DNA of 64,000 nt from Streptomyces sp. cg36. Its GTDB lineage: Bacteria > Actinomycetota > Actinomycetes > Streptomycetales > Streptomycetaceae. The DNA is taken from the NCBI RefSeq assembly GCF_041080675.1, contig NZ_CP163520.1, positions 5,270,001 to 5,334,000 of the forward strand, written 5' to 3'. The notes under the pieces were generated by a model, which saw only the letters and a program-made list of their open reading frames with translations, ran no database searches and was not told where the DNA came from. This document shows positions 1-64,000 of the stretch, in pieces. Both the position numbers and the translations under genes were made by a program. Position 1 is the first letter of the stretch. Each line of letters starts with the position of its first letter.

Positions 1-173
1 TCGTCATGGTCACCCACGACCCGGGCGCCGCCGCCTACGCCGACCAGGTCCTCTTCCTCGCGGACGGCTCGATCGTGGACGCCCTGCGCGGCGCCCCGGC
101 GGCCCGCATCGCGGACCGGATGCGCACCCTGACCGCCCGGCCGACGGCCGCCCACGCCCCGATGGCGGCGTGA
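1..173 (+). CDS. ABC transporter ATP-binding protein, C-terminal end (partial)
   Basis: Only the last 56 codons are in the window. They begin with the switch (H-loop) motif MVTHDP, which follows the Walker B region in ABC ATPases, and end at TGA 171-173. The stop overlaps the ATG of the next gene (TGATG), so the two are translationally coupled. Because the partner is an FtsX-type permease, this is probably the LolD/MacB-type ATPase that powers it at the inner face of the membrane. The Walker A and signature motifs lie upstream of the window. The substrate cannot be inferred from what is visible. Confidence 0.85.
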   Translation, partial: VMVTHDPGAAAYADQVLFLADGSIVDALRGAPAARIADRMRTLTARPTAAHAPMAA

Positions 174-2596
174 TGCGCACCAACGGCCTCGCCCGCGCGG
201 CACTGCGCTTCAAGCCGTCCGCGTTCGTCGGCACCTTCGTCGCCCTGTTCATGGCCGCGGCGATCGTCTCGGCGTGCGGCATCCTCCTGGAGTCAGGGCT
301 GCGCGCGTCCGTCCCCGCCGAGCGGTACGCGCAGGTCCCCGTGGTGGCCGCCGCCGACCAGCAGGCGCACCACACCACCGGCAGCGGCGACGACCGGGAC
401 ACCGAGTCCGTGCCGCTGCCCGACAAGGCACGGCTCGACGCCGCCCTCGCCGCCCGCGCCGCCGCGGCCCCCGGCGCCGCCGCGGCGATCGCGGACGTCT
501 CCTTTCCCGTACGTACGGGAAGTACGCCCGCCACCGCACACGGCTGGGGCTCGGCCTCCTTCACCGGTACGAAGCTCGCCTCCGGCACCGCGCCCGGCCC
601 CGGCCGGCTGGTGACCGGGAGCGGTCATGCCGTCGGCGACCGGGTCACCGTCGACACCCCGTCCGGCGCGCGGCAGTTCACGGTGTCCGGCACCACCGAC
701 AGCCCCGGCACGGTGTGGTTCGACGACACCCAGGCCCTCGCCCTGTCCGGCCACCCCGGCCGGGCCGACGCCATCGCCGTACTGGCCAAGCCGGGCGTCG
801 GCGCCGGTGCCCTCGCCGACCAGGTCGCCGAGCGGCTCGGGGACGCCGCGAAGGTGCACACCGGGGACGGCCGGGGCGCCGTCGAGACCCGCGGCCTGGC
901 CCTCGCCAAGGAGCTGCTGATCGCGCTCGGCGGCTCCTTCGGCGGCGTGGCCACCATGGTCGCCGTCTTCACCGCCGCGGGCACCGTCACCCTCTCGGTC
1001 GGCCAGCGCCGCCGCGAGTACGCCCTGCTGCGCGCCATCGGCGCGACCCCGCGCCAGATCCGGCGCACCATCGCCACCGAGACCCTGCTGGTCGCCCCGC
1101 TCGCCGGCGCGCTCGGCTGTCTGCCGGGCACGGCCCTGGCCACCTGGTGGTTCGGGCAGCTGCGCGACAAGGGCGCGCTCCCGGACCCCGTCGACCTGGC
1201 CGTCTCCTGGATCCCGATGGCCGCGGCGGTCGGCGCGGCCGTGCTCACCTCGCTCCTGTCCGGGTACCTGGCGGCCCGCCGCCCCTCGCGCACCAAGCCC
1301 GGCGAGGCCCTGCGGGACGCGTCCGCGGAGCGGCTGCGCGTCGGCTGGATCCGCACCCCGCTCGGCCTCGCGGCCCTCGTCGGCGGTTTCGTCTGCGCGG
1401 GCGTGGCCGCCAGTACGAAGGGCGAGGACTCCGCCAACGCGGCCCTCGGCGTGGTCATGCTCTTCATGCTGGCCGTCGCCCTGCTCGGCCCGCTGATCGC
1501 CCGCGCCTGCGCCGCCCTGTTCGGGCTGCCGCTGCGCGCGGCGGGCGCCCCGGCCTCGCTGGCCGCGGCCAACTCCCGGGCCAACGCCCGCCGGCTGGCC
1601 TCCGCGATCACCCCGATCGTGCTGGCCATGGCGTTCTCCTCCACCCTCGTCTTCATGCACACCAGCGAGGACCACGCCGCCGGGAAGCAGCAGCGGGCGG
1701 GCCTGGTCGCCGACCGGGTCGTCACCGGCCCCGACGGCCTGGCCTCCGACGCGGTGGCGCGGGCGAAGGCGACCCCCGGCGTCACCACCGCGGTGGGCCT
1801 GACCCGCAGCTCGGTCCTGTTCCTCTCCGGCGGCCTCCAGACGGCCTCCGCCCAGGGCTTCACCGGCACCGGCGCCGACCTGGCCCGCGTCCAGGACCTG
1901 GGGGTGCGCGAGGGCTCCCTGGACGCCCTGGTGCCCGGCGCGGTCGCCCTCGACAGGACCGTGGCGGACGCCCTGAAGGCCCAGGTCGGCGACCGGGTCG
2001 CGCTGGTCCTGCCCGACGGCGCCAAGGCGTCCCTGAAGCTCGCCGCCGTCTACTCCCGGGGTCTCGGCCTCGCCGAGGTCACGCTGGCCCAGCGCGACCT
2101 GGCGCCGCACACCACGACCGTCGGCGCCCCCACCGAACTCCTCCTCAAGGGGAACGTCCGGGCCGCCGCGCTGGCGCCGCTCGGCACCGTCACCGACGCG
2201 GCGGGCTACACCACCGCCAAGAGCGTCGAGCGCGAGGTGAACGCCTGGGGCAACACCACCATGTCGGCCGTCCTCGGCGGCTTCGCCGCCATCGCCGCCG
2301 CGAACACGCTGGTCATGACCGTCCTGGACCGCCGCCGCGAGCTCGCCACCCTGCGCCTGATCGGCACCACCCGCCGCCAGGTCATGGGCATGGTCCGCTG
2401 GGAGGCCCTGCTGGTGACCTCGGCGGGGCTGGTGCTCGGCACGGCGATCGCGCTGGCCACCCTCGTCCCGATGATGAACGGCCTGACCGGCGAGGGCCCC
2501 TACATCCCGCCGCTGCTGTACGGCTCGTTCGCCGCCGGGGTCCTGGGCCTTGGCCTGGCCGCCACGGCGCTGCCCGCCCGGGCCGCCCTACGCTGA
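173..2596 (+). CDS. FtsX/MacB-type ABC transporter permease
   Basis: This 807-residue membrane protein has the duplicated FtsX layout. A first membrane helix lies near residues 15-37, followed by an extracytoplasmic domain. A four-helix FtsX block starts near residue 245 and contains RRREYALLRAIGATPRQIRR, and a second block near residues 695-800 contains RRRELATLRLIGTTRRQVMG. These cytoplasmic loops are typical of the coupling-helix region in MacB/LolC-like permeases. Such proteins do not form a simple channel. They transmit ATP-driven motion to periplasmic or cell-wall substrates, for example in peptide export or lipoprotein handling. GTG 170 and ATG 173 are adjacent possible starts. I favour ATG 173 because it overlaps the upstream stop. 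The substrate is unknown. Confidence 0.88.
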   Translation: MRTNGLARAALRFKPSAFVGTFVALFMAAAIVSACGILLESGLRASVPAERYAQVPVVAAADQQAHHTTGSGDDRDTESVPLPDKARLDAALAARAAAAPGAAAAIADVSFPVRTGSTPATAHGWGSASFTGTKLASGTAPGPGRLVTGSGHAVGDRVTVDTPSGARQFTVSGTTDSPGTVWFDDTQALALSGHPGRADAIAVLAKPGVGAGALADQVAERLGDAAKVHTGDGRGAVETRGLALAKELLIALGGSFGGVATMVAVFTAAGTVTLSVGQRRREYALLRAIGATPRQIRRTIATETLLVAPLAGALGCLPGTALATWWFGQLRDKGALPDPVDLAVSWIPMAAAVGAAVLTSLLSGYLAARRPSRTKPGEALRDASAERLRVGWIRTPLGLAALVGGFVCAGVAASTKGEDSANAALGVVMLFMLAVALLGPLIARACAALFGLPLRAAGAPASLAAANSRANARRLASAITPIVLAMAFSSTLVFMHTSEDHAAGKQQRAGLVADRVVTGPDGLASDAVARAKATPGVTTAVGLTRSSVLFLSGGLQTASAQGFTGTGADLARVQDLGVREGSLDALVPGAVALDRTVADALKAQVGDRVALVLPDGAKASLKLAAVYSRGLGLAEVTLAQRDLAPHTTTVGAPTELLLKGNVRAAALAPLGTVTDAAGYTTAKSVEREVNAWGNTTMSAVLGGFAAIAAANTLVMTVLDRRRELATLRLIGTTRRQVMGMVRWEALLVTSAGLVLGTAIALATLVPMMNGLTGEGPYIPPLLYGSFAAGVLGLGLAATALPARAALR
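2589..2594 (+). promoter_or_regulatory. -10 hexamer of a probable leaderless promoter (HD-domain gene)
   Basis: TACGCT fits TANNNT and lies 6 nt before the ATG at 2601. There is no Shine-Dalgarno sequence between them and no clear -35 box. The hexamer straddles the end of the upstream permease gene. The same spacing recurs at nine other genes in this window. Confidence 0.5.
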
Positions 2597-2600
2597 GCCC

Positions 2601-3059
2601 ATGCTCACACTCCCCGAGGTCGAGACCGTCGCACGGGCCGCCCACGCCGCCCAGACCGACAAGGCGGGCCGCCCCTACGCCGAACACCTGGCAGCCGTCG
2701 CCGAGGGCGTCCGCGCGCGGGGCGGCAGCGAGGCCCAGATCGCGGCGGCCTGGCTGCACGACTCGGTGGAGGACGCGGCACTGCCGGCCAGGTGGCTCGC
2801 GGAGGCCGAACTCGCCCCCGGCGTACGGGAGATGGTCCTGGCGCTCACCAAGGAGCCCGGCGAGGACCTGGCGGCGTACACCGCCAGGATCCTCGCCACC
2901 CCCGGTGCGCTGCTGGTCAAGGAGGCCGATCTGGCCCACAACGCCGACCCGGCCCGGCTCGCGGTCCTGGACGGGCCGACCAGGGAGCGCCTCACCCGCA
3001 AATACGCCACCGTCCGCGCCCTCCTCGGACTGCCGGACCCGCACGCGCGTTTGGCGTGA
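2601..3059 (+). CDS. HD-domain phosphohydrolase-like protein (MESH1/RelA-hydrolase type)
   Basis: The protein has 152 residues. It begins with a helix carrying AHAAQTDKAGRPYAEH, then the metal-binding HD pair in AWLHDSVED near residues 51-59, and a later KEADLAHNADP segment that matches the third metal-ligand region of the HD superfamily. Length and motif order resemble small stand-alone (p)ppGpp hydrolases (MESH1-like) and the hydrolase half of RelA/SpoT. It has no synthetase, TGS or ACT domain. I infer a nucleotide phosphohydrolase, and alarmone hydrolysis is only the nearest guess. The start is the ATG 4 nt after the permease stop. It probably has its own leaderless promoter. Confidence 0.7.
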   Translation: MLTLPEVETVARAAHAAQTDKAGRPYAEHLAAVAEGVRARGGSEAQIAAAWLHDSVEDAALPARWLAEAELAPGVREMVLALTKEPGEDLAAYTARILATPGALLVKEADLAHNADPARLAVLDGPTRERLTRKYATVRALLGLPDPHARLA

Positions 3060-3186
3060 TCCCTTCGATGGCTATCCGTCACGCGGCAGCACCTGAAGGG
3101 GTGTTGGTGGCACGATGGACCCTGCGGGGTGTGCTCGGCGGCACGCTCCGGGCCGGCAAGGCGGACCGACCGAGGGTGTGATCAGT

Positions 3187-3381
3187 GTGGCCATTTCACT
3201 GTCTGCGGTGCTGCTGTTGGCGATCGTCCTGGTGGTGATGATCCGCAGCGGTTCCATCAAGACCGGCCCGGCCATAGTCGCCGCGCTCTTCGGGTTCTTC
3301 ATGGCGTCGACGGGCATGGCGCCGTCGATACAGCGCTTCCTCAACTCCCTCGCGGACACGATCAACCAGATCAAGTTCTGA
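3187..3381 (+). CDS. Small membrane protein, about 64 aa
   Basis: A single hydrophobic segment (ISLSAVLLLAIVLVVMIR) is followed by a short polar stretch and a second weaker hydrophobic stretch (AIVAALFGFFMASTGMA), then a polar tail ending NQIKF. GTG 3187 is chosen because GAGGG (3172-3176) lies 10 nt upstream. GTG 3178 is in frame but too close to that site. It is a conserved-looking Streptomyces small protein of unknown function. It is transcribed toward a strong shared terminator and the convergent tRNA-Gly gene. Confidence 0.65.
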   Translation: MAISLSAVLLLAIVLVVMIRSGSIKTGPAIVAALFGFFMASTGMAPSIQRFLNSLADTINQIKF

Positions 3382-3406
3382 CCGCGAGCGCCGGGCCCGG
3401 AAAACA

Positions 3407-3441
3407 CCCCGGGCCCGGTGAACAGGTCACCGGGCCCGGGG
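3407..3441. terminator. Bidirectional terminator between the small membrane protein and tRNA-Gly
   Basis: A perfect 15-bp inverted repeat (CCCCGGGCCCGGTGA and its complement) has a 5-nt loop at 3422-3426. It lies between two convergent genes, so it can serve both strands. Confidence 0.8.
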
Positions 3442-3444
3442 CAG

Positions 3445-3518
3445 TGGAGCGGGCGACGGGAATCGAACCCGCGTAGCTAGTTTGGAAGACTAGGGCTCTA
3501 CCATTGAGCTACGCCCGC
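3445..3518 (-). tRNA. tRNA-Gly (anticodon TCC)
   Basis: Read on the minus strand, the acceptor GCGGGCG pairs with CGCCCGC, followed by T and an encoded CCA. The D arm has TAGCTCAATGGTAGAGC, the anticodon loop is CTTCCAA (anticodon TCC), and the T arm carries GGTTCGATTCC. The 3' CCA is encoded at 3445-3447. Confidence 0.95.
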
Positions 3519-3669
3519 GTGCGGCGCGCCGCCGGTCACCAGGACCGCGGCACGAAGAGCATCGTAGCGGGTCACCCCCCGCGCGCGCACACCGCGTCCC
3601 GTCGCGTCCCGCCCCGCGCAAAGCGGCCGACGCGTTCCCCGCGGGCATGTACCCTACGTGTCGCACCGA

Positions 3670-3746
3670 CGGGGTGTGGCGCAGCTTGGTAGCGCGTCCG
3701 CTTTGGGAGCGGAAGGCCGTGGGTTCAAATCCCGCCACCCCGACCA
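3670..3746 (+). tRNA. tRNA-Pro (anticodon TGG)
   Basis: CGGGGTG pairs with CACCCCG and the anticodon loop is TTTGGGA (anticodon TGG). The T loop is GGTTCAAATCC, and a CCA end is encoded. It lies about 210 bp upstream of the tig start and is probably an independent unit. Confidence 0.95.
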
Positions 3747-3812
3747 GCACCGTTCCCGCGCCGTACCGGCACCGGGGCCGGGGCCCCGCGCTCCGCGTCG
3801 CACAAGATCACA

Positions 3813-3843
3813 TTGTGGGTGGCATCCCGCTTGCGGTTACTAT
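3813..3843 (+). promoter_or_regulatory. Candidate vegetative promoter of tig
   Basis: TTGTGG (3813-3818) and TACTAT (3838-3843) are separated by 19 bp. This is a fair match to a housekeeping sigma promoter with a slightly long spacer. It predicts a leader of about 100 nt before the GTG at 3955. Confidence 0.45.
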
Positions 3844-3954
3844 GCAAGCTGCGTGCCCGTGTGTCTGACCAATCCGATGAACCGGGCCCGATCCGCCCGC
3901 GGCCGTCGGCCACCGGGTAGAACCCCCAGAAGTCAGCCACAAGGAGACCGAACC

Positions 3955-5334
3955 GTGAAGAGCGCCGTGGAGACCCTGAACCCGACCCGGGTTCGGCTCA
4001 CTGTCGAGGTGCCCTTCGAGGAGCTCAAGGACAGCCTCGACGCGGCGTACAAGAAGATCAACCAGCAGGTCACGGTCAAGGGCTTCCGCAAGGGCAAGAT
4101 CCCGGCCCGCGTCATCGACCAGCGGTTCGGCCGTGGTGCTGTGCTGGAGGAGGCCGTCAACGACGCCCTCCCGAAGTTCTACACCGAGGCGGTCAACGAG
4201 GCCGAGCTGAACCCGCTCGGCCAGCCCGAGGTCGACATCACGGAGCTGAAGGACGGCGAGACGCTGAACTTCACCGCCGAGGTCGACATCCGCCCGGCCA
4301 TCGAGATCCCGGACTACACGGGCATCGAGGTCACCGTGGACGCCGTCGAGGTCTCCGACGAGGACGTCGAGAAGGCCGTCTCGGACCTGCGCGAGCGCTT
4401 CGCCTCGACCTCCCCGGTCGAGCGCGCCGCCACCGACGGCGACGTCGTCACCATCGACCTGGAGGCCAAGGTCGACGGCGAGGTCCTGGAGGACGGTGTC
4501 GCCGAGGGCGTCTCGTACACCATCGGTTCCGGCGAGCTGCTCGACGGCATCGACGAGGCCGTCAAGGGCCTGGAGGCCGGTGGCGAGGCCACCTTCACCT
4601 CGCAGCTCAAGGGCGGTTCGGCCGAGGGCAAGGACGCCGAGGTCACCGTCAAGGTCACCCAGGTCGCCGCGCGCGAACTGCCGGAGCTGGACGACGACTT
4701 CGCGCAGCTCGCCTCCGAGTTCGACACCCTCGACGAGCTCAAGGCCGACAGCCGCAAGCGCCTGGAGAACATGAAGCAGTTCGACCAGGCCACCCAGGCC
4801 CAGGAGCGCGTCCTCGACGAGCTGCTGAAGATCACTGAGGTCCCGATCCCCGAGAAGCTCCTCGCGGACGAGATCCAGACCCGCAAGCACAACCTCGAGC
4901 ACCACCAGCTCGGCCAGATGGGCCTCGACCTCGCCAAGTACCTGGAGATCCAGGGCAAGACGCAGGAAGAGTTCGACGCCGAGACCGAGGAAGCGGCCGT
5001 CAAGGGCATCAAGACGCAGTTCATCCTCGACGAGCTCGTCAACAAGGAGAAGCTGAACGTCAACCAGGAGGAGCTCACCGAGCACCTGGTGCGCCGTGCC
5101 GCCTCCTCCGGCATGTCCCCCGACCAGTTCGCCCAGGCCGTCGTCGAGGGCGGCCAGGTGCCGATGCTCGTCGGCGAGGTCGCCCGCGGCAAGGCGCTGG
5201 CCGTGGTCGTCGAGGCCGCCAAGGTCGTCGACACCAACGGTGAGGCCGTCGACCTGGAGGACGACGAGGACGAGGCCGCCGAGGCCGTCGTCGCCGCCGC
5301 CGAGGGCGACGCCGAGGAGAAGACCGAGGCCTGA
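3955..5334 (+). CDS. tig: Trigger factor, ribosome-associated chaperone and prolyl isomerase
   Basis: The protein has 459 residues, near the family norm. The N-terminal ribosome-binding domain has the signature GFRKGKIP at residues 43-50, which docks at ribosomal protein L23 near the exit tunnel. A central FKBP-type prolyl isomerase domain follows at about 155-240, then the C-terminal chaperone arms. The Glu/Asp/Ala-rich tail from about residue 435 is common in actinobacteria. GTG 3955 is chosen because AAGGAG lies at 3941-3946 and the protein then begins [19 protein letters not shown] as in the family. An in-frame extension to 3658 would run through tRNA-Pro and is rejected. It precedes the clp protease genes, the usual Streptomyces order. 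Confidence 0.97.
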
Positions 5335-5369
5335 GCCTCGGCCTGAAGGCGTACGACGTACGTGAAGGA

Positions 5370-5400
5370 GGGGCCCGTGACGCAGCAGCGTCCGGGCCCC
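5370..5400 (+). terminator. Terminator after tig
   Basis: GGGGCCCG (5370-5377) pairs with CGGGCCCC (5393-5400), and the internal GACGC/GCGTC lengthens the stem. TTCG follows. It separates tig from the clpP1 promoter region. Confidence 0.7.
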
Positions 5401-5474
5401 TTCGCGTACCCGGCCGGGCCCCTCGCGCGCGCGGGCCGGTGGCCGGTTCCGTACGGGCCCGGCCTTCAACCACC

Positions 5475-5491
5475 TTGCGCTCCGAGCGAAC
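5475..5491. promoter_or_regulatory. Candidate ClgR operator upstream of clpP1
   Basis: TTGCGCTCCGAGCGAAC contains the CGC-N5-GCG core with flanking TT/AA, as reported for the Clp regulator ClgR of actinobacteria. It lies about 155 bp before clpP1. In Streptomyces ClgR activates the clpP1-clpP2 operon, so the location fits. The stretch 5335-5645 holds only this site and the tig terminator. Confidence 0.55.
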
Positions 5492-5645
5492 AGTTCGGGA
5501 ACCGGGATGGCGTTGTCCTACCTGCGCGTTAGGGTCCATGAATACGGGGGCGTGGAGTCAGCCGGTGACGAGTCGGCCCAAGGCCCCGCCCTCTGAACGA
5601 AGACGCTGAGACGGCCGGAGCCGTCAGAGACGAGCAGGTGGATAC

Positions 5646-6263
5646 GTGACGAATCTGATGCCTTATGCCGCCGGCGAGCCGTCCCTCGGTGGTGGCCTCG
5701 GCGACCATGTCTACAACCGGCTGCTCAACGAGCGCATCATCTTCCTCGGCCAGCAGGTCGACGACGACATCGCCAACAAGATCACGGCGCAGCTCCTCCT
5801 CCTGGCCGCCGAGCCGGAGAAGGACATCTACCTCTACATCAACAGCCCCGGCGGCTCGGTGACGGCCGGCATGGCGATCTACGACACCATGCAGTACATC
5901 CCGAACGACGTGGTCACGATCGGTATGGGCATGGCGGCCTCGATGGGCCAGTTCCTGCTCACCGGCGGCACCGCCGGCAAGCGCTTCGCGCTGCCCAACA
6001 CCGACATCCTGATGCACCAGGGCTCCGCCGGCATCGGCGGCACCGCCTCGGACATCAAGATCCAGGCCGAGTACCTGCTGCGCACGAAGACGCGCATGGC
6101 GGAGATCACCGCCCACCACTCCGGCCAGTCCGTCGAGACGATCATCCGCGACGGCGACCGCGACCGGTGGTACACGGCGGAGGAGGCCAAGGAGTACGGC
6201 CTCATCGACGAGATCATGGCCCACGCGGCGCTCGTTCCGGGCGGCGGCGGCACCGGGGCCTGA
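5646..6263 (+). CDS. clpP1: ATP-dependent Clp protease proteolytic subunit 1
   Basis: This 205-residue ClpP serine peptidase has the catalytic triad Ser99 (in GMAASMGQ), His124 (in LMHQGSAG) and Asp173 (in RDGDRDRW). The oxyanion-loop sequence YINSPGGSV lies at about 64-72. In actinobacteria ClpP1 and ClpP2 form a mixed double-ring barrel that degrades proteins delivered by ClpX or ClpC. The GTG start follows a purine-rich GCAGGTGG. It is the first gene of a clpP1-clpP2 unit, 77 bp from the next gene, and carries a candidate ClgR site upstream. The N-terminus is short compared with some annotated homologues, but the mature rings are processed. Confidence 0.96.
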
Positions 6264-6270
6264 GCCCCCG

Positions 6271-6290
6271 CCCGCTCCTGGCGGAGCGGG
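6271..6290 (+). repeat. Hairpin between clpP1 and clpP2
   Basis: CCCGCTCC and GGAGCGGG form an 8-bp stem with a 4-nt loop in the 77-bp gap. There is no T-run. It may mark RNA processing or partial attenuation rather than full termination. Confidence 0.5.
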
Positions 6291-6340
6291 CCCCCGGCCC
6301 CGGCCCACGAAGCCCCCGAGCCCCACCGAACGCCACCAGG

Positions 6341-7018
6341 ATGGTGAACCCCGACATGCAGAACAACTTCTCCGCGAGCGGCCTCTACACCGGCCCGCAG
6401 GTGGACAACCGCTACATCGTGCCGCGCTTCGTCGAGCGCACCTCGCAGGGCGTGCGCGAGTACGACCCGTACGCGAAGCTGTTCGAGGAGCGCGTGATCT
6501 TCCTCGGCGTCCAGATCGACGACGCCTCCGCCAACGACGTCATGGCGCAGCTGCTGTGCCTGGAGTCGATGGACCCGGACCGCGACATCTCGATCTACAT
6601 CAACAGCCCGGGCGGCTCGTTCACGGCCCTGACGGCCATCTACGACACGATGCAGTTCGTGAAGCCCGACATCCAGACGGTCTGCATGGGCCAGGCGGCC
6701 TCCGCCGCCGCCGTCCTGCTGGCCGCCGGCACCCCGGGCAAGCGCATGGCCCTGCCCAACGCGCGCGTGCTCATCCACCAGCCGTCCTCGCAGACCGGCC
6801 GGGAGCAGCTCTCCGACCTGGAGATCGCGGCCAACGAGATCCTGCGCATGCGCACCCAGCTGGAGGAGATGCTCGCCAAGCACTCCACCACGCCCATCGA
6901 GAAGATCCGGGACGACATCGAGCGGGACAAGATCCTCACCGCCGACGACGCCCTGGCGTACGGCCTGGTCGACCAGATCGTGTCGACCCGCAAGACCACG
7001 TCGGCCGCGGCAGCCTGA
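6341..7018 (+). CDS. clpP2: ATP-dependent Clp protease proteolytic subunit 2
   Basis: This 225-residue paralogue of ClpP1 has its own triad: Ser121 (MGQAASAAA), His146 (VLIHQPSS) and Asp196 (DIERDK). The extended N-terminus with a Tyr/Arg-rich stretch ([16 protein letters not shown]) is typical of actinobacterial ClpP2. Two subunit types allow hetero-oligomeric ClpP1P2 complexes. Only AGG at 6338-6340 precedes ATG 6341. ATG 6356 is an in-frame alternative that would remove five residues. It is probably cotranscribed with clpP1 and ends at a strong hairpin. Confidence 0.95.
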
Positions 7019-7028
7019 CGCGACCGGG

Positions 7029-7070
7029 ACCCTTGGCGCGGTGCACGTCAAAGTGAACCGCGCCAAGGGG
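7029..7070 (+). terminator. Terminator after clpP2
   Basis: CCCTTGGCGCGGT (from 7030) pairs with ACCGCGCCAAGGG (ending 7069) around a 14-nt loop with its own CAC/GTG pairing. The stem is 13-14 bp and runs into a G-rich tract. It suggests that clpX is transcribed separately. Confidence 0.7.
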
Positions 7071-7095
7071 GGCCCGAACGGGGGGCCAGGCAAGG

Positions 7096-7101
7096 TACCG
7101 T
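7096..7101 (+). promoter_or_regulatory. Candidate -10 box for clpX
   Basis: TACCGT fits TANNNT and lies 61 bp before the clpX GTG, just after the clpP2 terminator. No convincing -35 is visible. Confidence 0.35.
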
Positions 7102-7162
7102 CGGATATGAGGCACCAGGAGCCGCTGAACGTGGCGTCTCCCAGGCGAAGGGGAAGCACCTC

Positions 7163-8455
7163 GTGGCACGCATCGGTGATGGCGGCGACCTGCTCAAGTG
7201 CTCGTTCTGCGGGAAGAGCCAGAAGCAGGTGAAGAAGCTCATCGCAGGCCCCGGTGTGTACATCTGCGACGAGTGCATCGATCTCTGCAACGAGATCATC
7301 GAGGAGGAGCTCGCCGAGTCCTCCGAGGTGCGGTGGGAGGAACTGCCCAAGCCGCGCGAGATCTACGAGTTCCTGGAGAGCTACGTGGTGGGCCAGGAGC
7401 CCGCCAAGAAGGCCCTCTCGGTCGCGGTGTACAACCACTACAAGCGCGTCCAGGCCGGGGAGAACGGCGGGGCGCAGGGCCGCGACGACGCGATCGAGCT
7501 CGCCAAGTCCAACATCCTGCTGCTCGGGCCCACGGGCTCCGGCAAGACGCTCCTGGCCCAGACGCTGGCCCGGATGCTCAACGTCCCGTTCGCCATCGCC
7601 GACGCGACGGCGCTCACGGAGGCGGGGTACGTCGGCGAGGACGTCGAGAACATCCTGCTCAAGCTGATCCAGGCCGCCGACTACGACGTCAAGAAGGCCG
7701 AGACCGGGATCATCTACATCGACGAGATCGACAAGGTCGCCCGGAAGAGCGAAAACCCGTCGATCACGCGCGACGTCTCCGGCGAGGGCGTGCAGCAGGC
7801 CCTGCTGAAGATCCTGGAGGGCACCACGGCCTCCGTTCCGCCGCAGGGCGGGCGCAAGCACCCCCACCAGGAGTTCATCCAGATCGACACGACGAACGTG
7901 CTGTTCATCGTGGGCGGTGCCTTCGCGGGCCTGGAGAAGATCATCGAGTCGCGGGCGGGCGCCAAGGGCATCGGCTTCGGCGCGACGATCCGCTCCAAGC
8001 GGGAGATCGAGGCGAGCGACCAGTTCCAGGAGGTCATGCCGGAGGACCTGGTGAAGTTCGGGATGATCCCCGAGTTCATCGGCCGGCTGCCCGTCCTCAC
8101 CTCGGTCCACAACCTCGACCGCGAGGCGCTCCTGCAGATCCTCGTCGAGCCGCGCAACGCACTGGTCAAGCAGTACCAGCGCCTCTTCGAACTCGACGGC
8201 GTGGAGCTGGACTTCGACCGCCCGGCCCTGGAGGCCATCGCCGACCAGGCGATCCTGCGCGGCACCGGCGCGCGCGGACTGCGCGCCATCATGGAAGAGG
8301 TCCTGATGTCGGTGATGTACGAGGTCCCGTCCCGCAAGGACGTGGCCCGCGTCGTCATCACCTCCGACGTCGTCCACAACAACGTCAACCCGACGCTGGT
8401 CCCGCGCGAGCCGCGGATCGTGAAGAACGACGGACGCCACGAGAAGTCCGCGTAA
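7163..8455 (+). CDS. clpX: ATP-dependent Clp protease ATP-binding subunit ClpX
   Basis: The protein has 430 residues. The N-terminal zinc-binding domain uses Cys13, Cys16, Cys35 and Cys38 (CSFCGK...CDECID). The AAA+ core has Walker A GPTGSGKT near 122-129, the pore loop GYVGED near 155-160, Walker B IIYIDEID near 182-189, and the RKH loop near 231-233 that recognises substrate tags. ClpX is a hexameric unfoldase that feeds proteins into ClpP1P2. The GTG start is supported by AAGGGGAAG about 10 nt upstream. It lies downstream of its protease subunits but probably has its own promoter. A perfect 18-bp terminator follows. Confidence 0.97.
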
Positions 8456-8481
8456 CCCGCACCCGCCGCACCCGCAACGCA

Positions 8482-8520
8482 CAAGGGCGCCCGGCCAGTT
8501 GGACTGGCCGGGCGCCCTTG
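8482..8520. terminator. Strong bidirectional terminator after clpX
   Basis: A perfect 18-bp inverted repeat (8482-8499 with 8503-8520) has a 3-nt loop TGG. It lies between clpX and a convergent gene. Confidence 0.9.
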
Positions 8521-8584
8521 TCGCCGGTGGACCCGTTCGGAAGGCGGCACGCCCCGGACGCGGGTCCCGGGCTGCTCCCTCGGG

Positions 8585-9532
8585 CTACTTCTTCACCCGC
8601 GCCGTGTTGTAGAGCTTCGCCGCGAGGTCGGCGACCTGGTCGGTCGGCATCGCCGAGCCGCCCTTGCCGAGGATGGCCGCCAAGTCGACCGCCTCGACCA
8701 CACCGAGGGTGCTGTAGTCCGACCAGATGCAGATCGGGATCTCGAAGGACTTCGCGGTCTTGGTGTCGGTGACCTTGGCGTTCTGGCACTTCATGAGCGC
8801 ACCCGAGAACCCGGCGGGCTTCACCGCGGTGGGGCTGCCCACCAGCTCGGCCTTGGTGTTGTCGCTCGAAGAACCCTTCGCCTTGTCCTCGTCGCTGCCC
8901 TTCTGGATCTTCGCGAACGCCCCGTCGAGCGCCTTCGCCGGGTCGCTGATCTCGCCGTAGAGGCCCTTGAACATCAGCGTCTTCCCGCCCAGCGGGTTGC
9001 TGGCGTCGCCGCCGGCCTTGTAGTTCCCGGACTCCTGGGCGGGGTCCTTGATCCCCATCTCGGCGGCGTCCTTCTTGTCCTTGTCCGTGAAGGAGCTGTC
9101 GGACTTGGACGAGGCGCCCTTCTTGTACTCGCCGACCTCCGCCGGGGCGACCAGCTTGTAGCCCTTGGTGCTCGCGGACACGTCGCCGTTGCCGGCGCCC
9201 CCGCCGCCCTTCGTCGCGAACCACACCCCGCCGCCGATCACCGCGACCGCCACGACGGCGGCCGTCACGATCAGGCCCGTCTTCTTCTTGGCCGGAGCGG
9301 GCGGCACGGGGGCGCCGTAGGGCGGCTGCTGGCCGTACTGGGGCTGCTGGGCCGGGTACCCGTACCCCTGCTGCGGCGGGACGCCCTGCGGGGGCTGCGC
9401 CGGGTAGCCGTAGCCGGGCTGCGGCGGCTGCTGCCCGTACGGCTGACCGTACGGCTGCTGCGGCGGCTGCTGGCCGTACGGACCGGGCTGCTGGGGCTGG
9501 CCGCCGTACGGGCCCGGCTGGTTGTAGCTCAT
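8585..9532 (-). CDS. Single-pass membrane protein with Pro/Gln/Tyr-rich N-terminus
   Basis: The protein has 315 residues. The first 80 or so are a low-complexity cytoplasmic tail with repeats of the type PYGQQPPQ and GYGYPAQ. One transmembrane helix follows (about 82-104, [20 protein letters not shown]), then a roughly 200-residue extracellular domain rich in Lys, Ser and Asp. I do not recognise the outer domain. Streptomyces genomes carry many membrane proteins of this layout, often in envelope or stress contexts. ATG 9532 starts exactly at the repeat ([10 protein letters not shown]). A longer reading frame to 9685 would overlap valS and has no support. It is divergent from valS. Confidence 0.75.
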
Positions 9533-9557
9533 TGCTGGGATTCCCCCTAGAGATGCT

Positions 9558-9572
9558 TGTCCGATCGGGACA
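9558..9572. promoter_or_regulatory. Inverted repeat in the divergent valS / membrane-protein promoter region
   Basis: TGTCC-GATCG-GGACA has perfect 5-bp arms, 26 bp upstream of the membrane-protein ATG and about 100 bp upstream of valS. It could be an operator. No regulator can be assigned. Confidence 0.3.
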
Positions 9573-9658
9573 TCCTGGCGGACGGCCGGGCCGCACGGCG
9601 CATCGGGGGCCCGACCGTTACCAAAGATTCCCGTTTCAGTACCGGCCCGTGACACCCC

Positions 9659-9664
9659 TAAACT
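9659..9664 (+). promoter_or_regulatory. -10 hexamer of a probable leaderless valS promoter
   Basis: TAAACT lies 7 nt before the GTG at 9672, and the intervening GGGCCCC has no ribosome-binding site. There is no room for a T-box leader. Confidence 0.55.
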
Positions 9665-9671
9665 GGGCCCC

Positions 9672-12296
9672 GTGACCGAGAACACTCAGCAGCAGAACCC
9701 AGCGCCCACCACCGAACTGCCGACCCAGTACGCGCCGGCCGAGGTAGAGGGGGAGCTGTATGAGCGCTGGGTAGAGCGCGGTTACTTCGAGGCGGACGCG
9801 GCGAGCGAGAAGGAGCCCTTCACCGTCGTCATCCCGCCGCCCAACGTCACCGGTTCGCTCCACCTGGGCCACGCCTTCGAGCACACCCTTATCGACGCCC
9901 TCACCCGCCGCAAGCGGATGCAGGGCTACGAGACGCTGTGGCAGCCCGGCATGGACCACGCGGGCATCGCCACCCAGAACGTGGTGGAGCGCGAGCTCGC
10001 CAAGGAGGGCAAGTCCCGCCACGACCTGGGCCGCGAGGCGTTCGTCGAGCGGGTCTGGCAGTGGAAGGGCGAGTCCGGCGGGCAGATCTCCGGCCAGATG
10101 CGCCGTCTCGGCGACGGCGTCGACTGGTCCCGTGAGCGCTTCACCATGGACGAGGGCCTCTCCCAGGCCGTCCAGACCATCTTCAAGAAGCTCTACGACG
10201 ACGAGCTGATCTACCGCGCCGAGCGCATCATCAACTGGTGCCCGCGCTGTCTGACCGCCATCTCGGACATCGAGGTGGAGTACCAGGACGACGACGGCGA
10301 GCTCGTCTCGATCAAGTACGGGGAGGGCGAAGAGACCCTCGTCGTCGCCACCACCCGCGCCGAGACGATGCTCGGTGACACCGCGGTCGCCGTCCACCCG
10401 GACGACGAGCGCTACCGGCACCTGGTCGGCAAGCAGATCAAGCTGCCGCTGACCGACCGTTCCATCCCGGTCGTCGCCGACACCCACGTCGACCCCGAGT
10501 TCGGCACCGGCGCCGTCAAGGTGACGCCCGCCCACGACCCGAACGACTTCGAGATCGGCCAGCGGCACGACCTGCCGAACCTCGCGGTCATGGACGAGCG
10601 CGCCATCATCACCGCGCCCGGCCCCTTCCAGGGCCTGGACCGGCTGGAGGCCCGCTCGGCCATCGTCGCCGCGCTGCGCGCCGAGGGCCGGATCGTGGCC
10701 GAGAAGCGCCCGTACGTCCACTCGGTGGGCCACTGCTCGCGCTGCAAGACCACCATCGAGCCGCGGCTGTCGATGCAGTGGTGGGTCAAGGTCGGCCCGC
10801 TCGCCAAGGCCGCCGGTGACGCGGTCCGCGACGGCCGGGTCAAGATCCACCCGCAGGAGATGGAGAAGCGGTACTTCGACTGGGTCGACAACCTCCACGA
10901 CTGGTGCATCTCGCGCCAGCTGTGGTGGGGCCACCGCATCCCGGTCTGGTACGGCCCGAACGGCGAGATCGTCTGTGTCGGCCCTGACGACGAGGCCCCC
11001 ACCGGCGAGGGCTGGCACCAGGACACCGACGTGCTCGACACGTGGTTCTCCTCGGGCCTGTGGCCCTTCTCCACCCTCGGCTGGCCCGAGCAGACCGAGA
11101 GCCTCGCGAAGTTCTACCCGAACTCCGTCCTGGTCACCGGCTACGACATCCTCTTCTTCTGGGTCGCCCGGATGATGATGTTCGGCCTGTACGCGATGGA
11201 CGGCACCCCGCCGTTCCACACCATCGCCCTGCACGGCATGGTCCGCGACCAGTTCGGCAAGAAGATGTCGAAGTCCTTCGGGAACGCGGTCAACCCGCTG
11301 GACTGGATGGACAAGTACGGCAGCGACGCCCTCCGCTTCACCCTGGCCCGCGGCGCCAACCCCGGCGTCGACGTGCCGATCGGCGAGGACTGGGTCCAGG
11401 GCTCCCGCAACTTCGCCAACAAGATCTGGAACGCGACCCGCTTCGCGCTGATGAACGGCGCCACGGTCGAGGGCGAACTGCCGCCCGCCGAGCAGCTCTC
11501 GGCCACCGATCGCTGGATCCTGTCCCGGCTGAACGCCACGGTCGCCGAGGTCGACGCCCTCTACGACGACTACCAGTTCGCCAAGCTGTCGGACGCCCTG
11601 TTCCACTTCGCGTGGGACGAGGTCTTCGACTGGTACGTCGAGCTGTCCAAGACGACGTTCATGGGCGGCGGCGACGCGGCCAAGGTCTCGGGCCGGGTCC
11701 TCGGCGAGGTCCTGGACGTGACGCTGCGGCTGCTCCACCCGATCGTGCCGTTCGTGACGGAGACGCTGTGGACCACCCTGACCGGTGGCGAGTCGGTCGT
11801 CATCGCCGAGTGGCCGACCGACAGCGGCTTCCGCGACGCGGAGGCCGAGCGGGAGATCGAGTCGCTCCAGCAGGTGATCACCGAGGTCCGCCGCTTCCGC
11901 GCCGACCAGGGCCTCCAGCCCGGTCAGAAGGTTCCGGCCGAGCTGACCCTGGACGGCACCGCGCTGGCGCCGCACGAGGCGGCCATCCGTCAGCTGCTGC
12001 GCCTCCAGCCGGCCGGGGAGGGCTTCCACGCCACCGCCTCGCTGCCGGTCGCGGGCGCGACCGTGGCGCTGGACCTCTCGGGCACCATCGACGTCGAGGC
12101 CGAGCGCAAGCGCCTGGCCAAGGACCTCGCGGCGGCCGAGAAGGAGAAGGCGCAGGCCAACGGGAAGCTCGGCAACGAGGCGTTCCTGGCGAAGGCCCCG
12201 GACAACGTGGTCGACAAGATCCGTACGCGTCTGGCCAAGGCCGAGGCGGACATCGAGCGGATCACCACCCAGCTGGCGAACCTGCCGCAGGCGTGA
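9672..12296 (+). CDS. valS: Valyl-tRNA synthetase
   Basis: The 874-residue class I enzyme charges tRNA-Val. The ATP-binding HIGH motif appears as HLGH at residues 64-67 (after PPNVTGS). The editing (CP1) domain follows with the zinc-type pairs CPRC and CSRC. The KMSKS loop is present as KKMSKSFGN near 530-538. The anticodon-binding helical domain and the Lys/Glu/Ala-rich C-terminal coiled coil (about 803-870) are typical of ValRS. The GTG start gives the usual length. The protein then begins with a Gln/Asn/Pro-rich lead before [18 protein letters not shown]. The mRNA is probably leaderless. Confidence 0.97.
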
Positions 12297-12322
12297 CGGC
12301 GTAGCCGCGCGACCGCGTGACC

Positions 12323-12360
12323 GAAGGGCCCCGGACCGACTGATCGGTCCGGGGCCCTTC
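12323..12360 (+). terminator. Terminator after valS
   Basis: A perfect 17-bp inverted repeat (12323-12339 with 12344-12360) has a CTGA loop, 26 bp after the valS stop. Confidence 0.9.
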
Positions 12361-12392
12361 GGGCGTTCCGGGCCCGTGGGACCTCCTCTGCG

Positions 12393-12459
12393 TGGGTCAA
12401 ATCACTCAAATCAGACCCAAGAAGGGTCGAAAGTCAGCCATAAAAGGTCCAAAGACCTT
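12393..12459. promoter_or_regulatory. Cluster of inverted repeats before the orphan histidine kinase
   Basis: This AT-richer stretch carries TGGGTC (12393-12398), GACCCA (12414-12419) and GGGTC (12424-12428). GACCC-N5-GGGTC is a perfect inverted repeat. A separate perfect hairpin, AAGGTC-CAAA-GACCTT (12444-12459), ends 2 nt before the first start codon. The first group resembles the spaced half-sites bound by NarL-type response regulators. The hairpin could occlude the AAAGG ribosome-binding sequence. Confidence 0.4.
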
Positions 12460-12461
12460 GG

Positions 12462-13577
12462 ATGATGGAAGGCATGTACGCCTCGTCCCCCGCCTCCGCC
12501 CTGCGGCGCGCGCTGGGTGACGACCGCGCCCTGGACACGATGATCGCGCTCGCCGCGTTCGCGCTGATGGTCATCGACGTGCCGGGCCTCGCCGCCGCGG
12601 ACAACTCCCTGACCGGCGCCACCGTGCCCCCCGTCCTCGCGGCCGGCTCGGCCACCCTGCTGCTGCGCCGCCGCTGGCCGTGGATCCCCTATCTCGCGGC
12701 GCTGCTCTTCCTCGGCTGGCTGCACCAGCTCACCCTGATCCAGTTCGCCCTGTACTCCCTGGGCCGCTTCCGGGGCCGGCGCACCGCCGTGCTGGCGACC
12801 GTCCTGTACGTGGTGGTGGCCTGCGGGTTCTACCTCGCGCCGGGCTGGCCCGAGCACCGGGCCGACTCCATCAGCTCCTTCCTCGCCATCGTGGTGCCCA
12901 TCGGGGTCCTCTCCTCGGCGGTCGGCGTCGCCACCTACCGCCAGGACCTGGTGCGCGAGGTCGAGGCCCTGCAAGCCGTCCAGGCCGAGCGGGCGTCGGT
13001 GGCGCGGGACGTCCACGACATGGTGGGGCGCGAGCTGACCATGCTCGCGGTGACCGCCGAGGTCCGGGCGCGGCGGGCCGTCGGCGGCCCCCACGAGCAG
13101 GACTTCGACTCGCTGGCCGAGACGGCGCGGCGCGCGCACCACATGCTGAACGAGATCATCGTGGCGCGTGCGGACGAGCGGCGGGCCACACCGGGCCTGG
13201 AGGGCCTCGCGGCCCTCGCCGCCGAGACCCGCCGGGCGGGTACGCCGGTGACGCTGGACGTGGCCGAGCGCGCGTACGCGGTGTCCCCGCTGCGTCAGGC
13301 CGCGGTCTACCGGGTGGTCCAGGAGTGCCTCACCAACGCGGTGAAGCACGCGCGGGGGGAGGGGGTGGCGGTGACGATCGACGTCCGCGGCGGCGAACTG
13401 GCCGTCCACGTCCGCAACCGCCTCCCGTCGACCGTGCCGCCGACGGCGCCGGTGTCGTCGGGGACGGGGACGTTCTCCATGCGGGAGCGGGTGGAGAGCA
13501 TGGGGGGTGCGCTGACGACGCGTCGTACGTCGACGACGTACGAGGTGAAGGCCACACTGCCGTCGGGCACGGCGTAA
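12462..13577 (+). CDS. Orphan NarL-partner-type sensor histidine kinase
   Basis: The protein has 371 residues. About five membrane helices fill the first 165 residues, with almost no extracytoplasmic sensor domain. The HisKA_3 dimerisation box follows with the phosphoacceptor in VARDVHDMVGRE (His near 185). The HATPase domain has an N-box ECLTNAVKHA near 287-296 and a G-type box FSMRERVESMGG near the end. The usual ExHD signature reads DVHD. Start choices are ATG 12462, 12465 or 12474. No response regulator gene lies next to it on either side, so its partner is elsewhere or missing. It lies in an insert between valS and folC. Its signal is unknown. Confidence 0.85.
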   Translation: MMEGMYASSPASALRRALGDDRALDTMIALAAFALMVIDVPGLAAADNSLTGATVPPVLAAGSATLLLRRRWPWIPYLAALLFLGWLHQLTLIQFALYSLGRFRGRRTAVLATVLYVVVACGFYLAPGWPEHRADSISSFLAIVVPIGVLSSAVGVATYRQDLVREVEALQAVQAERASVARDVHDMVGRELTMLAVTAEVRARRAVGGPHEQDFDSLAETARRAHHMLNEIIVARADERRATPGLEGLAALAAETRRAGTPVTLDVAERAYAVSPLRQAAVYRVVQECLTNAVKHARGEGVAVTIDVRGGELAVHVRNRLPSTVPPTAPVSSGTGTFSMRERVESMGGALTTRRTSTTYEVKATLPSGTA

Positions 13578-13582
13578 ACCCC

Positions 13583-13780
13583 CTGCGGGCCGGTGGGTGG
13601 CTGGTCGCGCAGTTCCCCGCGCCCCTAGGGGGTACGGCCAGTGCTGCCACTGCGGGGCGCGGGCACGGGTTCGACTTCGGCTGCGGGCCGGTGGGGCTTG
13701 CTCGCGCAGTTCCCCGCGCCCCTGGGTGGTCGGTTGCCTGCGGGCCGGTGGTCGCTCCTCGCGCAGTTCCCCGCTGCCCT
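13583..13780 (+). repeat. Three forward copies of the dispersed GCAGTTCCCCGCGCCCCT element
   Basis: Copies at about 13583-13626, 13681-13723 and 13738-13780 share the layout CTGCGGGCCGGTGG, a variable GCT-G/T-GTC part, then CGCGCAGTTCCCCGC. The first begins 6 bp after the kinase stop codon. They form the left half of the 670-bp gene-free stretch 13578-14247. Confidence 0.85.
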
Positions 13781-13951
13781 TGAAAGCCGGGGGCCGGGCC
13801 CGCCATATCGGCTGCCCGCGCCCCCGGCAGGCACCCGGCAGCCGAAACACCCAGCTCAGCCCAGGCTTCTTGGGGTCGCGGGGCTGTGACATCGTGCGGC
13901 TCCGCCGCGCGGGCGCGAGGAGCGAGCACGGCCCGCAGGCGAACGGGGGTT

Positions 13952-14118
13952 CAGGGGCGCGGGGAACTGCGCGAGGAGCGAGCACGGTCGGCGGACGAAG
14001 GCGGGTTGTCAGGGGCGCGGGGAACTGCGCGAGAAGCGACCAAGGTCCGCGGACGAAGGCGGGTCTCCAGGGGCGCGGGGAACTGCGCGACCAGCCTCCA
14101 CCGGCCCGCAGGCGAAGG
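13952..14118 (-). repeat. Three reverse copies of the same dispersed element
   Basis: Copies at about 13952-13996, 14010-14054 and 14068-14118 read GGGGCGCGGGGAACTGCGCGA on the plus strand, the reverse of the copies at 13583-13780. They lie downstream of the minus-strand MreB-like gene, so each array points away from its own gene toward the other array. Confidence 0.85.
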
Positions 14119-14123
14119 TCCGG

Positions 14124-14203
14124 CAAATGGCCGCAGGCCACCCCCACCGGCCCGCAGGCGAACACCCTGCACAAATGGCCGCAGGCCACCCCCACCGGCC
14201 CGG
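14124..14203. repeat. Two direct repeats of 32 bp, period 48
   Basis: The unit starting CAAATGGCCGCAGGCCACCC occurs at 14124-14155 and 14172-14203. Each copy also contains the short palindrome GGCCGCAGGCC. It lies between the dispersed-element array and the 3' end of the MreB-like gene. Confidence 0.7.
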
Positions 14204-14247
14204 GGGCCCGGGTCACCCCCGCAAAGTCCCGCACCCCCCGCAGCGTC

Positions 14248-15264
14248 CTACTTCGACGCGAGCAGTCGCTGCAAGCCGTCGAAGTCCTCCACGCACTTCC
14301 CCGACCCCAGCACCACGCAGTCCAGCGGCGCCTCCGCCACGAACACCGGGATCCCCGTCGCGGACGCGAGGCGGAGGTCCAGTGCGGGGAGCAGTGCGCC
14401 GCCCCCGGTCAGCACGATCCCCCGTTCCATCACGTCCCCCGCCAGCTCCGGCGGGCACGACTCCAGCGTCCCCCGCACCGCCGCCACGATCTGCTCCACC
14501 GGCTCGTCCAGCGCCGCCCGTACCTCCGGGACGGTGAGCGCCACCGTCTTGGGCAGCCCGCCCACCTTCTCCCGCCCCCGTACCGCGAACGTACGCCCCT
14601 CCAGCTCCTCGTCGCCCGGCACCGGCCACGCCGATCCGATCGCGACCTTCACGTCCTCCGCCGTGCGCTCGCCGATCAGCAGCGAGTGCTCCTTGCGGAC
14701 GTGGTCGGTGATCGCCACGTCCATGCGGTCGCCGCCCACCCGCAGGGACTGCGAGGTGACGATCCCGCCCAGCGAGATCACCGCGACCTCCGTGGTGCCG
14801 CCGCCGATGTCCACCACCATCGACCCGCGCGGCTCCGCCACCGGCAGCCCGGCCCCGATCGCCGCCGCCATGGGCTCCTCGATGAGGTGGACGGCCCGCG
14901 CCCCCGCCCGCTGCGAGGCGTGCACGATGGCCCGGCGCTCCACGGGGGTGACCCCGCTCGGCACGCACACCACCATGCGGGTGCGCGGCCGGCGCCCCGG
15001 CACCGCCTTCTTCACGAAGTGCCGGATCATCTCCTCGGCCGCCTCGTAGTCGCTGATCACCCCGTCCCGCAGCGGACGGATCGCGGTGATCGAGCCCGGT
15101 GTGCGCCCGATGGTCTCCTTGGCCTCCGTGCCGACCGCCAGCGCCGTGCGCCCGTTCTCCTTCATCGCCACCACGGACGGCTCGTTGAGCACGATGCCCT
15201 GCCCGCGGGCGTACAGAAGCGTGTTGGCGGTGCCGAGGTCGATCCCTATGTCCATGATCGCCAA
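14248..15264 (-). CDS. MreB-like actin paralogue (Mbl type)
   Basis: The 338-residue protein is an actin-fold ATPase close to MreB. Phosphate-1 motif [13 protein letters not shown] lies at about 6-18, phosphate-2 [13 protein letters not shown] near 149-161, the [15 protein letters not shown] segment near 127-141, and adenosine motif [12 protein letters not shown] near 280-291. The basic tip and the LGSGK C-terminus are present, so it looks functional. It differs from the mreB at 18116 in the N-terminus (no MSFIGRDM) and in several insertions. The start may be TTG 15264, which has a G-rich site about 7 nt upstream, or ATG 15255, which has none. It lies opposite its neighbours and 2.9 kb upstream of the main mre cluster. 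It may be a developmental or stress variant. Confidence 0.85.
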
Positions 15265-15344
15265 GTTTGCCCCCGTCCCCTGTGGGGGCGGCGGGCCGAA
15301 CGTCCCGAAAGGGGCGGGTCCAAGGTCCTGTCGGCACCCCTCCG

Positions 15345-15350
15345 TAGACT
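15345..15350 (+). promoter_or_regulatory. -10 hexamer of a probable leaderless folC promoter
   Basis: TAGACT lies 6 nt before GTG 15357. No ribosome-binding sequence intervenes. The 92-bp gap also holds the promoter of the divergent MreB-like gene. Confidence 0.5.
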
Positions 15351-15356
15351 GGGGCC

Positions 15357-16868
15357 GTGACCGAGCAGCCCGACCGCAGCAGCAGCCCCGACGACCACTT
15401 CGACGACATCGTCGAGGCCGAGACCCAGCGCGACCCCGACCTCGCCGTGATCGAGGCCGGCAGCCGCACCTTGCGCACGCACGGCGGAGCGCCGCAGGGC
15501 GACCCCGTTCCCGCCCGCCCCGCCGACCCGGAGGTCGACAAGGCGCTGCGCGCGGTCGAGACGGAGCTGGCCACGCGCTGGGGCGAGACCAAGTTGGAGC
15601 CGTCCGTCTCCCGGATCGCCGCGCTGATGGACGTCCTGGGCGAGCCCCAGCGGGCGTACCCCTCGATCCACATCACCGGCACCAACGGCAAGACCTCCAC
15701 GGCCCGGATGGTCGAGGCGCTGCTCGGCGCCTTCGACCTGCGCACCGGGCGGTACACCTCGCCCCACGTCCAGTCGATCACCGAGCGCATCAGCCTGGAC
15801 GGCTCGCCGATCACGGCCGAGCGCTTCATCGAGACGTACGAGGACATCAAGCCGTACGTGGAGATGGTCGACACCCAGCAGGACTTCCGGCTGTCCTTCT
15901 TCGAGGTGCTCACCGGTATGGCGTACGCGGCGTTCGCGGACACCCCCGTGGACGTGGCCGTCGTCGAGGTCGGCATGGGCGGCACCTGGGACGCGACCAA
16001 TGTGATCGACGCGTCGGTGGCCGTCGTCACCCCCATCTCCCTCGACCACACCGACCGGCTCGGCTCCACGCCCGCCGAGATCGCGGTGGAGAAGTCGGGG
16101 ATCGTCAAGCAGGGCGCGACCGTCATCCTGGCCCAGCAGCCCGTCGACGCGGCCCAGGTCATGCTGAAGAAGGCCGTCGAGGCGGACGCGACCGTCGCCC
16201 GCGAGGGCATGGAGTTCGGGATCGTCGCCCGGGAGATCGCGGTCGGCGGCCAGCTGCTGACCCTGCGCGGCCTCGGCGGGGAGTACGAGGACGTCTTCCT
16301 GCCGCTGTACGGGGCGCACCAGGCGCACAACGCGGCCGTGGCGCTCGCCGCCGTCGAGGCGTTCTTCGGCATCGGCTCCGAGCACGCCCGCCCGCTGGAC
16401 GTGGACACCGTCCGCAAGGCGTTCGCCTCCGTCGTCTCGCCCGGCCGTCTGGAGGTCGTGCGCCGCAGCCCCACCGTCGTCCTGGACGCCGCCCACAACC
16501 CGGCGGGCGCCCAGGCCACGGCCGAGGGGCTGACCGAGGCGTTCGGCTTCTCGCGGCTGATCGGCGTGGTCGCGGCCAGCGCCGACAAGGACGTGAAGGG
16601 CCTGCTCGAAGCCTTCGAGCCGGTCTTCGCCGAGGTCGTCGTCACCGCCAACTCCAGCCACCGCTCGATGGACGTCGACGAGCTCGCCGCCGTCGCGGTC
16701 GAGGTCTTCGGCGACGAGCGGGTGGTCGTCGAGCCCCGTCTGGACGACGCCCTGGAGGCGGCGATCACCCTGGCGGAGGAAGAGGACGAGTACGCCGGGG
16801 CGGGAGTCCTCGTCACCGGTTCCGTGATCACGGTCGGCGAGGCCCGGCTGCTCCTGGGAAGGGGCTGA
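15357..16868 (+). CDS. folC: Bifunctional dihydrofolate / folylpolyglutamate synthase
   Basis: The 503-residue Mur-ligase-family enzyme adds glutamate to dihydropteroate and to tetrahydrofolate. The P-loop [11 protein letters not shown] is near residues 108-118. The central lysine-bearing AVEKSGIVK is near 242-250, the LDHTDRLG segment near 229, and the C-terminal [12 protein letters not shown] motif near 376-387 that orients the substrates. About 60 extra acidic N-terminal residues precede the catalytic core, as in other actinomycetes. The next gene starts only 6 bp after its stop, so the two are an operon. Its mRNA is probably leaderless. Confidence 0.95.
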
Positions 16869-16874
16869 CGCCCG

Positions 16875-17234
16875 ATGCGCACGCTCTGCGCTTCCACCCT
16901 CATCGGTGAATTCTTCGTCATAGGGTTCGCCGGTCTGGTCGCCATGAAGGACGACAGCCTCTCCGTGTCCACGGTGTGGACGGTCAGCGGCATCGCCATG
17001 CTGTTCTCGGTGCTCCTGTGCGGCATGCTGACCCGCCCCGGCGGCCTCCAGCTGGGCTGGGCGCTCCAGATCGCCCTGATCGCGAGCGGTTTCGTCGTCC
17101 CGCACATGTTCTTCCTGGGCGCGGTCTTCGCCGGTCTGTGGTGGGCCTCGATCCACTTCGGCCGCCAGGTGGACGTGGCGAAGGCGAAGTTCGCCGCGCA
17201 GGCGGAGGCGGCGGAGCCGGAGCCGCAGGTGTAG
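16875..17234 (+). CDS. DUF4233 integral membrane protein
   Basis: The 119-residue protein has four hydrophobic segments (about 6-24, 34-52, 60-78 and 80-98) and a charged Lys/Ala/Glu tail. It begins MRTLCASTLIGEFFVIGFAG, characteristic of the DUF4233 family that sits directly after folC in actinobacteria. The function is unknown. The tight spacing to folC (6 bp) suggests coexpression. The strong synteny is the main reason for the call. Confidence 0.85.
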   Translation: MRTLCASTLIGEFFVIGFAGLVAMKDDSLSVSTVWTVSGIAMLFSVLLCGMLTRPGGLQLGWALQIALIASGFVVPHMFFLGAVFAGLWWASIHFGRQVDVAKAKFAAQAEAAEPEPQV

Positions 17235-17235
17235 G

Positions 17236-17359
17236 CGTGCGTGGTTCGTCCGCGGGCCGCGACCAGCCGCCCGCGGTCCGCAGCCGGAGCACCTGCCCCG
17301 GAAGGGGTTCCTTCGGCCGCGGACCGTGCTGGGCCGCCCGCGCGGTTCCCCGCGCCCCT
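17236..17359 (+). repeat. Dispersed element: collapsed inverted pair plus one forward copy
   Basis: 17236-17285 joins the 5' end of a forward unit (TTCGTCCGCGGGCCG) directly to the 3' end of a reverse unit (CGACCAGCC...GGTCCGCAGCC), as if an inverted pair had lost its middle. A forward copy follows at about 17313-17359. This fills most of the 218-bp gap between the DUF4233 gene and ndk. Confidence 0.65.
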
Positions 17360-17452
17360 GGCGGCACGGGGCCGGTCCGGGTGCTCGGGCGCTCCGCGCC
17401 CCCTGTAGCCTCGGCCTCACCGCACACGTATGCCTGCAAGGAGCCGCACACC

Positions 17453-17872
17453 ATGACCCAGCGCACTCTCGTCATCCTCAAGCCCGACGCCGTCCGGCGC
17501 GGCCTGATCGGCGAGGTCATCGGCCGCATCGAGCGCAAGGCCGGCTGGACCATCCCGGCGATGGAGCTGCGGACCCTGGACCAGGAGACCCTGGAGCAGC
17601 ACTACGGCGAGCACAAGGGCAAGCCCTTCTACGAGCCGCTGATGGGCTTCATGGCCTCCGGCCCCGTCGTCGTCCTCGTGGTCGAGGGCGAGCGGGTCAT
17701 CGAGGGCGTGCGCCGGCTGGCGGGCCCCACCGACCCGATCGCCGCCACCCCCGGTTCCATCCGCGGCGACTTCGGCACCATCGTCCGCGAGAACCTGATC
17801 CACGCCTCGGACTCCGAGGAGTCGGCCGAACGGGAACTGAAGATCTTCTTCCCGGGCCGCGTCCAAGCCTGA
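17453..17872 (+). CDS. ndk: Nucleoside diphosphate kinase
   Basis: The 139-residue enzyme moves the gamma phosphate between NTPs and NDPs through a phosphohistidine. Visible motifs are the N-terminal TLVILKPDAVRRGLIGEV, the KPFYEPLMGFMASGP loop, and the active-site ENLIHASDSEESAERE with the catalytic His near 117. Length and order match the bacterial family. ATG 17453 has AAGGAG at 17438-17443. Longer frames upstream cross the dispersed repeat and are rejected. A terminator follows before mreB. Confidence 0.97.
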   Translation: MTQRTLVILKPDAVRRGLIGEVIGRIERKAGWTIPAMELRTLDQETLEQHYGEHKGKPFYEPLMGFMASGPVVVLVVEGERVIEGVRRLAGPTDPIAATPGSIRGDFGTIVRENLIHASDSEESAERELKIFFPGRVQA

Positions 17873-17904
17873 CCGGGTGTCAGCCAAATAGCGCTCATGA
17901 CCTG

Positions 17905-17930
17905 GGGCGACCGAAGGAATTCGGTCGCCC
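17905..17930 (+). terminator. Terminator after ndk
   Basis: GGGCGACCGAA and TTCGGTCGCCC form an 11-bp perfect stem with a GGAA loop, followed by TTCGGTATAT. It isolates ndk from the mre cluster. Confidence 0.85.
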
Positions 17931-18115
17931 TTCGGTATATGAACGCCGATCGCGGGAACGCATCGCCCCGACACGTCGTCACCATTACCAGAGGTGGACC
18001 AACGCGCCGTGTCCGTGCGGGCGGCACTACGATGGAGCCTCACGCCCACACAGCACCCACCTCGCCGACCTAAAAAGCCGTCAACGCTCGATTAGGGAAG
18101 GCCGGACGCATCCTC

Positions 18116-19150
18116 ATGGGGAGCAACAACATGTCGTTCATCGGCCGTGACATGGCTGTCGACCTCGGGACCGCCAACACGCTGGTGTACGTCAGAGGTC
18201 GCGGAATCGTCCTGAACGAGCCGTCCGTCGTCGCCATCAACACCAACACCGGCGGCATCCTGGCGGTCGGTGCCGAGGCGAAGAAGATGATCGGCCGTAC
18301 GCCGGGCAACATCGTGGCCGTACGACCGCTGAAGGACGGCGTCATCGCCGACTTCGAGATCACGGAGCGGATGCTCCGCTACTTCATCCTGAAGATCCAC
18401 AAGCGGCGTTACCTGGCCCGCCCGCGCGTCGTCGTCTGCGTGCCCTCCGGCATCACCGGGGTCGAGCGCCGCGCCGTCATCGAGGCGTCCACCCAGGCCG
18501 GCGCCCGCCAGGTGCACATCATCGAGGAGCCCATGGCCGCGGCCATCGGCTCGGGCCTGCCCGTCCACGAGGCGACCGGCAACATGGTCGTCGACATCGG
18601 CGGCGGCACCACCGAGGTCGCGGTGATCTCGCTCGGCGGAATCGTCACGGCGCAGTCCATCCGGGTGGCCGGCGACGAGCTGGACAACGCGATCATCCAG
18701 CACATCAAGAAGGAGTACAGCCTCCTCCTCGGTGAGCGCACCGCCGAGCAGATCAAGATCACCATCGGCTCGGCCTACGACCTCGACAAGGACGAGCACA
18801 CCGAGATCCGTGGCCGCGACCTGGTCTCCGGGCTGCCCAAGACCGTGGTCATCTCGGCCGCCGAGGTCCGCAAGGCCATCGAGGAGCCGGTCAACGCGAT
18901 CGTCGACGCCGTGAAGACGACGCTCGACAAGTGCCCGCCGGAGCTCTCCGGCGACATCATGGACCGCGGCATCGTCCTCACCGGCGGCGGCGCCCTGCTG
19001 CGCGGCCTGGACGAGCGGCTGCGCCGCGAGACCGGCATGCCGATCCACATCGCCGAGGACCCGCTGGATTCGGTCGCGCTGGGATCCGGCAAGTGCGTGG
19101 AGGAGTTCGAGGCCCTGCAGCAGGTCCTCGACGCCCAGCCGCGCCGCTGA
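18116..19150 (+). CDS. mreB: Rod-shape / spore-wall actin MreB
   Basis: This 344-residue bacterial actin begins with an amphipathic membrane-binding lead (MSFIGRDM) and the phosphate-1 motif [15 protein letters not shown]. Phosphate-2 [15 protein letters not shown] is near 155-169 and the adenosine motif [13 protein letters not shown] near 286-298. MreB filaments position PBP2-RodA synthesis. In Streptomyces the role is mainly in aerial hyphae and spores. ATG 18116 and ATG 18131 are both possible. I keep the longer form because an AAGG stretch precedes it. It leads the mreBCD-pbp2-rodA cluster, with a 138-bp gap to mreC. Confidence 0.97.
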
Positions 19151-19288
19151 CCTCCGGCCGGGCCCAGGTCCCCCCAGGTCACCGAGTGGCCCGGGGGGAC
19201 CGCCCGTACGGGCCACTGCCAACCCGTACGGCGGATCGTTGATATACAGATCGAACAGATTCCGACGAGGAAGGCACGGCCGCCGCAC

Positions 19289-20380
19289 GTGAGGGACACA
19301 CGAGAGAGCCGGCTGCTCCTGGTGCTGCTGATCGCCGTAGCGTTCGCGCTGATCACGGTCGACATCCGGGGTGGGGAGAATTCGCCGGTGGACGGGGCCC
19401 GGCAGGCCGCCGCCACGGTGTTCGGACCGGTCGAGAACGGCATGGCGGCAGCCGTCGACCCGGTGGGCAACGCCATCGGGGCGGTGCGGGACTCGGGGGA
19501 GCGGCACAACAAGATCTCCGAGCTCCAGCGCGAGAACGAGGCGCTGAAGCAGAAGCTCGGCAGCGACGCCCGCAACCGCTCGCGCCTGAACCAGCTCGAC
19601 TCGATGCTCAAGACGGCGGGCGAGGGCCAGTACGGCATCAAGGCCGCGCAGGTCATCGGGATAGGAGCGGCCCAGGGCTTCTCCTGGACCGTCACCATCG
19701 ACGCCGGCTCGCGCGACGGCATCAAGCGCGACATGACCGTACTGAACGGGGAGGGCCTGGTCGGCCGGGTCACCACCGTCGGCCCCTCCACCGCCACCGT
19801 GCTGCTCGCCAACGACCCCGACTTCACCGTCGGCACCCGGATGGAGAACAGCGACGAGCTGGGCTTCGCCACCGGCCAGGGCGACCGGCCGCTGTCGGTG
19901 CAGCTGCTCAACGGCAAGGCCAAGGTCAAGGCGGGCGACCGGCTGGTGACCTTCGGCTCGCAGGCCGACAAGCCGTTCGTGCCGGGCGTCCCGGTCGGCG
20001 AGGTCGTCAAGGTCGACCCCTCGGGCGGCGACCTGACCCGGACCATCTACGTACGCCCGTACGTCGGGTTCACCAAGCTCGACATCGTCGGCGTAGTCGT
20101 CCAGGCCCCGCGCACCGACCCGCGCGACCAGGTGCTGCCCGCCAAGCCGAAGCCCACCCCGACGCCCACGGTGACCGTGACGGTCACCCCGCCGCCGGCC
20201 GGGAACGCGGTCGCCCCCAACCAGGCCGACCCCAACGTCCCCATCCAGGGCGGCGACCCCAACGGCAACCCGGACCCCAACGCGAACGCCAACCCCCCGG
20301 CGGACCCCAACCGCAAGCCCGGTGCCGTGCCCAACGCCGATCCCAACGCGAACAACGCCGCCGCCGACGGCGACCAGTAG
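19289..20380 (+). CDS. mreC: Rod-shape-determining protein MreC
   Basis: The 363-residue protein has a short cytoplasmic start, one membrane helix (about 7-27), and a coiled coil (about 70-97, KISELQRENEALKQKLGSD). The paired beta domains follow, which bind PBP2 and neighbouring MreC molecules (about 110-270). The C-terminus from about 280 is a Pro/Asn/Asp-rich low-complexity tail (repeats like DPNANANPPADPN), found in Streptomyces MreC. In S. coelicolor MreC has been reported as a Ser/Thr kinase target. I cannot identify sites here. The GTG start has GAGGAAGG about 15 nt upstream. mreD follows after 12 bp. Confidence 0.94.
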   Translation: MRDTRESRLLLVLLIAVAFALITVDIRGGENSPVDGARQAAATVFGPVENGMAAAVDPVGNAIGAVRDSGERHNKISELQRENEALKQKLGSDARNRSRLNQLDSMLKTAGEGQYGIKAAQVIGIGAAQGFSWTVTIDAGSRDGIKRDMTVLNGEGLVGRVTTVGPSTATVLLANDPDFTVGTRMENSDELGFATGQGDRPLSVQLLNGKAKVKAGDRLVTFGSQADKPFVPGVPVGEVVKVDPSGGDLTRTIYVRPYVGFTKLDIVGVVVQAPRTDPRDQVLPAKPKPTPTPTVTVTVTPPPAGNAVAPNQADPNVPIQGGDPNGNPDPNANANPPADPNRKPGAVPNADPNANNAAADGDQ

Positions 20381-20392
20381 GAGCTGATCCAG

Positions 20393-21073
20393 ATGCGTAT
20401 CAACAGGGTCATCCTCTCCGTCGCGCTGGTCGTCGTCGCGCTCGTCGTCCAGGTCAGCGTGCTCGCCCGGCTCCAGCTGCCGGGCGCCGTCCCGGACCTG
20501 GTGCTGCTCACCGTCCTCGGGCTCGCCCTCGTCTACGGCCACCTCGGCGGCGCCTTCGTCGGCTTCGGCGCGGGCCTGCTCTCCGACCTCGCCCCGCCCG
20601 CCGACCACGCCGCCGGGCGGTACGCCCTGGTGCTCTGCCTGGTCGGCTACGCGGCCGGGCTCGCCAAGCCCGACCACGGCCGGCTGCGCTCGGCGACCGG
20701 CCCCATGGTCGTGGTGGTCTGCGCGGCCATCGGCTCCACCCTGCTCTACGCGGGCGTGGGCGCCCTCGTCGGCGACACCGCCGCCCGCCATGTGGGCCTG
20801 TCCAACCTGCTGTTCACGGCCGCCGTCTACGACCTGCTGCTCGCGCCGTTCACCGTGCCGCTGATCATGGCGATCGCCAGACGCGCCGAGAACGACCCGC
20901 TCGCCGACACGTCGTCGGGCACCGGCGCCCGCAAGGGCGGCGGCATCGCGGCCGGCTGGCTCTCCGGCGGCACCGGGCTGAGCATCGGCAACCAGCGCGG
21001 CGGCCTGCGCGTGAAGGCCGCCCGCAACCGCGCGGCCCGGGCCGGCCGCATCAAGGGCGTCAAGCGACTGTGA
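20393..21073 (+). CDS. mreD: Rod-shape-determining protein MreD
   Basis: This 226-residue polytopic protein has about five membrane helices in residues 1-165, including VILSVALVVVALVVQVSVLA and a LLTVLGLALVYGHLGGAFVG segment typical of MreD. A basic cytoplasmic C-terminal extension of about 60 residues, rich in Gly/Arg/Ala, is longer than in most MreD proteins. It links MreC and the PBP2-RodA pair to the membrane. ATG 20393 follows AGGAGCTG. pbp2 begins 16 bp later, so translation is probably coupled. Confidence 0.92.
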   Translation: MRINRVILSVALVVVALVVQVSVLARLQLPGAVPDLVLLTVLGLALVYGHLGGAFVGFGAGLLSDLAPPADHAAGRYALVLCLVGYAAGLAKPDHGRLRSATGPMVVVVCAAIGSTLLYAGVGALVGDTAARHVGLSNLLFTAAVYDLLLAPFTVPLIMAIARRAENDPLADTSSGTGARKGGGIAAGWLSGGTGLSIGNQRGGLRVKAARNRAARAGRIKGVKRL

Positions 21074-21089
21074 ACGAGGGGGCCACGGC

Positions 21090-23288
21090 GTGAGCAACAT
21101 CCCCGAGACGGGACGCACCCCCCGGGTGCAGATCCGGCTCGTCATCATCCAGGTCCTCGTCTTCTCCCTGCTCCTCACCCTCGGCGGACGCCTCTGGTAC
21201 CTCCAGATCCGCAACGGGCAGGAGTACGAGGACGAGGCCAAGAACAACCATGTGCAGCAGGTCGTCCAGCCCGCCGTGCGCGGCGACATCCTGGACGCGC
21301 GCGGGGTGCCGCTGGCGGACAACGAGACCCGGCTGGTGGTCTCCGCCTCCCGTACCGACCTGACGAAGATGCCCGACAAGGGCAAGGCGGTGCTGACCCG
21401 GCTGGCGGGCGTGCTCGGCATGAAGCCGCAGGACGTCATGGACAAGGTCCGGCTCTGCGACGCCAAGACCCCCAAGCCCTGCTGGAACGGCTCGCCGTAC
21501 CAGCCGATCCCGGTCACCGACAAGGCCACCACCCAGCAGGCCCTGCAGATCCGCGAGCGCTCCGAGGACTTCCCCGGCATCTCCGCCGACCCCACCGCGG
21601 TGCGCCGCTACACCTCGCCCGGCAAGGCCAACACCGCCCAGGTGCTCGGCTACCTCTCGCCCGTCACCGACGACGAGATCACCCAGGCGAAGAACAGCGA
21701 CTCGCCGTACCTGCGCTCGGACATGGTGGGCCGCTCGGGCCTGGAGCGCACCTACGACAAGCAGCTGCGCGGCAAGGCGGGCGTGACCCGCTACGAGGTC
21801 GACAACCTCGGCCGGGTCATCGGGCAGGCGCAGAGCGACAAGGCCGAGCCCGGCTCCAACATCGTCACGTCGATAGACGCACGCGTCCAGGCCGTCGCCG
21901 AGTACGAGCTCAACCACGCGATGGAAGAGGCCCGCAAGGAGTTCGACAAGAACACCAACGAGAACTACAAGGCCGACGCGGGCGCCGTCGTGGTGATGGA
22001 GGCCAAGACCGGCCGGGTCGTCGCCATGGCGTCGCTGCCCAACTACGACCCCAACGCCTGGGTCGGGGGCATCTCCGCCAAGGACTACCAGGCCCTCACC
22101 GGCAAGGAGTCCAACTACCCGCTGCTGAACCGCGCCATCCAGGGCCAGGCCGCCCCCGGCTCCATCTTCAAGGTGGTCTCCTCGGCGGCGGCGGTCCGCG
22201 CCGGATACGCCTTCAACGGCAGCTACCCCTGCCCCAGTTCGTACTCGGTCGGCGGCCAGGTCTTCAAGAACTTCGAGTCCCAGGGCCACGGCAACATCAC
22301 CATCGGCCAGGCCCTGGAGGTCTCCTGCGACACGGTCTACTACGGCCTGGCGCACGACCAGTGGCTCAAGGACGGCGGCATGAAGCCGAAGAAGGACGCC
22401 TCCGACTGGTTCTACCGGACCGCCCACGACTTCGGCCTCGGCTCCAGGACCGGCATCGACCTGCCCAGCGAGGTCCCCGGCCGGGTCCCCGACCGCCAGT
22501 GGAAGCAGCGGTTCTGGGAGGCCAACAAGGACGCCTGGTGCAAGCACGGCAAGAAGGACGGCGACTACGTCGAGAAGATCGAGTACGAGAACTGCCTCGA
22601 AGGCAATCTCATGCGCGCCGGTGACTCGGTCAACTACTCCATCGGCCAGGGCGACACCCTCGTCACCCCCATCCAGATGGCGACGATCTACTCGGCGATC
22701 TCCAACGGCGGCACCCTCTACGACCCCACCGTCGGCAAGGCCGTGATCAGCGCCGACGGCAAGTCGGTCAAGGAGATCAAGCCCAAGGCGCACGGCAAGC
22801 TGCCGATGTCGCGGGCGACCCGCGACGACATAGACGAAGCCCTCGCGGGAGTCGCCACCCGCGGCACCGCCGCCTGGCGGTTCGGCGGCTGGCCGCAGAA
22901 GCAGATCCCGATGCACGCCAAGACCGGCACGGCCGAGGTCTACGGCAAGCAGACGACCTCGTGGTTCGCCACGTACACCAAGGACTACTCGATCGTCATG
23001 ACGATCTCCCAGGGTGGTACGGGCTCGGGCGCGTCCGGCCCCGCCGTGCGCAACATCTACGACGCGCTCTACGGCCTCGACGACGCCGGCACCCAGGACC
23101 TCAAGCGCGCCCTGCTGCCCCAGCCGCAGCAGTCCCTGCCCAAGATCCAGCCCGACGGCTCCATCGACGCCCCGAAGATCGAGCCGTACGACCCGGACTC
23201 GCAGAAGGTCCCGGACAAGACCGCGGGCCAGCAGCTGGCCGCGGCCAACACCGACAACCGGGGCGGCGGACGGGGGCGCAGGGACTGA
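21090..23288 (+). CDS. pbp2: Penicillin-binding protein 2, class B transpeptidase
   Basis: The 732-residue single-pass enzyme crosslinks peptidoglycan. The membrane helix is at about 15-35, followed by the class B pedestal domain (with RGDILDARGVPLADN) and the transpeptidase domain. The catalytic motifs are Ser358-Ile-Phe-Lys (APGSIFK), SCD near 412 as the SxN-equivalent, and KTGTAE near 611-616. The C-terminal tail is Gln/Asp/Lys-rich. Its stop overlaps the rodA start (TGATG), the usual arrangement for SEDS polymerase partners. In S. coelicolor PBP2 acts with MreB and RodA in the spore wall. Confidence 0.95.
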   Translation: MSNIPETGRTPRVQIRLVIIQVLVFSLLLTLGGRLWYLQIRNGQEYEDEAKNNHVQQVVQPAVRGDILDARGVPLADNETRLVVSASRTDLTKMPDKGKAVLTRLAGVLGMKPQDVMDKVRLCDAKTPKPCWNGSPYQPIPVTDKATTQQALQIRERSEDFPGISADPTAVRRYTSPGKANTAQVLGYLSPVTDDEITQAKNSDSPYLRSDMVGRSGLERTYDKQLRGKAGVTRYEVDNLGRVIGQAQSDKAEPGSNIVTSIDARVQAVAEYELNHAMEEARKEFDKNTNENYKADAGAVVVMEAKTGRVVAMASLPNYDPNAWVGGISAKDYQALTGKESNYPLLNRAIQGQAAPGSIFKVVSSAAAVRAGYAFNGSYPCPSSYSVGGQVFKNFESQGHGNITIGQALEVSCDTVYYGLAHDQWLKDGGMKPKKDASDWFYRTAHDFGLGSRTGIDLPSEVPGRVPDRQWKQRFWEANKDAWCKHGKKDGDYVEKIEYENCLEGNLMRAGDSVNYSIGQGDTLVTPIQMATIYSAISNGGTLYDPTVGKAVISADGKSVKEIKPKAHGKLPMSRATRDDIDEALAGVATRGTAAWRFGGWPQKQIPMHAKTGTAEVYGKQTTSWFATYTKDYSIVMTISQGGTGSGASGPAVRNIYDALYGLDDAGTQDLKRALLPQPQQSLPKIQPDGSIDAPKIEPYDPDSQKVPDKTAGQQLAAANTDNRGGGRGRRD

Positions 23289-24478
23289 TGGCCGGCTTCT
23301 CCGTCCAGCGCTACGCACCCGAGCGCTCCACCTTCGCCAAGCTGACCGCCCGCGACTCGGTGGTGCGCCGGCTCGACTGGTGGCTGCTGCTCGCCGCGCT
23401 CGCGCTGTCGTTCATCGGCTCGCTGCTGGTGTGGTCCGCCACCCGCAACCGCACCCAGCTCAACCAGGGCGACCCGTACTACTTCCTGATGCGGCACGCC
23501 ATGAACACCGGCATCGGCTTCGGTCTGATGGTCGGCACGATCTGGCTGGGCCACCGCACCCTGCGCGGCGCGGTGCCGGTGCTCTACGGGCTGTCGGTGG
23601 TGCTGATCCTGGCGGTCCTCACCCCGCTGGGCGCGACCGTCAACGGCGCCCACGCCTGGATCATCATCGGCGGCGGCTTCTCGCTCCAGCCGTCCGAGTT
23701 CACCAAGATCACGATCATTCTGGGGATGGCGATGATACTGGCGTCGCGGGTCGACGCCGGGGACACGCCCCACCCCGACCACCGCACGGTGCTCAAGTCC
23801 CTGGGCCTGGCCGCGCTGCCCATCCTGATCATCATGATGATGCCGGACCTCGGCTCGGTCATGGTCATCGTGATCATAATTCTGGGCGTGCTGCTCGCCT
23901 CCGGGGCCTCCAACCGGTGGGTGCTCGGCCTGATAGGGGCGGGAGTGGCGGGCGCGGTCGCGGTGGCCGTGCTCGGGCTGCTCGACGAGTACCAGATCAA
24001 CCGCTTCGCCGCCTTCGCCAACCCCAACCTGGACCCGGCGGGCGTCGGCTACAACACCAACCAGGCCCGGATCGCCATCGGCTCCGGCGGACTCACCGGC
24101 ACCGGACTGTTCAAGGGCAGCCAGACCACCGGCCAGTTCGTCCCCGAACAGCAGACGGACTTCGTCTTCACGGTGGCGGGCGAGGAGCTCGGCTTCGTCG
24201 GCGCGGGCCTCATCCTCGTCCTGCTCGGCGTGGTCCTGTGGCGCGCCTGCCGCATCGCCCGCGAGACCACCGAGCTGTACGGGACGGTGGTGGCGGCCGG
24301 GATCATCGCCTGGTTCGCCTTCCAGTCCTTCGAGAACATCGGGATGACCCTCGGCATCATGCCGGTGGCGGGCCTGCCGCTGCCGTTCGTGTCCTACGGA
24401 GGATCATCGATGTTCGCCGTCTGGGTGGCGATCGGACTGCTCCAGTCGATCAGGGTGCAGCGGCCGATAACGGCCTGA
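23288..24478 (+). CDS. rodA: RodA/FtsW/SpoVE-family peptidoglycan glycosyltransferase
   Basis: The 396-residue protein has about ten membrane helices and SEDS signatures. These include GATVNGAHAWIIIGGGFSLQ, QPSEFTKI, the extracellular loop YNTNQARIAIGSGGLTGTG, VPEQQTDFVFTVAGEELGF, and the late GMTLGIMPVAGLPLPFVSYG. SEDS proteins polymerise lipid II into glycan strands with their class B PBP, here the adjacent PBP2. The start ATG 23288 overlaps the pbp2 stop. The short cytoplasmic lead (MAGFSVQRYAPERSTFAKL) is typical of Streptomyces. The cluster ends at a 14-bp hairpin. Confidence 0.96.
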   Translation: MAGFSVQRYAPERSTFAKLTARDSVVRRLDWWLLLAALALSFIGSLLVWSATRNRTQLNQGDPYYFLMRHAMNTGIGFGLMVGTIWLGHRTLRGAVPVLYGLSVVLILAVLTPLGATVNGAHAWIIIGGGFSLQPSEFTKITIILGMAMILASRVDAGDTPHPDHRTVLKSLGLAALPILIIMMMPDLGSVMVIVIIILGVLLASGASNRWVLGLIGAGVAGAVAVAVLGLLDEYQINRFAAFANPNLDPAGVGYNTNQARIAIGSGGLTGTGLFKGSQTTGQFVPEQQTDFVFTVAGEELGFVGAGLILVLLGVVLWRACRIARETTELYGTVVAAGIIAWFAFQSFENIGMTLGIMPVAGLPLPFVSYGGSSMFAVWVAIGLLQSIRVQRPITA

Positions 24479-24489
24479 GCACCGCGGGG

Positions 24490-24522
24490 GCGCCGGACCG
24501 GCCGAGATGGCCGGTCCGGCGC
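24490..24522 (+). terminator. Terminator of the mre-pbp2-rodA cluster
   Basis: GCGCCGGACCGGCC (24490-24503) pairs perfectly with 24509-24522, with a GAGAT loop. The distance from the rodA stop is 11 bp. Confidence 0.85.
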
Positions 24523-24547
24523 TCTGTCGAGGACCCGCGATCGCGTC

Positions 24548-24553
24548 TAGATT
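24548..24553 (+). promoter_or_regulatory. -10 hexamer of a probable leaderless promoter (CYTH/CHAD gene)
   Basis: TAGATT lies 6 nt before ATG 24560, with no ribosome-binding sequence. Confidence 0.5.
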
Positions 24554-24559
24554 CGGTTC

Positions 24560-26104
24560 ATGGCGGAGACGAAGCGCGAGATCGAGCGGAAGTACGAAGC
24601 CACCGGAGACGACGTCCGCCTCCCCGACCTCACCCGGGTCACGGGCGTGGCGAGCCTCGTCGACAAGGGCGTGGCCGAACTGGACGCGGTCTACTACGAC
24701 ACCCGGGACCTGCGGCTCGCCGCGGACTCCCTCACCCTGCGCAGGCGCACCGGCGGCGACGACGCGGGCTGGCACCTGAAGTTCCCGGTCGCCACCGGCA
24801 TCCGCGACGAGATCCGCGCCCCGCTCTCCCCGGACGTGCCCCGGGCCCTCGCGGCCCTGCTGCGCTCGCGCGTCCGCGACGGCCGGCTCGACCCCGTCGT
24901 CCGGCTCCTCTCCTCCCGCCACGTGACCCATCTGCTCGACGCGGACGGCGCCCTGCTCGCCGAGGTGAGCGTCGACGCGGTACGGGCCGTCCGGCTCGGC
25001 CCCGGCCCCGCGGGCGCCACCGCCACCTGGACCGAGGTCGAGGTGGAGCTCGCCGACGACGGGGACCCCGCCCTCCTGGACCGCGTCGGCAAGCGCCTGC
25101 GCAAGGCGGGCCTGCGCCCCTCGGCGAGCGCGTCGAAACTGGCCCGCGCCCTGGCCGGGACCGCCCCCGACGTGCCCGGCCTGCCCGGACCCGCCGCCTC
25201 CGTACGGGACGGGGACGAGGACAGCGCGGGCGGCCACGTGCTGGGCTATCTGCGCGCCCAGCGCGACGCCCTCGTCGACCACGACCCGGCCGTCCGGCGC
25301 GACCTGCCCGACTCCGTCCACCAGATGCGCGTCGCCACCCGCCGGCTGCGCAGCGCCTTCAAGTCGTACGCCAAGGTCCTCGACCGGAGCGTCACCGACC
25401 CGGTCGGCGAGGAGCTGAAGTGGCTCGCGGGCGAACTCGGCGTCGACCGCGACCAGGAAGTGCTCACCGAACGCCTCCAGGGCCACCTCGCCGCCCTGCC
25501 CAGGACCCTCGTCCTCGGACCGGTCCGGTCCCGGCTGCGGACCTGGAGCACGGCCCGCCGCTCCGGCTCGCGCCGCAAGACCATCGCCGTCCTCGACAGC
25601 AAGCGCTACCTCGTCCTGCTCGACACCCTGGACGCGCTGCTGGCGGGCCCGCCGCTGCGCCCCGCGGCCGGGCGCCCGGCCGCCGAGGTGGTGTCCAAGG
25701 CGGTCGTCAAGGACTACGGGCGGCTGGCGGGCCGGGTGGTGGACGCCCTGGAGCTCGACCCCGGCGAGCCGCGCGACCTGGCCCTGCACGAGGCCCGCAA
25801 GGCGGCCAAGCGCGTCCGCTACTCCGCCGAGGCCGCCCGGCCGGCGCTGGGCGCCCCGGCCAGGAAGTTCGCCCAGCGGATGAAGGCCGTCCAGACGGTG
25901 CTGGGCGACCACCAGGACAGCGTGGTGGCCCGCGAGGCCCTGCGCGGCCTCGCGGTCCAGGCGCACCTCGCCGGGGAGTCCGCGTTCACCTGGGGACTCC
26001 TGTACGGACGGGAGGCCGCGGCGGCGGCCGACCGCGAGCGCGAGCTGCCGGAAGTCTGGCGCGCGGCGTCCCGCCCGGGGCTGCGCGCGCGGCTCGGGGC
26101 CTGA
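24560..26104 (+). CDS. CYTH and CHAD domain protein
   Basis: The protein has 514 residues in two domains. The CYTH triphosphate-tunnel domain (about 1-205) has the ExExK motif in REIERKYEA (residues 6-14), with paired basic strands such as LTLRRRTGG and WHLKFPVA. The CHAD domain (about 228-505) is a helical bundle with conserved histidines, for example SVHQMRVATRRLRSAFKSY, LHEARKAAKRVRYSAE and VLGDHQDS. CYTH enzymes hydrolyse triphosphates, and CHAD domains bind polyphosphate granules. The fusion therefore suggests polyphosphate or triphosphate metabolism. It lies alone between two terminated units. Confidence 0.92.
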   Translation: MAETKREIERKYEATGDDVRLPDLTRVTGVASLVDKGVAELDAVYYDTRDLRLAADSLTLRRRTGGDDAGWHLKFPVATGIRDEIRAPLSPDVPRALAALLRSRVRDGRLDPVVRLLSSRHVTHLLDADGALLAEVSVDAVRAVRLGPGPAGATATWTEVEVELADDGDPALLDRVGKRLRKAGLRPSASASKLARALAGTAPDVPGLPGPAASVRDGDEDSAGGHVLGYLRAQRDALVDHDPAVRRDLPDSVHQMRVATRRLRSAFKSYAKVLDRSVTDPVGEELKWLAGELGVDRDQEVLTERLQGHLAALPRTLVLGPVRSRLRTWSTARRSGSRRKTIAVLDSKRYLVLLDTLDALLAGPPLRPAAGRPAAEVVSKAVVKDYGRLAGRVVDALELDPGEPRDLALHEARKAAKRVRYSAEAARPALGAPARKFAQRMKAVQTVLGDHQDSVVAREALRGLAVQAHLAGESAFTWGLLYGREAAAAADRERELPEVWRAASRPGLRARLGA

Positions 26105-26191
26105 GCCGGGGGATCGCGGCGGCGGGGGGCACCTCGTGAGCGGGTTACGCTAGAGAGTCGCCCCCTTGCCAGCTCACGAAAGTTCGTCGAG

Positions 26192-28120
<1,929 letters not shown>

Positions 28121-28144
28121 CCACACGATCACCGGTTGATCACA

Positions 28145-28177
28145 GCAGGCCCCGCACCGCAACGGTGCGGGGCCTGC
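28145..28177 (+). terminator. Terminator after the radical SAM gene
   Basis: A perfect 15-bp stem (28145-28159 with 28163-28177) has a CAA loop. It separates TIGR03960 from the genes that follow. Confidence 0.85.
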
Positions 28178-28194
28178 GCCGCGTCCTTACCCGC

Positions 28195-29316
28195 ATGGAA
28201 CAGGACCACCAGCCACCGCCGAGGCAGCCCGAGGGCTGTCTGACCGTCGCGATCCGCGTCCCCGTACGGATCGTGGTGCTGGTCCTGGTGGTTCCCGTCC
28301 GGCTGCTCTGGGACGCGGTCGCCGCGGCGGGCCGGGCCGTGCACCGCGCGGTGCTGCGCCCGGCCGGACGCGCGCTGGCCTGGCTGGGGCGGACCCTGGT
28401 CGTCGTCCCGCTGGTGTGGCTCGGCCACGGCCTGGTCCGGGCCGGACGGGTGCTGGTGGGCGTGCCCCTGGCCTGGCTGTGGCGGTGGCTGGCCGTGCCG
28501 CTGTGGCGGTACGGGGTGGCCGCTCCGGCGCTCTGGGCGTACCGGTACGCGCTGGCCCCGCTGGGGCGCGCGAGCGGATGGGTGCTGGCCGCCTGCTGGT
28601 CGGGCGTGGTGTGGGCCGCCTCCGGGGTGTGGGCCGCGCTCGCCCGGCTCGGCTCCGGGTTGGGCATCGGGCTCGGCTGGGTCGGCGCCCGCGTGTGGGC
28701 CGTGCTCGGCTGGGTCGGTGCCCGCGTGTGGGCCGTGCTCGGCTGGGCCGGGCGGGGGATCGGCGTGGCCCTGTCCGCGATCGGAACCGCCCTCGTTCGA
28801 GTGGGTTTGATCTTGTTCGTGGTACCCGTCGGGTGGTTCTGGCGCCGGGTGCTGACCCCCCTCGGACACGCCGTGGCCGTCGTCGCCCACGAGACCGGCG
28901 CCGCGTTCGGGCACGCCTGGCGGATCGCCGGACACCTCTCGCGGGCCCTCGGCCGCGGCCTGAAGTGGCTCGGGTGGCAGCTGGCCGGACGGCCGGTGCG
29001 CTGGGTGTGGCGCACCCTGTGCGCGCCGGTGCTGCACTGGGCGCGGGACACCCTGTGGGCCCCGGCCGCCCGCGCCGCCGCCGTCGCGGGCCGGGCCGCC
29101 CGCGAGGCGCTGGCGGCGGCCGGACGCACCGCCCGCGAGGCCCTCGCCTCGGCCCGCGACACCGTGCGCCGGGCCCGCGCGGACGCCTGGCGGGCGCTCG
29201 CCGGCGGGCCGCCCCGGGAACCCGGGCGGCATCCGGCGCGTACTCTGGGTAGTACAACTACTGCCTCCGGAGCGGTGCCCGCCCCCGAGATCTCCCTCCA
29301 CAAGACGGAGGGATGA
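28195..29316 (+). CDS. Trp/Arg/Ala-rich repetitive membrane-associated protein, unknown
   Basis: The 373-residue protein has no family I recognise. It is built of short hydrophobic stretches (LVVVPLVWLGHGLV, PLAWLWRWLAVPLW, GLILFVVPVGWFWRRV) broken every 8-12 residues by Arg or His. It carries about two dozen Trp residues, an amphipathic-helix pattern rather than clean membrane spans. GWVGARVWAVL is tandemly duplicated near 161-182. From about 280 it becomes an Ala/Arg helix (RAAREALAAAGRTAREALA), then a Pro/Ser/Thr tail. The reading frame is clearly open and the start lies just after a terminator. It interrupts the usual TIGR03960-TIGR03936 neighbourhood. Confidence 0.65.
   Translation: MEQDHQPPPRQPEGCLTVAIRVPVRIVVLVLVVPVRLLWDAVAAAGRAVHRAVLRPAGRALAWLGRTLVVVPLVWLGHGLVRAGRVLVGVPLAWLWRWLAVPLWRYGVAAPALWAYRYALAPLGRASGWVLAACWSGVVWAASGVWAALARLGSGLGIGLGWVGARVWAVLGWVGARVWAVLGWAGRGIGVALSAIGTALVRVGLILFVVPVGWFWRRVLTPLGHAVAVVAHETGAAFGHAWRIAGHLSRALGRGLKWLGWQLAGRPVRWVWRTLCAPVLHWARDTLWAPAARAAAVAGRAAREALAAAGRTAREALASARDTVRRARADAWRALAGGPPREPGRHPARTLGSTTTASGAVPAPEISLHKTEG
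28675..28740 (+). repeat. Tandem 33-bp coding repeat
   Basis: Units 28675-28707 and 28708-28740 differ at one base and encode GWVGARVWAVL twice. They lie in the Trp/Arg-rich membrane protein gene. Confidence 0.9.
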
Positions 29317-29406
29317 GCCGGGCGGCGCGCGGGCCGCGACCGGAGGGCCCCCACAGGACAGGTGGGCGGCGCCCACCGCGCCCGCCCCGCACGAGGAGAA
29401 GAACCA

Positions 29407-30270
29407 CTGGGCAAGCGACAGCCCGAAGGCCCGCCGCCCGCACCTGCGGTGCAGCGCATCCGACTGCGCTACACCAAGCGCGGCCGCCTCCGGTTCACCA
29501 GCCACCGCGACTTCCAGCGCGCCTTCGAGCGCGCGCTGCGCCGCGCCGAGGTGCCCATGGCGTACTCGGCGGGCTTCACCCCGCACCCCAAGGTGTCCTA
29601 CGCCAACGCCGCGCCCACCGGCACCGGCTCCGAGGCCGAGTACCTGGAGATCGCCCTCACCGAGCACCGCGACCCGGCGACGCTGCGGGCGCTGCTCGAC
29701 GAGTCGCTGCCCACCGGGCTCGACATCACCGACGCCGTGGAGGCCCGCACCTCGGGCCTGGCCGACCGGCTGACCGCCTCCGTCTGGGAGATGCGGCTCG
29801 ACGGCGTGCCCGTCGAGGACGCCCGCAAGGCCGTCGACGCCTTCCTCGCCGCCGAGACCGTCGAGGTCCAGCGCCGCACCAAGAACGGCATGCGCACCTT
29901 CGACACGCGCGGCGCCGTCGCCGGTCTCCAGGCGCTTCCTCCGCAGTCCGACTCCGCCGGCTCCACCGGAGAGGCTCCCGCCGGGCCCATCAATAGGCCG
30001 GTGGACAAGCCCTGTGCGATACTGCGCCTGGTAGTACGGCACCTGACACCTGCCGTGCGACCCGACGACGTCCTGTCCGGTCTCCGAGCTGTGGCCGACC
30101 TGGCGCCGCCGGTCCCCGCAGCGGTGACCAGGCTGGCGCAGGGGCTCTTCGACGAGGAGTCCGGCACGGTGACCGACCCGCTCGCGCCCGACCGCGAGGC
30201 AGCCCCGGCCGCTCCACCCAAGGCCGCCGGGACCGCCCCTGCGACGGTGCCGGAAGGTCCTGCCGCGTAA
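29407..30270 (+). CDS. TIGR03936 family protein (DUF2344), probable CTG start
   Basis: The protein has 287 residues from CTG 29407. The conserved core opens QRIRLRYTKRGRLRFTSHRDFQRAFERAL and continues AYSAGFTPHPKVSYANAAPTGTGSEAEYLEI. This is the DUF2344 domain that is fused to the radical SAM domain in some bacteria. It is thought to act with TIGR03960, reaction unknown. GAGGAG at 29393-29398 is 8 nt before CTG 29407, ideal spacing, and the resulting LGKRQPEGPPPAPAVQ lead looks natural. The alternative GTG 29362 has only a weak AGGACAG upstream and adds an Arg/Pro lead. GTG near 29449 has no site. The C-terminal 90 residues are Ala/Pro-rich and include an inserted Ser/Gly/Pro segment. rne follows. 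Confidence 0.85.
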   Translation: MGKRQPEGPPPAPAVQRIRLRYTKRGRLRFTSHRDFQRAFERALRRAEVPMAYSAGFTPHPKVSYANAAPTGTGSEAEYLEIALTEHRDPATLRALLDESLPTGLDITDAVEARTSGLADRLTASVWEMRLDGVPVEDARKAVDAFLAAETVEVQRRTKNGMRTFDTRGAVAGLQALPPQSDSAGSTGEAPAGPINRPVDKPCAILRLVVRHLTPAVRPDDVLSGLRAVADLAPPVPAAVTRLAQGLFDEESGTVTDPLAPDREAAPAAPPKAAGTAPATVPEGPAA

Positions 30271-30393
30271 GGGCACGTCGTTGTAGCGCAGCCCTGGTAC
30301 TCGGGAGCCACCTGGGTCGGGCCGCGCACTGACCAGGAGACTTTCGCCAGGCCGTACGTACATCGCGTACGGAACCGGCGAGCCGGACATATC

Positions 30394-30500
30394 AGCTCCC
30401 GTGCGGCGCCCGCGCCCCGGACGACGGCTTCCGCGCACATCACGCGGACGGGCCGCTCGGACCGGAACCAGGCGCGGCGCCCGGGAGCGTGACGGGAGCT
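30394..30500 (+). promoter_or_regulatory. rne leader with helix that can sequester the ribosome-binding site
   Basis: AGCTCCCGT (30394-30402) is exactly complementary to ACGGGAGCT (30492-30500). The second strand contains GGGAG, the best ribosome-binding sequence for ATG 30509 (10-nt spacing). The helix would therefore hide the site. RNase E mRNAs are autoregulated through leader structure in other bacteria, so this is a plausible control element. Confidence 0.5.
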
Positions 30501-30508
30501 ACGCCCGC

Positions 30509-33500
30509 ATGCTTGAGAACGAGAAGAACGAACCCGGTGTGACCGGGGACGACAACAACAGCCCCAGCGACACGCTGCCGCCGCGCCGCCGGCGCCGCGC
30601 CGCGTCGCGGCCCGCCGGTCCGCCGGGAGCCGCGGGCGCCGACGCGCCCGAGACCCCGGCCGCCGCCGAGGCCCCGGCCGAGACCGCCGCGCCCGCCGCC
30701 GAGGAGGCCGCTCCGGCCCGTCCGCGCCGCCGCGCCACCCGCAAGGCGACCGCGCCCGCCGGTGCCCCGGCCGCCGTCGAGGAGACCCCGGCCGCCGCCG
30801 AGGCCCCCGTCGAGAGTGCCGCGCCCGCCGCCGAGGAGGCCGCTCCGGCCCGTCCGCGCCGCCGTGCCACCCGCAAGGCCACCGCCGCCGCCGAGGCGCC
30901 CGTGGCCGCCGAGCCCGTCGAGGCCCCGGCCGCCGTCGAGCCGCAGGCCGTCGAGGCCGTCGAGGAGAGTGCCGCTCCGGCGCGCACCCGTCGCCGTGCC
31001 ACCCGTAAGGCCACGGCTCCGGCCGGTGCGCCCAAGGCCGCCGAGGACGCCGAGATCGTCGTGGCCGCCGAGCCCGTCGAGGCCCCGGCCGCCGTCGAGC
31101 CGCAGGCCGTCGAGGCCGTCGAGGAGAGCGCCGCTCCGGCCCGTACCCGCCGTCGCGCCACCCGCAAGGCCACCGCGCCCGCCGGTGCGCCCGCCGTCGA
31201 GGAGACCCCGGCCGCCGGTGCGCCGCCGGCCGTCGCCGCCGAGGACCCGGTCGCCTCCCCGGCCGAGGAGGCCGCCGTCGTGGCCGCCGCCGAGGAGAGT
31301 GCCGCTCCGGCGCGCACCCGTCGCCGTGCCACCCGTAAGGCCACGGCTCCGGCCGGTGCGCCCAAGGCCGCCGAGGACGCCGAGATCGTCGTGGCCGCCG
31401 AGCCCGTCGCCGAGGCGCCGGTCGCCGAGGAGAGCGCCGTCGAGGCCGCCGAGGACGAGGCGCCCCGCGGTCGCACCCGCCGCCGCGCGACCCGCAAGGC
31501 CACCGCGCCGCAGTTCACCACGACCACCACCACCGCCGCCGCCGCCGAGGAGCCCGCGAAGGCCGCGGCGCCCGAGGCACCCCAGGCCGAGGAGAAGCCG
31601 GAGACCGGCCTCCCCCGGGGCGCCAAGGGCCAGGGGGGTGCCCCCACCCGCCGCCGCGCCACCCGCCCGGCCGTCGCCGTCTTCCAGGCGCCGGTCTTCC
31701 ACGAGCCGATGTTCCAGACCCCCGAGACCGCCGCCGCTGCCGCCGCCCAGGCCGCCGCCGAGGTGACGGACGAGACGGACGAGGAGGAGACGGAGCAGAC
31801 CGTCGCCGAGCCGGTCGTCGAGCAGGCCGAGCCGCAGGGCGGCTCCCGCCGTCGCCGCCGCCGTCGCGGCGAGAGCGCCGAGTCCGCGCCCGAGCCGCAG
31901 GCCCCCGCGGCCGAGACGGCCGACGAGGACGCGTCCGCCGAGGAGGAGCCGGAGGGCGCCGAGGCCGAGGAGCACGAGGACGACCGTCCCTCGCGCCGTC
32001 GCCGCCGCGGTGGCCGCCGCCGTCGCCGGGGCGAGTCCGCCGAGCAGGAGGAGACCGACACCGAGGACTCCGCCGAGGCGGAGGCCGAGGCGTACGAGGA
32101 CGAGGACGACGAGTCCGACGACACCCCGTCCGCCGCGGGCACCAGCAGCAGCCGTCGCCGGCGCCGGCGCCGTCGCCGCAGCGGTGACGGCGGTGACCAC
32201 GAGGGCGGTTCGGACGACCCGGAGCGCACCGTCGTCAAGGTCCGCGAGCCGCGCCCGGCCCGCGAGAAGGCCGAGCCGTCCGACGAGGTGCAGTCCATCA
32301 AGGGCTCGACCCGTCTGGAGGCGAAGAAGCAGCGCCGCCGCGAGGGCCGCGAGCAGGGCCGCCGCCGGGTGCCGATCATCACCGAGGCGGAGTTCCTGGC
32401 GCGCCGCGAGGCCGTCGAGCGCGTGATGGTCGTCCGCCAGAGCGGCGAGCGCACCCAGATCGGCGTCCTGGAAGACAACGTGCTGGTCGAGCACTACGTC
32501 AACAAGGAGCAGGCCACCTCGTACGTCGGCAACGTCTACCTGGGCAAGGTCCAGAACGTCCTGCCGTCGATGGAGGCCGCCTTCGTCGACATCGGCAAGG
32601 GCCGCAACGCCGTCCTGTACGCCGGTGAGGTCAACTTCGAGGCGCTCGGCATGGCCAACGGGCCGCGCCGCATCGAGGCCGCCCTCAAGTCCGGCCAGTC
32701 GGTCCTGGTGCAGGTCACCAAGGACCCGATCGGCCACAAGGGCGCCCGTCTGACCAGCCAGGTCTCGCTGCCCGGCCGCTACCTCGTGTACGTGCCCGAG
32801 GGCTCGATGACCGGCATCAGCCGCAAGCTCCCGGACACCGAGCGCGCGCGCCTGAAGACCATCCTCAAGAAGATCGTCCCCGAGGACGCGGGCGTCATCG
32901 TGCGCACCGCCGCCGAGGGCGCCAGCGAGGACGAGCTGCGCCGCGACGTCGAGCGGCTCCAGGCGCAGTGGGAGGAGATCTCCAAGAAGTCCAAGCAGAT
33001 CTCGACCTCCTCGCCGAGCCTGCTGTACGGCGAGCCGGACATGACCGTCCGCGTCGTCCGCGACATCTTCAACGAGGACTTCTCCAAGGTCATCGTCAGC
33101 GGTGACGAGGCGTGGGAGACCATCCACGGCTACGTCTCGCACGTCGCCCCCGACCTGGCGGACCGCCTCCAGCGGTGGACCTCCGAGGTCGACGTCTTCG
33201 CGACGTACCGGATCGACGAGCAGCTCGCCAAGGCGCTCGACCGCAAGGTCTGGCTGCCGTCCGGCGGCTCGCTGGTGATCGACAAGACCGAGGCGATGAT
33301 CGTCGTCGACGTCAACACCGGCAAGTTCACCGGCCAGGGCGGCAACCTGGAGGAGACCGTCACCAGGAACAACCTGGAGGCGGCCGAGGAGATCGTGCGC
33401 CAGCTGCGGCTGCGCGACCTCGGTGGCATCGTCGTCATCGACTTCATCGACATGGTCCTGGAGTCCAACCGGGACCTGGTGCTGCGGCGCCTGCTCGAAT

Positions 33501-34591
33501 GCCTGGGCCGTGACCGTACGAAGCACCAGGTCGCCGAGGTCACCTCGCTGGGCCTGGTCCAGATGACCCGCAAGCGGGTCGGCCAGGGCCTGCTGGAGTC
33601 CTTCTCCGAGACCTGTGTCCACTGCAACGGACGCGGTGTCATCGTCCACATGGAGCAGCCCACCGGCACCGGTGGCGGCGGCAACGGCAAGCGCTCCAAG
33701 AAGCGCGGCCGGGGCGGCGACGGGCACGACCACGACGTGCACGAGCACGAGGCCGTGGAGACCGAGGCCGTCGAGACCGAGGCGGAGGTGGCGGCCGAGG
33801 TCGCCGCGCCCGTCGCGCTCGCCGAGCCGGAGTTCGTGCCGGACGAGGAGCTGTACAGCAGCGCCGCCGAGGCGGAGGCCGCGGCCCGTGGTGGCCGCAG
33901 CCGTCGCCGCGCGACCCGCAAGGCGTCGGCCCCGGCCGGTGCGCCCCGCCGGGCCGCCGAGAGCGAGCCGGCCGTGGCGGAGCCGGTGGTCGAGCCGGAG
34001 CCCAGGGCGGTGACGGTGGCGTCGTTCATCGAGGACGAGGCGCCGCGCGGGCGGGCCCGTCGCCGGGCCACCCGCAAGGCGACCGCGCCCGCCGGTGCGC
34101 CGGCCGCCGCCGAGGCCCCGGCCGAGGTCGTCGTGGCCGAGCCGGTCGCGGTGGCGGAGCCGGTCGTCGCGGCGGAGCCCGTGGTGGCCGAGCCGGTGGC
34201 CGAGCCCGTCGTCGAGGAGGCGCCCGTCGCCGCCCCGCCGCGGGCCCGTCGCCGGGTGACCCGCAAGGCGACCGCGCCCGCGGGGTCGCCGTCGGGCACC
34301 CAGGAGGCTGCGGTCGTCGTGGTGGCGTCCGCGCCGGTGGCCGAGGCCGTCGTGGCCGAGCCGGTCGCGGTTGTCGCGGATGAGGCCGCGGCGGACGTCG
34401 CGGAGCCCGTCGAGGAGGCCGCCCCGGCCAAGAAGGCGGCCCGCAAGACGGCGAAGACGGCCAAGAAGGCCACCACCGCGAAGAAGGCGGTCGCCAAGAA
34501 GACGGTGGCCAAGAAGACCGCGGCGAAGAAGACGACGGCGAAGAAGGTTGCCAAGAAGGCGGCGGCTGAGCCGGTGGCGACGGAGGGCTGA
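30509..34591 (+). CDS. rne: Ribonuclease E/G family, RNase ES type with scaffold arms on both sides
   Basis: The protein has 1360 residues, close to Streptomyces RNase ES. Residues 1-640 form a disordered Ala/Glu/Val/Pro arm with repeated RRRATRKATAPAGAP cassettes and Arg-rich patches (SRRRRRRRR types). The catalytic core follows. An S1-type region starts near 655 (EHYVNKEQATSYVGNVYLGK). The DNase-I-like subdomain has DVNTGKF near 931 and DFIDM near 977, the metal-binding aspartates, and the zinc link CVHCNGRG is near 1035. A second arm follows with more RRRATRKA cassettes, and from about 1307 a histone-H1-like Lys/Ala tail (KKTVAKKTAAKKTTAKK). It processes rRNA and decays mRNA, and the arms bind RNA and PNPase-type partners. 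ATG 30509 is chosen by its GGGAG site. Confidence 0.95.
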   Translation: MLENEKNEPGVTGDDNNSPSDTLPPRRRRRAASRPAGPPGAAGADAPETPAAAEAPAETAAPAAEEAAPARPRRRATRKATAPAGAPAAVEETPAAAEAPVESAAPAAEEAAPARPRRRATRKATAAAEAPVAAEPVEAPAAVEPQAVEAVEESAAPARTRRRATRKATAPAGAPKAAEDAEIVVAAEPVEAPAAVEPQAVEAVEESAAPARTRRRATRKATAPAGAPAVEETPAAGAPPAVAAEDPVASPAEEAAVVAAAEESAAPARTRRRATRKATAPAGAPKAAEDAEIVVAAEPVAEAPVAEESAVEAAEDEAPRGRTRRRATRKATAPQFTTTTTTAAAAEEPAKAAAPEAPQAEEKPETGLPRGAKGQGGAPTRRRATRPAVAVFQAPVFHEPMFQTPETAAAAAAQAAAEVTDETDEEETEQTVAEPVVEQAEPQGGSRRRRRRRGESAESAPEPQAPAAETADEDASAEEEPEGAEAEEHEDDRPSRRRRRGGRRRRRGESAEQEETDTEDSAEAEAEAYEDEDDESDDTPSAAGTSSSRRRRRRRRRSGDGGDHEGGSDDPERTVVKVREPRPAREKAEPSDEVQSIKGSTRLEAKKQRRREGREQGRRRVPIITEAEFLARREAVERVMVVRQSGERTQIGVLEDNVLVEHYVNKEQATSYVGNVYLGKVQNVLPSMEAAFVDIGKGRNAVLYAGEVNFEALGMANGPRRIEAALKSGQSVLVQVTKDPIGHKGARLTSQVSLPGRYLVYVPEGSMTGISRKLPDTERARLKTILKKIVPEDAGVIVRTAAEGASEDELRRDVERLQAQWEEISKKSKQISTSSPSLLYGEPDMTVRVVRDIFNEDFSKVIVSGDEAWETIHGYVSHVAPDLADRLQRWTSEVDVFATYRIDEQLAKALDRKVWLPSGGSLVIDKTEAMIVVDVNTGKFTGQGGNLEETVTRNNLEAAEEIVRQLRLRDLGGIVVIDFIDMVLESNRDLVLRRLLECLGRDRTKHQVAEVTSLGLVQMTRKRVGQGLLESFSETCVHCNGRGVIVHMEQPTGTGGGGNGKRSKKRGRGGDGHDHDVHEHEAVETEAVETEAEVAAEVAAPVALAEPEFVPDEELYSSAAEAEAAARGGRSRRRATRKASAPAGAPRRAAESEPAVAEPVVEPEPRAVTVASFIEDEAPRGRARRRATRKATAPAGAPAAAEAPAEVVVAEPVAVAEPVVAAEPVVAEPVAEPVVEEAPVAAPPRARRRVTRKATAPAGSPSGTQEAAVVVVASAPVAEAVVAEPVAVVADEAAADVAEPVEEAAPAKKAARKTAKTAKKATTAKKAVAKKTVAKKTAAKKTTAKKVAKKAAAEPVATEG
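30961..31409 (+). repeat. Exact 119-bp duplicate within rne
   Basis: Bases 30961-31079 are identical to 31291-31409 (offset 330 bp, 110 codons). A second pair, about 30902-30968 with 31061-31127, is offset by 159 bp. All are in frame and encode the RRRATRKATAPAGAP cassette region, so recombination between them would keep the frame. Confidence 0.9.
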
Positions 34592-34612
34592 TCCTCCGTC
34601 GGCACGACGCCG

Positions 34613-34655
34613 GCCGAAGGCCCGGCCCAGGAACCCCCTGGGCCGGGCCTTCGGC
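34613..34655 (+). terminator. Terminator after rne
   Basis: A perfect 19-bp stem (34613-34631 with 34637-34655) has an AACCC loop, 22 bp after the rne stop. Confidence 0.9.
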
Positions 34656-34660
34656 TTCGC

Positions 34661-34765
34661 CTGCGGGCCGTGGTGGGCTGGTCGCGCAGTTCCCCGCGCC
34701 CCTTGTCGGGCCGGGGTTTTGGCTGCGGACCGTGCTGGGTTGCTCGCGCAGTTCCCCGCGCCCCT
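34661..34765 (+). repeat. Two forward copies of the dispersed element after rne
   Basis: Copies at 34661-34702 and 34722-34765 end in CGCGCAGTTCCCCGCGCCCC. They lie directly behind the rne terminator, in the same orientation as rne. With the reverse copy at 34827-34870 they account for most of the 346-bp gene-free stretch 34592-34937. Confidence 0.85.
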
Positions 34766-34826
34766 GAAGCACGGGGCCTGCGGCCCCCGTGCCCCGCCCC
34801 TCGTACGCCGGAGGACCCGAACCCGC

Positions 34827-34870
34827 CAGGGGCGCGGGGAACTGCGCGACCAGCCCCCACCGGCCCGCAG
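34827..34870 (-). repeat. Reverse copy of the dispersed element
   Basis: CAGGGGCGCGGGGAACTGCG followed by CGACCAGCCCCCACCGGCCC lies 68 bp from the stop codon of the minus-strand gene at 34938, in that gene's orientation. Confidence 0.8.
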
Positions 34871-34937
34871 GTGAAGGCCGGGCCTCATAGGGGCGCGGGC
34901 GCCCCACCGCAGCCCGCAGGAGAATTCCGTGCGCGCG

Positions 34938-37097
34938 TCAGCGCCTCGTGCGCCACGCCGTCCGCAGCTGGGCGGACAGGAACAGGGCCGTCAGCGTCGG
35001 GATCGTCGCGCGGTACCAGTCCGGCGTCGTCCACGCGTACACCGACAGCGGCACCAGCACGAGCAGCGCCACCACCCGCAGCCGCCACCAGCGACGGCTC
35101 CGCGGGACCGGCAGCGCCGGGGTCCCCAGGTCCGTGGCGAGCGAGTCGCGGATGCCGCGCAACACGCCCCGGCGGGCCAGCAGTTGGGCGCCGGGGGCGG
35201 TCCGCAGCACCTCGTCCTCCTCGCCGAAGCCGGGCGGCAGCGGCGGCAGCCCGAGCGCGGCCACCAGGTCGGACTGGCGGCGGGCGGGCGAGTCCCCGCC
35301 CCGCAGCAGCACCACCAGCGGCCGGGCGTCGCCCACCGAGAACGCCGCCGCCAGCGCCTGCGCGGTCGCCGACGCCTGCACGTGGTCGGTGACCGGCCCC
35401 TGCGGGTCCCACTGGTGGGCGGCGGTCTCCTTGCCCTTCTGGAGCAGCGTGAGCCCGTACCGCGACTCGGTGCGGCGCAGCACCAGCGCGGGCCACTTCT
35501 CGCCGGTGGTGAAGCTGTCGGCGGCGGCGGTCAGCCGGTCGTCCCCGGCCAGCGCCGCCCGCCGCCCGGGCGCGGGGTCGGGGACGAGCTCCACGTAACT
35601 CATGCCGGTGCGCGCGGGCGCGATCCGCAGGGAGACGCCGCACATCAGGGCCGCCTCGGCCACCTCGTGCGGGGGCGCGGCGGCTATCGCGAGCGAGTGC
35701 GGCACTGCGGTGCGCGCCGCGGGGACCCCCGCCGCGCCGGAGGCGGCACCGGGCCCCGGGGCGAACCCCGGAGCCCCGGCGGGTCCGGAGTTGGCGGGGG
35801 ACCCGACGGCCCCTCCGGAGCGGCCGGACCCGGACCGGGACCGGGCGGATCCGGACCCGAAGCGGCCGGACCCTGCCCTGAAGCGGCCGGACCTGGACCC
35901 GGTCCGGCCCGACCCGGACCCGGACCGTGCGGAGTCGGACCCGGAGCGGCCCGACCCGGACCCGCCGGAGCCTGGCCCGGACCCGCCGGAGCCGGAGCCG
36001 GACCCGGACCCGCCCGACCCGGACTCGGACCGGGCGGACCCGGACCCGCCGGACCCGGACCGGGCGGGTGCGGAGAAGAACGGTGTGTGCGAGGCGAGTT
36101 GCATCCGTACTCCCGACCGCAGTTCGAGGAACTCCTCGCGCGGTTCGCCCAGGTACGCCCAGGGCAGCGTCCGCGCGCCCACCCCGATCGCCCGGAACAC
36201 GTCCAGCGCCTCGGCCCACCGCTCGTGCAGGATCAGCATCAGCACCAGGTGGTTGCGGAAGTCCGCGGCGTCCGGGTCGCCCGGCTCGTACCAGGTGGAC
36301 AGCTCCAGGCCGCGCTCCACGGCGGCGTCGATGCGGGAGCGCTTGACGGGGCTCTGGCGGGCCGGGTCGTCGGAGGCCACCACGTACTCCACGGCCGCCA
36401 GCAGCGGCAGCGCGTGCAGTTTGGAGCCGGGCAGGGCGCTCCCGGCGGCCCGCTCGGCGAAGGCGAACATCTCGGCGTGCGAGCCGTACCACTTCTCGGA
36501 GAGGTACTGCAGGGCCGCGGCGTGGCAGCCGTAGTGGTGCGGGGAGCGGGCGGTGGCCTCCGCCCAGTACGCGTCGAACACCTCGCGGGACGCCTGGCTG
36601 CCCCGGGCGTGGGTGAGGGCGATCTGCCACGGCACCGGATCGGTCGGGTTGAGCCGGGCCGCCGCCGACGCCACCGGGACGGCGTCCCCCAGCAGCGCGA
36701 AGAACGCCTGGAACTGCTCGGGCGCCACGTCCTTGGCGCGCGCCGCGCTGCGCACCTCCCACGCCCGGTGGACGCAGAGCTCGGCCTTGACCAGTACCGC
36801 GTCGGGGTCCTCGGGCGCCTGCGCCAGCCAGTCGTCGAGCCAGCCGGGGCTGTGCAGGGCGGCCGTGGCGAGGCGGCCCACGCAGGTGCTGCGCCGCTCC
36901 CACTCGGCGCGCTCCCGGGTCCCGGCGAGCAGGGCCGCGGCGGGACCCCGGTCACCGGCGTGCAGGGCGGCGAGCGCGTCGCGCAGCGGGCCGTCCGGGG
37001 CGTCCAGGGTGACGGCCTCGTCGGGCGGCAGGTCCGCGCCGACGGACGAGCCGTGGCGCAGCATGCGGGGCATGGAGAGCAGCGAACGCAGGTGCAC
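34938..37097 (-). CDS. Unknown 719-aa protein with repeat-like N-terminal helices, Gly/Ser/Arg linker and C-terminal membrane helices
   Basis: I do not recognise the family. Residues about 1-340 are helical and repeat-like (many W/A/L pairs, PDAVLVKAELCVHRAWEVR), reminiscent of TPR-type proteins. Residues about 345-430 are a minisatellite-coded linker of SGSGGSGSARS-type units. A conserved-looking domain follows (about 455-660, with MSYVELVPDPAPGRRAALAG and FTTGEKWPALVLRRTESRYG), then two C-terminal hydrophobic segments. The start is GTG 37097. AATAAT ends 5 nt before it and there is no ribosome-binding site, so it may be leaderless. ATG 37073 is an alternative. It is divergent from rplU. Confidence 0.7.
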   Translation of the reverse strand: MHLRSLLSMPRMLRHGSSVGADLPPDEAVTLDAPDGPLRDALAALHAGDRGPAAALLAGTRERAEWERRSTCVGRLATAALHSPGWLDDWLAQAPEDPDAVLVKAELCVHRAWEVRSAARAKDVAPEQFQAFFALLGDAVPVASAAARLNPTDPVPWQIALTHARGSQASREVFDAYWAEATARSPHHYGCHAAALQYLSEKWYGSHAEMFAFAERAAGSALPGSKLHALPLLAAVEYVVASDDPARQSPVKRSRIDAAVERGLELSTWYEPGDPDAADFRNHLVLMLILHERWAEALDVFRAIGVGARTLPWAYLGEPREEFLELRSGVRMQLASHTPFFSAPARSGSGGSGSARSESGSGGSGSGSGSGGSGPGSGGSGSGRSGSDSARSGSGSGRTGSRSGRFRAGSGRFGSGSARSRSGSGRSGGAVGSPANSGPAGAPGFAPGPGAASGAAGVPAARTAVPHSLAIAAAPPHEVAEAALMCGVSLRIAPARTGMSYVELVPDPAPGRRAALAGDDRLTAAADSFTTGEKWPALVLRRTESRYGLTLLQKGKETAAHQWDPQGPVTDHVQASATAQALAAAFSVGDARPLVVLLRGGDSPARRQSDLVAALGLPPLPPGFGEEDEVLRTAPGAQLLARRGVLRGIRDSLATDLGTPALPVPRSRRWWRLRVVALLVLVPLSVYAWTTPDWYRATIPTLTALFLSAQLRTAWRTRR
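35815..36070. repeat. Minisatellite encoding the Gly/Ser/Arg linker
   Basis: About 250 bp of imperfect GGACCCGGACCG-type hexamer and 12-mer repeats lie within the 719-aa protein gene. On the coding strand they give Ser-Gly and Arg-Ser-Gly units. Length variation is likely between strains. Confidence 0.85.
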
Positions 37098-37161
37098 GAG
37101 TGATTATTGAAGCAGTGACCTCTGGTAACCGGCTCACGGGCCCGGAGCGGCGGGCCCCGGT

Positions 37162-37190
37162 TTGACCACCGGGAGGTCGGACCGTAACCT
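37162..37190 (+). promoter_or_regulatory. Strong vegetative promoter of rplU-rpmA
   Basis: TTGACC (37162-37167) and TAACCT (37185-37190) are separated by exactly 17 bp, the best housekeeping promoter match seen in the window. The start site would be near 37197, giving a leader of about 158 nt before rplU. The leader contains a hairpin around CGACC-GTCGA-GGTCG at about 37243-37257. Confidence 0.7.
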
Positions 37191-37354
37191 TGACCCTCGG
37201 CGTGTTTCCATGCGCGCCCGCCTCTGAGCACCTCCCTCCCGGCGACCGTCGAGGTCGTGGGGAGAGGCCGCTCGTCCATTCCGGATCATCACGGGTTCGC
37301 CCGTGTGACGCGGCTGGCTTCAGGGGTTCCGTTCCGAGCGAGAGAGAGATCCGC

Positions 37355-37675
37355 GTGTACGCCATCGTGCGCAGCGGTGGTCGCCAGCACAAGGTTGCTG
37401 TCGGCGACATCGTTGAGGTTGACAAGATTTCCACTGCCAAGGTTGGCGACACGGTCGAGCTCTCGACCCTGCTCGTTGTCGACGGCGACGCTGTCACCAG
37501 CGACCCGTGGGTGCTGGCCGGCATCAAGGTCACGGCCGAGGTCGTGGACCACCACAAGGGTGCCAAGATCGACATCCTTCGGTACAAGAACAAGACCGGT
37601 TACCGCCGTCGCCAGGGCCACCGCCAGCAGTACACGGCGATCAAGGTCACCGGCATCCCCGCGGCTGCGAAGTAA
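37355..37675 (+). CDS. rplU: 50S ribosomal protein L21
   Basis: The 106-residue protein opens [14 protein letters not shown] and contains DIVEVDKI and [15 protein letters not shown], the rRNA-binding basic loop of L21. The length is normal. GTG 37355 has AGAGAGAG about 8 nt upstream. It is first in the L21-L27 operon with a long, possibly structured leader. rpmA begins 14 bp after its stop. Its codons (GGT, CGT, GTT) are those of a highly expressed gene. Confidence 0.98.
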
Positions 37676-37689
37676 GGGACTGAGGAGAC

Positions 37690-37944
37690 ATGGCACACAA
37701 GAAGGGCGCATCGTCCACCCGGAACGGTCGCGACTCCAACGCTCAGCGGCTCGGTGTGAAGCGCTTCGGCGGTCAGACCGTCAACGCCGGTGAGATCCTG
37801 GTCCGCCAGCGTGGCACCCACTTCCACCCGGGCGCCGGTGTCGGCCGCGGTGGCGACGACACGCTGTTCGCCCTGCAGGCCGGCGCGGTGCAGTTCGGCA
37901 CCCACCGTGGCCGCAAGGTCGTGAACATCGTTCCGGTCGCCTGA
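37690..37944 (+). CDS. rpmA: 50S ribosomal protein L27
   Basis: The 84-residue protein begins [16 protein letters not shown] with no Firmicutes-type cleavable lead. It contains the signature [22 protein letters not shown]. The N-terminal tail reaches the peptidyl-transferase centre. It lies 14 bp after rplU with TGAGGAG upstream, and ends at a two-part terminator before obg. Confidence 0.98.
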
Positions 37945-37958
37945 CCGGTTCTTACGTG

Positions 37959-38010
37959 AGGCGGACCTCACTTCCCGTACGGACCCCGTACGGGAAGCGG
38001 GTCCGCCTTT
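37959..38010 (+). terminator. Terminator after rpmA
   Basis: AGGCGGACC (37959-37967) pairs with GGTCCGCCT (38000-38008). It encloses a second hairpin, CTTCCCGTACGG with CCGTACGGGAAG. TTTCGCG follows. Confidence 0.85.
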
Positions 38011-38012
38011 CG

Positions 38013-38032
38013 CGTGTTTCTAATGAAACACG
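38013..38032. promoter_or_regulatory. Perfect palindrome between the rpmA terminator and obg
   Basis: CGTGTTTC-TAAT-GAAACACG is an 8-bp perfect inverted repeat with an AT spacer, 65 bp before obg. It lies past the terminator, in the obg promoter area, so an operator is more likely than a second terminator. No regulator is assigned. Confidence 0.45.
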
Positions 38033-38096
38033 GCATTACCCAGACATTCCGTAATCCCCCGGCCTCCGGTCGGGGGGATCCCCAGGAGGCAAGCCC

Positions 38097-39536
38097 ATGA
38101 CCACCTTCGTGGACCGCGTCGAGCTGCACGTCGCCGCGGGTAACGGAGGCCACGGCTGCGCCTCCGTGCACCGGGAGAAGTTCAAGCCGCTCGGCGGCCC
38201 CGACGGCGGCAACGGCGGCCGGGGCGGCGACGTCATCCTGGTCGTCGACCAGTCGGTGACCACGCTCCTCGACTACCACCACAGCCCGCACCGCAAGGCC
38301 ACCAACGGTGCGCCCGGCGCCGGTGACAACCGCTCCGGCAAGGACGGCCAGGACCTGGTCCTGCCCGTCCCGGACGGCACCGTCGTCCTCGACAAGGACG
38401 GCAACGTGCTCGCCGACCTCGTCGGCCAGGGCACCACCTTCGTCGCCGGCCAGGGCGGTCGCGGCGGCCTCGGCAACGCGGCGCTGGCCTCCGCCCGCCG
38501 CAAGGCCCCCGGCTTCGCGCTGCTCGGCGAGCCCGGCGAGGCCCGTGACGTGGTCATGGAGCTGAAGACCGTCGCCGACGTGGCCCTGGTGGGCTACCCC
38601 AGCGCCGGCAAGTCCTCGCTGATCTCGGTGCTCTCCGCCGCCAAGCCGAAGATCGCGGACTACCCGTTCACCACCCTGGTCCCCAACCTCGGCGTGGTCA
38701 CCGCGGGCTCCACCGTCTACACCATCGCCGACGTCCCCGGCCTCATCCCCGGCGCCAGCCAGGGCAAGGGCCTGGGCCTGGAGTTCCTGCGCCACGTCGA
38801 GCGCTGCTCGGTGCTGGTGCACGTGCTGGACACCGCGACGCTGGAGTCCGAGCGCGACCCGGTCTCCGACCTCGACGTCATCGAGGACGAGCTGAAGCAG
38901 TACGGCGGCCTGGAGGACCGGCCCCGCGTCGTCGTCCTCAACAAGATCGACATCCCGGACGGCCAGGACCTCGCCGACATGATCCGCGGCGACCTGGAGG
39001 AGCGCGGCTACCGCGTCTTCGAGGTCTCCGCCGTCGCCCGCACCGGGCTGAAGGAGCTCTCCTTCGCGCTCGCCGGGATCGTCGCCGAGGCGCGCGCCGC
39101 CAAGCCCGTCGAGGAGGCCACCCGGATCGTGATCCGCCCCAAGGCGGTCGACGACGCGGGCTTCACCGTCACCTACGACGAGGCCGGCGAGGTCTACCGG
39201 GTGCGCGGCGAGAAGCCGGAGCGCTGGATCCGCCAGACCGACTTCAACAACGACGAGGCCGTCGGCTACCTCGCCGACCGCCTCAACCGCCTCGGCGTCG
39301 AGGACCAGCTGATGAAGGCGGGCGCCCGCGCGGGCGACGCCGTCGCCATCGGCCCCGAGGAGAACGCGGTCGTCTTCGACTGGGAGCCCACGATGATGGC
39401 GGGCGCGGAGATGCTCGGCCGCCGCGGCGAGGACCACCGTCTCGAAGCCCCGCGCCCGGCCGCCCAGCGCCGCCGCGACCGCGAGGCGGAGCGGGACGAG
39501 GCCCAGCAGGAGTTCGACGAGTTCAAGCCGTTCTGA
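38097..39536 (+). CDS. obg: GTPase Obg/CgtA
   Basis: The 479-residue protein has the glycine-rich Obg fold (about 1-158, with [13 protein letters not shown] and [10 protein letters not shown]). The G domain has the P-loop GYPSAGKSS near 166-174, a switch [21 protein letters not shown] as G3, and NKIDIPD near 281. A C-terminal OCT domain (about 340-425) and an acidic/basic tail follow. Obg acts in 50S assembly and ppGpp responses. In S. coelicolor it was linked to the onset of aerial mycelium. ATG 38097 has AGGAGG at 38084-38089. It forms the classic L21-L27-Obg group. Confidence 0.97.
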
Positions 39537-39548
39537 CGGGCTGAGCCT

Positions 39549-39649
39549 TCGTCCGCGGGCCGTCCGCGGCTCGTCGCGCGGTTCCCCGCGCCCCTGAATG
39601 CCCAGGGGCGCGGGGAACCGCGCGCTCGGCCCCCACCGGCCCGCAGCCG
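39549..39649. repeat. Inverted pair of dispersed elements after obg, 21-bp perfect stem
   Basis: A forward copy (39549-39595) faces a reverse copy (39603-39649). Bases 39576-39596 pair perfectly with 39603-39623 around a 6-nt loop. It probably terminates obg transcription. The reverse copy is the only one that does not lie behind a gene on its own strand. Confidence 0.85.
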
Positions 39650-39756
39650 ATTCCGCACCCGGGAAAACCCGGCATCGGGGGCCGCGGGCCGCAGCGGCAT
39701 ACTGGACACGTTCAGCAAACGTACGATGTCCACCGAACGTCAAGGAGTAGCCCCCC

Positions 39757-41490
39757 GTGCGTAATCCCGAGGCACCGAGACTGCTGGGGGTCTACCGGCG
39801 GGCCGTGCCCGAGAGCGTCCGCAAGGCGATCGTGGCGCAGGTCGACGCCGACATGCGCCGCCGCGTCAAGATGCGCATCGCCGGCGGCGCCGCCGTCGCC
39901 GAGAAGATGCGCGCCGCCCGCGTCACCAAGCGCTACCAGACCCTCGCCTCCGGCGCCGACCGCGCGGTCGTGCACGTCGGCAAGGACCCCAAGGTCGCCC
40001 TGGTCCAGCCCGGAGTCACCCCGCTGACGGCCCGCCGCGCCAACCTCGACGCCGTGCTGCGGGCCCTGCACGCGGCCGGTCTCGACCACTTCTGCGTCCG
40101 GGGCCGCTCGGAGACCGCCGCCGCCGTCGCCGTCCGCGAGGACGACCGCACGGCCGTGCTGAAGGTCCTCGAAGCGCTCTGCGGCGACCAGCCCGGCTAC
40201 GTCACCCACGTCAAGGGCAACAACCCGGTCCCCGAGACCTCCCTGCCCGGCTACGAGGACGCCACCTGGCGCCGGTTCAAGACCGCCGGGACCGTCCGCG
40301 TCACCTGGTACCGCACGGACGACACCCACCGCCTCGTCCTCGGCAACCGCTACGGCTGCGACATCGAGTTCTGGCACGAGGAGGAGGGCCGGCTGGTGCC
40401 GCCGCGGGTCGGCAAGCTCACCGAGGACCTCGCCCTCCAGGGCCCCACCACCCGGATCTCCGAGGCGTACTTCACCCACCTCGCCCCGCGCGAGGCCCCC
40501 GACGCCGCCCAGGTGCCCACCCGCGCCGAGTTCGCCATCCACCCCACCGACGAGATCACCTTCCCGATCGACGTCGTCTACACCTGGGTGAACGGCGCGG
40601 ACCCGGCCTGGCTGCGCCGCCGCGCCCGGTTCGCGGGCGAGACCTACCACGCCGAGGCCGCCAACGCCGCGCGCTATCTGAGCCGCGACGAGCTGCGCTA
40701 CTCGCTGCGCTCGCTGCACATGTACGCGCCGTGGGTGCGCAACATCTACCTCGTCACCGACGACCAGACCCCGGAGTGGCTGGACACCACGCAGCCCGGC
40801 ATCAAGGTCGTCAGCCACAAGGAGATCTTCCGCGACCCGGGTCTGCTGCCCACCTTCAACTCGCACGCCATCGAGAGCCAGCTCCACCACATCGAGGGCC
40901 TTGCCGAGCACTTCCTGTACTTCAACGACGACGTGATGCTCGGCAACGAGGTCACCCCGCAGGACTTCTTCCTCTCCAGCGGCCTCACCAAGTTCTTCCC
41001 GTCGCCCGCCCTCGTACCGCTGGGCGCGCGCACCCCCGAGGACCCGCCGGTGGCCGCCGCGGGCAAGAACAACCGGCGGCTGATCGAGGAGCGGTACGGG
41101 GCGGTGGTCGTGCAGAAGATGAAGCACATGCCGCACCCGCTGCGGCGCAGCCTGCTCACCGAGATCGAGACGGAGTTCGAGCCGGAGTACCGCTACACCG
41201 AGGCGAGCCGGTTCCGCTCGGAGGACGACATCTCCATCTCGTCGTCGCTGCACCACTACTACGCGTACCACACGCAGCGCGCGGTGCCCTCCGAACTCCC
41301 GTACACCTACCTCGACTTGACGCATCCCTGGACCGAGACGCGGCTCGGGCGCCTGCTCGCCAACCGGGACAAGACGGTGTTCTGCGTCAACGACACGGTC
41401 TCCACCGAGCAGGACGTGCACGAGCAGAAGGATCTGATCACGCCGTTCCTGGACGCGTACTTCCCGGTGCGGAGCCCGTACGAGAAGTGA
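39757..41490 (+). CDS. Stealth-family sugar-phosphate transferase
   Basis: The 577-residue protein has the conserved Stealth blocks: IDVVYTWVNGADPAW near 271-285 (CR1), RDELRYSLRSLHMYAPWVR and IYLVTDDQTPEWLDTT, then FNSHAIESQLHHIEGLAEHF with LYFNDDV (CR2). MPHPLRRSLLTEIETEFE and a late Tyr-rich block follow (CR3-CR4). Stealth proteins move hexose-1-phosphate onto glycans to make phosphodiester-linked capsules or wall polymers. The 270-residue N-terminal part is less conserved. GTG 39757 has AAGGAG at 39742-39747. No signal peptide is visible, so it acts in the cytosol. It is convergent with the related fusion protein at 41628. Confidence 0.9.
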   Translation: MRNPEAPRLLGVYRRAVPESVRKAIVAQVDADMRRRVKMRIAGGAAVAEKMRAARVTKRYQTLASGADRAVVHVGKDPKVALVQPGVTPLTARRANLDAVLRALHAAGLDHFCVRGRSETAAAVAVREDDRTAVLKVLEALCGDQPGYVTHVKGNNPVPETSLPGYEDATWRRFKTAGTVRVTWYRTDDTHRLVLGNRYGCDIEFWHEEEGRLVPPRVGKLTEDLALQGPTTRISEAYFTHLAPREAPDAAQVPTRAEFAIHPTDEITFPIDVVYTWVNGADPAWLRRRARFAGETYHAEAANAARYLSRDELRYSLRSLHMYAPWVRNIYLVTDDQTPEWLDTTQPGIKVVSHKEIFRDPGLLPTFNSHAIESQLHHIEGLAEHFLYFNDDVMLGNEVTPQDFFLSSGLTKFFPSPALVPLGARTPEDPPVAAAGKNNRRLIEERYGAVVVQKMKHMPHPLRRSLLTEIETEFEPEYRYTEASRFRSEDDISISSSLHHYYAYHTQRAVPSELPYTYLDLTHPWTETRLGRLLANRDKTVFCVNDTVSTEQDVHEQKDLITPFLDAYFPVRSPYEK

Positions 41491-41511
41491 CGCCCACCGG
41501 GGCAGGGGGAT

Positions 41512-41556
41512 CTGCCCTCGCGTGGCCGCTTCGCGCGCGGTTCCCCGCACCCCCGG
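41512..41556 (+). repeat. Forward copy of the dispersed element after the Stealth gene
   Basis: A diverged copy (CGCGCGCGGTTCCCCGCACC core) begins about 22 bp after the stop, in the gene's own orientation, just before the terminator. Confidence 0.7.
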
Positions 41557-41559
41557 AAG

Positions 41560-41603
41560 AAAGGGGCCCGCCCCCGGCCCGAAGGCCGGGGGCGGGCCCC
41601 TTT
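41560..41603. terminator. Bidirectional terminator between the two Stealth genes
   Basis: A 20-bp perfect stem (41560-41579 with 41584-41603) has a CGAA loop and flanking AAA/TTT, so it works on both strands. Confidence 0.92.
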
Positions 41604-41627
41604 CCGGTGTCCGACGCGTCAGGCGCG

Positions 41628-44450
41628 TCAGTCGCGCTCGAAGCGGGACTTCACCGGGAAGTAGGCGCTCAGGAACGCCCGCAGCACGCGGTCCTGCTCC
41701 TCCACCGACACCTCCGCGTCGGCGGACTCGCCGATGCAGAACACGTCGTGGGCGCGCTCGGCGAGCAGCCGGGTCAGCACCGTGTGGTGCTCGTAGTTGC
41801 CCACGTTGATGTAGCTGCACGAGATCGCGCTGGGCACCGAGCTGCCGATCAGGTAGCCGTAGTGGTGGTGCAGCGACGAGGTGATCGACAGGTCCGAGTT
41901 GGCGCGGAACGGGTTGGCCGCGGTACGGCCCACCTCGTCCGGGAACTTGTCGGCGATCTCGGTCAGCACACTGCGGCGCAGCGGGTGCGGCGCGTGCAGG
42001 AAGCTGGTCGTCGCGGTCCGCCCGAACGCCTCCTCCAGGAGCGCCCGGTTGTTCTTCGCCGCGGCGAAGTAGCCCTCGTCGTCGTCGGACGGCTCGGTCG
42101 GCGGGACGGCCGTGGGGGAGCGGAAGAACTTGGCGACGCCGTTGCTCAGGAAGAACGACGACGGGTTGAGCGGGCGGCCGATGAACACGTCGTCGTTGAG
42201 GTAGAGGAAGTGCTCGGCCAGACCGTCGATCCGGTACAGCTGGCTCTCGATGGCGTGCGAGTTGAACGTCGGCAGCCAGGCCGCGTCCTTGAAGATCTCG
42301 CGGTGGGAGACCACCTTGATGCCGGACTGCGTGGTGTCCAGCCACTCCGGGGTCTGGTCGTCGGTGACCAGGTAGATGGTCCGCACCCAGGGCGCGAACA
42401 TCTCCAGGGAGCGCAGCGAGTAGCGCAGCTCGTCGCGGTTGCGGAAGCGCACGTCACCGCTGTCGGCGTCGTTGGTCGGCATGTTCCGGCTGCGGCGCAC
42501 CGCGTCGCGGCGGCCCTGCCACGCCGGGTCGGTGTCGTCGACCCAGGTGTAGACGACGTCGATGGGGTAGTCGACGTCCCACATCAGCTGCTTGGTGAAC
42601 TGCGCCAGCGTCGGGTAGTCCCGGTCGGCGACCCGCAGCTTCGCGGTGGCCTCCAGGTTCGGCAGGCGGCGGCCGAGCAGGGTGGTCAGCCGGGGCGTCT
42701 CGCGCCAGCCGTCCTCCTCCGACTCCGCCCAGAACTCCACGCTGCACCCGTAGGCCGGGCCGTAGCGCAGGGTGCGGCTCTCCGAGGTGATCGGCTTGAA
42801 GACGCGCAGCCCCGCGACCTCGCCGACCTCGCCGAGGCGCTCGGCGAGCACCGCGCCGGGGGCGGCGCCGCGCGGCGTCACCAGCTCGGCGTAGACGGGC
42901 TTGCCGTGCAGACCGCTCGCCATCGCCTCCATCACCCGGCGGCGCATCTCCACGGGGACGGCCACCCGGTGGGCGACGCCCGCGTCGTGGCGCAGCAGGA
43001 TGTAGGGGATCCCCGCGTCCTCCAGGACCTTGGCGGTGATCTCCAGGTTCAGCTGGGCCATGCGCGGACCGGTGACGTCGTCGCGCTGCTCGGCGAGGCG
43101 GCCCGCCGAACGGATCAGGGTACCCGTGCGGTCCTGGGCCTGCAGCAGCACCTCGCGGGCCTTCTGCTCGTCCGCCGAGTTCGACAGGGCCGAGACGGGG
43201 GCGGCGACGCTGAAGCTTCGGGTGCCGCCGGCCGCGATGCGCAGGGCGGTGCGGTCGGCGCGCTGGGCCAGGCGCTCGGGGGAGTCGCGGCGGGCCACCA
43301 GCTTGGTGAAGAGCTGCTCCCAGCGGGCGGTGATGTCCTCGCCGCCGAACCGCTCGTACACGCCCTTGCGGGCGGCCTTGCCGAACGCGTGGCGGGTGTC
43401 GTCCTCGGCCATCAGGCGGGACATCGCCACGGACAGCGAGTCGATGTCGCCCGGCGGCACCAGCAGACCGTCCACGTCGTGGCGGATGATCTCGGCGGGC
43501 CCGGTGACGATGTCGTACGCGATGACGGGCACGCCGGCCGCGAACATCTCCAGGAGCACCAGCGGGAACGCCTCGTTGCGCGAGGGCAGCAGACAGACGC
43601 TGGCCTTGGCCCACTCCTGCTCCATCTGCGAGGAGCGGCCCACCAGTTCGATCCGCGAGTGCATGCCCAGGCCCTCGACGAGGCGGCGCAGGCGCACCTC
43701 CTGCGGGCCGTCGCCGAAGATCCGCAGCTGCCAGTCGGGGAAGTCCGAGGAGATCCGGTGGAAGGCGTGGATGGCGTGGTCCAGCTGCTTCTCCGGGGTC
43801 ATCCGGGCAGCCAGGACGATCGTCTTGGACTCCAGGTCGGCGCGCGGACGGTAGCCGTCCGGCACCGCGTTGGGGATCGCGGCGAGCTCGGGCGCGGCCT
43901 CGCGCAGCGAGTCGGAGAACCAGTCGTTGGTGCGCTCGGTCAGCGACACCAGCGCGTCGATGCGCGGGCCGTAGACCAGCAGCGGCTCACCGGAGACGCC
44001 GCGCAGCTGGGAGGCGCGGTGCTCCTGGTGCACGGTGACCACGCTCGCCGGGGCGAGCTCGGCCGCCGCCGCCATCAGCGCCGGGGTGGTGGTGATCAGC
44101 ACGTCGGAGTCGAGGGAGCCCAGCGTGGCGGTCATCTCGATGTCGGAGAGCCGGTCGAACGTCGACTCCCAGGACGGCTTGATCAGTTCGCTCGGCAGTG
44201 ACTCCAGCGTCCGGCAGGTGCTCTCGTCGAGGGAGCTGGGGCGCACCGGACGTCCGTACGATCCGGTCCTGTCCACCAGATAGCGCCGCTTGACCTGCTG
44301 GGCCGCCGCGAAGAACGGCTCCGGGCGGGTCTTGAAGACGCTCAGCACCTCGACGTCGTGGCGGGGAGCCAGATGGATCGCCTGGGTGTAGGCGGCCATC
44401 TCGGTGCCGCCCATCTCGTCGCCCCAGGTGAGCAGAAACGTGATCTTCAT
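41628..44450 (-). CDS. GT4 glycosyltransferase fused to a Stealth phosphotransferase
   Basis: The protein has 940 residues. Residues about 1-400 are a GT-B glycosyltransferase of family 4: start MKITFLLTWGDEMGGTEMAA, donor site RMTPEKQLDHAI and FGDGPQEVRLRRL, and the E-x7-E motif in SRNEAFPLVLLEMFAAGVPV. A linker follows (about 405-620). The Stealth region (about 625-940) repeats the blocks of the 39757 protein (IDVVYTWVDDTDPAW, DELRYSLRSLEMFAPWVR, FNSHAIESQLYRIDGLAEHF). One polypeptide may thus add a sugar and a sugar phosphate in making a poly(glycosyl-phosphate) polymer. The ATG overlaps the stop of the gene before it (ATGA), and AGAGGAAG is the ribosome site. Confidence 0.9.
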   Translation of the reverse strand: MKITFLLTWGDEMGGTEMAAYTQAIHLAPRHDVEVLSVFKTRPEPFFAAAQQVKRRYLVDRTGSYGRPVRPSSLDESTCRTLESLPSELIKPSWESTFDRLSDIEMTATLGSLDSDVLITTTPALMAAAAELAPASVVTVHQEHRASQLRGVSGEPLLVYGPRIDALVSLTERTNDWFSDSLREAAPELAAIPNAVPDGYRPRADLESKTIVLAARMTPEKQLDHAIHAFHRISSDFPDWQLRIFGDGPQEVRLRRLVEGLGMHSRIELVGRSSQMEQEWAKASVCLLPSRNEAFPLVLLEMFAAGVPVIAYDIVTGPAEIIRHDVDGLLVPPGDIDSLSVAMSRLMAEDDTRHAFGKAARKGVYERFGGEDITARWEQLFTKLVARRDSPERLAQRADRTALRIAAGGTRSFSVAAPVSALSNSADEQKAREVLLQAQDRTGTLIRSAGRLAEQRDDVTGPRMAQLNLEITAKVLEDAGIPYILLRHDAGVAHRVAVPVEMRRRVMEAMASGLHGKPVYAELVTPRGAAPGAVLAERLGEVGEVAGLRVFKPITSESRTLRYGPAYGCSVEFWAESEEDGWRETPRLTTLLGRRLPNLEATAKLRVADRDYPTLAQFTKQLMWDVDYPIDVVYTWVDDTDPAWQGRRDAVRRSRNMPTNDADSGDVRFRNRDELRYSLRSLEMFAPWVRTIYLVTDDQTPEWLDTTQSGIKVVSHREIFKDAAWLPTFNSHAIESQLYRIDGLAEHFLYLNDDVFIGRPLNPSSFFLSNGVAKFFRSPTAVPPTEPSDDDEGYFAAAKNNRALLEEAFGRTATTSFLHAPHPLRRSVLTEIADKFPDEVGRTAANPFRANSDLSITSSLHHHYGYLIGSSVPSAISCSYINVGNYEHHTVLTRLLAERAHDVFCIGESADAEVSVEEQDRVLRAFLSAYFPVKSRFERD

Positions 44451-45448
44451 GCAACTTCCTCTGCGCCACGGGGGGCGGTTCCGAATCCGGTACAGGACAC
44501 GGCGAACACGCCGGCCGGGGTGACATAGGCGTGCACCCGCGCCAGCGCGCCGTTGTCGAGAGCGACGATACGGAACGGTGTCCGGTAGACCTGCTTGGGG
44601 TGACGCACATCGGTCAGCTTCCGGGCGATCTTGATCCGGGTTCCGCCGGACTTCAGATGCATGTCCCAGGTGCGGGTGGTGCGGCCGACCGCCATCTGCG
44701 CCAGCGGTACGTCGAAGGTGAAGCGGTCGCCGTCCCACTCGGGGGTCACCGCGACCGCCTTGTTGCTGCGCCGCAGCACCGCCTCCGCCACGTACTCGCT
44801 CACCGGCGCCTTGTGCGCGATCAGCCGGCCGTGCACCACGATCCGGTCCCAGCGCAGCTCGAACGAGGTCAGCTCCGCCTGGTGGCGCGGGCCGCGCACG
44901 CTCAGCATGGAGCGGCCGTCGACCGAGCGGACCGGGCGGAAGACGGCGCCGCTGGACGGCGAGGGGGAAGTGGCCAGCGTCGGGCCGTCGGAGGTGTCCG
45001 CCGGGGCCGCCGCGATCTTCGTACGGAACTCGCGGCCGTCGCTGCCGGTGACCACGACCTCCATGCGCCAGGTGCCGCTGGAGAGCACCGGACCGCGGGT
45101 GCCGGTCTCCGACGGATCGTCATGGCGCAGCGGCGCGGTCGCCGTCAGAAGGAGAGATCCGTCACTCTGCGGCTCCTGCTCCAGCTCCACCTTGACCACC
45201 GCGCGCCCGCGCGAGAACTCCAGGTGGGCCGCGCTGACCGCCTCGGGGCGGCGCGGGAAGGTCACCGCGAAGTTGAGGGTGCGCCCGCCGGAGACCGAGA
45301 AGTGCACGGGGTGCAGCAGCGGACGCGGCTTGACTCCGTCGATGGCCGGTACGGTATGCATCTGCTCGACGCGACGGCGCATTCGTACTGCCGCACGGCG
45401 TGCCCGCTTGGCGGCGCCCACCGCATAGGGCAGCAGTGAGTCACTCAC
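44447..45448 (-). CDS. Unknown 333-aa protein coupled to the GT4-Stealth fusion
   Basis: I do not recognise the family. After a basic N-terminal helix (AAKRARRAAVRMRRRVEQM), the rest alternates charged and beta-prone stretches, such as RTLNFAVTFPRRPEAVS, TWRMEVVVTGSDGREF and SFELRWDRIVVHGRLIAH. This suggests two beta-sandwich domains of the type found beside Stealth and teichoic-acid glycosyltransferases. There is no signal peptide or membrane helix. GTG 45448 has GAGAGCTAGG upstream. The last codons overlap the start of the 940-aa fusion, so the two are made together and the protein is probably an accessory of the same polymer pathway. Confidence 0.7.
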   Translation of the reverse strand: MSDSLLPYAVGAAKRARRAAVRMRRRVEQMHTVPAIDGVKPRPLLHPVHFSVSGGRTLNFAVTFPRRPEAVSAAHLEFSRGRAVVKVELEQEPQSDGSLLLTATAPLRHDDPSETGTRGPVLSSGTWRMEVVVTGSDGREFRTKIAAAPADTSDGPTLATSPSPSSGAVFRPVRSVDGRSMLSVRGPRHQAELTSFELRWDRIVVHGRLIAHKAPVSEYVAEAVLRRSNKAVAVTPEWDGDRFTFDVPLAQMAVGRTTRTWDMHLKSGGTRIKIARKLTDVRHPKQVYRTPFRIVALDNGALARVHAYVTPAGVFAVSCTGFGTAPRGAEEVA

Positions 45449-45648
45449 GGTGAACCTAGCTCTCGTCTGGGCTAATGGTCAGCGTTGCATGCTGCCAATA
45501 ATGCGTAAGATCGGCAAGTTGCTTCGTAATTCTATCGATGCATCACGATTGCTTCATCGAGTGGAACCCAAACGAAGTTTCCTCCCTCTCCTCGGGTGGC
45601 GGTCTGCTTGATCGCGGATGAACGTGAAGCGGGGAGTGGGAGAAGGAC
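45449..45648. promoter_or_regulatory. AT-rich divergent promoter region of the surface-polymer genes
   Basis: This 200-bp region is markedly less GC-rich than its surroundings. It has AATAATGCG near 45498 and two related blocks, TTGCTTCGTAA (about 45519) and TTGCTTCATCG (about 45552), flanking the palindrome ATCGATGCAT region. It separates the minus-strand polymer genes from the PIG-L gene and probably holds promoters for both. No specific regulator can be named. Confidence 0.5.
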
Positions 45649-47808
45649 ATGGGACGCTGGCCGAACATGGGACGCCGAACGGCCTCCCGGCGTGCCGTGC
45701 TGGCTTCGATGGCGGGGGTCGTGGCGGCCGGGGCGATCGCCGGCTGCGACAGCAAGCACCCCTCGGCCCGGGGCGCTGCCGTCACGAGCGCACCGCCGAA
45801 GCCCGTCGCGCTGCTGCCGGCCGACCACCGCAGCAACTTCGACACCCCCGGCAGCCCGCTGGCCATGGCCATCGTCGCGCACCCGGACGACGACCTGTTC
45901 TTCATGAACCCCGACACGCTCAACACCCTCGAACGCAACATCCCCGTCGTCTCCGTGTACGTCACCGGCGGCGGCTCCTTCGGCGTCAACCAGGCCCCCG
46001 GCGAGCCCAAGGCCCGCCCCGACGTCCCCGCCTACGTCTCCGCGCGCCAGCAGGGCCTGCGCCAGGCGTACGCCCGGATGCTCGGCGCGACCCTGTTCAC
46101 CCCCTGGACCCGTACCGCCCTCCGACTGCCCGGCGGGCGCGAGGCCGAGCTCAACGTCCTGGAGTACAACGGCCGCCGGGCCGAGCTGATCTTCCTCAGC
46201 CTGCGCATGCACGAGCGCACCGGCCGCGGCTGGGTCGGCATGACCCAGCTGTGGAACACCCCCGGCGTCGTCCTGCGCACCCAGCCCACGCCCGAGTCGC
46301 CCGTCCGCGAGCGCTACACCTACAGCCGCGACGAGCTCACCGACACCCTCGTCTTCCTGATGCGCAAGTACCGGCCCACGCTGGTGCGCACCCTCGACCC
46401 GGACCCCGACGCCCAGGTCCACGACAAGCTCCACCCGCGCGGCAGCGACCAGGTCGGCTACTCCGACCACCCCGACCACACCGCCGCCGCCCTGTTCACC
46501 TGGCGCGCCCTCGCCGAGTGGGGCCAGGGCACCGCCCAGGGCTCGCGCACCCCCGGCTTCCTCGTCGAGTCCTTCCGCGGCTACTACAACCAGCGCTGGC
46601 CCTACAACCTGCCCTCGGACACCGTCCACCAGAAGACCGAGTACCTCAACGCCTACGGCGGCGCCCCCAGCTGGAGCTGCGGCAACGCCTCCGGCTGCGG
46701 CGACTACTCCGTCGGCGTCAACGGCGTCCTCAAGTCCAAGAAGGGCTGGGTGCGCTCCACCCACCGCCGCTACCCGACCGCCGGCCCCAAGGTCGTCGTC
46801 GACAAGGACGGCCGCATGAGCGTCTACGCGGTCCTGGGCACCCGCGCCGCCCGCTGGCGCGAGTCCGGCCCCTTCAGCGGCGGCTGGGGCACCGCCGAGG
46901 ACCTCGGCGGCGGCCCGCTCGCCCCCGCCCTCAGCGCCGTCGCCGGCGCCGACGGCCGCCACCTCGTCTTCGGACTGCGCTTCACCGGCCTCGGCTCCGC
47001 CGACAACGACGACACCCGCGAGATAGTCCTCCTCCAGCAGAAGACCCCCGGCGGCCCGTTCGCCGAGCAGTGGATCAGCCTCGGCAACCCCGAGACCGAC
47101 GCCCGGCGCAGCCGCCTCACCGGCCCGCCCACCGCGGTGGCCGCCCCCGACGGCACCGTCCACGTCTTCGTGCGCAACGCCGCCAAGGGCATCAGCACCC
47201 GCGTCCGCAACAAGCAGGGCACCTGGTCGCCGTGGCAGAAGCTGCCCGGCGGCGGCCAGATCCAGGAGGGCCTGACCGCCGCCGTCGACGGCGACGGCCG
47301 CGTCCACGTCTTCGGCTCCGCCTTCGGCTGGGTCGAGCACTGGACCCAGAAGGACGCGGGCGGCGCCATGGTGCGCGGCGCCCGCGGCCTCAAGACCCGG
47401 CCCGGCGACGCCCCCGACGCCGTCGCCGCCAAGGACGGCTCCGTGCTGCTCGCCTACCACAAGCCCGCCAGCGACCAGGTCAACATCGCCCAGCTGCGCG
47501 GCGGGCAGGCCGGACGCTGGACCGAACTGCCCGACCAGAAGGTCACCGGCTACGGCCCGGTCGCCCTCGTCGGCGGCCAGGACCTCGCCACCGGCGGCGT
47601 CATGCTGACCAGCCGCGGCGGCACCGGCTCCATCGAAATGGTCGACAGCGGCAAGCAAGTCACCCTCCACGGCGACGCGTCCTCCGGATTCATGGTCGGC
47701 GCCCCCGCCGTCGTCCAGGGCGCGAGCCAGGGCGTCGCCCTGGTCACGCTCGGCCTCACCACCACCCCCGCGGTGACCAGGGTCCCGCCGCGCGCCGGCA
47801 CCGTCTGA
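45649..47808 (+). CDS. Secreted lipoprotein PIG-L family deacetylase with C-terminal beta-repeat domain
   Basis: The protein has 719 residues. A twin-arginine lipoprotein signal is present (GRRTASRRAVLAS..., lipobox AIAGC with Cys33). The catalytic PIG-L/LmbE domain (about 65-380) has the zinc motif AHPDDD at 77-82 and the second motif SDHPDHTA near 276-283. The rest (about 385-715) is made of repeated blades such as GRVHVFGSAFGWVEHWTQKD and GTVHVFVRNAAKG, like lectin or sialidase-type propellers. This looks like an extracellular N-acetyl-sugar deacetylase with a glycan-binding part, fitting the neighbouring polymer genes. ATG 45649 follows AGAAGG. ATG 45667 would put the RR motif nearer the start but has no site. 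Confidence 0.88.
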   Translation: MGRWPNMGRRTASRRAVLASMAGVVAAGAIAGCDSKHPSARGAAVTSAPPKPVALLPADHRSNFDTPGSPLAMAIVAHPDDDLFFMNPDTLNTLERNIPVVSVYVTGGGSFGVNQAPGEPKARPDVPAYVSARQQGLRQAYARMLGATLFTPWTRTALRLPGGREAELNVLEYNGRRAELIFLSLRMHERTGRGWVGMTQLWNTPGVVLRTQPTPESPVRERYTYSRDELTDTLVFLMRKYRPTLVRTLDPDPDAQVHDKLHPRGSDQVGYSDHPDHTAAALFTWRALAEWGQGTAQGSRTPGFLVESFRGYYNQRWPYNLPSDTVHQKTEYLNAYGGAPSWSCGNASGCGDYSVGVNGVLKSKKGWVRSTHRRYPTAGPKVVVDKDGRMSVYAVLGTRAARWRESGPFSGGWGTAEDLGGGPLAPALSAVAGADGRHLVFGLRFTGLGSADNDDTREIVLLQQKTPGGPFAEQWISLGNPETDARRSRLTGPPTAVAAPDGTVHVFVRNAAKGISTRVRNKQGTWSPWQKLPGGGQIQEGLTAAVDGDGRVHVFGSAFGWVEHWTQKDAGGAMVRGARGLKTRPGDAPDAVAAKDGSVLLAYHKPASDQVNIAQLRGGQAGRWTELPDQKVTGYGPVALVGGQDLATGGVMLTSRGGTGSIEMVDSGKQVTLHGDASSGFMVGAPAVVQGASQGVALVTLGLTTTPAVTRVPPRAGTV

Positions 47809-47856
47809 CCGACACACCGCACCGGCGCGCACAGCCGGGCGGACCGGGAGCGAACA

Positions 47857-47885
47857 GGGGCGTACGGGACCATCCCGTACGCCTC
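47857..47885 (+). terminator. Terminator after the PIG-L gene
   Basis: GGCGTACGGGA (47859-47869) pairs with TCCCGTACGCC (47873-47883) around a CCA loop, then TCTTCC. Confidence 0.8.
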
Positions 47886-47983
47886 TTCCGCACCCCCCGC
47901 GCGGGCCGCCGCGCCCCGCGTTTACGCGGCCTTCACGTTCGTACGAAAAGTCACAGCGGGCCGGGCCCGCCCCCACGGGCTCC

Positions 47984-47989
47984 TAGACT
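47984..47989 (+). promoter_or_regulatory. -10 hexamer of a probable leaderless galE promoter
   Basis: TAGACT lies 6 nt before ATG 47996. The palindrome TTCGTACGAA at 47938-47947 lies about 45 bp upstream and could be an operator. Confidence 0.5.
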
Positions 47990-47995
47990 GTCCGC

Positions 47996-48970
47996 ATGAC
48001 TTGGATGATCACCGGCGGCGCCGGCTACATCGGATCCCACGTGGTGAAGGCCCTCGTCGACGGCGGCGACCACGTCGTCGTCCTCGACGACCTCAGCACC
48101 GGAGACCCGGCGCGGCTGCCCGAAGGCGTCCGGCTGGAGCGCGGCACCGTCCTCGACCGCCAGGTCCTCGACCGCGTCCTGCGCGAGAACGACGTCGACG
48201 GCGTCATCCACATCGCCGCCAAGAAGCAGGTCGGCGAATCCGTGGAACGCCCCCTGCACTACTACCGCGAGAACGTCGAAGGACTGCGCACCGTCCTCGA
48301 AGCCGCCGCCGACGCCGGCGTACGCCGCTTCCTGTTCTCCTCCTCCGCCGCCGTCTACGGCATGCCCGACGTCGACCTCGTCACCGAGCAGACCGAATGC
48401 CTGCCCATGAGCCCCTACGGCGAGACCAAGCTCGCCGGCGAATGGCTCGTCAGCGCCGTCGGCAAGGCCCACGGCATGGCCACCGCCTCCCTGCGCTACT
48501 TCAACGTCGCCGGCGCCGCCACCCCCGAACTCGGCGACCCCGGCATCTTCAACCTCGTCCCGATGGTCTTCGAGCGCCTCACCCAGGGCAAGGCGCCGCT
48601 CATCTTCGGCGACGACTACCCCACCCCCGACGGCACCTGCGTCCGCGACTACATCCACATCGAGGACATCGCCTCCGCCCACGTCGCCGCCGCCCACCGG
48701 CTCGCCGCGGACCCCGCCGCCGCCCTCATCCTCAACATCGGCCGCGGCGAAGGCGCCTCCGTCGCCGAAATGGTCGACATCATCCGCGACGTCACCGGCA
48801 TCACCGAACCCGCCCCCGAAGTCGCCCCCCGCCGCCCCGGCGACCCCGCCCGCGTCGTCGCCTCCGCCGAGCTCATCACCAAGGAACTCGACTGGACGGC
48901 CCGCCACGACATCCGCGCCATGATCACCTCCGCCTGGGAAGGCTGGCTGCTGCGCCACCCGCGCGACTGA
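47996..48970 (+). CDS. galE: UDP-glucose 4-epimerase
   Basis: This 324-residue extended short-chain dehydrogenase has the NAD site TGGAGYIGSHV (residues 6-16), the DDLSTGD ribose site and the catalytic SSSAAVYG serine region. Tyr141 and Lys145 (SPYGETK), the LRYFNVAGA motif and DGTCVRDYIH complete the family pattern. It interconverts UDP-glucose and UDP-galactose and could supply sugars to the nearby Stealth and glycosyltransferase proteins. Its leucine and glutamate codons (CTC, GAA) differ from most other genes here. It is alone between terminators. Confidence 0.93.
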   Translation: MTWMITGGAGYIGSHVVKALVDGGDHVVVLDDLSTGDPARLPEGVRLERGTVLDRQVLDRVLRENDVDGVIHIAAKKQVGESVERPLHYYRENVEGLRTVLEAAADAGVRRFLFSSSAAVYGMPDVDLVTEQTECLPMSPYGETKLAGEWLVSAVGKAHGMATASLRYFNVAGAATPELGDPGIFNLVPMVFERLTQGKAPLIFGDDYPTPDGTCVRDYIHIEDIASAHVAAAHRLAADPAAALILNIGRGEGASVAEMVDIIRDVTGITEPAPEVAPRRPGDPARVVASAELITKELDWTARHDIRAMITSAWEGWLLRHPRD

Positions 48971-48977
48971 CCCGCCC

Positions 48978-49003
48978 GGCCCCGCCCCCACCCGGGCGGG
49001 GCC
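48978..49003 (+). terminator. Terminator after galE
   Basis: GGCCCCGCCC (48978-48987) pairs with GGGCGGGGCC (48994-49003). CCCGGGCGGGGCCGCCCC recurs near 49052, so a second similar structure follows in the 193-bp gap. Confidence 0.65.
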
Positions 49004-49150
49004 GCCCCCCAACGGGAGCAGCGGCCCGACCGCCGGCCGCACCCCGCCCCACCCGGGCGGGGCCGCCCCACCCAGGCCCCGCGGCCCGCCCCCGCCGCCC
49101 CCGCCTGTCCAGCGACCGAAACAGCCGCGCGCCCCGCCCGCGGCCTGGCA

Positions 49151-49156
49151 TAGATT
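49151..49156 (+). promoter_or_regulatory. -10 hexamer of a probable leaderless proB promoter
   Basis: TAGATT lies 7 nt before GTG 49164, with no ribosome-binding sequence. Confidence 0.5.
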
Positions 49157-49163
49157 TCCCGGT

Positions 49164-50291
49164 GTGACCGTGGCAAGGCAGTACGTGACCCAAGCCCGCA
49201 GGATCGTCGTCAAGGTGGGCTCCTCCTCGCTCACCACCGCCTCCGGCGGCCTCGACGCCGACCGCGTCGACGCCCTCGTCGACGTCCTCGCCAAAGCCCG
49301 CAGCGGCGGCGAGAAGGAAATAGTGCTCGTCTCCTCCGGCGCCATCGCCGCCGGACTCGCCCCCCTCGGCCTGCGCCGGCGCCCCACCGACCTCGCCCGC
49401 CAGCAGGCCGCCGCCAGCGTCGGCCAGGGCCTCCTCGTCGCCCGCTACACCGCCTCCTTCGCCCGCTACGGCGTACGCGTCGGCCAAGTCCTCCTCACCA
49501 GCGACGACACCAGCCGACGCGCCCACTACCGCAACGCCTACCGCACCCTCGACCAGCTCCTCGCCATGGGCGCGCTCCCCGTCGTCAACGAGAACGACAC
49601 CGTCGCCACCGACGAGATCCGCTTCGGCGACAACGACCGGCTCGCCGCCCTCGTCGCCCACCTCGTCCGCGCCGACCTCCTCGTCCTCCTCTCCGACGTC
49701 GACGGCCTCTACGACGGCGACCCCAGCACCCCCGGCACCACCCGCATCCGCGAAGTGCACGGCCCCGACGACATCGCCCACGTCCAGATCGGCAGCGCCG
49801 GCAAAGCCGGCGTCGGCACCGGCGGCATGGTCACCAAGGTCGAAGCCGCCCGCATCGCCGCCGCCGCCGGCGTCCCCGTCGTCCTCACCTCCGCCAGCCA
49901 CGCCGCCGACGCCCTCGCCGGCCGCGACACCGGCACCTACTTCCACCGCACCGGCCGCCGCTCCGCCGACCGCCTCCTCTGGCTCGCCCACGCCTCCACC
50001 CCCCGGGGCCACCTCGTCCTCGACGACGGAGCCGTCACCGCCGTCCTCGAACGCCACTCCTCCCTGCTCCCCGCCGGAATCGCCGCCGTCGAAGGCGAAT
50101 TCAGCGCCGGAGACCCCGTCGAACTCCGCGACACCACCGGCCGCGCCATCGCCCGCGGCCTCGTCAACTTCGACGCCAAGGAGATCCCCCAGCTCCTCGG
50201 CCGCTCCACCCGCGAACTGGCCAGAGAACTCGGCCCCGCCTACGAGCGAGAAGTCGTACACAGGGACGATCTGGTCGTTCTGCACCCCTAG
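49164..50291 (+). CDS. proB: Glutamate 5-kinase
   Basis: This 375-residue enzyme makes gamma-glutamyl phosphate, the first step of proline synthesis. The amino-acid kinase domain opens IVVKVGSSSLT and holds VSSGAIAAGL, VVNENDTVATDEIRFGDND and LLSDVDGLYDGDP. GGMVTKVEAARIAAAAG follows. A PUA domain of about 80 residues (RGHLVLDDGAVTAVLERH onward) ends the protein, as in longer ProB forms. GTG 49164 is preferred because of the -10 spacing. GTG 49170 is also in frame. proA lies 0.8 kb downstream, separated by a small gene. Confidence 0.96.
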   Translation: MTVARQYVTQARRIVVKVGSSSLTTASGGLDADRVDALVDVLAKARSGGEKEIVLVSSGAIAAGLAPLGLRRRPTDLARQQAAASVGQGLLVARYTASFARYGVRVGQVLLTSDDTSRRAHYRNAYRTLDQLLAMGALPVVNENDTVATDEIRFGDNDRLAALVAHLVRADLLVLLSDVDGLYDGDPSTPGTTRIREVHGPDDIAHVQIGSAGKAGVGTGGMVTKVEAARIAAAAGVPVVLTSASHAADALAGRDTGTYFHRTGRRSADRLLWLAHASTPRGHLVLDDGAVTAVLERHSSLLPAGIAAVEGEFSAGDPVELRDTTGRAIARGLVNFDAKEIPQLLGRSTRELARELGPAYEREVVHRDDLVVLHP

Positions 50292-50438
50292 AACGGCTGA
50301 AAGTCCGGCCATCGGACCGACACCTTCACGAAAACGGCCCCGCGACCCGGCCAGGACTGGTCAACTTTGTTGCGGGGTACTCGCGGGCTGACCCGCGGGG
50401 GGTACGACATCGCATCACAGCATCACAGGAGGCCGCCG

Positions 50439-50924
50439 GTGAGACGAGCGCGCCCGGGGGCGGCGCCCCGAGTCGGGGGAACCCACGGCCGCAGGGCCGC
50501 CGGGGAAGACGGGCCGACCCTGACCAGCGTGGGCACAGGGGCCGGCATAGCCGGGACCGACGAGCACACCCGGCCCGGGGACACCCCCAGGCTCTGGCAC
50601 ATCACCCTCAGCGTCTCCGGCGCCGAAGCACCCCTCAAAGAGGTCCGGCGCGGCCTCGAACAGCTCGCCCACGACCACCCCTTCTTACTGACCAGCAGAT
50701 ACGCGGGCGACCACGCCGAGATCCGCTACTGGGAAGAGGCCCGCGACCTGCACGACGCCGCCGCCGTCGCCCTGCGCCTGTGGGGCGAACACCGCTCCAC
50801 CGCCAAACTCCCGCCCTGGGAGATCGTCGGCCTCGAAGTCATCGACCGCGAGACCTACCACCAGCGCCTCGCCGAGGGATACGGCCCACCACCCGCCGCC
50901 CCCGTCGGCGTACACCCCTTTTGA
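50439..50924 (+). CDS. Unknown 161-aa protein with a TTA codon
   Basis: I do not recognise a named family. The C-terminal 105 residues ([18 protein letters not shown] ... [20 protein letters not shown]) are compact and look conserved. The first 55 are a basic Arg/Gly-rich lead. GTG 50439 has a perfect AGGAGG at 50427-50432 with 6-nt spacing. A shorter start at about GTG 50529 is possible. Codon 83 (50685-50687) is TTA, the only in-frame TTA I noticed in the window, which would make translation depend on the developmental tRNA encoded by bldA. It lies between proB and proA but shows no link to proline. Confidence 0.7.
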
Positions 50925-51096
50925 GACCACCCCTTTTCAGGCCACCGCGGACCGGGGACCGACCCACCGGCCGTCCCCCGCCGCCCGCCCGCCCCACCCA
51001 CCACCCCGGACACCCCCGCACCCGCCCCCGCGACCGGCCCGTGAGAACCGCGTCTCGGAGACTGGAACCCATGCGGAACACACCCGCCCGGCGCAC

Positions 51097-51102
51097 TACC
51101 CT
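51097..51102 (+). promoter_or_regulatory. -10 hexamer of a probable leaderless proA promoter
   Basis: TACCCT lies 6 nt before ATG 51109, with no ribosome-binding sequence. Confidence 0.5.
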
Positions 51103-51108
51103 GCGCAC

Positions 51109-52392
51109 ATGAGCGCGTCTACCCCGCACGAGAACCAGTCCCCGGTCATCCAGGCCGCCCACCGGGCCCGCGCGGCCGCCGCCGAAATCGCGCCATTGCC
51201 GCGCGCGGCCAAGGACGACGCGCTCCAGGCGATCGCCGACGCCCTCGAAGCCCGCACCGACGACATCGTCGCCGCCAACGCCCGCGACACCGACAAAGCA
51301 CGCCGCGCCGGCACCAGCGAGACCGTCATCGACCGGCTCACCCTCACCCCCGAACGCATCCGCGCCATCGCCGCCGACGTACGCCACGTCGCCGCCCTCC
51401 CCGACCCCGTCGGCGAAGTCGTCCGCGGCTCCACCCTCCCCAACGGCATCGACCTGCGCCAGGTCAGAGTCCCCCTCGGCGTCGTCGGCATCATCTACGA
51501 AGCACGGCCGAACGTGACCGTCGACGCCGCCGCCCTCTGCCTCAAGTCCGGCAACGCCGTCCTGCTGCGCGGCTCCTCCTCCGCCTACGAGTCCAACACC
51601 GCACTCGTCCAGGTCCTGCGCGACGCCGTCGCCACCACCGGCCTGCCCGCCGACGCCGTCCAGCTCGTCCCCGGCGAATCCCGCGACTCCGTACGCGAGT
51701 TGATGCGCGCCCGCGGCCTCGTCGACGTCCTCATCCCGCGCGGCGGCGCCTCCCTCATCAAGACCGTCGTCGAAGAGTCCACCGTCCCCGTCATCGAGAC
51801 CGGCACCGGCAACTGCCACGTCTACGTCGACGCCCAGGCCGACCTCGACACCGCCGTCGACATCCTCATCAACTCCAAGGCGTCGCGCCCCTCCGTCTGC
51901 AACGCCGCCGAGACCCTCCTCGTCCACCGCGACATCGCCGACGCCTTCCTGCCCCGCGCCCTCGACGCCCTCGCCGACGCCGGCGTCACCGTCCACGGCG
52001 ACGCACGCGTCCAGACCTACGCCGACGCCACCAAGGCGACCGTCCTCGCGGCCACCACCGAGGACTGGGCCACCGAATACCTCTCCTACGACATCGCCGC
52101 GGCCGTCGTCGACTCCCTCGACGCGGCCGTCACCCACATCCGCACCTGGACCTCCGGCCACACCGAGGCCATCGTCACCACCAGCCAGGCCGCCGCCCGC
52201 CGCTTCACCCAGCTGGTCGACTCCACCACCGTCGCCGTCAACGCCTCCACCCGCTTCACCGACGGCGGCCAGTTCGGCTTCGGCGCGGAAATCGGCATCT
52301 CCACCCAGAAACTGCACGCCCGAGGCCCCATGGGCCTGCCCGAACTCACCTCCACGAAGTACATCGTCACCGGCGACGGACACATCCGCTAG
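51109..52392 (+). CDS. proA: Gamma-glutamyl phosphate reductase
   Basis: The 427-residue NADPH-dependent enzyme of the aldehyde dehydrogenase superfamily makes glutamate semialdehyde, the second step of proline synthesis. Visible motifs are [48 protein letters not shown], and the catalytic Cys264 in [12 protein letters not shown]. The C-terminal block [20 protein letters not shown] is typical. ATG 51109 has a leaderless-type -10 and no ribosome site. It is separated from proB by the TTA-containing gene, so the two proline genes appear to have separate promoters. Confidence 0.97.
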
Positions 52393-52505
52393 CCACCCCG
52401 AACCACCCGTTCGGAGCAGCCGCCGACAGCCCGCCGGGCCCCGCCCCGGCCGGCCGCGAAGGGGAGACTTCGGACACTCCCTGCCCAAAGCGCCCGCCAC
52501 GGGGC

Positions 52506-52511
52506 TACGCT
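52506..52511 (+). promoter_or_regulatory. -10 hexamer of a probable leaderless promoter (198-aa membrane protein)
   Basis: TACGCT lies 6 nt before GTG 52518. The remaining intergenic part, 52393-52505, shows nothing else. Confidence 0.5.
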
Positions 52512-52517
52512 GAACCC

Positions 52518-53114
52518 GTGCCGGACGACGTGGGGGGCAAGCCGTTCCCGGACGGCTGGGAGCCCGACGACGACCGCGGGGGCGCGGACGACGCATTCGC
52601 CTCCGTGGTCTTCGACGAGGACTTCGTACGGGCCGCCGAAATCCATGAACCCAGCGCGGTCGAACGGCTGTTGGCCGCCGCCCAGGCCCGCGCCGAAGCC
52701 GAAGCGGCCCGCGCCCGCGCGGGCGCCGGAACCGACGACGACTTCCCCCGCGCCACCGGCGACCTCGACCCCTACGGCGCCCCCCTCGACGGCGGCAGCG
52801 GCCCCTACGGCCCGCACGGCGGCGCCCTGCGCCCCTACCGGGGCCGGGCCCGCTGGCACCGCACCGTCGCCTGGCTGCTCGCCCTGATCATGGGCATCGG
52901 CATGGTCGCGCTCGCCTTCGCCGCCGTCTACCGGGGCGCCTCCTCGGGCCGCAGCGACCCCGGCCCCACCCCCGCCACCACGACGAACATCGACACCCCG
53001 GCCCTCCCCGTCCCCGCCGCCGCGGCCCCCACGGCCCCGACCGCCTCCCCGGACTTCTCGGGCCCCGCGGTCCCGGCAGTACCGAGGGTGCCGGTGGCGC
53101 CTCGGAGGTCTTGA
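52518..53114 (+). CDS. Single-pass membrane protein with SVVFDExFVRAA motif (shorter member)
   Basis: The 198-residue protein has an acidic Gly/Asp lead and the motif SVVFDEDFVRAAEIHEPSA near 29-47, then an Ala/Glu/Arg coiled-coil-like stretch (about 48-70). A Gly/Pro/Tyr-rich linker, one membrane helix (about 117-136, LLALIMGIGMVALAFAAVY) and a Pro/Ala/Thr outer tail follow. The same N-terminal motif occurs in the next gene. The motif would lie in the cytoplasm and may be a docking site. From memory, one protein of this locus in S. coelicolor was found with the spore-wall complex. I cannot confirm which. Confidence 0.7.
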   Translation: MPDDVGGKPFPDGWEPDDDRGGADDAFASVVFDEDFVRAAEIHEPSAVERLLAAAQARAEAEAARARAGAGTDDDFPRATGDLDPYGAPLDGGSGPYGPHGGALRPYRGRARWHRTVAWLLALIMGIGMVALAFAAVYRGASSGRSDPGPTPATTTNIDTPALPVPAAAAPTAPTASPDFSGPAVPAVPRVPVAPRRS

Positions 53115-53135
53115 GGGGGGAGGGGGGCTCCCCCC
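53115..53135 (+). terminator. G/C-tract hairpin after the 198-aa gene
   Basis: GGGGGGAG (53115-53122) pairs with CTCCCCCC (53128-53135) immediately after the stop codon. The G-run could also form a quadruplex. Confidence 0.6.
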
Positions 53136-53277
53136 CCGCCCCCTGCCCCCGCCCCCGGCCCCGCCCCACCCCTCCTGACCAAGCTCTGACCCAGCTCTGA
53201 CCCCCCTCTGCACAACCGCGTGCGAACTCGTCAGAAGTTGTCGCGTACCAGCGCGTTTATCGGCCCCTCCGTCGACC

Positions 53278-53283
53278 TACCCT
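53278..53283 (+). promoter_or_regulatory. -10 hexamer of a probable leaderless promoter (358-aa membrane protein)
   Basis: TACCCT lies 6 nt before ATG 53290. GAAGGT in the spacer is too close to act as a ribosome site. Confidence 0.5.
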
Positions 53284-53289
53284 GAAGGT

Positions 53290-54366
53290 ATGGCAGGGCG
53301 TGGAGAGCCACCCGAGGGGACACCGGAGGGCCTCCCGGGCGGAGGTGACGACGAGTACCGGTCCGTCGTATTCGACGAATCGTTCGTTCGTGCTGCTCGC
53401 CTGCAGGAGTTCTCCGCACAGGAGCGGATGCGTGAGCACGCGCGCGCCGTGCGCAGCCGCTCCAACTGGTCGTTCCGTCCGTTCACCAAGCAGATCGTCG
53501 CGCTGGCGGTGCTCCTCTTCATCGCCTTCGGTACCGCCGTCTACATGGGCCTGCGCCACCCCTACCAGCCCGGTGGCGGCAATGTCGCCGCCGAGCCCCT
53601 GCGGATGACCGTGATACCCCTGGCCCCGCAGGGCGTCGTGCCCGGCATCGACGTGGCCCGCCTCTTCGACCACAGCCCGGCGGCCCAGTTCCGTACCGGC
53701 GCCGAGGGCATCAACCTCCCGGCCGTCCGCAGGACCGCCCACTTCTCCGAGAGCCAGATCATCGCCGGGGTGACCACCGCCAAGGAGTACCTGGTCCAGT
53801 CGTCCCTCGACCCGCAGGTCCTGTCCGGCAAGTCCGTCCACCAGGTGCGGGCGCTGCTCGACCCGGAGCTCATTCCCCAGTTCGACCAGAGCATGGACAA
53901 CCCGGCCGACGACGGCCGGCACGCCGCGACCGGCTGGCTGGTGCGCTTCGATCCGGCCAAAGTCGCACTGGCCGACCCCGAGGTGCGCGTGCAGGGCACC
54001 TTCCACTACGCGGAGTCCGGCCGGGACACCCTGGACGTGACGTCCGACCACACCTTCACGTACGCCCTGCGCCCCGCGGCGAGCAGCGGCTCCGACCAGA
54101 CGGCCTCGCTCTTCACCGTCCGCCGTGAGCTGCACTTCCGGTTCGACCGCGACAATCTGCGGCTGCACCAGGTGGAGCTCCAGTTCAGCTATGTGGAGGC
54201 CGGGCCGCAGGCGTGCTCGGCCGATGTCTCCGCGCAGCTGCGACCGCTGCTGGCGGGGGAGCGGACCAGCGCGAGCGGCCCGGCGGGCACCGATCCGTAC
54301 GCGACCGGCCCCGCCACCGCGGCCCTGTGCGGGACCCTCTCCACCAGCGCCCAGCCGACCCCCTAG
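53290..54366 (+). CDS. Single-pass membrane protein with SVVFDExFVRAA motif (longer member)
   Basis: The 358-residue protein shares with its neighbour the N-terminal SVVFDESFVRAARLQEFSAQER motif (about 25-46, quoted only by its type). One membrane helix lies at about 69-87 (VALAVLLFIAFGTAVYMGL), followed by a 260-residue outer domain (VARLFDHSPAAQFRTGAEG ... LFTVRRELHFRFDRDNLRLH). The outer domain looks like a folded alpha/beta domain, but I do not recognise the family. Topology is cytoplasmic N-terminus and extracellular C-terminus. It converges with the M48 peptidase gene with only 24 bp between stops. The pair probably works in the envelope. Confidence 0.72.
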   Translation: MAGRGEPPEGTPEGLPGGGDDEYRSVVFDESFVRAARLQEFSAQERMREHARAVRSRSNWSFRPFTKQIVALAVLLFIAFGTAVYMGLRHPYQPGGGNVAAEPLRMTVIPLAPQGVVPGIDVARLFDHSPAAQFRTGAEGINLPAVRRTAHFSESQIIAGVTTAKEYLVQSSLDPQVLSGKSVHQVRALLDPELIPQFDQSMDNPADDGRHAATGWLVRFDPAKVALADPEVRVQGTFHYAESGRDTLDVTSDHTFTYALRPAASSGSDQTASLFTVRRELHFRFDRDNLRLHQVELQFSYVEAGPQACSADVSAQLRPLLAGERTSASGPAGTDPYATGPATAALCGTLSTSAQPTP

Positions 54367-54390
54367 TCGGTGCCGGCCTTCCAGTCGCTC

Positions 54391-55599
54391 CTAACTTTCC
54401 TTCGGCCCGTCCTGCGGGCCGTCAGTGCCACCGCCAGCTCCGTTGCCGCCGCCGGTCCCGTTGCCGCCGTCCGCGCCATTCCCGGTCGTGCCGTTTCCGT
54501 TCGTGCCGCTCCCACTCGTGCCGCCGTCTCCGTCGCCCGCCTGGTCGGCGGGCCGCTTGCCGGAGCGGGCGCCGGAGGCCGCGCCGGTGAACTTTCCGTA
54601 GAGCTTGCCGCCCAGGTCCGCGGTGCCGCCGGCTATGTCGCCGACCAGCTTCATCAGCGGATCCTTGCTGGTGCGCACGGTCTCCGCGTACGAGGAGGCG
54701 GATTCGCGGAAGGAGTCGCTGACCGAGGTGTCCTTGTCCTCGTCGCGGCGCGGGTAGTGGCCGTCCATGATCCGCTGGTAGTCGCGGGTCGCGGCCCACT
54801 TCTTCAGCTCGGCGGCGCGCACGGTGGTGAAGGGGTGCGAGCGGGGCAGTACGTTGAGGATCTTCAGAACCGAGTCGCGCAGGTCGCCGCCCGCCTCGTA
54901 CTCCTCGGCCTGCTCCAGGAAGGCGTCCACGTTCATCTCGTGCAGATGGTTGCCACCGGCTATCTTCATCAGGCCCCGCATCGACGCCTGGAGGTCCTGG
55001 CCGACCAGCAGTCCGGCCCGGTCGGCGGAGAGCTCCGACTTGCGGAACCACTCCCGCAGCGCCGTCACGATCGCCATCACCGCCACATTGCCCAGCGGGA
55101 TCCAGGCGACCTTCAGCGCCAGGTTGGTGAGGAAGAGCAGGATCGTGCGGTACACGGAGTGGCCCGAGAGCGCGTGGCCCACCTCGTGGCCGACGACCGC
55201 GCGCATCTCCTCCTCGTCGAGGAGCTCCACCAGGCCCGTGGTGACGACGATGATCGGCTCGTCGAGGCCGATGCACATCGCGTTGGGGCGGGGGTCCTGC
55301 GTCACGTACATCGGGGGGACCTTCTCCAGGTCCAGGATGTAACAGGCGTCCCGCAGCATGGCGTTGAGGTGGGCGAACTGGGCGTCGCTCACGCGCACGG
55401 AGTCGGAGAGGAACAGCAGGCGCAGGCTGCGCTCCGGCAGCAGGCCGCTGAGGGACTTGAAGACCGTGTCGAAGCCGCTGAGCTTGCGCAGCGCGACCAG
55501 TGCCGACCGGTCGGCGGGGTGTTCGTAGGCCCGGGAGGAGATCCCGGGGAAGCGTCGGCGCTGCCTGCTCGGCACGCTGTCGTGAAGGTCGTCGGTCAT
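54391..55599 (-). CDS. M48-family membrane zinc metallopeptidase
   Basis: The 402-residue protein has the zinc motif HEVGH in AVVGHEVGHALSGHS near 135 and the third ligand in SELSADRAGLLVGQD near 190. Two hydrophobic helices lie between them (TILLFLTNLALKVAW and NVAVMAIVTAL), as in HtpX-type enzymes. The C-terminus (about 365-402) is an Asn/Gly/Thr low-complexity tail. It probably handles misfolded or surplus membrane proteins. ATG 55599 has AGGGGGA upstream. An in-frame extension to 55701 lacks support. It is divergent from the 74-aa gene. Confidence 0.88.
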   Translation of the reverse strand: MTDDLHDSVPSRQRRRFPGISSRAYEHPADRSALVALRKLSGFDTVFKSLSGLLPERSLRLLFLSDSVRVSDAQFAHLNAMLRDACYILDLEKVPPMYVTQDPRPNAMCIGLDEPIIVVTTGLVELLDEEEMRAVVGHEVGHALSGHSVYRTILLFLTNLALKVAWIPLGNVAVMAIVTALREWFRKSELSADRAGLLVGQDLQASMRGLMKIAGGNHLHEMNVDAFLEQAEEYEAGGDLRDSVLKILNVLPRSHPFTTVRAAELKKWAATRDYQRIMDGHYPRRDEDKDTSVSDSFRESASSYAETVRTSKDPLMKLVGDIAGGTADLGGKLYGKFTGAASGARSGKRPADQAGDGDGGTSGSGTNGNGTTGNGADGGNGTGGGNGAGGGTDGPQDGPKES

Positions 55600-55706
55600 G
55601 TGTCCCCCTGTCTGAGAGTCTCGGCTCGTCCCCCTGACGACATCCACCCTAGGCGGTGGGGCTACCGTGGGGCGGGGGCCTGTGGATAACCAAGGAGACA
55701 CCTGCC

Positions 55707-55931
55707 ATGCCGGACGCCGTCACTCTTCTCGCCGCCGCCTCCGACCAGCAAGGACCCGGCAATGTGCTGCGGATCCTGCTGCTGGTGTCCATTCTGGGGG
55801 CGGGCGGCCTCGCCTGGCTGCTGCTGCGCGGCTACCGCTCGAACGAGGGCGGCGACGCGGCGGCGGCCGAGCCGGACGGCGAGCAGCGGCGGGACGCGAG
55901 CCCCGACGCCGGGAGTGCCGTCAAGGACTGA
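55707..55931 (+). CDS. Small membrane protein, 74 aa
   Basis: One membrane helix (about 20-41, [21 protein letters not shown]) is followed by an Arg/Glu/Asp/Ala-rich cytoplasmic tail. ATG 55707 has AAGGAGA about 9 nt upstream, and TACCGT near 55662 is a possible -10. Family and function are unknown. It lies ahead of the nadD group. Confidence 0.65.
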
Positions 55932-56020
55932 ACGGCTGAGTCGGCGTGAGAGTGCCCGGGCGGCCCGCATACGATGTGCCCGAAGTCTCCGCTCCGACTC
56001 CCGGATAGGTCCTGCTGACG

Positions 56021-56185
56021 ATGAGCCTCACCAGCACCGCCGCCACGCACCTGGTCACCCTCGCCGAGGGTGCCGAGCACGGCGGCAACCACGAAAGCCT
56101 CAGCCCCTACGTGACCGGCGGCGGCGCCCTGTTCGCGCTGCTGCTCCTGCTGTGGATCACCACGCGCTTCAACCGCGACCGCTGA
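56021..56185 (+). CDS. Very small membrane protein, 54 aa, upstream of nadD
   Basis: The frame reads [17 protein letters not shown], a His/Gly-rich stretch, then one membrane helix ([18 protein letters not shown]) ending NRDR. Similar tiny proteins sit directly before nadD in other streptomycetes, which supports a real gene despite the length. TACGAT near 55974 is a possible -10, with a short AGG before the ATG. Function is unknown. Confidence 0.6.
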
Positions 56186-56209
56186 GTCGGGGCGGTTCCA
56201 CCGGGCCAG

Positions 56210-56215
56210 TAGGCT
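56210..56215 (+). promoter_or_regulatory. -10 hexamer of a probable leaderless nadD promoter
   Basis: TAGGCT lies 8 nt before ATG 56224, with no ribosome-binding sequence. The spacing is one or two bases longer than at the other sites. Confidence 0.4.
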
Positions 56216-56223
56216 CTGCACGC

Positions 56224-56844
56224 ATGGGAGAGCAGGAAGTGCCTACCGGTCCGGTCAAGCGTCGCATCGGCGTGATGGGCGGAACGTTTGACCCGATCCA
56301 CCACGGACACCTGGTGGCCGCCAGTGAGGTGGCTTCCCAGTTCCATCTGGACGAGGTCGTGTTCGTGCCGACGGGCCAGCCGTGGCAGAAGAGCCACAAG
56401 AACGTTTCCGCGGCCGAGGACCGGTATCTGATGACGGTCATCGCGACCGCGTCGAACCCGCAGTTCTCGGTCAGCCGCATCGACATCGACCGCGGCGGCG
56501 CGACGTACACCGTGGACACGCTGCGGGACCTGCGCGCCCAGAACAGCGACGCGGACCTCTTCTTCATCACGGGCGCCGACGCCCTTTCGCAGATCCTCAC
56601 GACCTGGCGCGACGTGGACGAGCTGTTCTCGCTCGCCCACTTCATCGGGGTGACCCGGCCCGGCCACATACTGACCGACGACGGGCTGCCCGAGGGCGGG
56701 GTGTCGCTGGTGGAGGTGCCCGCTCTGGCGATCTCGTCGACGGACTGCCGGGCGAGGGTCGCGCAGGGGGACCCGGTCTGGTATCTGGTTCCGGACGGTG
56801 TGGTGCGCTACATCGACAAGCGCCAGCTGTACCGCGGCGAGTGA
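56224..56844 (+). CDS. nadD: Nicotinate-nucleotide adenylyltransferase
   Basis: This 206-residue enzyme adenylates nicotinate mononucleotide in NAD synthesis. The nucleotidyltransferase motif [12 protein letters not shown] lies at about 19-30, and the late [10 protein letters not shown] near 169-178 matches the ISSTxxR motif. [11 protein letters not shown] and [12 protein letters not shown] are also typical. The short N-terminal lead ([14 protein letters not shown]) fits ATG 56224. The next gene starts 14 bp after the stop, so it begins an operon with the LCP gene, rsfS and the phosphatase. Confidence 0.95.
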
Positions 56845-56858
56845 GAGAAGGGCACCCG

Positions 56859-58541
56859 GTGAACGACCGACAGGACCCGTACGACCCCTATGCACCACAG
56901 GTGCAGCTTGTCGGTTATGACGAGTACGGCCAGCCGGTGTACCAGCAGGTACCGCAGCAGGCTTCGCACGACCCGTACGCCCAGAACCCGCCGCAGCAGC
57001 CCCAGCAGCAGGGCGGTTACGGATACGACCCGTACGCCCAGCAGCAGCCCTCCTACGACTACGACGCGTACGGTCGGCCGGCGGCGCAGGGCTACGGCTA
57101 CGACTCCTCCCAGCAGCAGTGGAGCCAGCAGCAGCCGCCCGCCCAGCAGGCCGCGCCCGTGCAGGCGCCGCCCCAGGTCCCGGCCCAGGCGCAGACCCAG
57201 GTGCCGGACGAGGTGCGGGAGGCCGCGGCCGAGGCGGCGGAGGAGCGGGCGCCGGTCCTGCCGCAGCAGCGCAAGGACGAACGCGACTACCGCACCGAGC
57301 AGTTCTCGTTCATCGAGGAGCCCGACGAGGACTCCGAAGACGTCATCGACTGGCTGAAGTTCACCGAGAGCCGCACCGAGCGGCGCGAGGAGGCGCGGCG
57401 CCGGGGCCGCAACCGGGTGGTGGCGCTCGTCGTGGTCCTCGCCCTCGCGGCCGTCGGCGGTGTCGGCTACCTCTGGTACGCCGGAAAGCTGCCCGGCCTG
57501 TCGTCCTCGGACACCAAGGGGCCCGCGGTCACGGCCGGGGCGCAGAAGCGGGACGTGATCGTCCTGCACCTGCACAACACCCAGAAGGGCGGCACCTCCA
57601 CGGCGCTGCTCGTCAACAACGTCACCACCAAGCAGGGCACCACCGTGCTGCTGCCCAACACGCTCGCCATCGCCAATGACGACGGCACCCGCACCACGCT
57701 CGGCAAGTCCGTCGCCGGTGACGGCTCGCAGGGCACCCGCGAAGCCCTCGGCACCCTGCTCGGCACCAAGATCACCGGCACCTGGCGGCTGGACACGCCG
57801 TTCCTGGAGAACCTGGTCGACCTGGTCGGAAACATCGACATCAGTACGGATGCCGACGTTCCCGGCGCCAAGGCGGGCGCGGCCCCCGTGGTCAAGAAGG
57901 GCGAGGACCAGACCCTCACCGGTCAGATGGCCGTCGCCTACGCCACCTACCAGGGGCCCGGCGAGACCGAGGCCAAGCAGCTCCAGCGGTTCGGCCAGGT
58001 GATGTACGGCGTGCTGCGCAAGATCTCCGACGACCCCAAGGCCGCCACGATCACCGTGCAGACGCTGGCGCAGATCCTCGATCCCTCGCTGCCCGAGTCC
58101 GACCTCGGCGCCTCCCTGGCCAAGCTCGCCGAGCACGCCAAGATCGGCGCGTACAAGACGACGGTCCTTCCGGTGCGGCCGGACGGCACGCTCAGCGCGC
58201 AGGAGAGCGACAGCGTCGTCAAGGACATCCTCGGCGGCTCGGTCAACGCACCCGACAAGAGCGCGACCGTCCGGGTCGGGGTGGCCAACGGCAGCGGCAG
58301 CGCCAAGGCGGCCGACACCGCCCGGATCACCCTGGTCAACGGCGGCTACTCGGTCATCGACGCGGGCGGCGCGGGCACCCAGACGGCCTCCACCGTCACC
58401 TACGGTGACATCGCGCAGAAGGCGAAGGCCGAAGAGGTCGCCAAGACGCTGGGTCTGCCGGCCGGTGCGGTCAAGCAGGGCAAGGCCGCGGCCAACGCGG
58501 ACGTGTCCGTGGTGCTCGGCAAGGACTACAAGGTCAAGTAA
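56859..58541 (+). CDS. Divergent LytR-CpsA-Psr (LCP) protein with LytR_C domain
   Basis: The protein has 560 residues. A cytoplasmic Tyr/Gln/Pro tail (about 1-115, YDPYAQQQPSYDYDAYG type) is followed by an acidic/basic stretch and one membrane helix (about 187-207). The outer LCP-like domain (about 225-440) has TTVLLPNTLAIAND, TWRLDTPFLENLVDLVGNID and LTGQMAVAYATYQ with KQLQRFGQVMYGVL. A LytR C-terminal domain lies at about 465-560 (VRVGVANGSGSAKAADT). LCP enzymes attach glycopolymers to peptidoglycan. The canonical RSDT and paired arginines read GTST and ATYQ here. From memory the S. coelicolor counterpart in this position is a glycopolymer transferase needed for sporulation. GTG 56859 has AGAAGG upstream. 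Confidence 0.82.
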   Translation: MNDRQDPYDPYAPQVQLVGYDEYGQPVYQQVPQQASHDPYAQNPPQQPQQQGGYGYDPYAQQQPSYDYDAYGRPAAQGYGYDSSQQQWSQQQPPAQQAAPVQAPPQVPAQAQTQVPDEVREAAAEAAEERAPVLPQQRKDERDYRTEQFSFIEEPDEDSEDVIDWLKFTESRTERREEARRRGRNRVVALVVVLALAAVGGVGYLWYAGKLPGLSSSDTKGPAVTAGAQKRDVIVLHLHNTQKGGTSTALLVNNVTTKQGTTVLLPNTLAIANDDGTRTTLGKSVAGDGSQGTREALGTLLGTKITGTWRLDTPFLENLVDLVGNIDISTDADVPGAKAGAAPVVKKGEDQTLTGQMAVAYATYQGPGETEAKQLQRFGQVMYGVLRKISDDPKAATITVQTLAQILDPSLPESDLGASLAKLAEHAKIGAYKTTVLPVRPDGTLSAQESDSVVKDILGGSVNAPDKSATVRVGVANGSGSAKAADTARITLVNGGYSVIDAGGAGTQTASTVTYGDIAQKAKAEEVAKTLGLPAGAVKQGKAAANADVSVVLGKDYKVK

Positions 58542-58543
58542 TC

Positions 58544-58612
58544 CTTTCGGGGGTGTCGGCGGTCCGTGAGATCCTGGATGACGATCTGAATCGATCTGAC
58601 CGCCGACGAAAG
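58544..58612 (+). promoter_or_regulatory. Large hairpin before rsfS
   Basis: GTCGGCGGTC (58555-58564) pairs with GACCGCCGAC (58598-58607), and CTTTCG (58544-58549) with CGAAAG (58607-58612). The right arm includes the only weak ribosome-binding sequence (GAAAG) for GTG 58620. It could be an attenuator or an RNA-processing site inside the operon. Confidence 0.45.
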
Positions 58613-58619
58613 CCAGCTT

Positions 58620-59054
58620 GTGACCGCCACGGACCGTTCCATCGAGCTCATCACCGCCGCCGCCCAGGCGGCCGCCGACCGGCTCGCGCACGACATCATC
58701 GCGTACGACGTCAGCGATGTGCTGTCGATCACCGACGCCTTCCTGCTCGCCTCCGCGCCCAACGACCGCCAGGTCAAGTCGATCGCGGAGGAGGTCGAGG
58801 AGCGCCTGAACAAGGAGCTCGGCGCCAAGCCGGTGCGCCGCGAGGGCGACCGCGACGCCCGCTGGATCCTGCTGGACTACGTCGACATCGTCGTCCACGT
58901 CCAGCACAGCGAGGAGCGCGTCTTCTACGCTCTGGAGCGGCTCTGGAAGGACTGCCCCGAGCTCCCCCTTCCCGAGGACGCGGTGAAGACCCGCGGCAAG
59001 GCCGCCGAGCACGCCCAGCTGCACGGCGGGACGGAGGACGGTGAGCTGAGCTGA
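58620..59054 (+). CDS. rsfS: Ribosome silencing factor RsfS (iojap/YbeB family)
   Basis: The 144-residue protein has the family sequences DIIAYDVSDVLSITDAFLLA, NDRQVKSIAEEVEERL, and the C-terminal WILLDYVDIVVHVQHSEERV with FYALERLWKDCP. RsfS binds ribosomal protein L14 and blocks subunit joining in starvation. A 35-residue Lys/Glu/Gly tail is common in actinobacteria. The GTG start has a weak ribosome site that lies in the preceding hairpin. It follows nadD and the LCP gene, the common nadD-rsfS order. Confidence 0.95.
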   Translation: MTATDRSIELITAAAQAAADRLAHDIIAYDVSDVLSITDAFLLASAPNDRQVKSIAEEVEERLNKELGAKPVRREGDRDARWILLDYVDIVVHVQHSEERVFYALERLWKDCPELPLPEDAVKTRGKAAEHAQLHGGTEDGELS

Positions 59055-59707
59055 ACAGCAGCGCCAAACCCGGCCGGGGCCGTCGTGTCGTCCTGTGGCG
59101 GCACGGTCAGACCGCGTGGAACCTGGAGCGCCGTTTCCAGGGCTCCACGGACATCGAGCTGACCGAGACGGGCCTCGGGCAGGCGCGCCGTGCCGCGCGC
59201 CTGCTGGCGGCCCTGCAGCCGGACGCGATCGTCTCCTCCGACCTCAAGCGGGCCGCCGCGACCGCCCAGGAGCTGGCCGCGGTGACCGGGCTGCCGGTGG
59301 AGCACGACGACGCCCTGCGCGAGACGTACGCGGGCGCGTGGCAGGGCCTGACCCACGAGGAGATCGTCGAGCGCCACGGCGAGCAGTACGCGGCGTGGAA
59401 GCGCGGCGAGCCGGTGCGCCGGGGCGGCGGGGAGCTGGAGACCGAGGTGGCCGACCGGGCCGCCCCGGTGGTGCTGCGGCACGCCGACAAGCTGCCCGAG
59501 AACGGCACCCTGGTGGTCGTCAGCCACGGCGGGACCATCCGGACGACCATCGGCCGTCTGCTGGGCCTGGAGGCGCACCACTGGGAGGGCCTGGGCGGCC
59601 TCTCCAACTGCTGCTGGTCCGTCCTCGGCGAGGGCGCGCGCGGCTGGCGCCTGCTGGAGCACAACGCGGGGACGCTGCCCGAGCCGGTCCTCGGCGACGA
59701 CGACTGA
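59051..59707 (+). CDS. Histidine phosphatase family protein, probable CTG start
   Basis: The 218-residue protein has RHGQTAWNLERRFQG with the catalytic Arg17-His18-Gly19, SSDLKRAAATAQ near 68, the acid/base-bearing LRETYAGAWQGLT, and the second catalytic His in VVVSHGGTIRTT near 158. These are phosphoglycerate-mutase-like hydrolases. Upstream of the RHG motif the frame has no ATG, GTG or TTG before a stop at 59042. The first possible start is CTG 59051, whose TGA overlaps the rsfS stop. GGAGG lies 13 nt upstream. The substrate is unknown. It ends the nadD-LCP-rsfS operon. Confidence 0.85.
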   Translation: MNSSAKPGRGRRVVLWRHGQTAWNLERRFQGSTDIELTETGLGQARRAARLLAALQPDAIVSSDLKRAAATAQELAAVTGLPVEHDDALRETYAGAWQGLTHEEIVERHGEQYAAWKRGEPVRRGGGELETEVADRAAPVVLRHADKLPENGTLVVVSHGGTIRTTIGRLLGLEAHHWEGLGGLSNCCWSVLGEGARGWRLLEHNAGTLPEPVLGDDD

Positions 59708-59723
59708 GGCCCCGGCCGGGGCC
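59708..59723 (+). terminator. GC palindrome after the phosphatase gene
   Basis: GGCCCCGGCCGGGGCC is a perfect palindrome directly after the stop. It may be a terminator, though as a strict palindrome it has no loop sequence and no T-run. Confidence 0.45.
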
Positions 59724-59758
59724 GTCGCCCCACCGCCCGGGCGGTGCGACCACCGGAT

Positions 59759-59788
59759 TTCACTTTCTGGCAGGTCACAGGCTAAAGT
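59759..59788 (+). promoter_or_regulatory. Candidate promoter of tRNA-Ala
   Basis: TTCACT (59759-59764) and TAAAGT (59783-59788) are separated by 18 bp, about 45 bp before the mature tRNA. The surrounding stretch is locally AT-richer. Confidence 0.4.
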
Positions 59789-59833
59789 TCTTCTTGTTCG
59801 CAGCGCGGGAGCGCGGGAAACAAAGCGAACAGC

Positions 59834-59906
59834 GGGGCTATAGCTCAGTTGGTAGAGCGCCTGCATGGCATGCAGGAGGTCAGGAGTTCAATTCTCCTTA
59901 GCTCCA
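59834..59906 (+). tRNA. tRNA-Ala (anticodon GGC)
   Basis: GGGGCTA pairs with TAGCTCC. The D arm has TAGCTCAGTTGGTAGAGC, the anticodon loop is ATGGCAT (anticodon GGC), and the T loop is AGTTCAATTCT. CCA is not encoded (CAG follows), so it must be added after transcription. Confidence 0.95.
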
Positions 59907-59914
59907 CAGTGACG

Positions 59915-59948
59915 AGATCCCGTCCGGTCGGTCGACCGGGCGGGATCT
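59915..59948 (+). terminator. Terminator after tRNA-Ala
   Basis: A 16-bp stem with one T/G mismatch (59915-59930 with 59933-59948) is followed by TTCGTTGTT. Confidence 0.85.
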
Positions 59949-60066
59949 TTCGTTGTTCCATCCTCGGCCCGCCCCCGCCCCCGCCCCTTCGCCGACCGCG
60001 TCCGGCGCCCCTTCGGCCCCGGGCCGGGGGTGAGGCGCCCGGTCGGCCCCGTGTCCGGCGGGCACC

Positions 60067-60936
60067 TCACCCCCAGATCTTCTCCCGCAGCGCGCGCAGC
60101 TTCGCCAGACGCGCGCGGCTCTCTTCGTCGTTCGACGTGTAGGTGACGATCCGGGACTCGGGCATCCCGTTGATCGACAAGGACACCGAGGTCATCCGCA
60201 TCTCGCCGACGGCGGGGTGGCGGAAGGTCTTCACCCGGGGGCCAGGCGGCACCACGTCGCCGTTCTGCCACAGCTCGGCGAAGTCGGAGCTCGCCCGGGA
60301 GAGCCGGGTGATGAACGACTCCCAGGCGGGCTCGCCCACATGGCGGCCGTACTCCGAGCGCAGGGTCGCCACCATCACCGGCAGCTCCTTGTCGCGGAAG
60401 AGCACCGGACAGTTCGTCTCGGACACCGTGAACAGCGTCCACAGCACATTGCGCACGCCCGTGGCCCGTATCTCCGGGATGTCGAACAGGTCCCGGTAGG
60501 CGGGATTGGTCGCCAGGATGTCGTAGCGGCCGTTGTAGACCACGGCCGGATGCGGGTCCAGGGCGTCGATGATGCCCTGGATCTCCGGGCCCACGTCCAG
60601 CACCGGGGCCTCGCGGTCCGGCTCGCACGGCACGTCCGCCAGGTGGTACAGGTGCTCGCGCTCGGGCTGGTCGAGGCGCAGCGTGCGCGCCACCGCGTCC
60701 AGCACCTGCGGCGAGGCGTTGATCGGGCGGCCCTGCTCCAGCCAGGTGTACCAGGTGACGCCGACGCCGGAGAGCTGGGCGACCTCCTCGCGGCGCAGGC
60801 CCGGGGTGCGCCGGCGGATCCCCGGCGGCATGCCGACGTCGGCCGGGGTGACCCGCGCCCTCCTGCCGCGCAGGAACGCGGCCAGCTCCGGCCTCCGGCG
60901 TCCATTGGGTGTAGCCACAGTCGTCACGTCCCCCAT
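60067..60936 (-). CDS. XRE-family regulator with MmyB-like ligand domain
   Basis: The protein has 289 residues. The helix-turn-helix (about 20-90) contains RTPGLRREEVAQLSGVGVTWYTWLEQGR, the usual MmyB-type signature (quoted in part only by its type). The C-terminal domain (about 105-285) has HPAVVYNGRYDILATNPAYRD, RNVLWTLF and GEPAWESFITRLSRASSDFAE, the fatty-acid-binding-like MmyB fold of actinomycete regulators. ATG 60936 starts 95 bp from a divergent MFS exporter. This layout suggests it controls the exporter, probably as a ligand-responsive repressor. The ligand is unknown. Confidence 0.9.
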   Translation of the reverse strand: MGDVTTVATPNGRRRPELAAFLRGRRARVTPADVGMPPGIRRRTPGLRREEVAQLSGVGVTWYTWLEQGRPINASPQVLDAVARTLRLDQPEREHLYHLADVPCEPDREAPVLDVGPEIQGIIDALDPHPAVVYNGRYDILATNPAYRDLFDIPEIRATGVRNVLWTLFTVSETNCPVLFRDKELPVMVATLRSEYGRHVGEPAWESFITRLSRASSDFAELWQNGDVVPPGPRVKTFRHPAVGEMRMTSVSLSINGMPESRIVTYTSNDEESRARLAKLRALREKIWG

Positions 60937-60954
60937 CGTCGATCCCGTCGCCCA

Positions 60955-60986
60955 CCGATGCCAGGTGCTGTCGGTACCAGCATCGG
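60955..60986. promoter_or_regulatory. Inverted repeat in the XRE / MFS divergent promoter
   Basis: CCGATGC (60955-60961) and GCATCGG (60980-60986) are perfect arms 18 bp apart, between the regulator and the exporter. It is a natural candidate operator for the XRE protein. Confidence 0.45.
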
Positions 60987-61030
60987 CGGGCTCTCGTTAC
61001 CCGTACCGGAACGGAGTCAGGCTCGACGCC

Positions 61031-62479
61031 ATGACCACAGCGCTCTCCACGGGTCCAAGTCCCCTGCACAGTAAAGACGGTGCCACTGACAACCGGTCCC
61101 CGCTGCTGCTCGCGATCGTGCTGGCGGCGCAGTTCATGGCGCTCCTCGACGTGTTCATCGTCAATGTCGCCGCCCCCACCATCCGTCTCGAACTGCACGC
61201 CTCCGGCGCCGCGTTGCAGCTCGTCGTCGCCGGATACACCATCGCGTACGCGGTGCTGCTGATCACCGGCGCGCGCCTGGGCGTGCTGCTCGGGCACCGC
61301 AGGCTCTACCTGGTCGGCCTCGTCGTGTTCACCGCCGCCTCGCTGGCCTGCGGGCTCGCCCAGGGCGCCGGCCAGCTGATCGCCTTCCGGATCGCCCAGG
61401 GCGCGGGCTCGGCGCTGATGATCCCGCAGGTGCTCAGCCTCATCCAGCGCAACTTCACCGGAGAGGCACGCGTGCGTGCCCTCGGCGTCTACTCCGCGGT
61501 GCTCGCCACCGGCGCCGCCGCCGGACAGGTCCTGGGCGGCATCCTGGTCAGCGCCGACCTCTTCGGCACCAGCTGGCGGCCGGTCTTCCTGGTCAACGTG
61601 CCGCTCGGGCTCGTCCTGCTGTTCCTGGGCGTGCGCCATCTGCCGCGCGAGCGCCACGAGCACCGCGGCGCCGCCCGCTGGGCGCGCGATCTGGACCTGC
61701 CGGGCCTGGTGCTGCTGGGCGCCTCCGTCTCGCTGCTCACCGTGCCGCTGGTGCTCGGGCAGGAGGAGGGCTGGCCGCTGTGGGCCTGGCTGTCGCTGGG
61801 ATCCAGCGTGCTGCTGTTCGCGGCGTTCTGGGCGCACGAGTCGCGGCTCGCGCGCCGCGGCGGCGCCCCGCTGATCGCACCCCGCGTGCTGCGCCTGCCC
61901 GGCATGGGCCTCGCGGTCGCCCGGATCGTCGTGGTCATGGCCATCAACGCGGGCTTCCTGTTCACCCTCACCCTGCACATCCAGGGCGGACTCGGCTACA
62001 GCGCCCTGCGCGCGGGCCTCACGTTCGCGCCGACCGCCGTGGTCTTCGGCGCCGTCGGCCTCACCTGGCGGCGCTGGCCCGCCTCCTGGCAACGCGCCCT
62101 GGTGCCGGGCGGATTCGCCCTGACGGCACTCTCCGCACTCGCCACCGGCGCCCTGCTGCGCGGCGGCGGCACCGGCGGATTCGCGCTCTACGCCGCGTTC
62201 ACCGGGGTCGGCGCCGGGCTGGCCCTCGCCTTCAGCCCGACCTTCGCCCGCGCGCTCGCCGACGTACGGCCCGAGGACGCGGCGGACGCCAGCGGACTGC
62301 TCGCCACCGTCAACCAGCTCGGCCAGCTCATCGGGGTCGCGGCCTTCGGGGCGCTCTTCCTGAACCGGCTCACGACAGGGGCGCACAGCTCGGGCGACGC
62401 GCTGTGGGCGTGCTCTCTCGCGCTGGGCGCGGCGGCGCTCGCGGGGGCAGCGACGGGTCTCCTATCACGACGCCGCTGA
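61031..62479 (+). CDS. MFS drug-efflux transporter, DHA2 (14-helix) type
   Basis: The protein has 482 residues with about 14 hydrophobic segments. The first helix reads LLLAIVLAAQFMALLDVFIV followed by NVAAPTI, the D1-type motif of DHA2 exporters. The conserved loop GARLGVLLGHRRLYLVGL matches motif A, and LATGAAAGQVLGGILVSAD resembles motif C of antiporters. It probably exports a toxic compound using the proton gradient. ATG 61031 is chosen because MTTALSTGPSPLHS precedes the first helix and GGAGTCAGG lies upstream. It is divergent from the XRE regulator. Confidence 0.9.
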   Translation: MTTALSTGPSPLHSKDGATDNRSPLLLAIVLAAQFMALLDVFIVNVAAPTIRLELHASGAALQLVVAGYTIAYAVLLITGARLGVLLGHRRLYLVGLVVFTAASLACGLAQGAGQLIAFRIAQGAGSALMIPQVLSLIQRNFTGEARVRALGVYSAVLATGAAAGQVLGGILVSADLFGTSWRPVFLVNVPLGLVLLFLGVRHLPRERHEHRGAARWARDLDLPGLVLLGASVSLLTVPLVLGQEEGWPLWAWLSLGSSVLLFAAFWAHESRLARRGGAPLIAPRVLRLPGMGLAVARIVVVMAINAGFLFTLTLHIQGGLGYSALRAGLTFAPTAVVFGAVGLTWRRWPASWQRALVPGGFALTALSALATGALLRGGGTGGFALYAAFTGVGAGLALAFSPTFARALADVRPEDAADASGLLATVNQLGQLIGVAAFGALFLNRLTTGAHSSGDALWACSLALGAAALAGAATGLLSRRR

Positions 62480-62551
62480 CCCTCTTGCGCGGCCATGGCA
62501 GAATCGTGACGGCCGGAGGGGGACGACGGACCGAACGGGAGGGAGACCGCG

Positions 62552-62695
62552 ATGCCTGCGAGCGGCGACGAGGCCCCGGACCTGGCCGTTGCGTCGAAGA
62601 GAGCCACCGGTCGCCCGGCCCGCTCCGTCCGGCTGCCCGGCGCTCCCGGGGCCACCCCGCGCGCGTGTCCGCCCCCCGGCCGCAACTGGAGCTGA
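62552..62695 (+). CDS. Possible small ORF, 47 aa, just before the zinc-ribbon gene
   Basis: The ATG has GGGAGGGAG about 7 nt upstream, a good ribosome site. The product is a basic Pro/Ala/Arg peptide with no recognisable fold. Its stop lies 1 bp before the ATG of the next gene, and the spacing suggests coupling. It could be a leader peptide or only a chance frame. Nothing else is seen in 62480-62551. Confidence 0.3.
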   Translation: MPASGDEAPDLAVASKRATGRPARSVRLPGAPGATPRACPPPGRNWS

Positions 62696-62696
62696 G

Positions 62697-62930
62697 ATGG
62701 GTGCACACAGGCGGAAGTGCGACTGGTGCGGCAGCGGTACGCCCATCGTGCGGGACATGGAACCCGTCAATGCCGACTACCAGTACTGGTGCGAGGAATG
62801 CGCGCGGGCGCTGATCATAAAAGGCGACCCGATCGAGACCTACCGGGAGCTGGAGGGCGAGCCGATCTACGGCCGCCTCCTGGAGGCCCACTGCACCCTC
62901 AAGAGGTTCTACTCGTTCGCCACGGCCTGA
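62697..62930 (+). CDS. Small zinc-ribbon protein, 77 aa
   Basis: Two cysteine pairs, CDWC (8-11) and CEEC (32-35), make a compact zinc ribbon. They are followed by a helical part (GDPIETYRELEGEPIYGRLL) with a late Cys. Such proteins often bind nucleic acid or act as adaptors, but I cannot assign a role. ATG 62697 has GGAG with 5-nt spacing. Its last 32 bp overlap the 3' end of the convergent glycosyltransferase gene. Confidence 0.7.
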   Translation: MGAHRRKCDWCGSGTPIVRDMEPVNADYQYWCEECARALIIKGDPIETYRELEGEPIYGRLLEAHCTLKRFYSFATA

Positions 62931-64000
62931 GCGCCGCCGCCACGAAAACGGCCCCGGCCAGCGGATACAGCGCCGACAGCGCCATCTGCACACCGCTCTG
63001 CGCGAGTTCGGGCCGCCCCGCACCGTGCGGCACCCACCACAGGGCGTACGAGCAGAACAGCGCGCCCGCGACCGTCGCCCGGCGCGGCCCGCCCCGCCCC
63101 AGCAGCACCAGCGCGGGCACGCACCACACCCAGTGGTGCGACCAGGACACCGGGCTGACCAGGAGCGCGGTCACCGCGCAGCACAGCACGGCCGGGGCCC
63201 GCTCCCCGCGCCCCTCCAGCCGTACCGCCGCCCACAGCCCCAGCGCCGCCGTGACGGCCGCGACCGCCGCCCACCAGGCGCCGGGGTCCCCGGTGTGCAG
63301 CAGGCGCGCCAGCACCCCGCGCAGTGACTGGTTGGCGGTGTCCTCGGCCCGGCCCACCCGGCCCGCCTCGAACACGGCCGAGGTCCAAAAGCGCCACGAG
63401 TCGGCGGGCAGGGCCGCGGCCGAGGCCAGGGTCGCCCCGGCGAACACGGCGCAGGCCGTCGCCGCCCGCCGCAGCAGTTCCCTCCCCCCGCGACTACGCG
63501 CGCGTAGCGTTCCGCCCAGCAGCAGGAAGAGCGCGAACAGGGCTGGGGTGAGCTTGACCGCCGCCGCCAGCCCGATCCCCGCCCCCGCGCCCCGGTGCCC
63601 CGTCCTGCGGGTGAAGTCCCACAGGACGGCGACCGCGAGCAGCAGATTGATCTGGCCGTAGCGCAGCGTCGTCCACACCGGCTCGCACCACACGGTCAGC
63701 GCCGCCACCCACAGCGCCGCCCCCGGCCGCCCGCCTCCCGCGAGCCGCAGGGACAGCTGGGCGAGCGCGACCAGCAGGGCGAGGTTGGCGGCCGTGGCGA
63801 GCGTGCGCATCTGTTCCACCCCGAGCAGCGTCAGGGGTGTGAACAGCAGCGCGGCGAAGGGCGGGTAGGTGGTGGGCAGCCGCGCGCGCGTGGCGCGCAT
63901 CGCGTACAGGTCCGCCCCGGCCCGCACGGTGGCGCCCTCCGCCCGGTAGACCATCAGGTCGATCATCGACACCCCGGCGGCCCGCTGGGCGGCCCAGAAG
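62899..64000 (-). CDS. GT87-type polyprenol-dependent glycosyltransferase (5' end outside window)
   Basis: At least 366 residues are visible, and the frame is still open at the window edge. About nine membrane helices are seen. Family-like segments are DLMVYRAEGATVRAGADLY, TTYPPFAALLFTPLTLLG, LRYGQINLLLAVAVLWDF and the late SPVSWSHHWVWCVPALVLL. This pattern matches mannosyltransferases of family GT87 (DUF2029), which use polyprenyl-phosphate sugars outside the membrane. An ATG at 63972 is internal, since family-like sequence continues upstream. It is probably part of lipoglycan or surface-glycan synthesis. Confidence 0.8.
   Translation of the reverse strand, partial: FWAAQRAAGVSMIDLMVYRAEGATVRAGADLYAMRATRARLPTTYPPFAALLFTPLTLLGVEQMRTLATAANLALLVALAQLSLRLAGGGRPGAALWVAALTVWCEPVWTTLRYGQINLLLAVAVLWDFTRRTGHRGAGAGIGLAAAVKLTPALFALFLLLGGTLRARSRGGRELLRRAATACAVFAGATLASAAALPADSWRFWTSAVFEAGRVGRAEDTANQSLRGVLARLLHTGDPGAWWAAVAAVTAALGLWAAVRLEGRGERAPAVLCCAVTALLVSPVSWSHHWVWCVPALVLLGRGGPRRATVAGALFCSYALWWVPHGAGRPELAQSGVQMALSALYPLAGAVFVAAALRPWRTSRTS

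Follow-up and report, generated by a model that had tools for sequence, protein, structure and literature searches.

The closest described counterparts of the repeat considered here are the REP, BIME and REPIN sequences of enterobacteria and pseudomonads, which the available text of three sources presents as short, intergenic elements with hundreds of copies that favor gene ends and tandem and convergent gaps, and that form inverted doublets and arrays (PMC3733652, PMC3116915, PMC2817692). In the portion available of one of these surveys, Escherichia coli REPs are described as targets of gyrase, and a superfamily of CGTC-tagged REPs is reported to "seem lacking a dedicated transposase" (PMC3733652). 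In Streptomyces, the accessible part of another study places GC-rich hairpins at transcript ends, as U-poor (HS-U-lack) hairpin 3' ends and I-shaped terminators (PMC8269248); these constitute a structural class, whereas the element described here is a shared 20-bp sequence. The word Streptomyces is absent from the main text of two REP surveys (PMC12306157, PMC3733652), and a description of the element was not found among the matches listed in searches of the open-access literature.

The window, the whole 64-kb stretch of Streptomyces sp. cg36 DNA that was analyzed, contains 13 matches to CGCGCAGTTCCCCGCGCCCCT at up to 3 mismatches (0.03 expected, from 100 shuffles); all 13 copies located in a preliminary description of this DNA were recovered, and its placement of the copies downstream of stop codons holds in the window, by gene calls and families, as well as over 2.86 Mb. 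The first array follows a histidine-kinase gene, with three forward units at 13583..13626 (from CTGCGGGCC to the core end; core 13606-13626), 13681..13723 (core 13703-13723) and 13738..13780 (core 13760-13780, with 2 mismatches), a center at 13781..13952 that is not matched by the center-module profile discussed below, and three reverse units with approximate outer ends at 13953..13997 (core 13953-13973), 14011..14055 (core 14011-14031) and 14069..14114 (core 14069-14089), the last of them behind an MreB/Mbl-like gene (14248-15255, minus strand). A single forward unit (17317..17359, core start 17339) occupies the gap between a DUF4233 gene (16875-17234, plus strand) and an NDK gene (17453-17872, plus strand) and points in the direction of the upstream DUF4233 gene. 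The RNase E/G gene (30509-34591, plus strand) is followed by forward units at 34661..34703 (core start 34683) and 34722..34765 (core start 34745; outer end approximate), and by a reverse unit at 34828..34872 (core start 34828; outer end approximate) behind a minus-strand gene (34938-37097). After obg (38097-39536, plus strand), a forward unit at 39553..39595 (core start 39575) and a reverse unit at 39604..39648 (core start 39604; outer end approximate) carry cores that together form a 20-bp perfect inverted repeat. Finally, a weak forward unit (41512..41554, core start 41534; outer end approximate), whose core has 3 mismatches to the 21-mer of the preliminary description, lies between two convergent Stealth genes.

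The repeating unit consists of a variable spacer of ~40 bp followed by a nearly invariant 20-bp core, CGCGCNGTTCCCCGCGCCCC, and the motif CYGCGGRCC lies inside the spacer, about 22 bp 5' of the core. The ~45-bp element of the preliminary description is a real repeat, but the unit length is better put at about 60 bp; within tandem arrays the units are spaced 56-62 bp apart in 206 of 249 cases. Spacers from different gaps resemble each other (0.57, vs. 0.39 for random intergenic stretches). A CRISPR array was considered and excluded because of spacers and orientation: the spacing varies, the spacers are interrelated, and arrays of both orientations exist. A sequence search of the literature retrieved papers in which 13 bases of the core occur, presumably from the type I-E CRISPR repeat of E. 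coli. When sites were found through a specific spacer motif (142 sites), the core was perfect in 111, had one mismatch in 13 and two in 4, three or four in none, and five or more in 14; with a looser motif (665 sites), cores with 0/1/2/3/4 mismatches numbered 250/29/8/1/0. In genome G219, unrelated 5' modules precede 8 of 22 cores, as judged by eye. By these sequence comparisons the core looks constrained and may be recognized by a factor; some of the surplus of perfect cores might come from spread in the recent past.

The whole genome of Streptomyces sp. cg36 contains 502 copies. Positions were evaluated over a tiled region of 2.86 Mb around dnaA, which makes up 32% of the genome and is not a random sample of it, at a threshold of at most one mismatch (403 copies, control 3); this set replaced one at up to three mismatches (448 copies, control 75), which was set aside because many of its members were chance matches. 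Genes were called by a codon-usage script instead of taken from annotation, with the same trained table applied to short stretches of G195, G219 and other loci. Within the tiles, no other intergenic 16-mer family comes near the element in abundance: its top 16-mer occurs 259 times, vs. 25 for that of the next family, presumably the parS site. Like REPs and BIMEs in the broad sense, the element is 20-60 bp long, high-copy and intergenic; just 5 of the 403 copies fall in called genes, four of them in a single one, and these five were dropped from the gap counts, which also leave gaps under 60 bp outside the totals. It shares with them the location after genes, in tandem and convergent gaps and rarely in divergent ones: 51 of 299 convergent, 46 of 904 tandem and 4 of 399 divergent gaps are occupied (convergent vs. 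tandem, p = 9e-10; tandem vs. divergent, p = 1.4e-4), and in 40 of the 46 tandem gaps the copies are closer to the upstream stop. Sorted by array-free length, gaps below 150 bp are occupied in 35/180 convergent, 14/412 tandem and 0/103 divergent cases, and gaps of 150-300 bp in 14/64, 14/282 and 2/153 cases; above 300 bp the convergent enrichment is absent (2/55, 18/210 and 2/143). The preference for gene 3' ends is real; the same location pattern would be expected of a purely neutral element that persists only at a distance from promoters.

Adjacent copies in the tiled region are paired as ++ 144 times, -- 102 times, +- 50 times and -+ once. In mixed arrays the forward copies come first and the reverse copies second, in many cases on either side of a distinct center of ~47 bp, and this order is found even between tandem or divergent genes. 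A profile of the center module gave 30 matches, none of them in a gene and 27 of them between a forward and a reverse unit, in both orientations; since 14 of the 30 were used to build it, the independent figure is 13 of 16. By eye, the interval 13781..13952 in the window looks like a divergent relative of this module. The inverted units and mosaic arrays are again shared with REPs and BIMEs in the broad sense, and the forward-center-reverse layout, without regular alternation, sets the element apart from REP/BIME arrays. A single orientation is present in 50 of the 101 occupied gaps, and in 28 of the 79 gaps with several copies. Two of the one-orientation gaps are a single array split by an IS.

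In the strict sense, in which each REP unit is a palindrome or stem-loop, the element is not a classical REP, because its single unit is non-palindromic: the folds of two single units are no more stable than those of shuffled sequences (z -0.60 and +0.34), whereas the inverted pair after obg (39553..39648) folds as RNA at -82.1 kcal/mol (z -7.99), so that a hairpin between cores is possible for part of the arrays only. An alifold consensus of 101 units contained only a 4-bp GCGC stem that hardly varies and says nothing either way. A stem within the unit, pairing CYGCG with CGCRG, was also considered; the T/C vs. A/G association was weakly seen (Fisher p = 0.014, each distinct combination counted once per gap and those with C in the core left out), and the stem was not accepted, as 70 copies have C as a third alternative at the core base, which is incompatible with the pairing. 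The arrays could be bidirectional hairpin terminators or 3'-end protectors, inverted core pairs forming a 20-bp hairpin in either transcript that stops RNA polymerase or blocks 3'-5' nucleases, as proposed for REPs. Besides the obg pair and the placement of arrays at 3' ends, this explanation draws on G195, where the core runs on into hairpins of the GCGCCCC-loop-GGGGCGC type near stop codons (by eye, with one consensus folded), and on published work, the available text of which describes hairpins of maximal length and stability at Streptomyces 3' ends, together with few U's (PMC12207403), and abundant short RNAs of S. coelicolor and E. coli that map to stem-loops, many of them in 3' UTRs (PMC4681348). 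Yet a gap with one orientation offers no core-core hairpin, which applies to half of the occupied gaps, and the two single units behave like shuffled sequence; as an account of the element, the hairpin appears somewhat unlikely.

The distribution across the genus is uneven. Copy number ranged from 0 to 873 among 150 genus genomes sampled, and since 50 of the 150 have no copy, the genus can do without whatever function the element may have; G109 carries over 1,100 copies (604+559). At the obg locus, the eight genomes with the highest scores carry a single copy or none genome-wide, yet G274 has 307, and at the obg gap itself an array was gained or lost between related species. The search for a mobilizing enzyme centered on Y1 transposases, the cognate RAYTs of GTAG REPs and REPINs. 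The genome of Streptomyces sp. cg36 has no match to Y1_Tnp (PF01797), which rules out RAYT/IS200-type mobilization as a present requirement there; PF01797 is likewise absent from G059, G109, G032, G103 and G037, each with hundreds of copies, and it is present in 46 of the 150 genomes, G128 (757 copies) among them. The GTAG end tag is also lacking as a constant feature, with GTAG in 19 of 403 unit contexts and without fixed position. With the CGTC-tagged REPs the element has in common the apparent absence of a dedicated transposase, here judged by the Y1 family, and the occurrence of CGTC, in 245 of 403 unit contexts; it differs in that CGTC lies within the variable spacer, most often at -25/-24 but not fixed, with no CGTC-bounded palindrome shown. 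A REPtron-like gene flanked by arrays left no signal, as one or two genes lie between occupied gaps in 10 cases vs. 8.6 expected. One of these 10 cases is a transposase gene inside an array.

Such a distribution is what a selfish or neutral repeat might produce, spread by a trans-acting enzyme, persisting only off promoters and genes and serving no host function; the swings in copy number, the gain or loss at obg and the rare occupation of divergent gaps are in keeping with it. Against it stand the better preservation of cores than of spacers, the lack of a graded series of decayed cores beside intact spacer motifs, the same core amid unrelated flanks in G219, and the genome of Streptomyces sp. 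cg36 without a Y1 transposase, and we regard it as unlikely.

The preliminary description had the orientation of each copy locked to the gene whose stop codon it follows. As a description of the window this is correct; the lock fails over the tiled 2.86 Mb, where orientation proved random with respect to upstream genes, the outcome that the preliminary description had named as refuting it. Of the tandem-gap arrays with a single direction, 12 read with the upstream gene and 11 against it, and copies in tandem gaps number 101 in the same vs. 93 in the opposite direction. The apparent lock arose because three convergent gaps account for 10 of the 13 window copies, and a forward-then-reverse array in such a gap automatically agrees with both genes; the informative copies are those with cores at 17339 (+), 39575 (+) and 39604 (-). 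Single copies lean toward the direction of the upstream gene (7 same vs. 3 opposite in tandem gaps of the tiles, 6 vs. 3 in G219, 3 vs. 1 on plasmids), in numbers too small to decide. In G195, another species, all six close doublets among the matches listed point outward, their copies facing the gene they follow; the G195 and G219 stretches were themselves chosen among the matches listed. Orientation by replichore was rejected, since both strands are present across 2.9-4.3 Mb (G000) and 0.4-3.0 Mb (G219). Array direction follows the layout of the array itself and not the neighboring genes. A strand-specific mRNA 3'-end signal with its orientation set by the gene, as the preliminary description proposed, agrees with the window and with the lean of single copies, but is contradicted by the tiled arrays, by a distance to the stop that is no greater for opposite arrays (median 55 bp) than for same-direction ones (82.5 bp) and by the outward doublets of G195, and is most improbable.

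The reading we prefer, and to which we give an even chance of being correct, is that of a REP/BIME-like mosaic repeat of Streptomyces whose core is bound by a host factor and whose arrays are strand-indifferent boundaries of transcription units. The core would be what is recognized, a DNA-binding host factor being the likeliest candidate, since spacers have drifted beside cores that remain intact and a core-core hairpin is impossible in half of the occupied gaps. The arrays would then mark places where transcription units end or collide, and might, by analogy with REPs and BIMEs in E. coli, limit the spread of supercoils or read-through; extra RNA hairpins would form where inverted pairs are transcribed, and units would probably multiply locally through tandem duplication. 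A more specific version, in which the 20-bp core is the site of a new Streptomyces DNA-binding factor, arrays in either orientation insulate transcription units, and amplification by a non-RAYT route occurred independently in several lineages, is speculative and unlikely.

The interest of the element lies in a copy number that varies among congeneric species from zero to hundreds, and in neighbors that include rne and obg. If the core is a recognized site, Streptomyces would possess a large set of transcription-unit boundary elements; if the repeat is selfish, the genus would hold an amplification route for short repeats without a known enzyme.

The 13 copies of the preliminary description were recovered at their places: its 21-base end has 13 matches in the window at up to three mismatches, against 0.03 expected, and 11 of the 13 cores (a near-invariant 20-bp word) are perfect when any base is allowed at core position 6; the imperfect ones lie at 41534 (one mismatch) and 13760 (two mismatches), and two extra three-mismatch places, at 20842 and 47898, are at chance level. 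Across the whole genome (9.02 Mb, the window sitting on its 8.6-Mb contig), CGCGCRGTTCCCCGCGCCCC has 267 forward and 235 reverse matches at up to one mismatch; the reversed control of this pattern gave no match at the same threshold. Assignment of the genome to Streptomyces agrees with its Obg, which reaches 94% identity to Obg of named species of the genus. Gene context was analyzed in a tiled part of 2.864 Mb surrounding dnaA (the window and 140 further stretches; 2,406 genes called by codon usage), in which 403 cores match CGCGCNGTTCCCCGCGCCCC at up to one mismatch, against 3 for the control. These tiles (2.87–5.73 Mb of contig G000:C1) make up 32% of the assembly and contain 383 of the 502 copies. 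The element seems to be sparse on the chromosome arms, since the earliest perfect copy on this contig, among the matches listed, is at 1.59 Mb.

The proposed preference for gene 3′ ends holds in the tiled part. Among gaps of at least 60 bp, arrays occupy 51 of 299 between convergent genes, 46 of 904 between tandem genes and 4 of 399 between divergent genes; in 40 of the 46 tandem gaps the array is closer to the upstream stop than to the downstream start (median 64 vs. 171 bp). The order convergent > tandem > divergent appears at array-free gap lengths below 150 bp (35/180, 14/412, and 0/103), is kept at 150–300 bp (14/64, 14/282, and 2/153), and is lost above 300 bp (2/55, 18/210, and 2/143). 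Because promoter avoidance by itself would put copies of a neutral repeat at 3′ ends, a selfish or neutral dispersed repeat, without host function and persisting only off promoters and genes, stands as a rival reading, which we regard as unlikely.

Orientation, said in the preliminary description to be locked to the preceding gene, is independent of gene direction in the tiled part: tandem gaps with one direction comprise 12 with the same and 11 with the opposite direction as the upstream gene (one of each belonging to the same array, which an IS4/5-type insertion has cut in two), 23 more hold mixed orientations, and single copies in tandem gaps are 7 same and 3 opposite. Scoring every copy in tandem gaps against the upstream gene, the check suggested with the original claim, gave 101 same vs. 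93 opposite. The lock was apparent in the window because 10 of its 13 copies sit in three convergent gaps. Another genome, G219, was sampled at 22 copies on 20 stretches: 11 are convergent and 2 divergent, and of those in tandem gaps 6 agree with the upstream gene and 3 oppose it. In genome G195, all six close doublets among the 33 of 61 copies listed point outward; four lie between convergent genes, so that each copy there faces the gene whose stop precedes it. The core also matches 11 plasmid records, all from Streptomyces; six were examined (one unannotated, the gene table incomplete), and in the five annotated records the match falls between annotated genes, tandem in the same direction in H1, H4, and H5, tandem in the opposite direction in H8, and convergent in H9.

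The reading preferred here, a REP/BIME-like repeat with a putatively recognized core, draws on the organization of the arrays. Each unit consists of a ~40-bp variable spacer, carrying CYGCGGRCC ~22 bp 5′ of the core, then the core and usually T; in the tiles, same-strand neighbors are spaced 56–62 bp in 206 of 249 cases, and an occupied gap has between 1 and 12 copies. Adjacent pairs in the tiles are oriented ++ (144), −− (102), +− (50), and −+ (1); mixed arrays therefore run forward then reverse, whatever the gene directions, and two were found between divergent genes. Of 54 forward/reverse turns (cores with up to two mismatches), 17 are spaced 67–69, mostly with a ~47-bp asymmetric centre; a 10-base loop or a 27-base GC hairpin occurs at other turns. 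A profile built from 14 centres and searched across the tiles found 30 places, in both orientations and none within genes, of which 27 lie between a + and a − unit and 3 beside a − unit; without the 14 training sequences, the centre is so placed between + and − units in 13 of 16. In genome G274, an array of one forward and three reverse units, whose centre looks alike by eye, lies at the 3′ end of the kinase orthologue (DNA identity 87%); the second of two loci fetched from G274, around NDK, has no copy.

At G000:C1:4226495-4228853 (L050), an IS4/5-family transposase gene (DDE_Tnp_1) stands between three forward and four reverse units; short inverted ends of the insertion fall, by eye, exactly at the core/centre junction, and the array therefore served as an IS target, as REPs in other organisms are reported to do (PMC1525189).

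At 142 sites of a specific spacer motif, the adjacent core is perfect in 111, has one mismatch in 13, two in 4, and at least five in 14, with none at three or four; for a looser motif (665 intergenic sites) the counts at zero to four mismatches are 250, 29, 8, 1, and 0, followed by a chance-like hump. Spacer likeness is 0.57 between different gaps, 0.66 between adjacent units of one array, and 0.39 between random intergenic stretches. In 8 of the 22 copies sampled from G219 (L279–L298) the module 5′ of the core is, judged by eye, an unrelated one; some of these modules are GC hairpins, e.g., GGGGGCTGCGCCCCC. From these core counts, spacer scores and unrelated modules we infer that it is the core that functions or replicates. 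Folding of two single units is no stronger than that of shuffled sequence (z −0.60 and +0.34), the inverted pair after obg has a fold z of −7.99, and a core–core hairpin is ruled out as the general function because just one orientation is present in 50 of the 101 occupied gaps.

The element is patchy across genomes. Counts at up to one mismatch run from 0 to 873 in a genus sample of 150 genomes that includes the own one, and 100 of these carry one match or more, lone one-mismatch matches possibly being chance. Of 119 genomes drawn from the whole order, with the own family represented by Streptomyces alone, 15 belong to other families, and one of these 15 has a single one-mismatch match. The phage records searched gave no match to the core. 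When genomes were compared at the obg locus (241 scored, 151 not), the eight best-scoring others had one copy (G015, G318, and G269) or none (G094, G289, G041, G264, and G030); G310 has 91 copies, and G274 has 307. G274 shares, at 96% DNA identity, the first of two convergent Stealth-family genes in the window (39757-41490 and 41628-44450), one with a fused glycosyltransferase domain. A further window gene, of 719 aa (34938-37097, minus strand), has good coding signal and no Pfam match above the cut-off. The gap after obg holds recognizable copies at 2 of 29 Streptomyces loci, L186 (two copies) and L188 (one, with two mismatches). In L186 this gap (~11440-11951) contains a larger composite stretch, repeated twice, which includes a further sequence that is common in Streptomyces (GTTTGAGGACGAG..., GGGTCTGGGGCGGAGCCCCAG) and has the core at its end. 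The dominant intergenic repeat may differ from species to species, since the tiled part of the own genome lacks GTCCGGCGTTTGAGGACGAG and has GTCTGGGGCGGAGCCCCAGG once.

In copy number, position, and inverted and mosaic organization, the element would work like REP/BIME repeats. It is not a strict REP, because its unit is no palindrome and has no fixed GTAG/CGTC tag, and the genome has no RAYT; neither the own genome nor five of the richest genomes have a member of the Y1 transposase family, which is present in others, e.g., G128 with 757 copies. The nearest parallel among the papers searched is the CGTC-REP class, reported to be without a dedicated transposase (PMC3733652). The sequence, geometry, position and patchiness of the element are established, as is its independence from gene direction in the tiled part; the core would be under selection and bound by a putative factor, and the arrays may act as a boundary.
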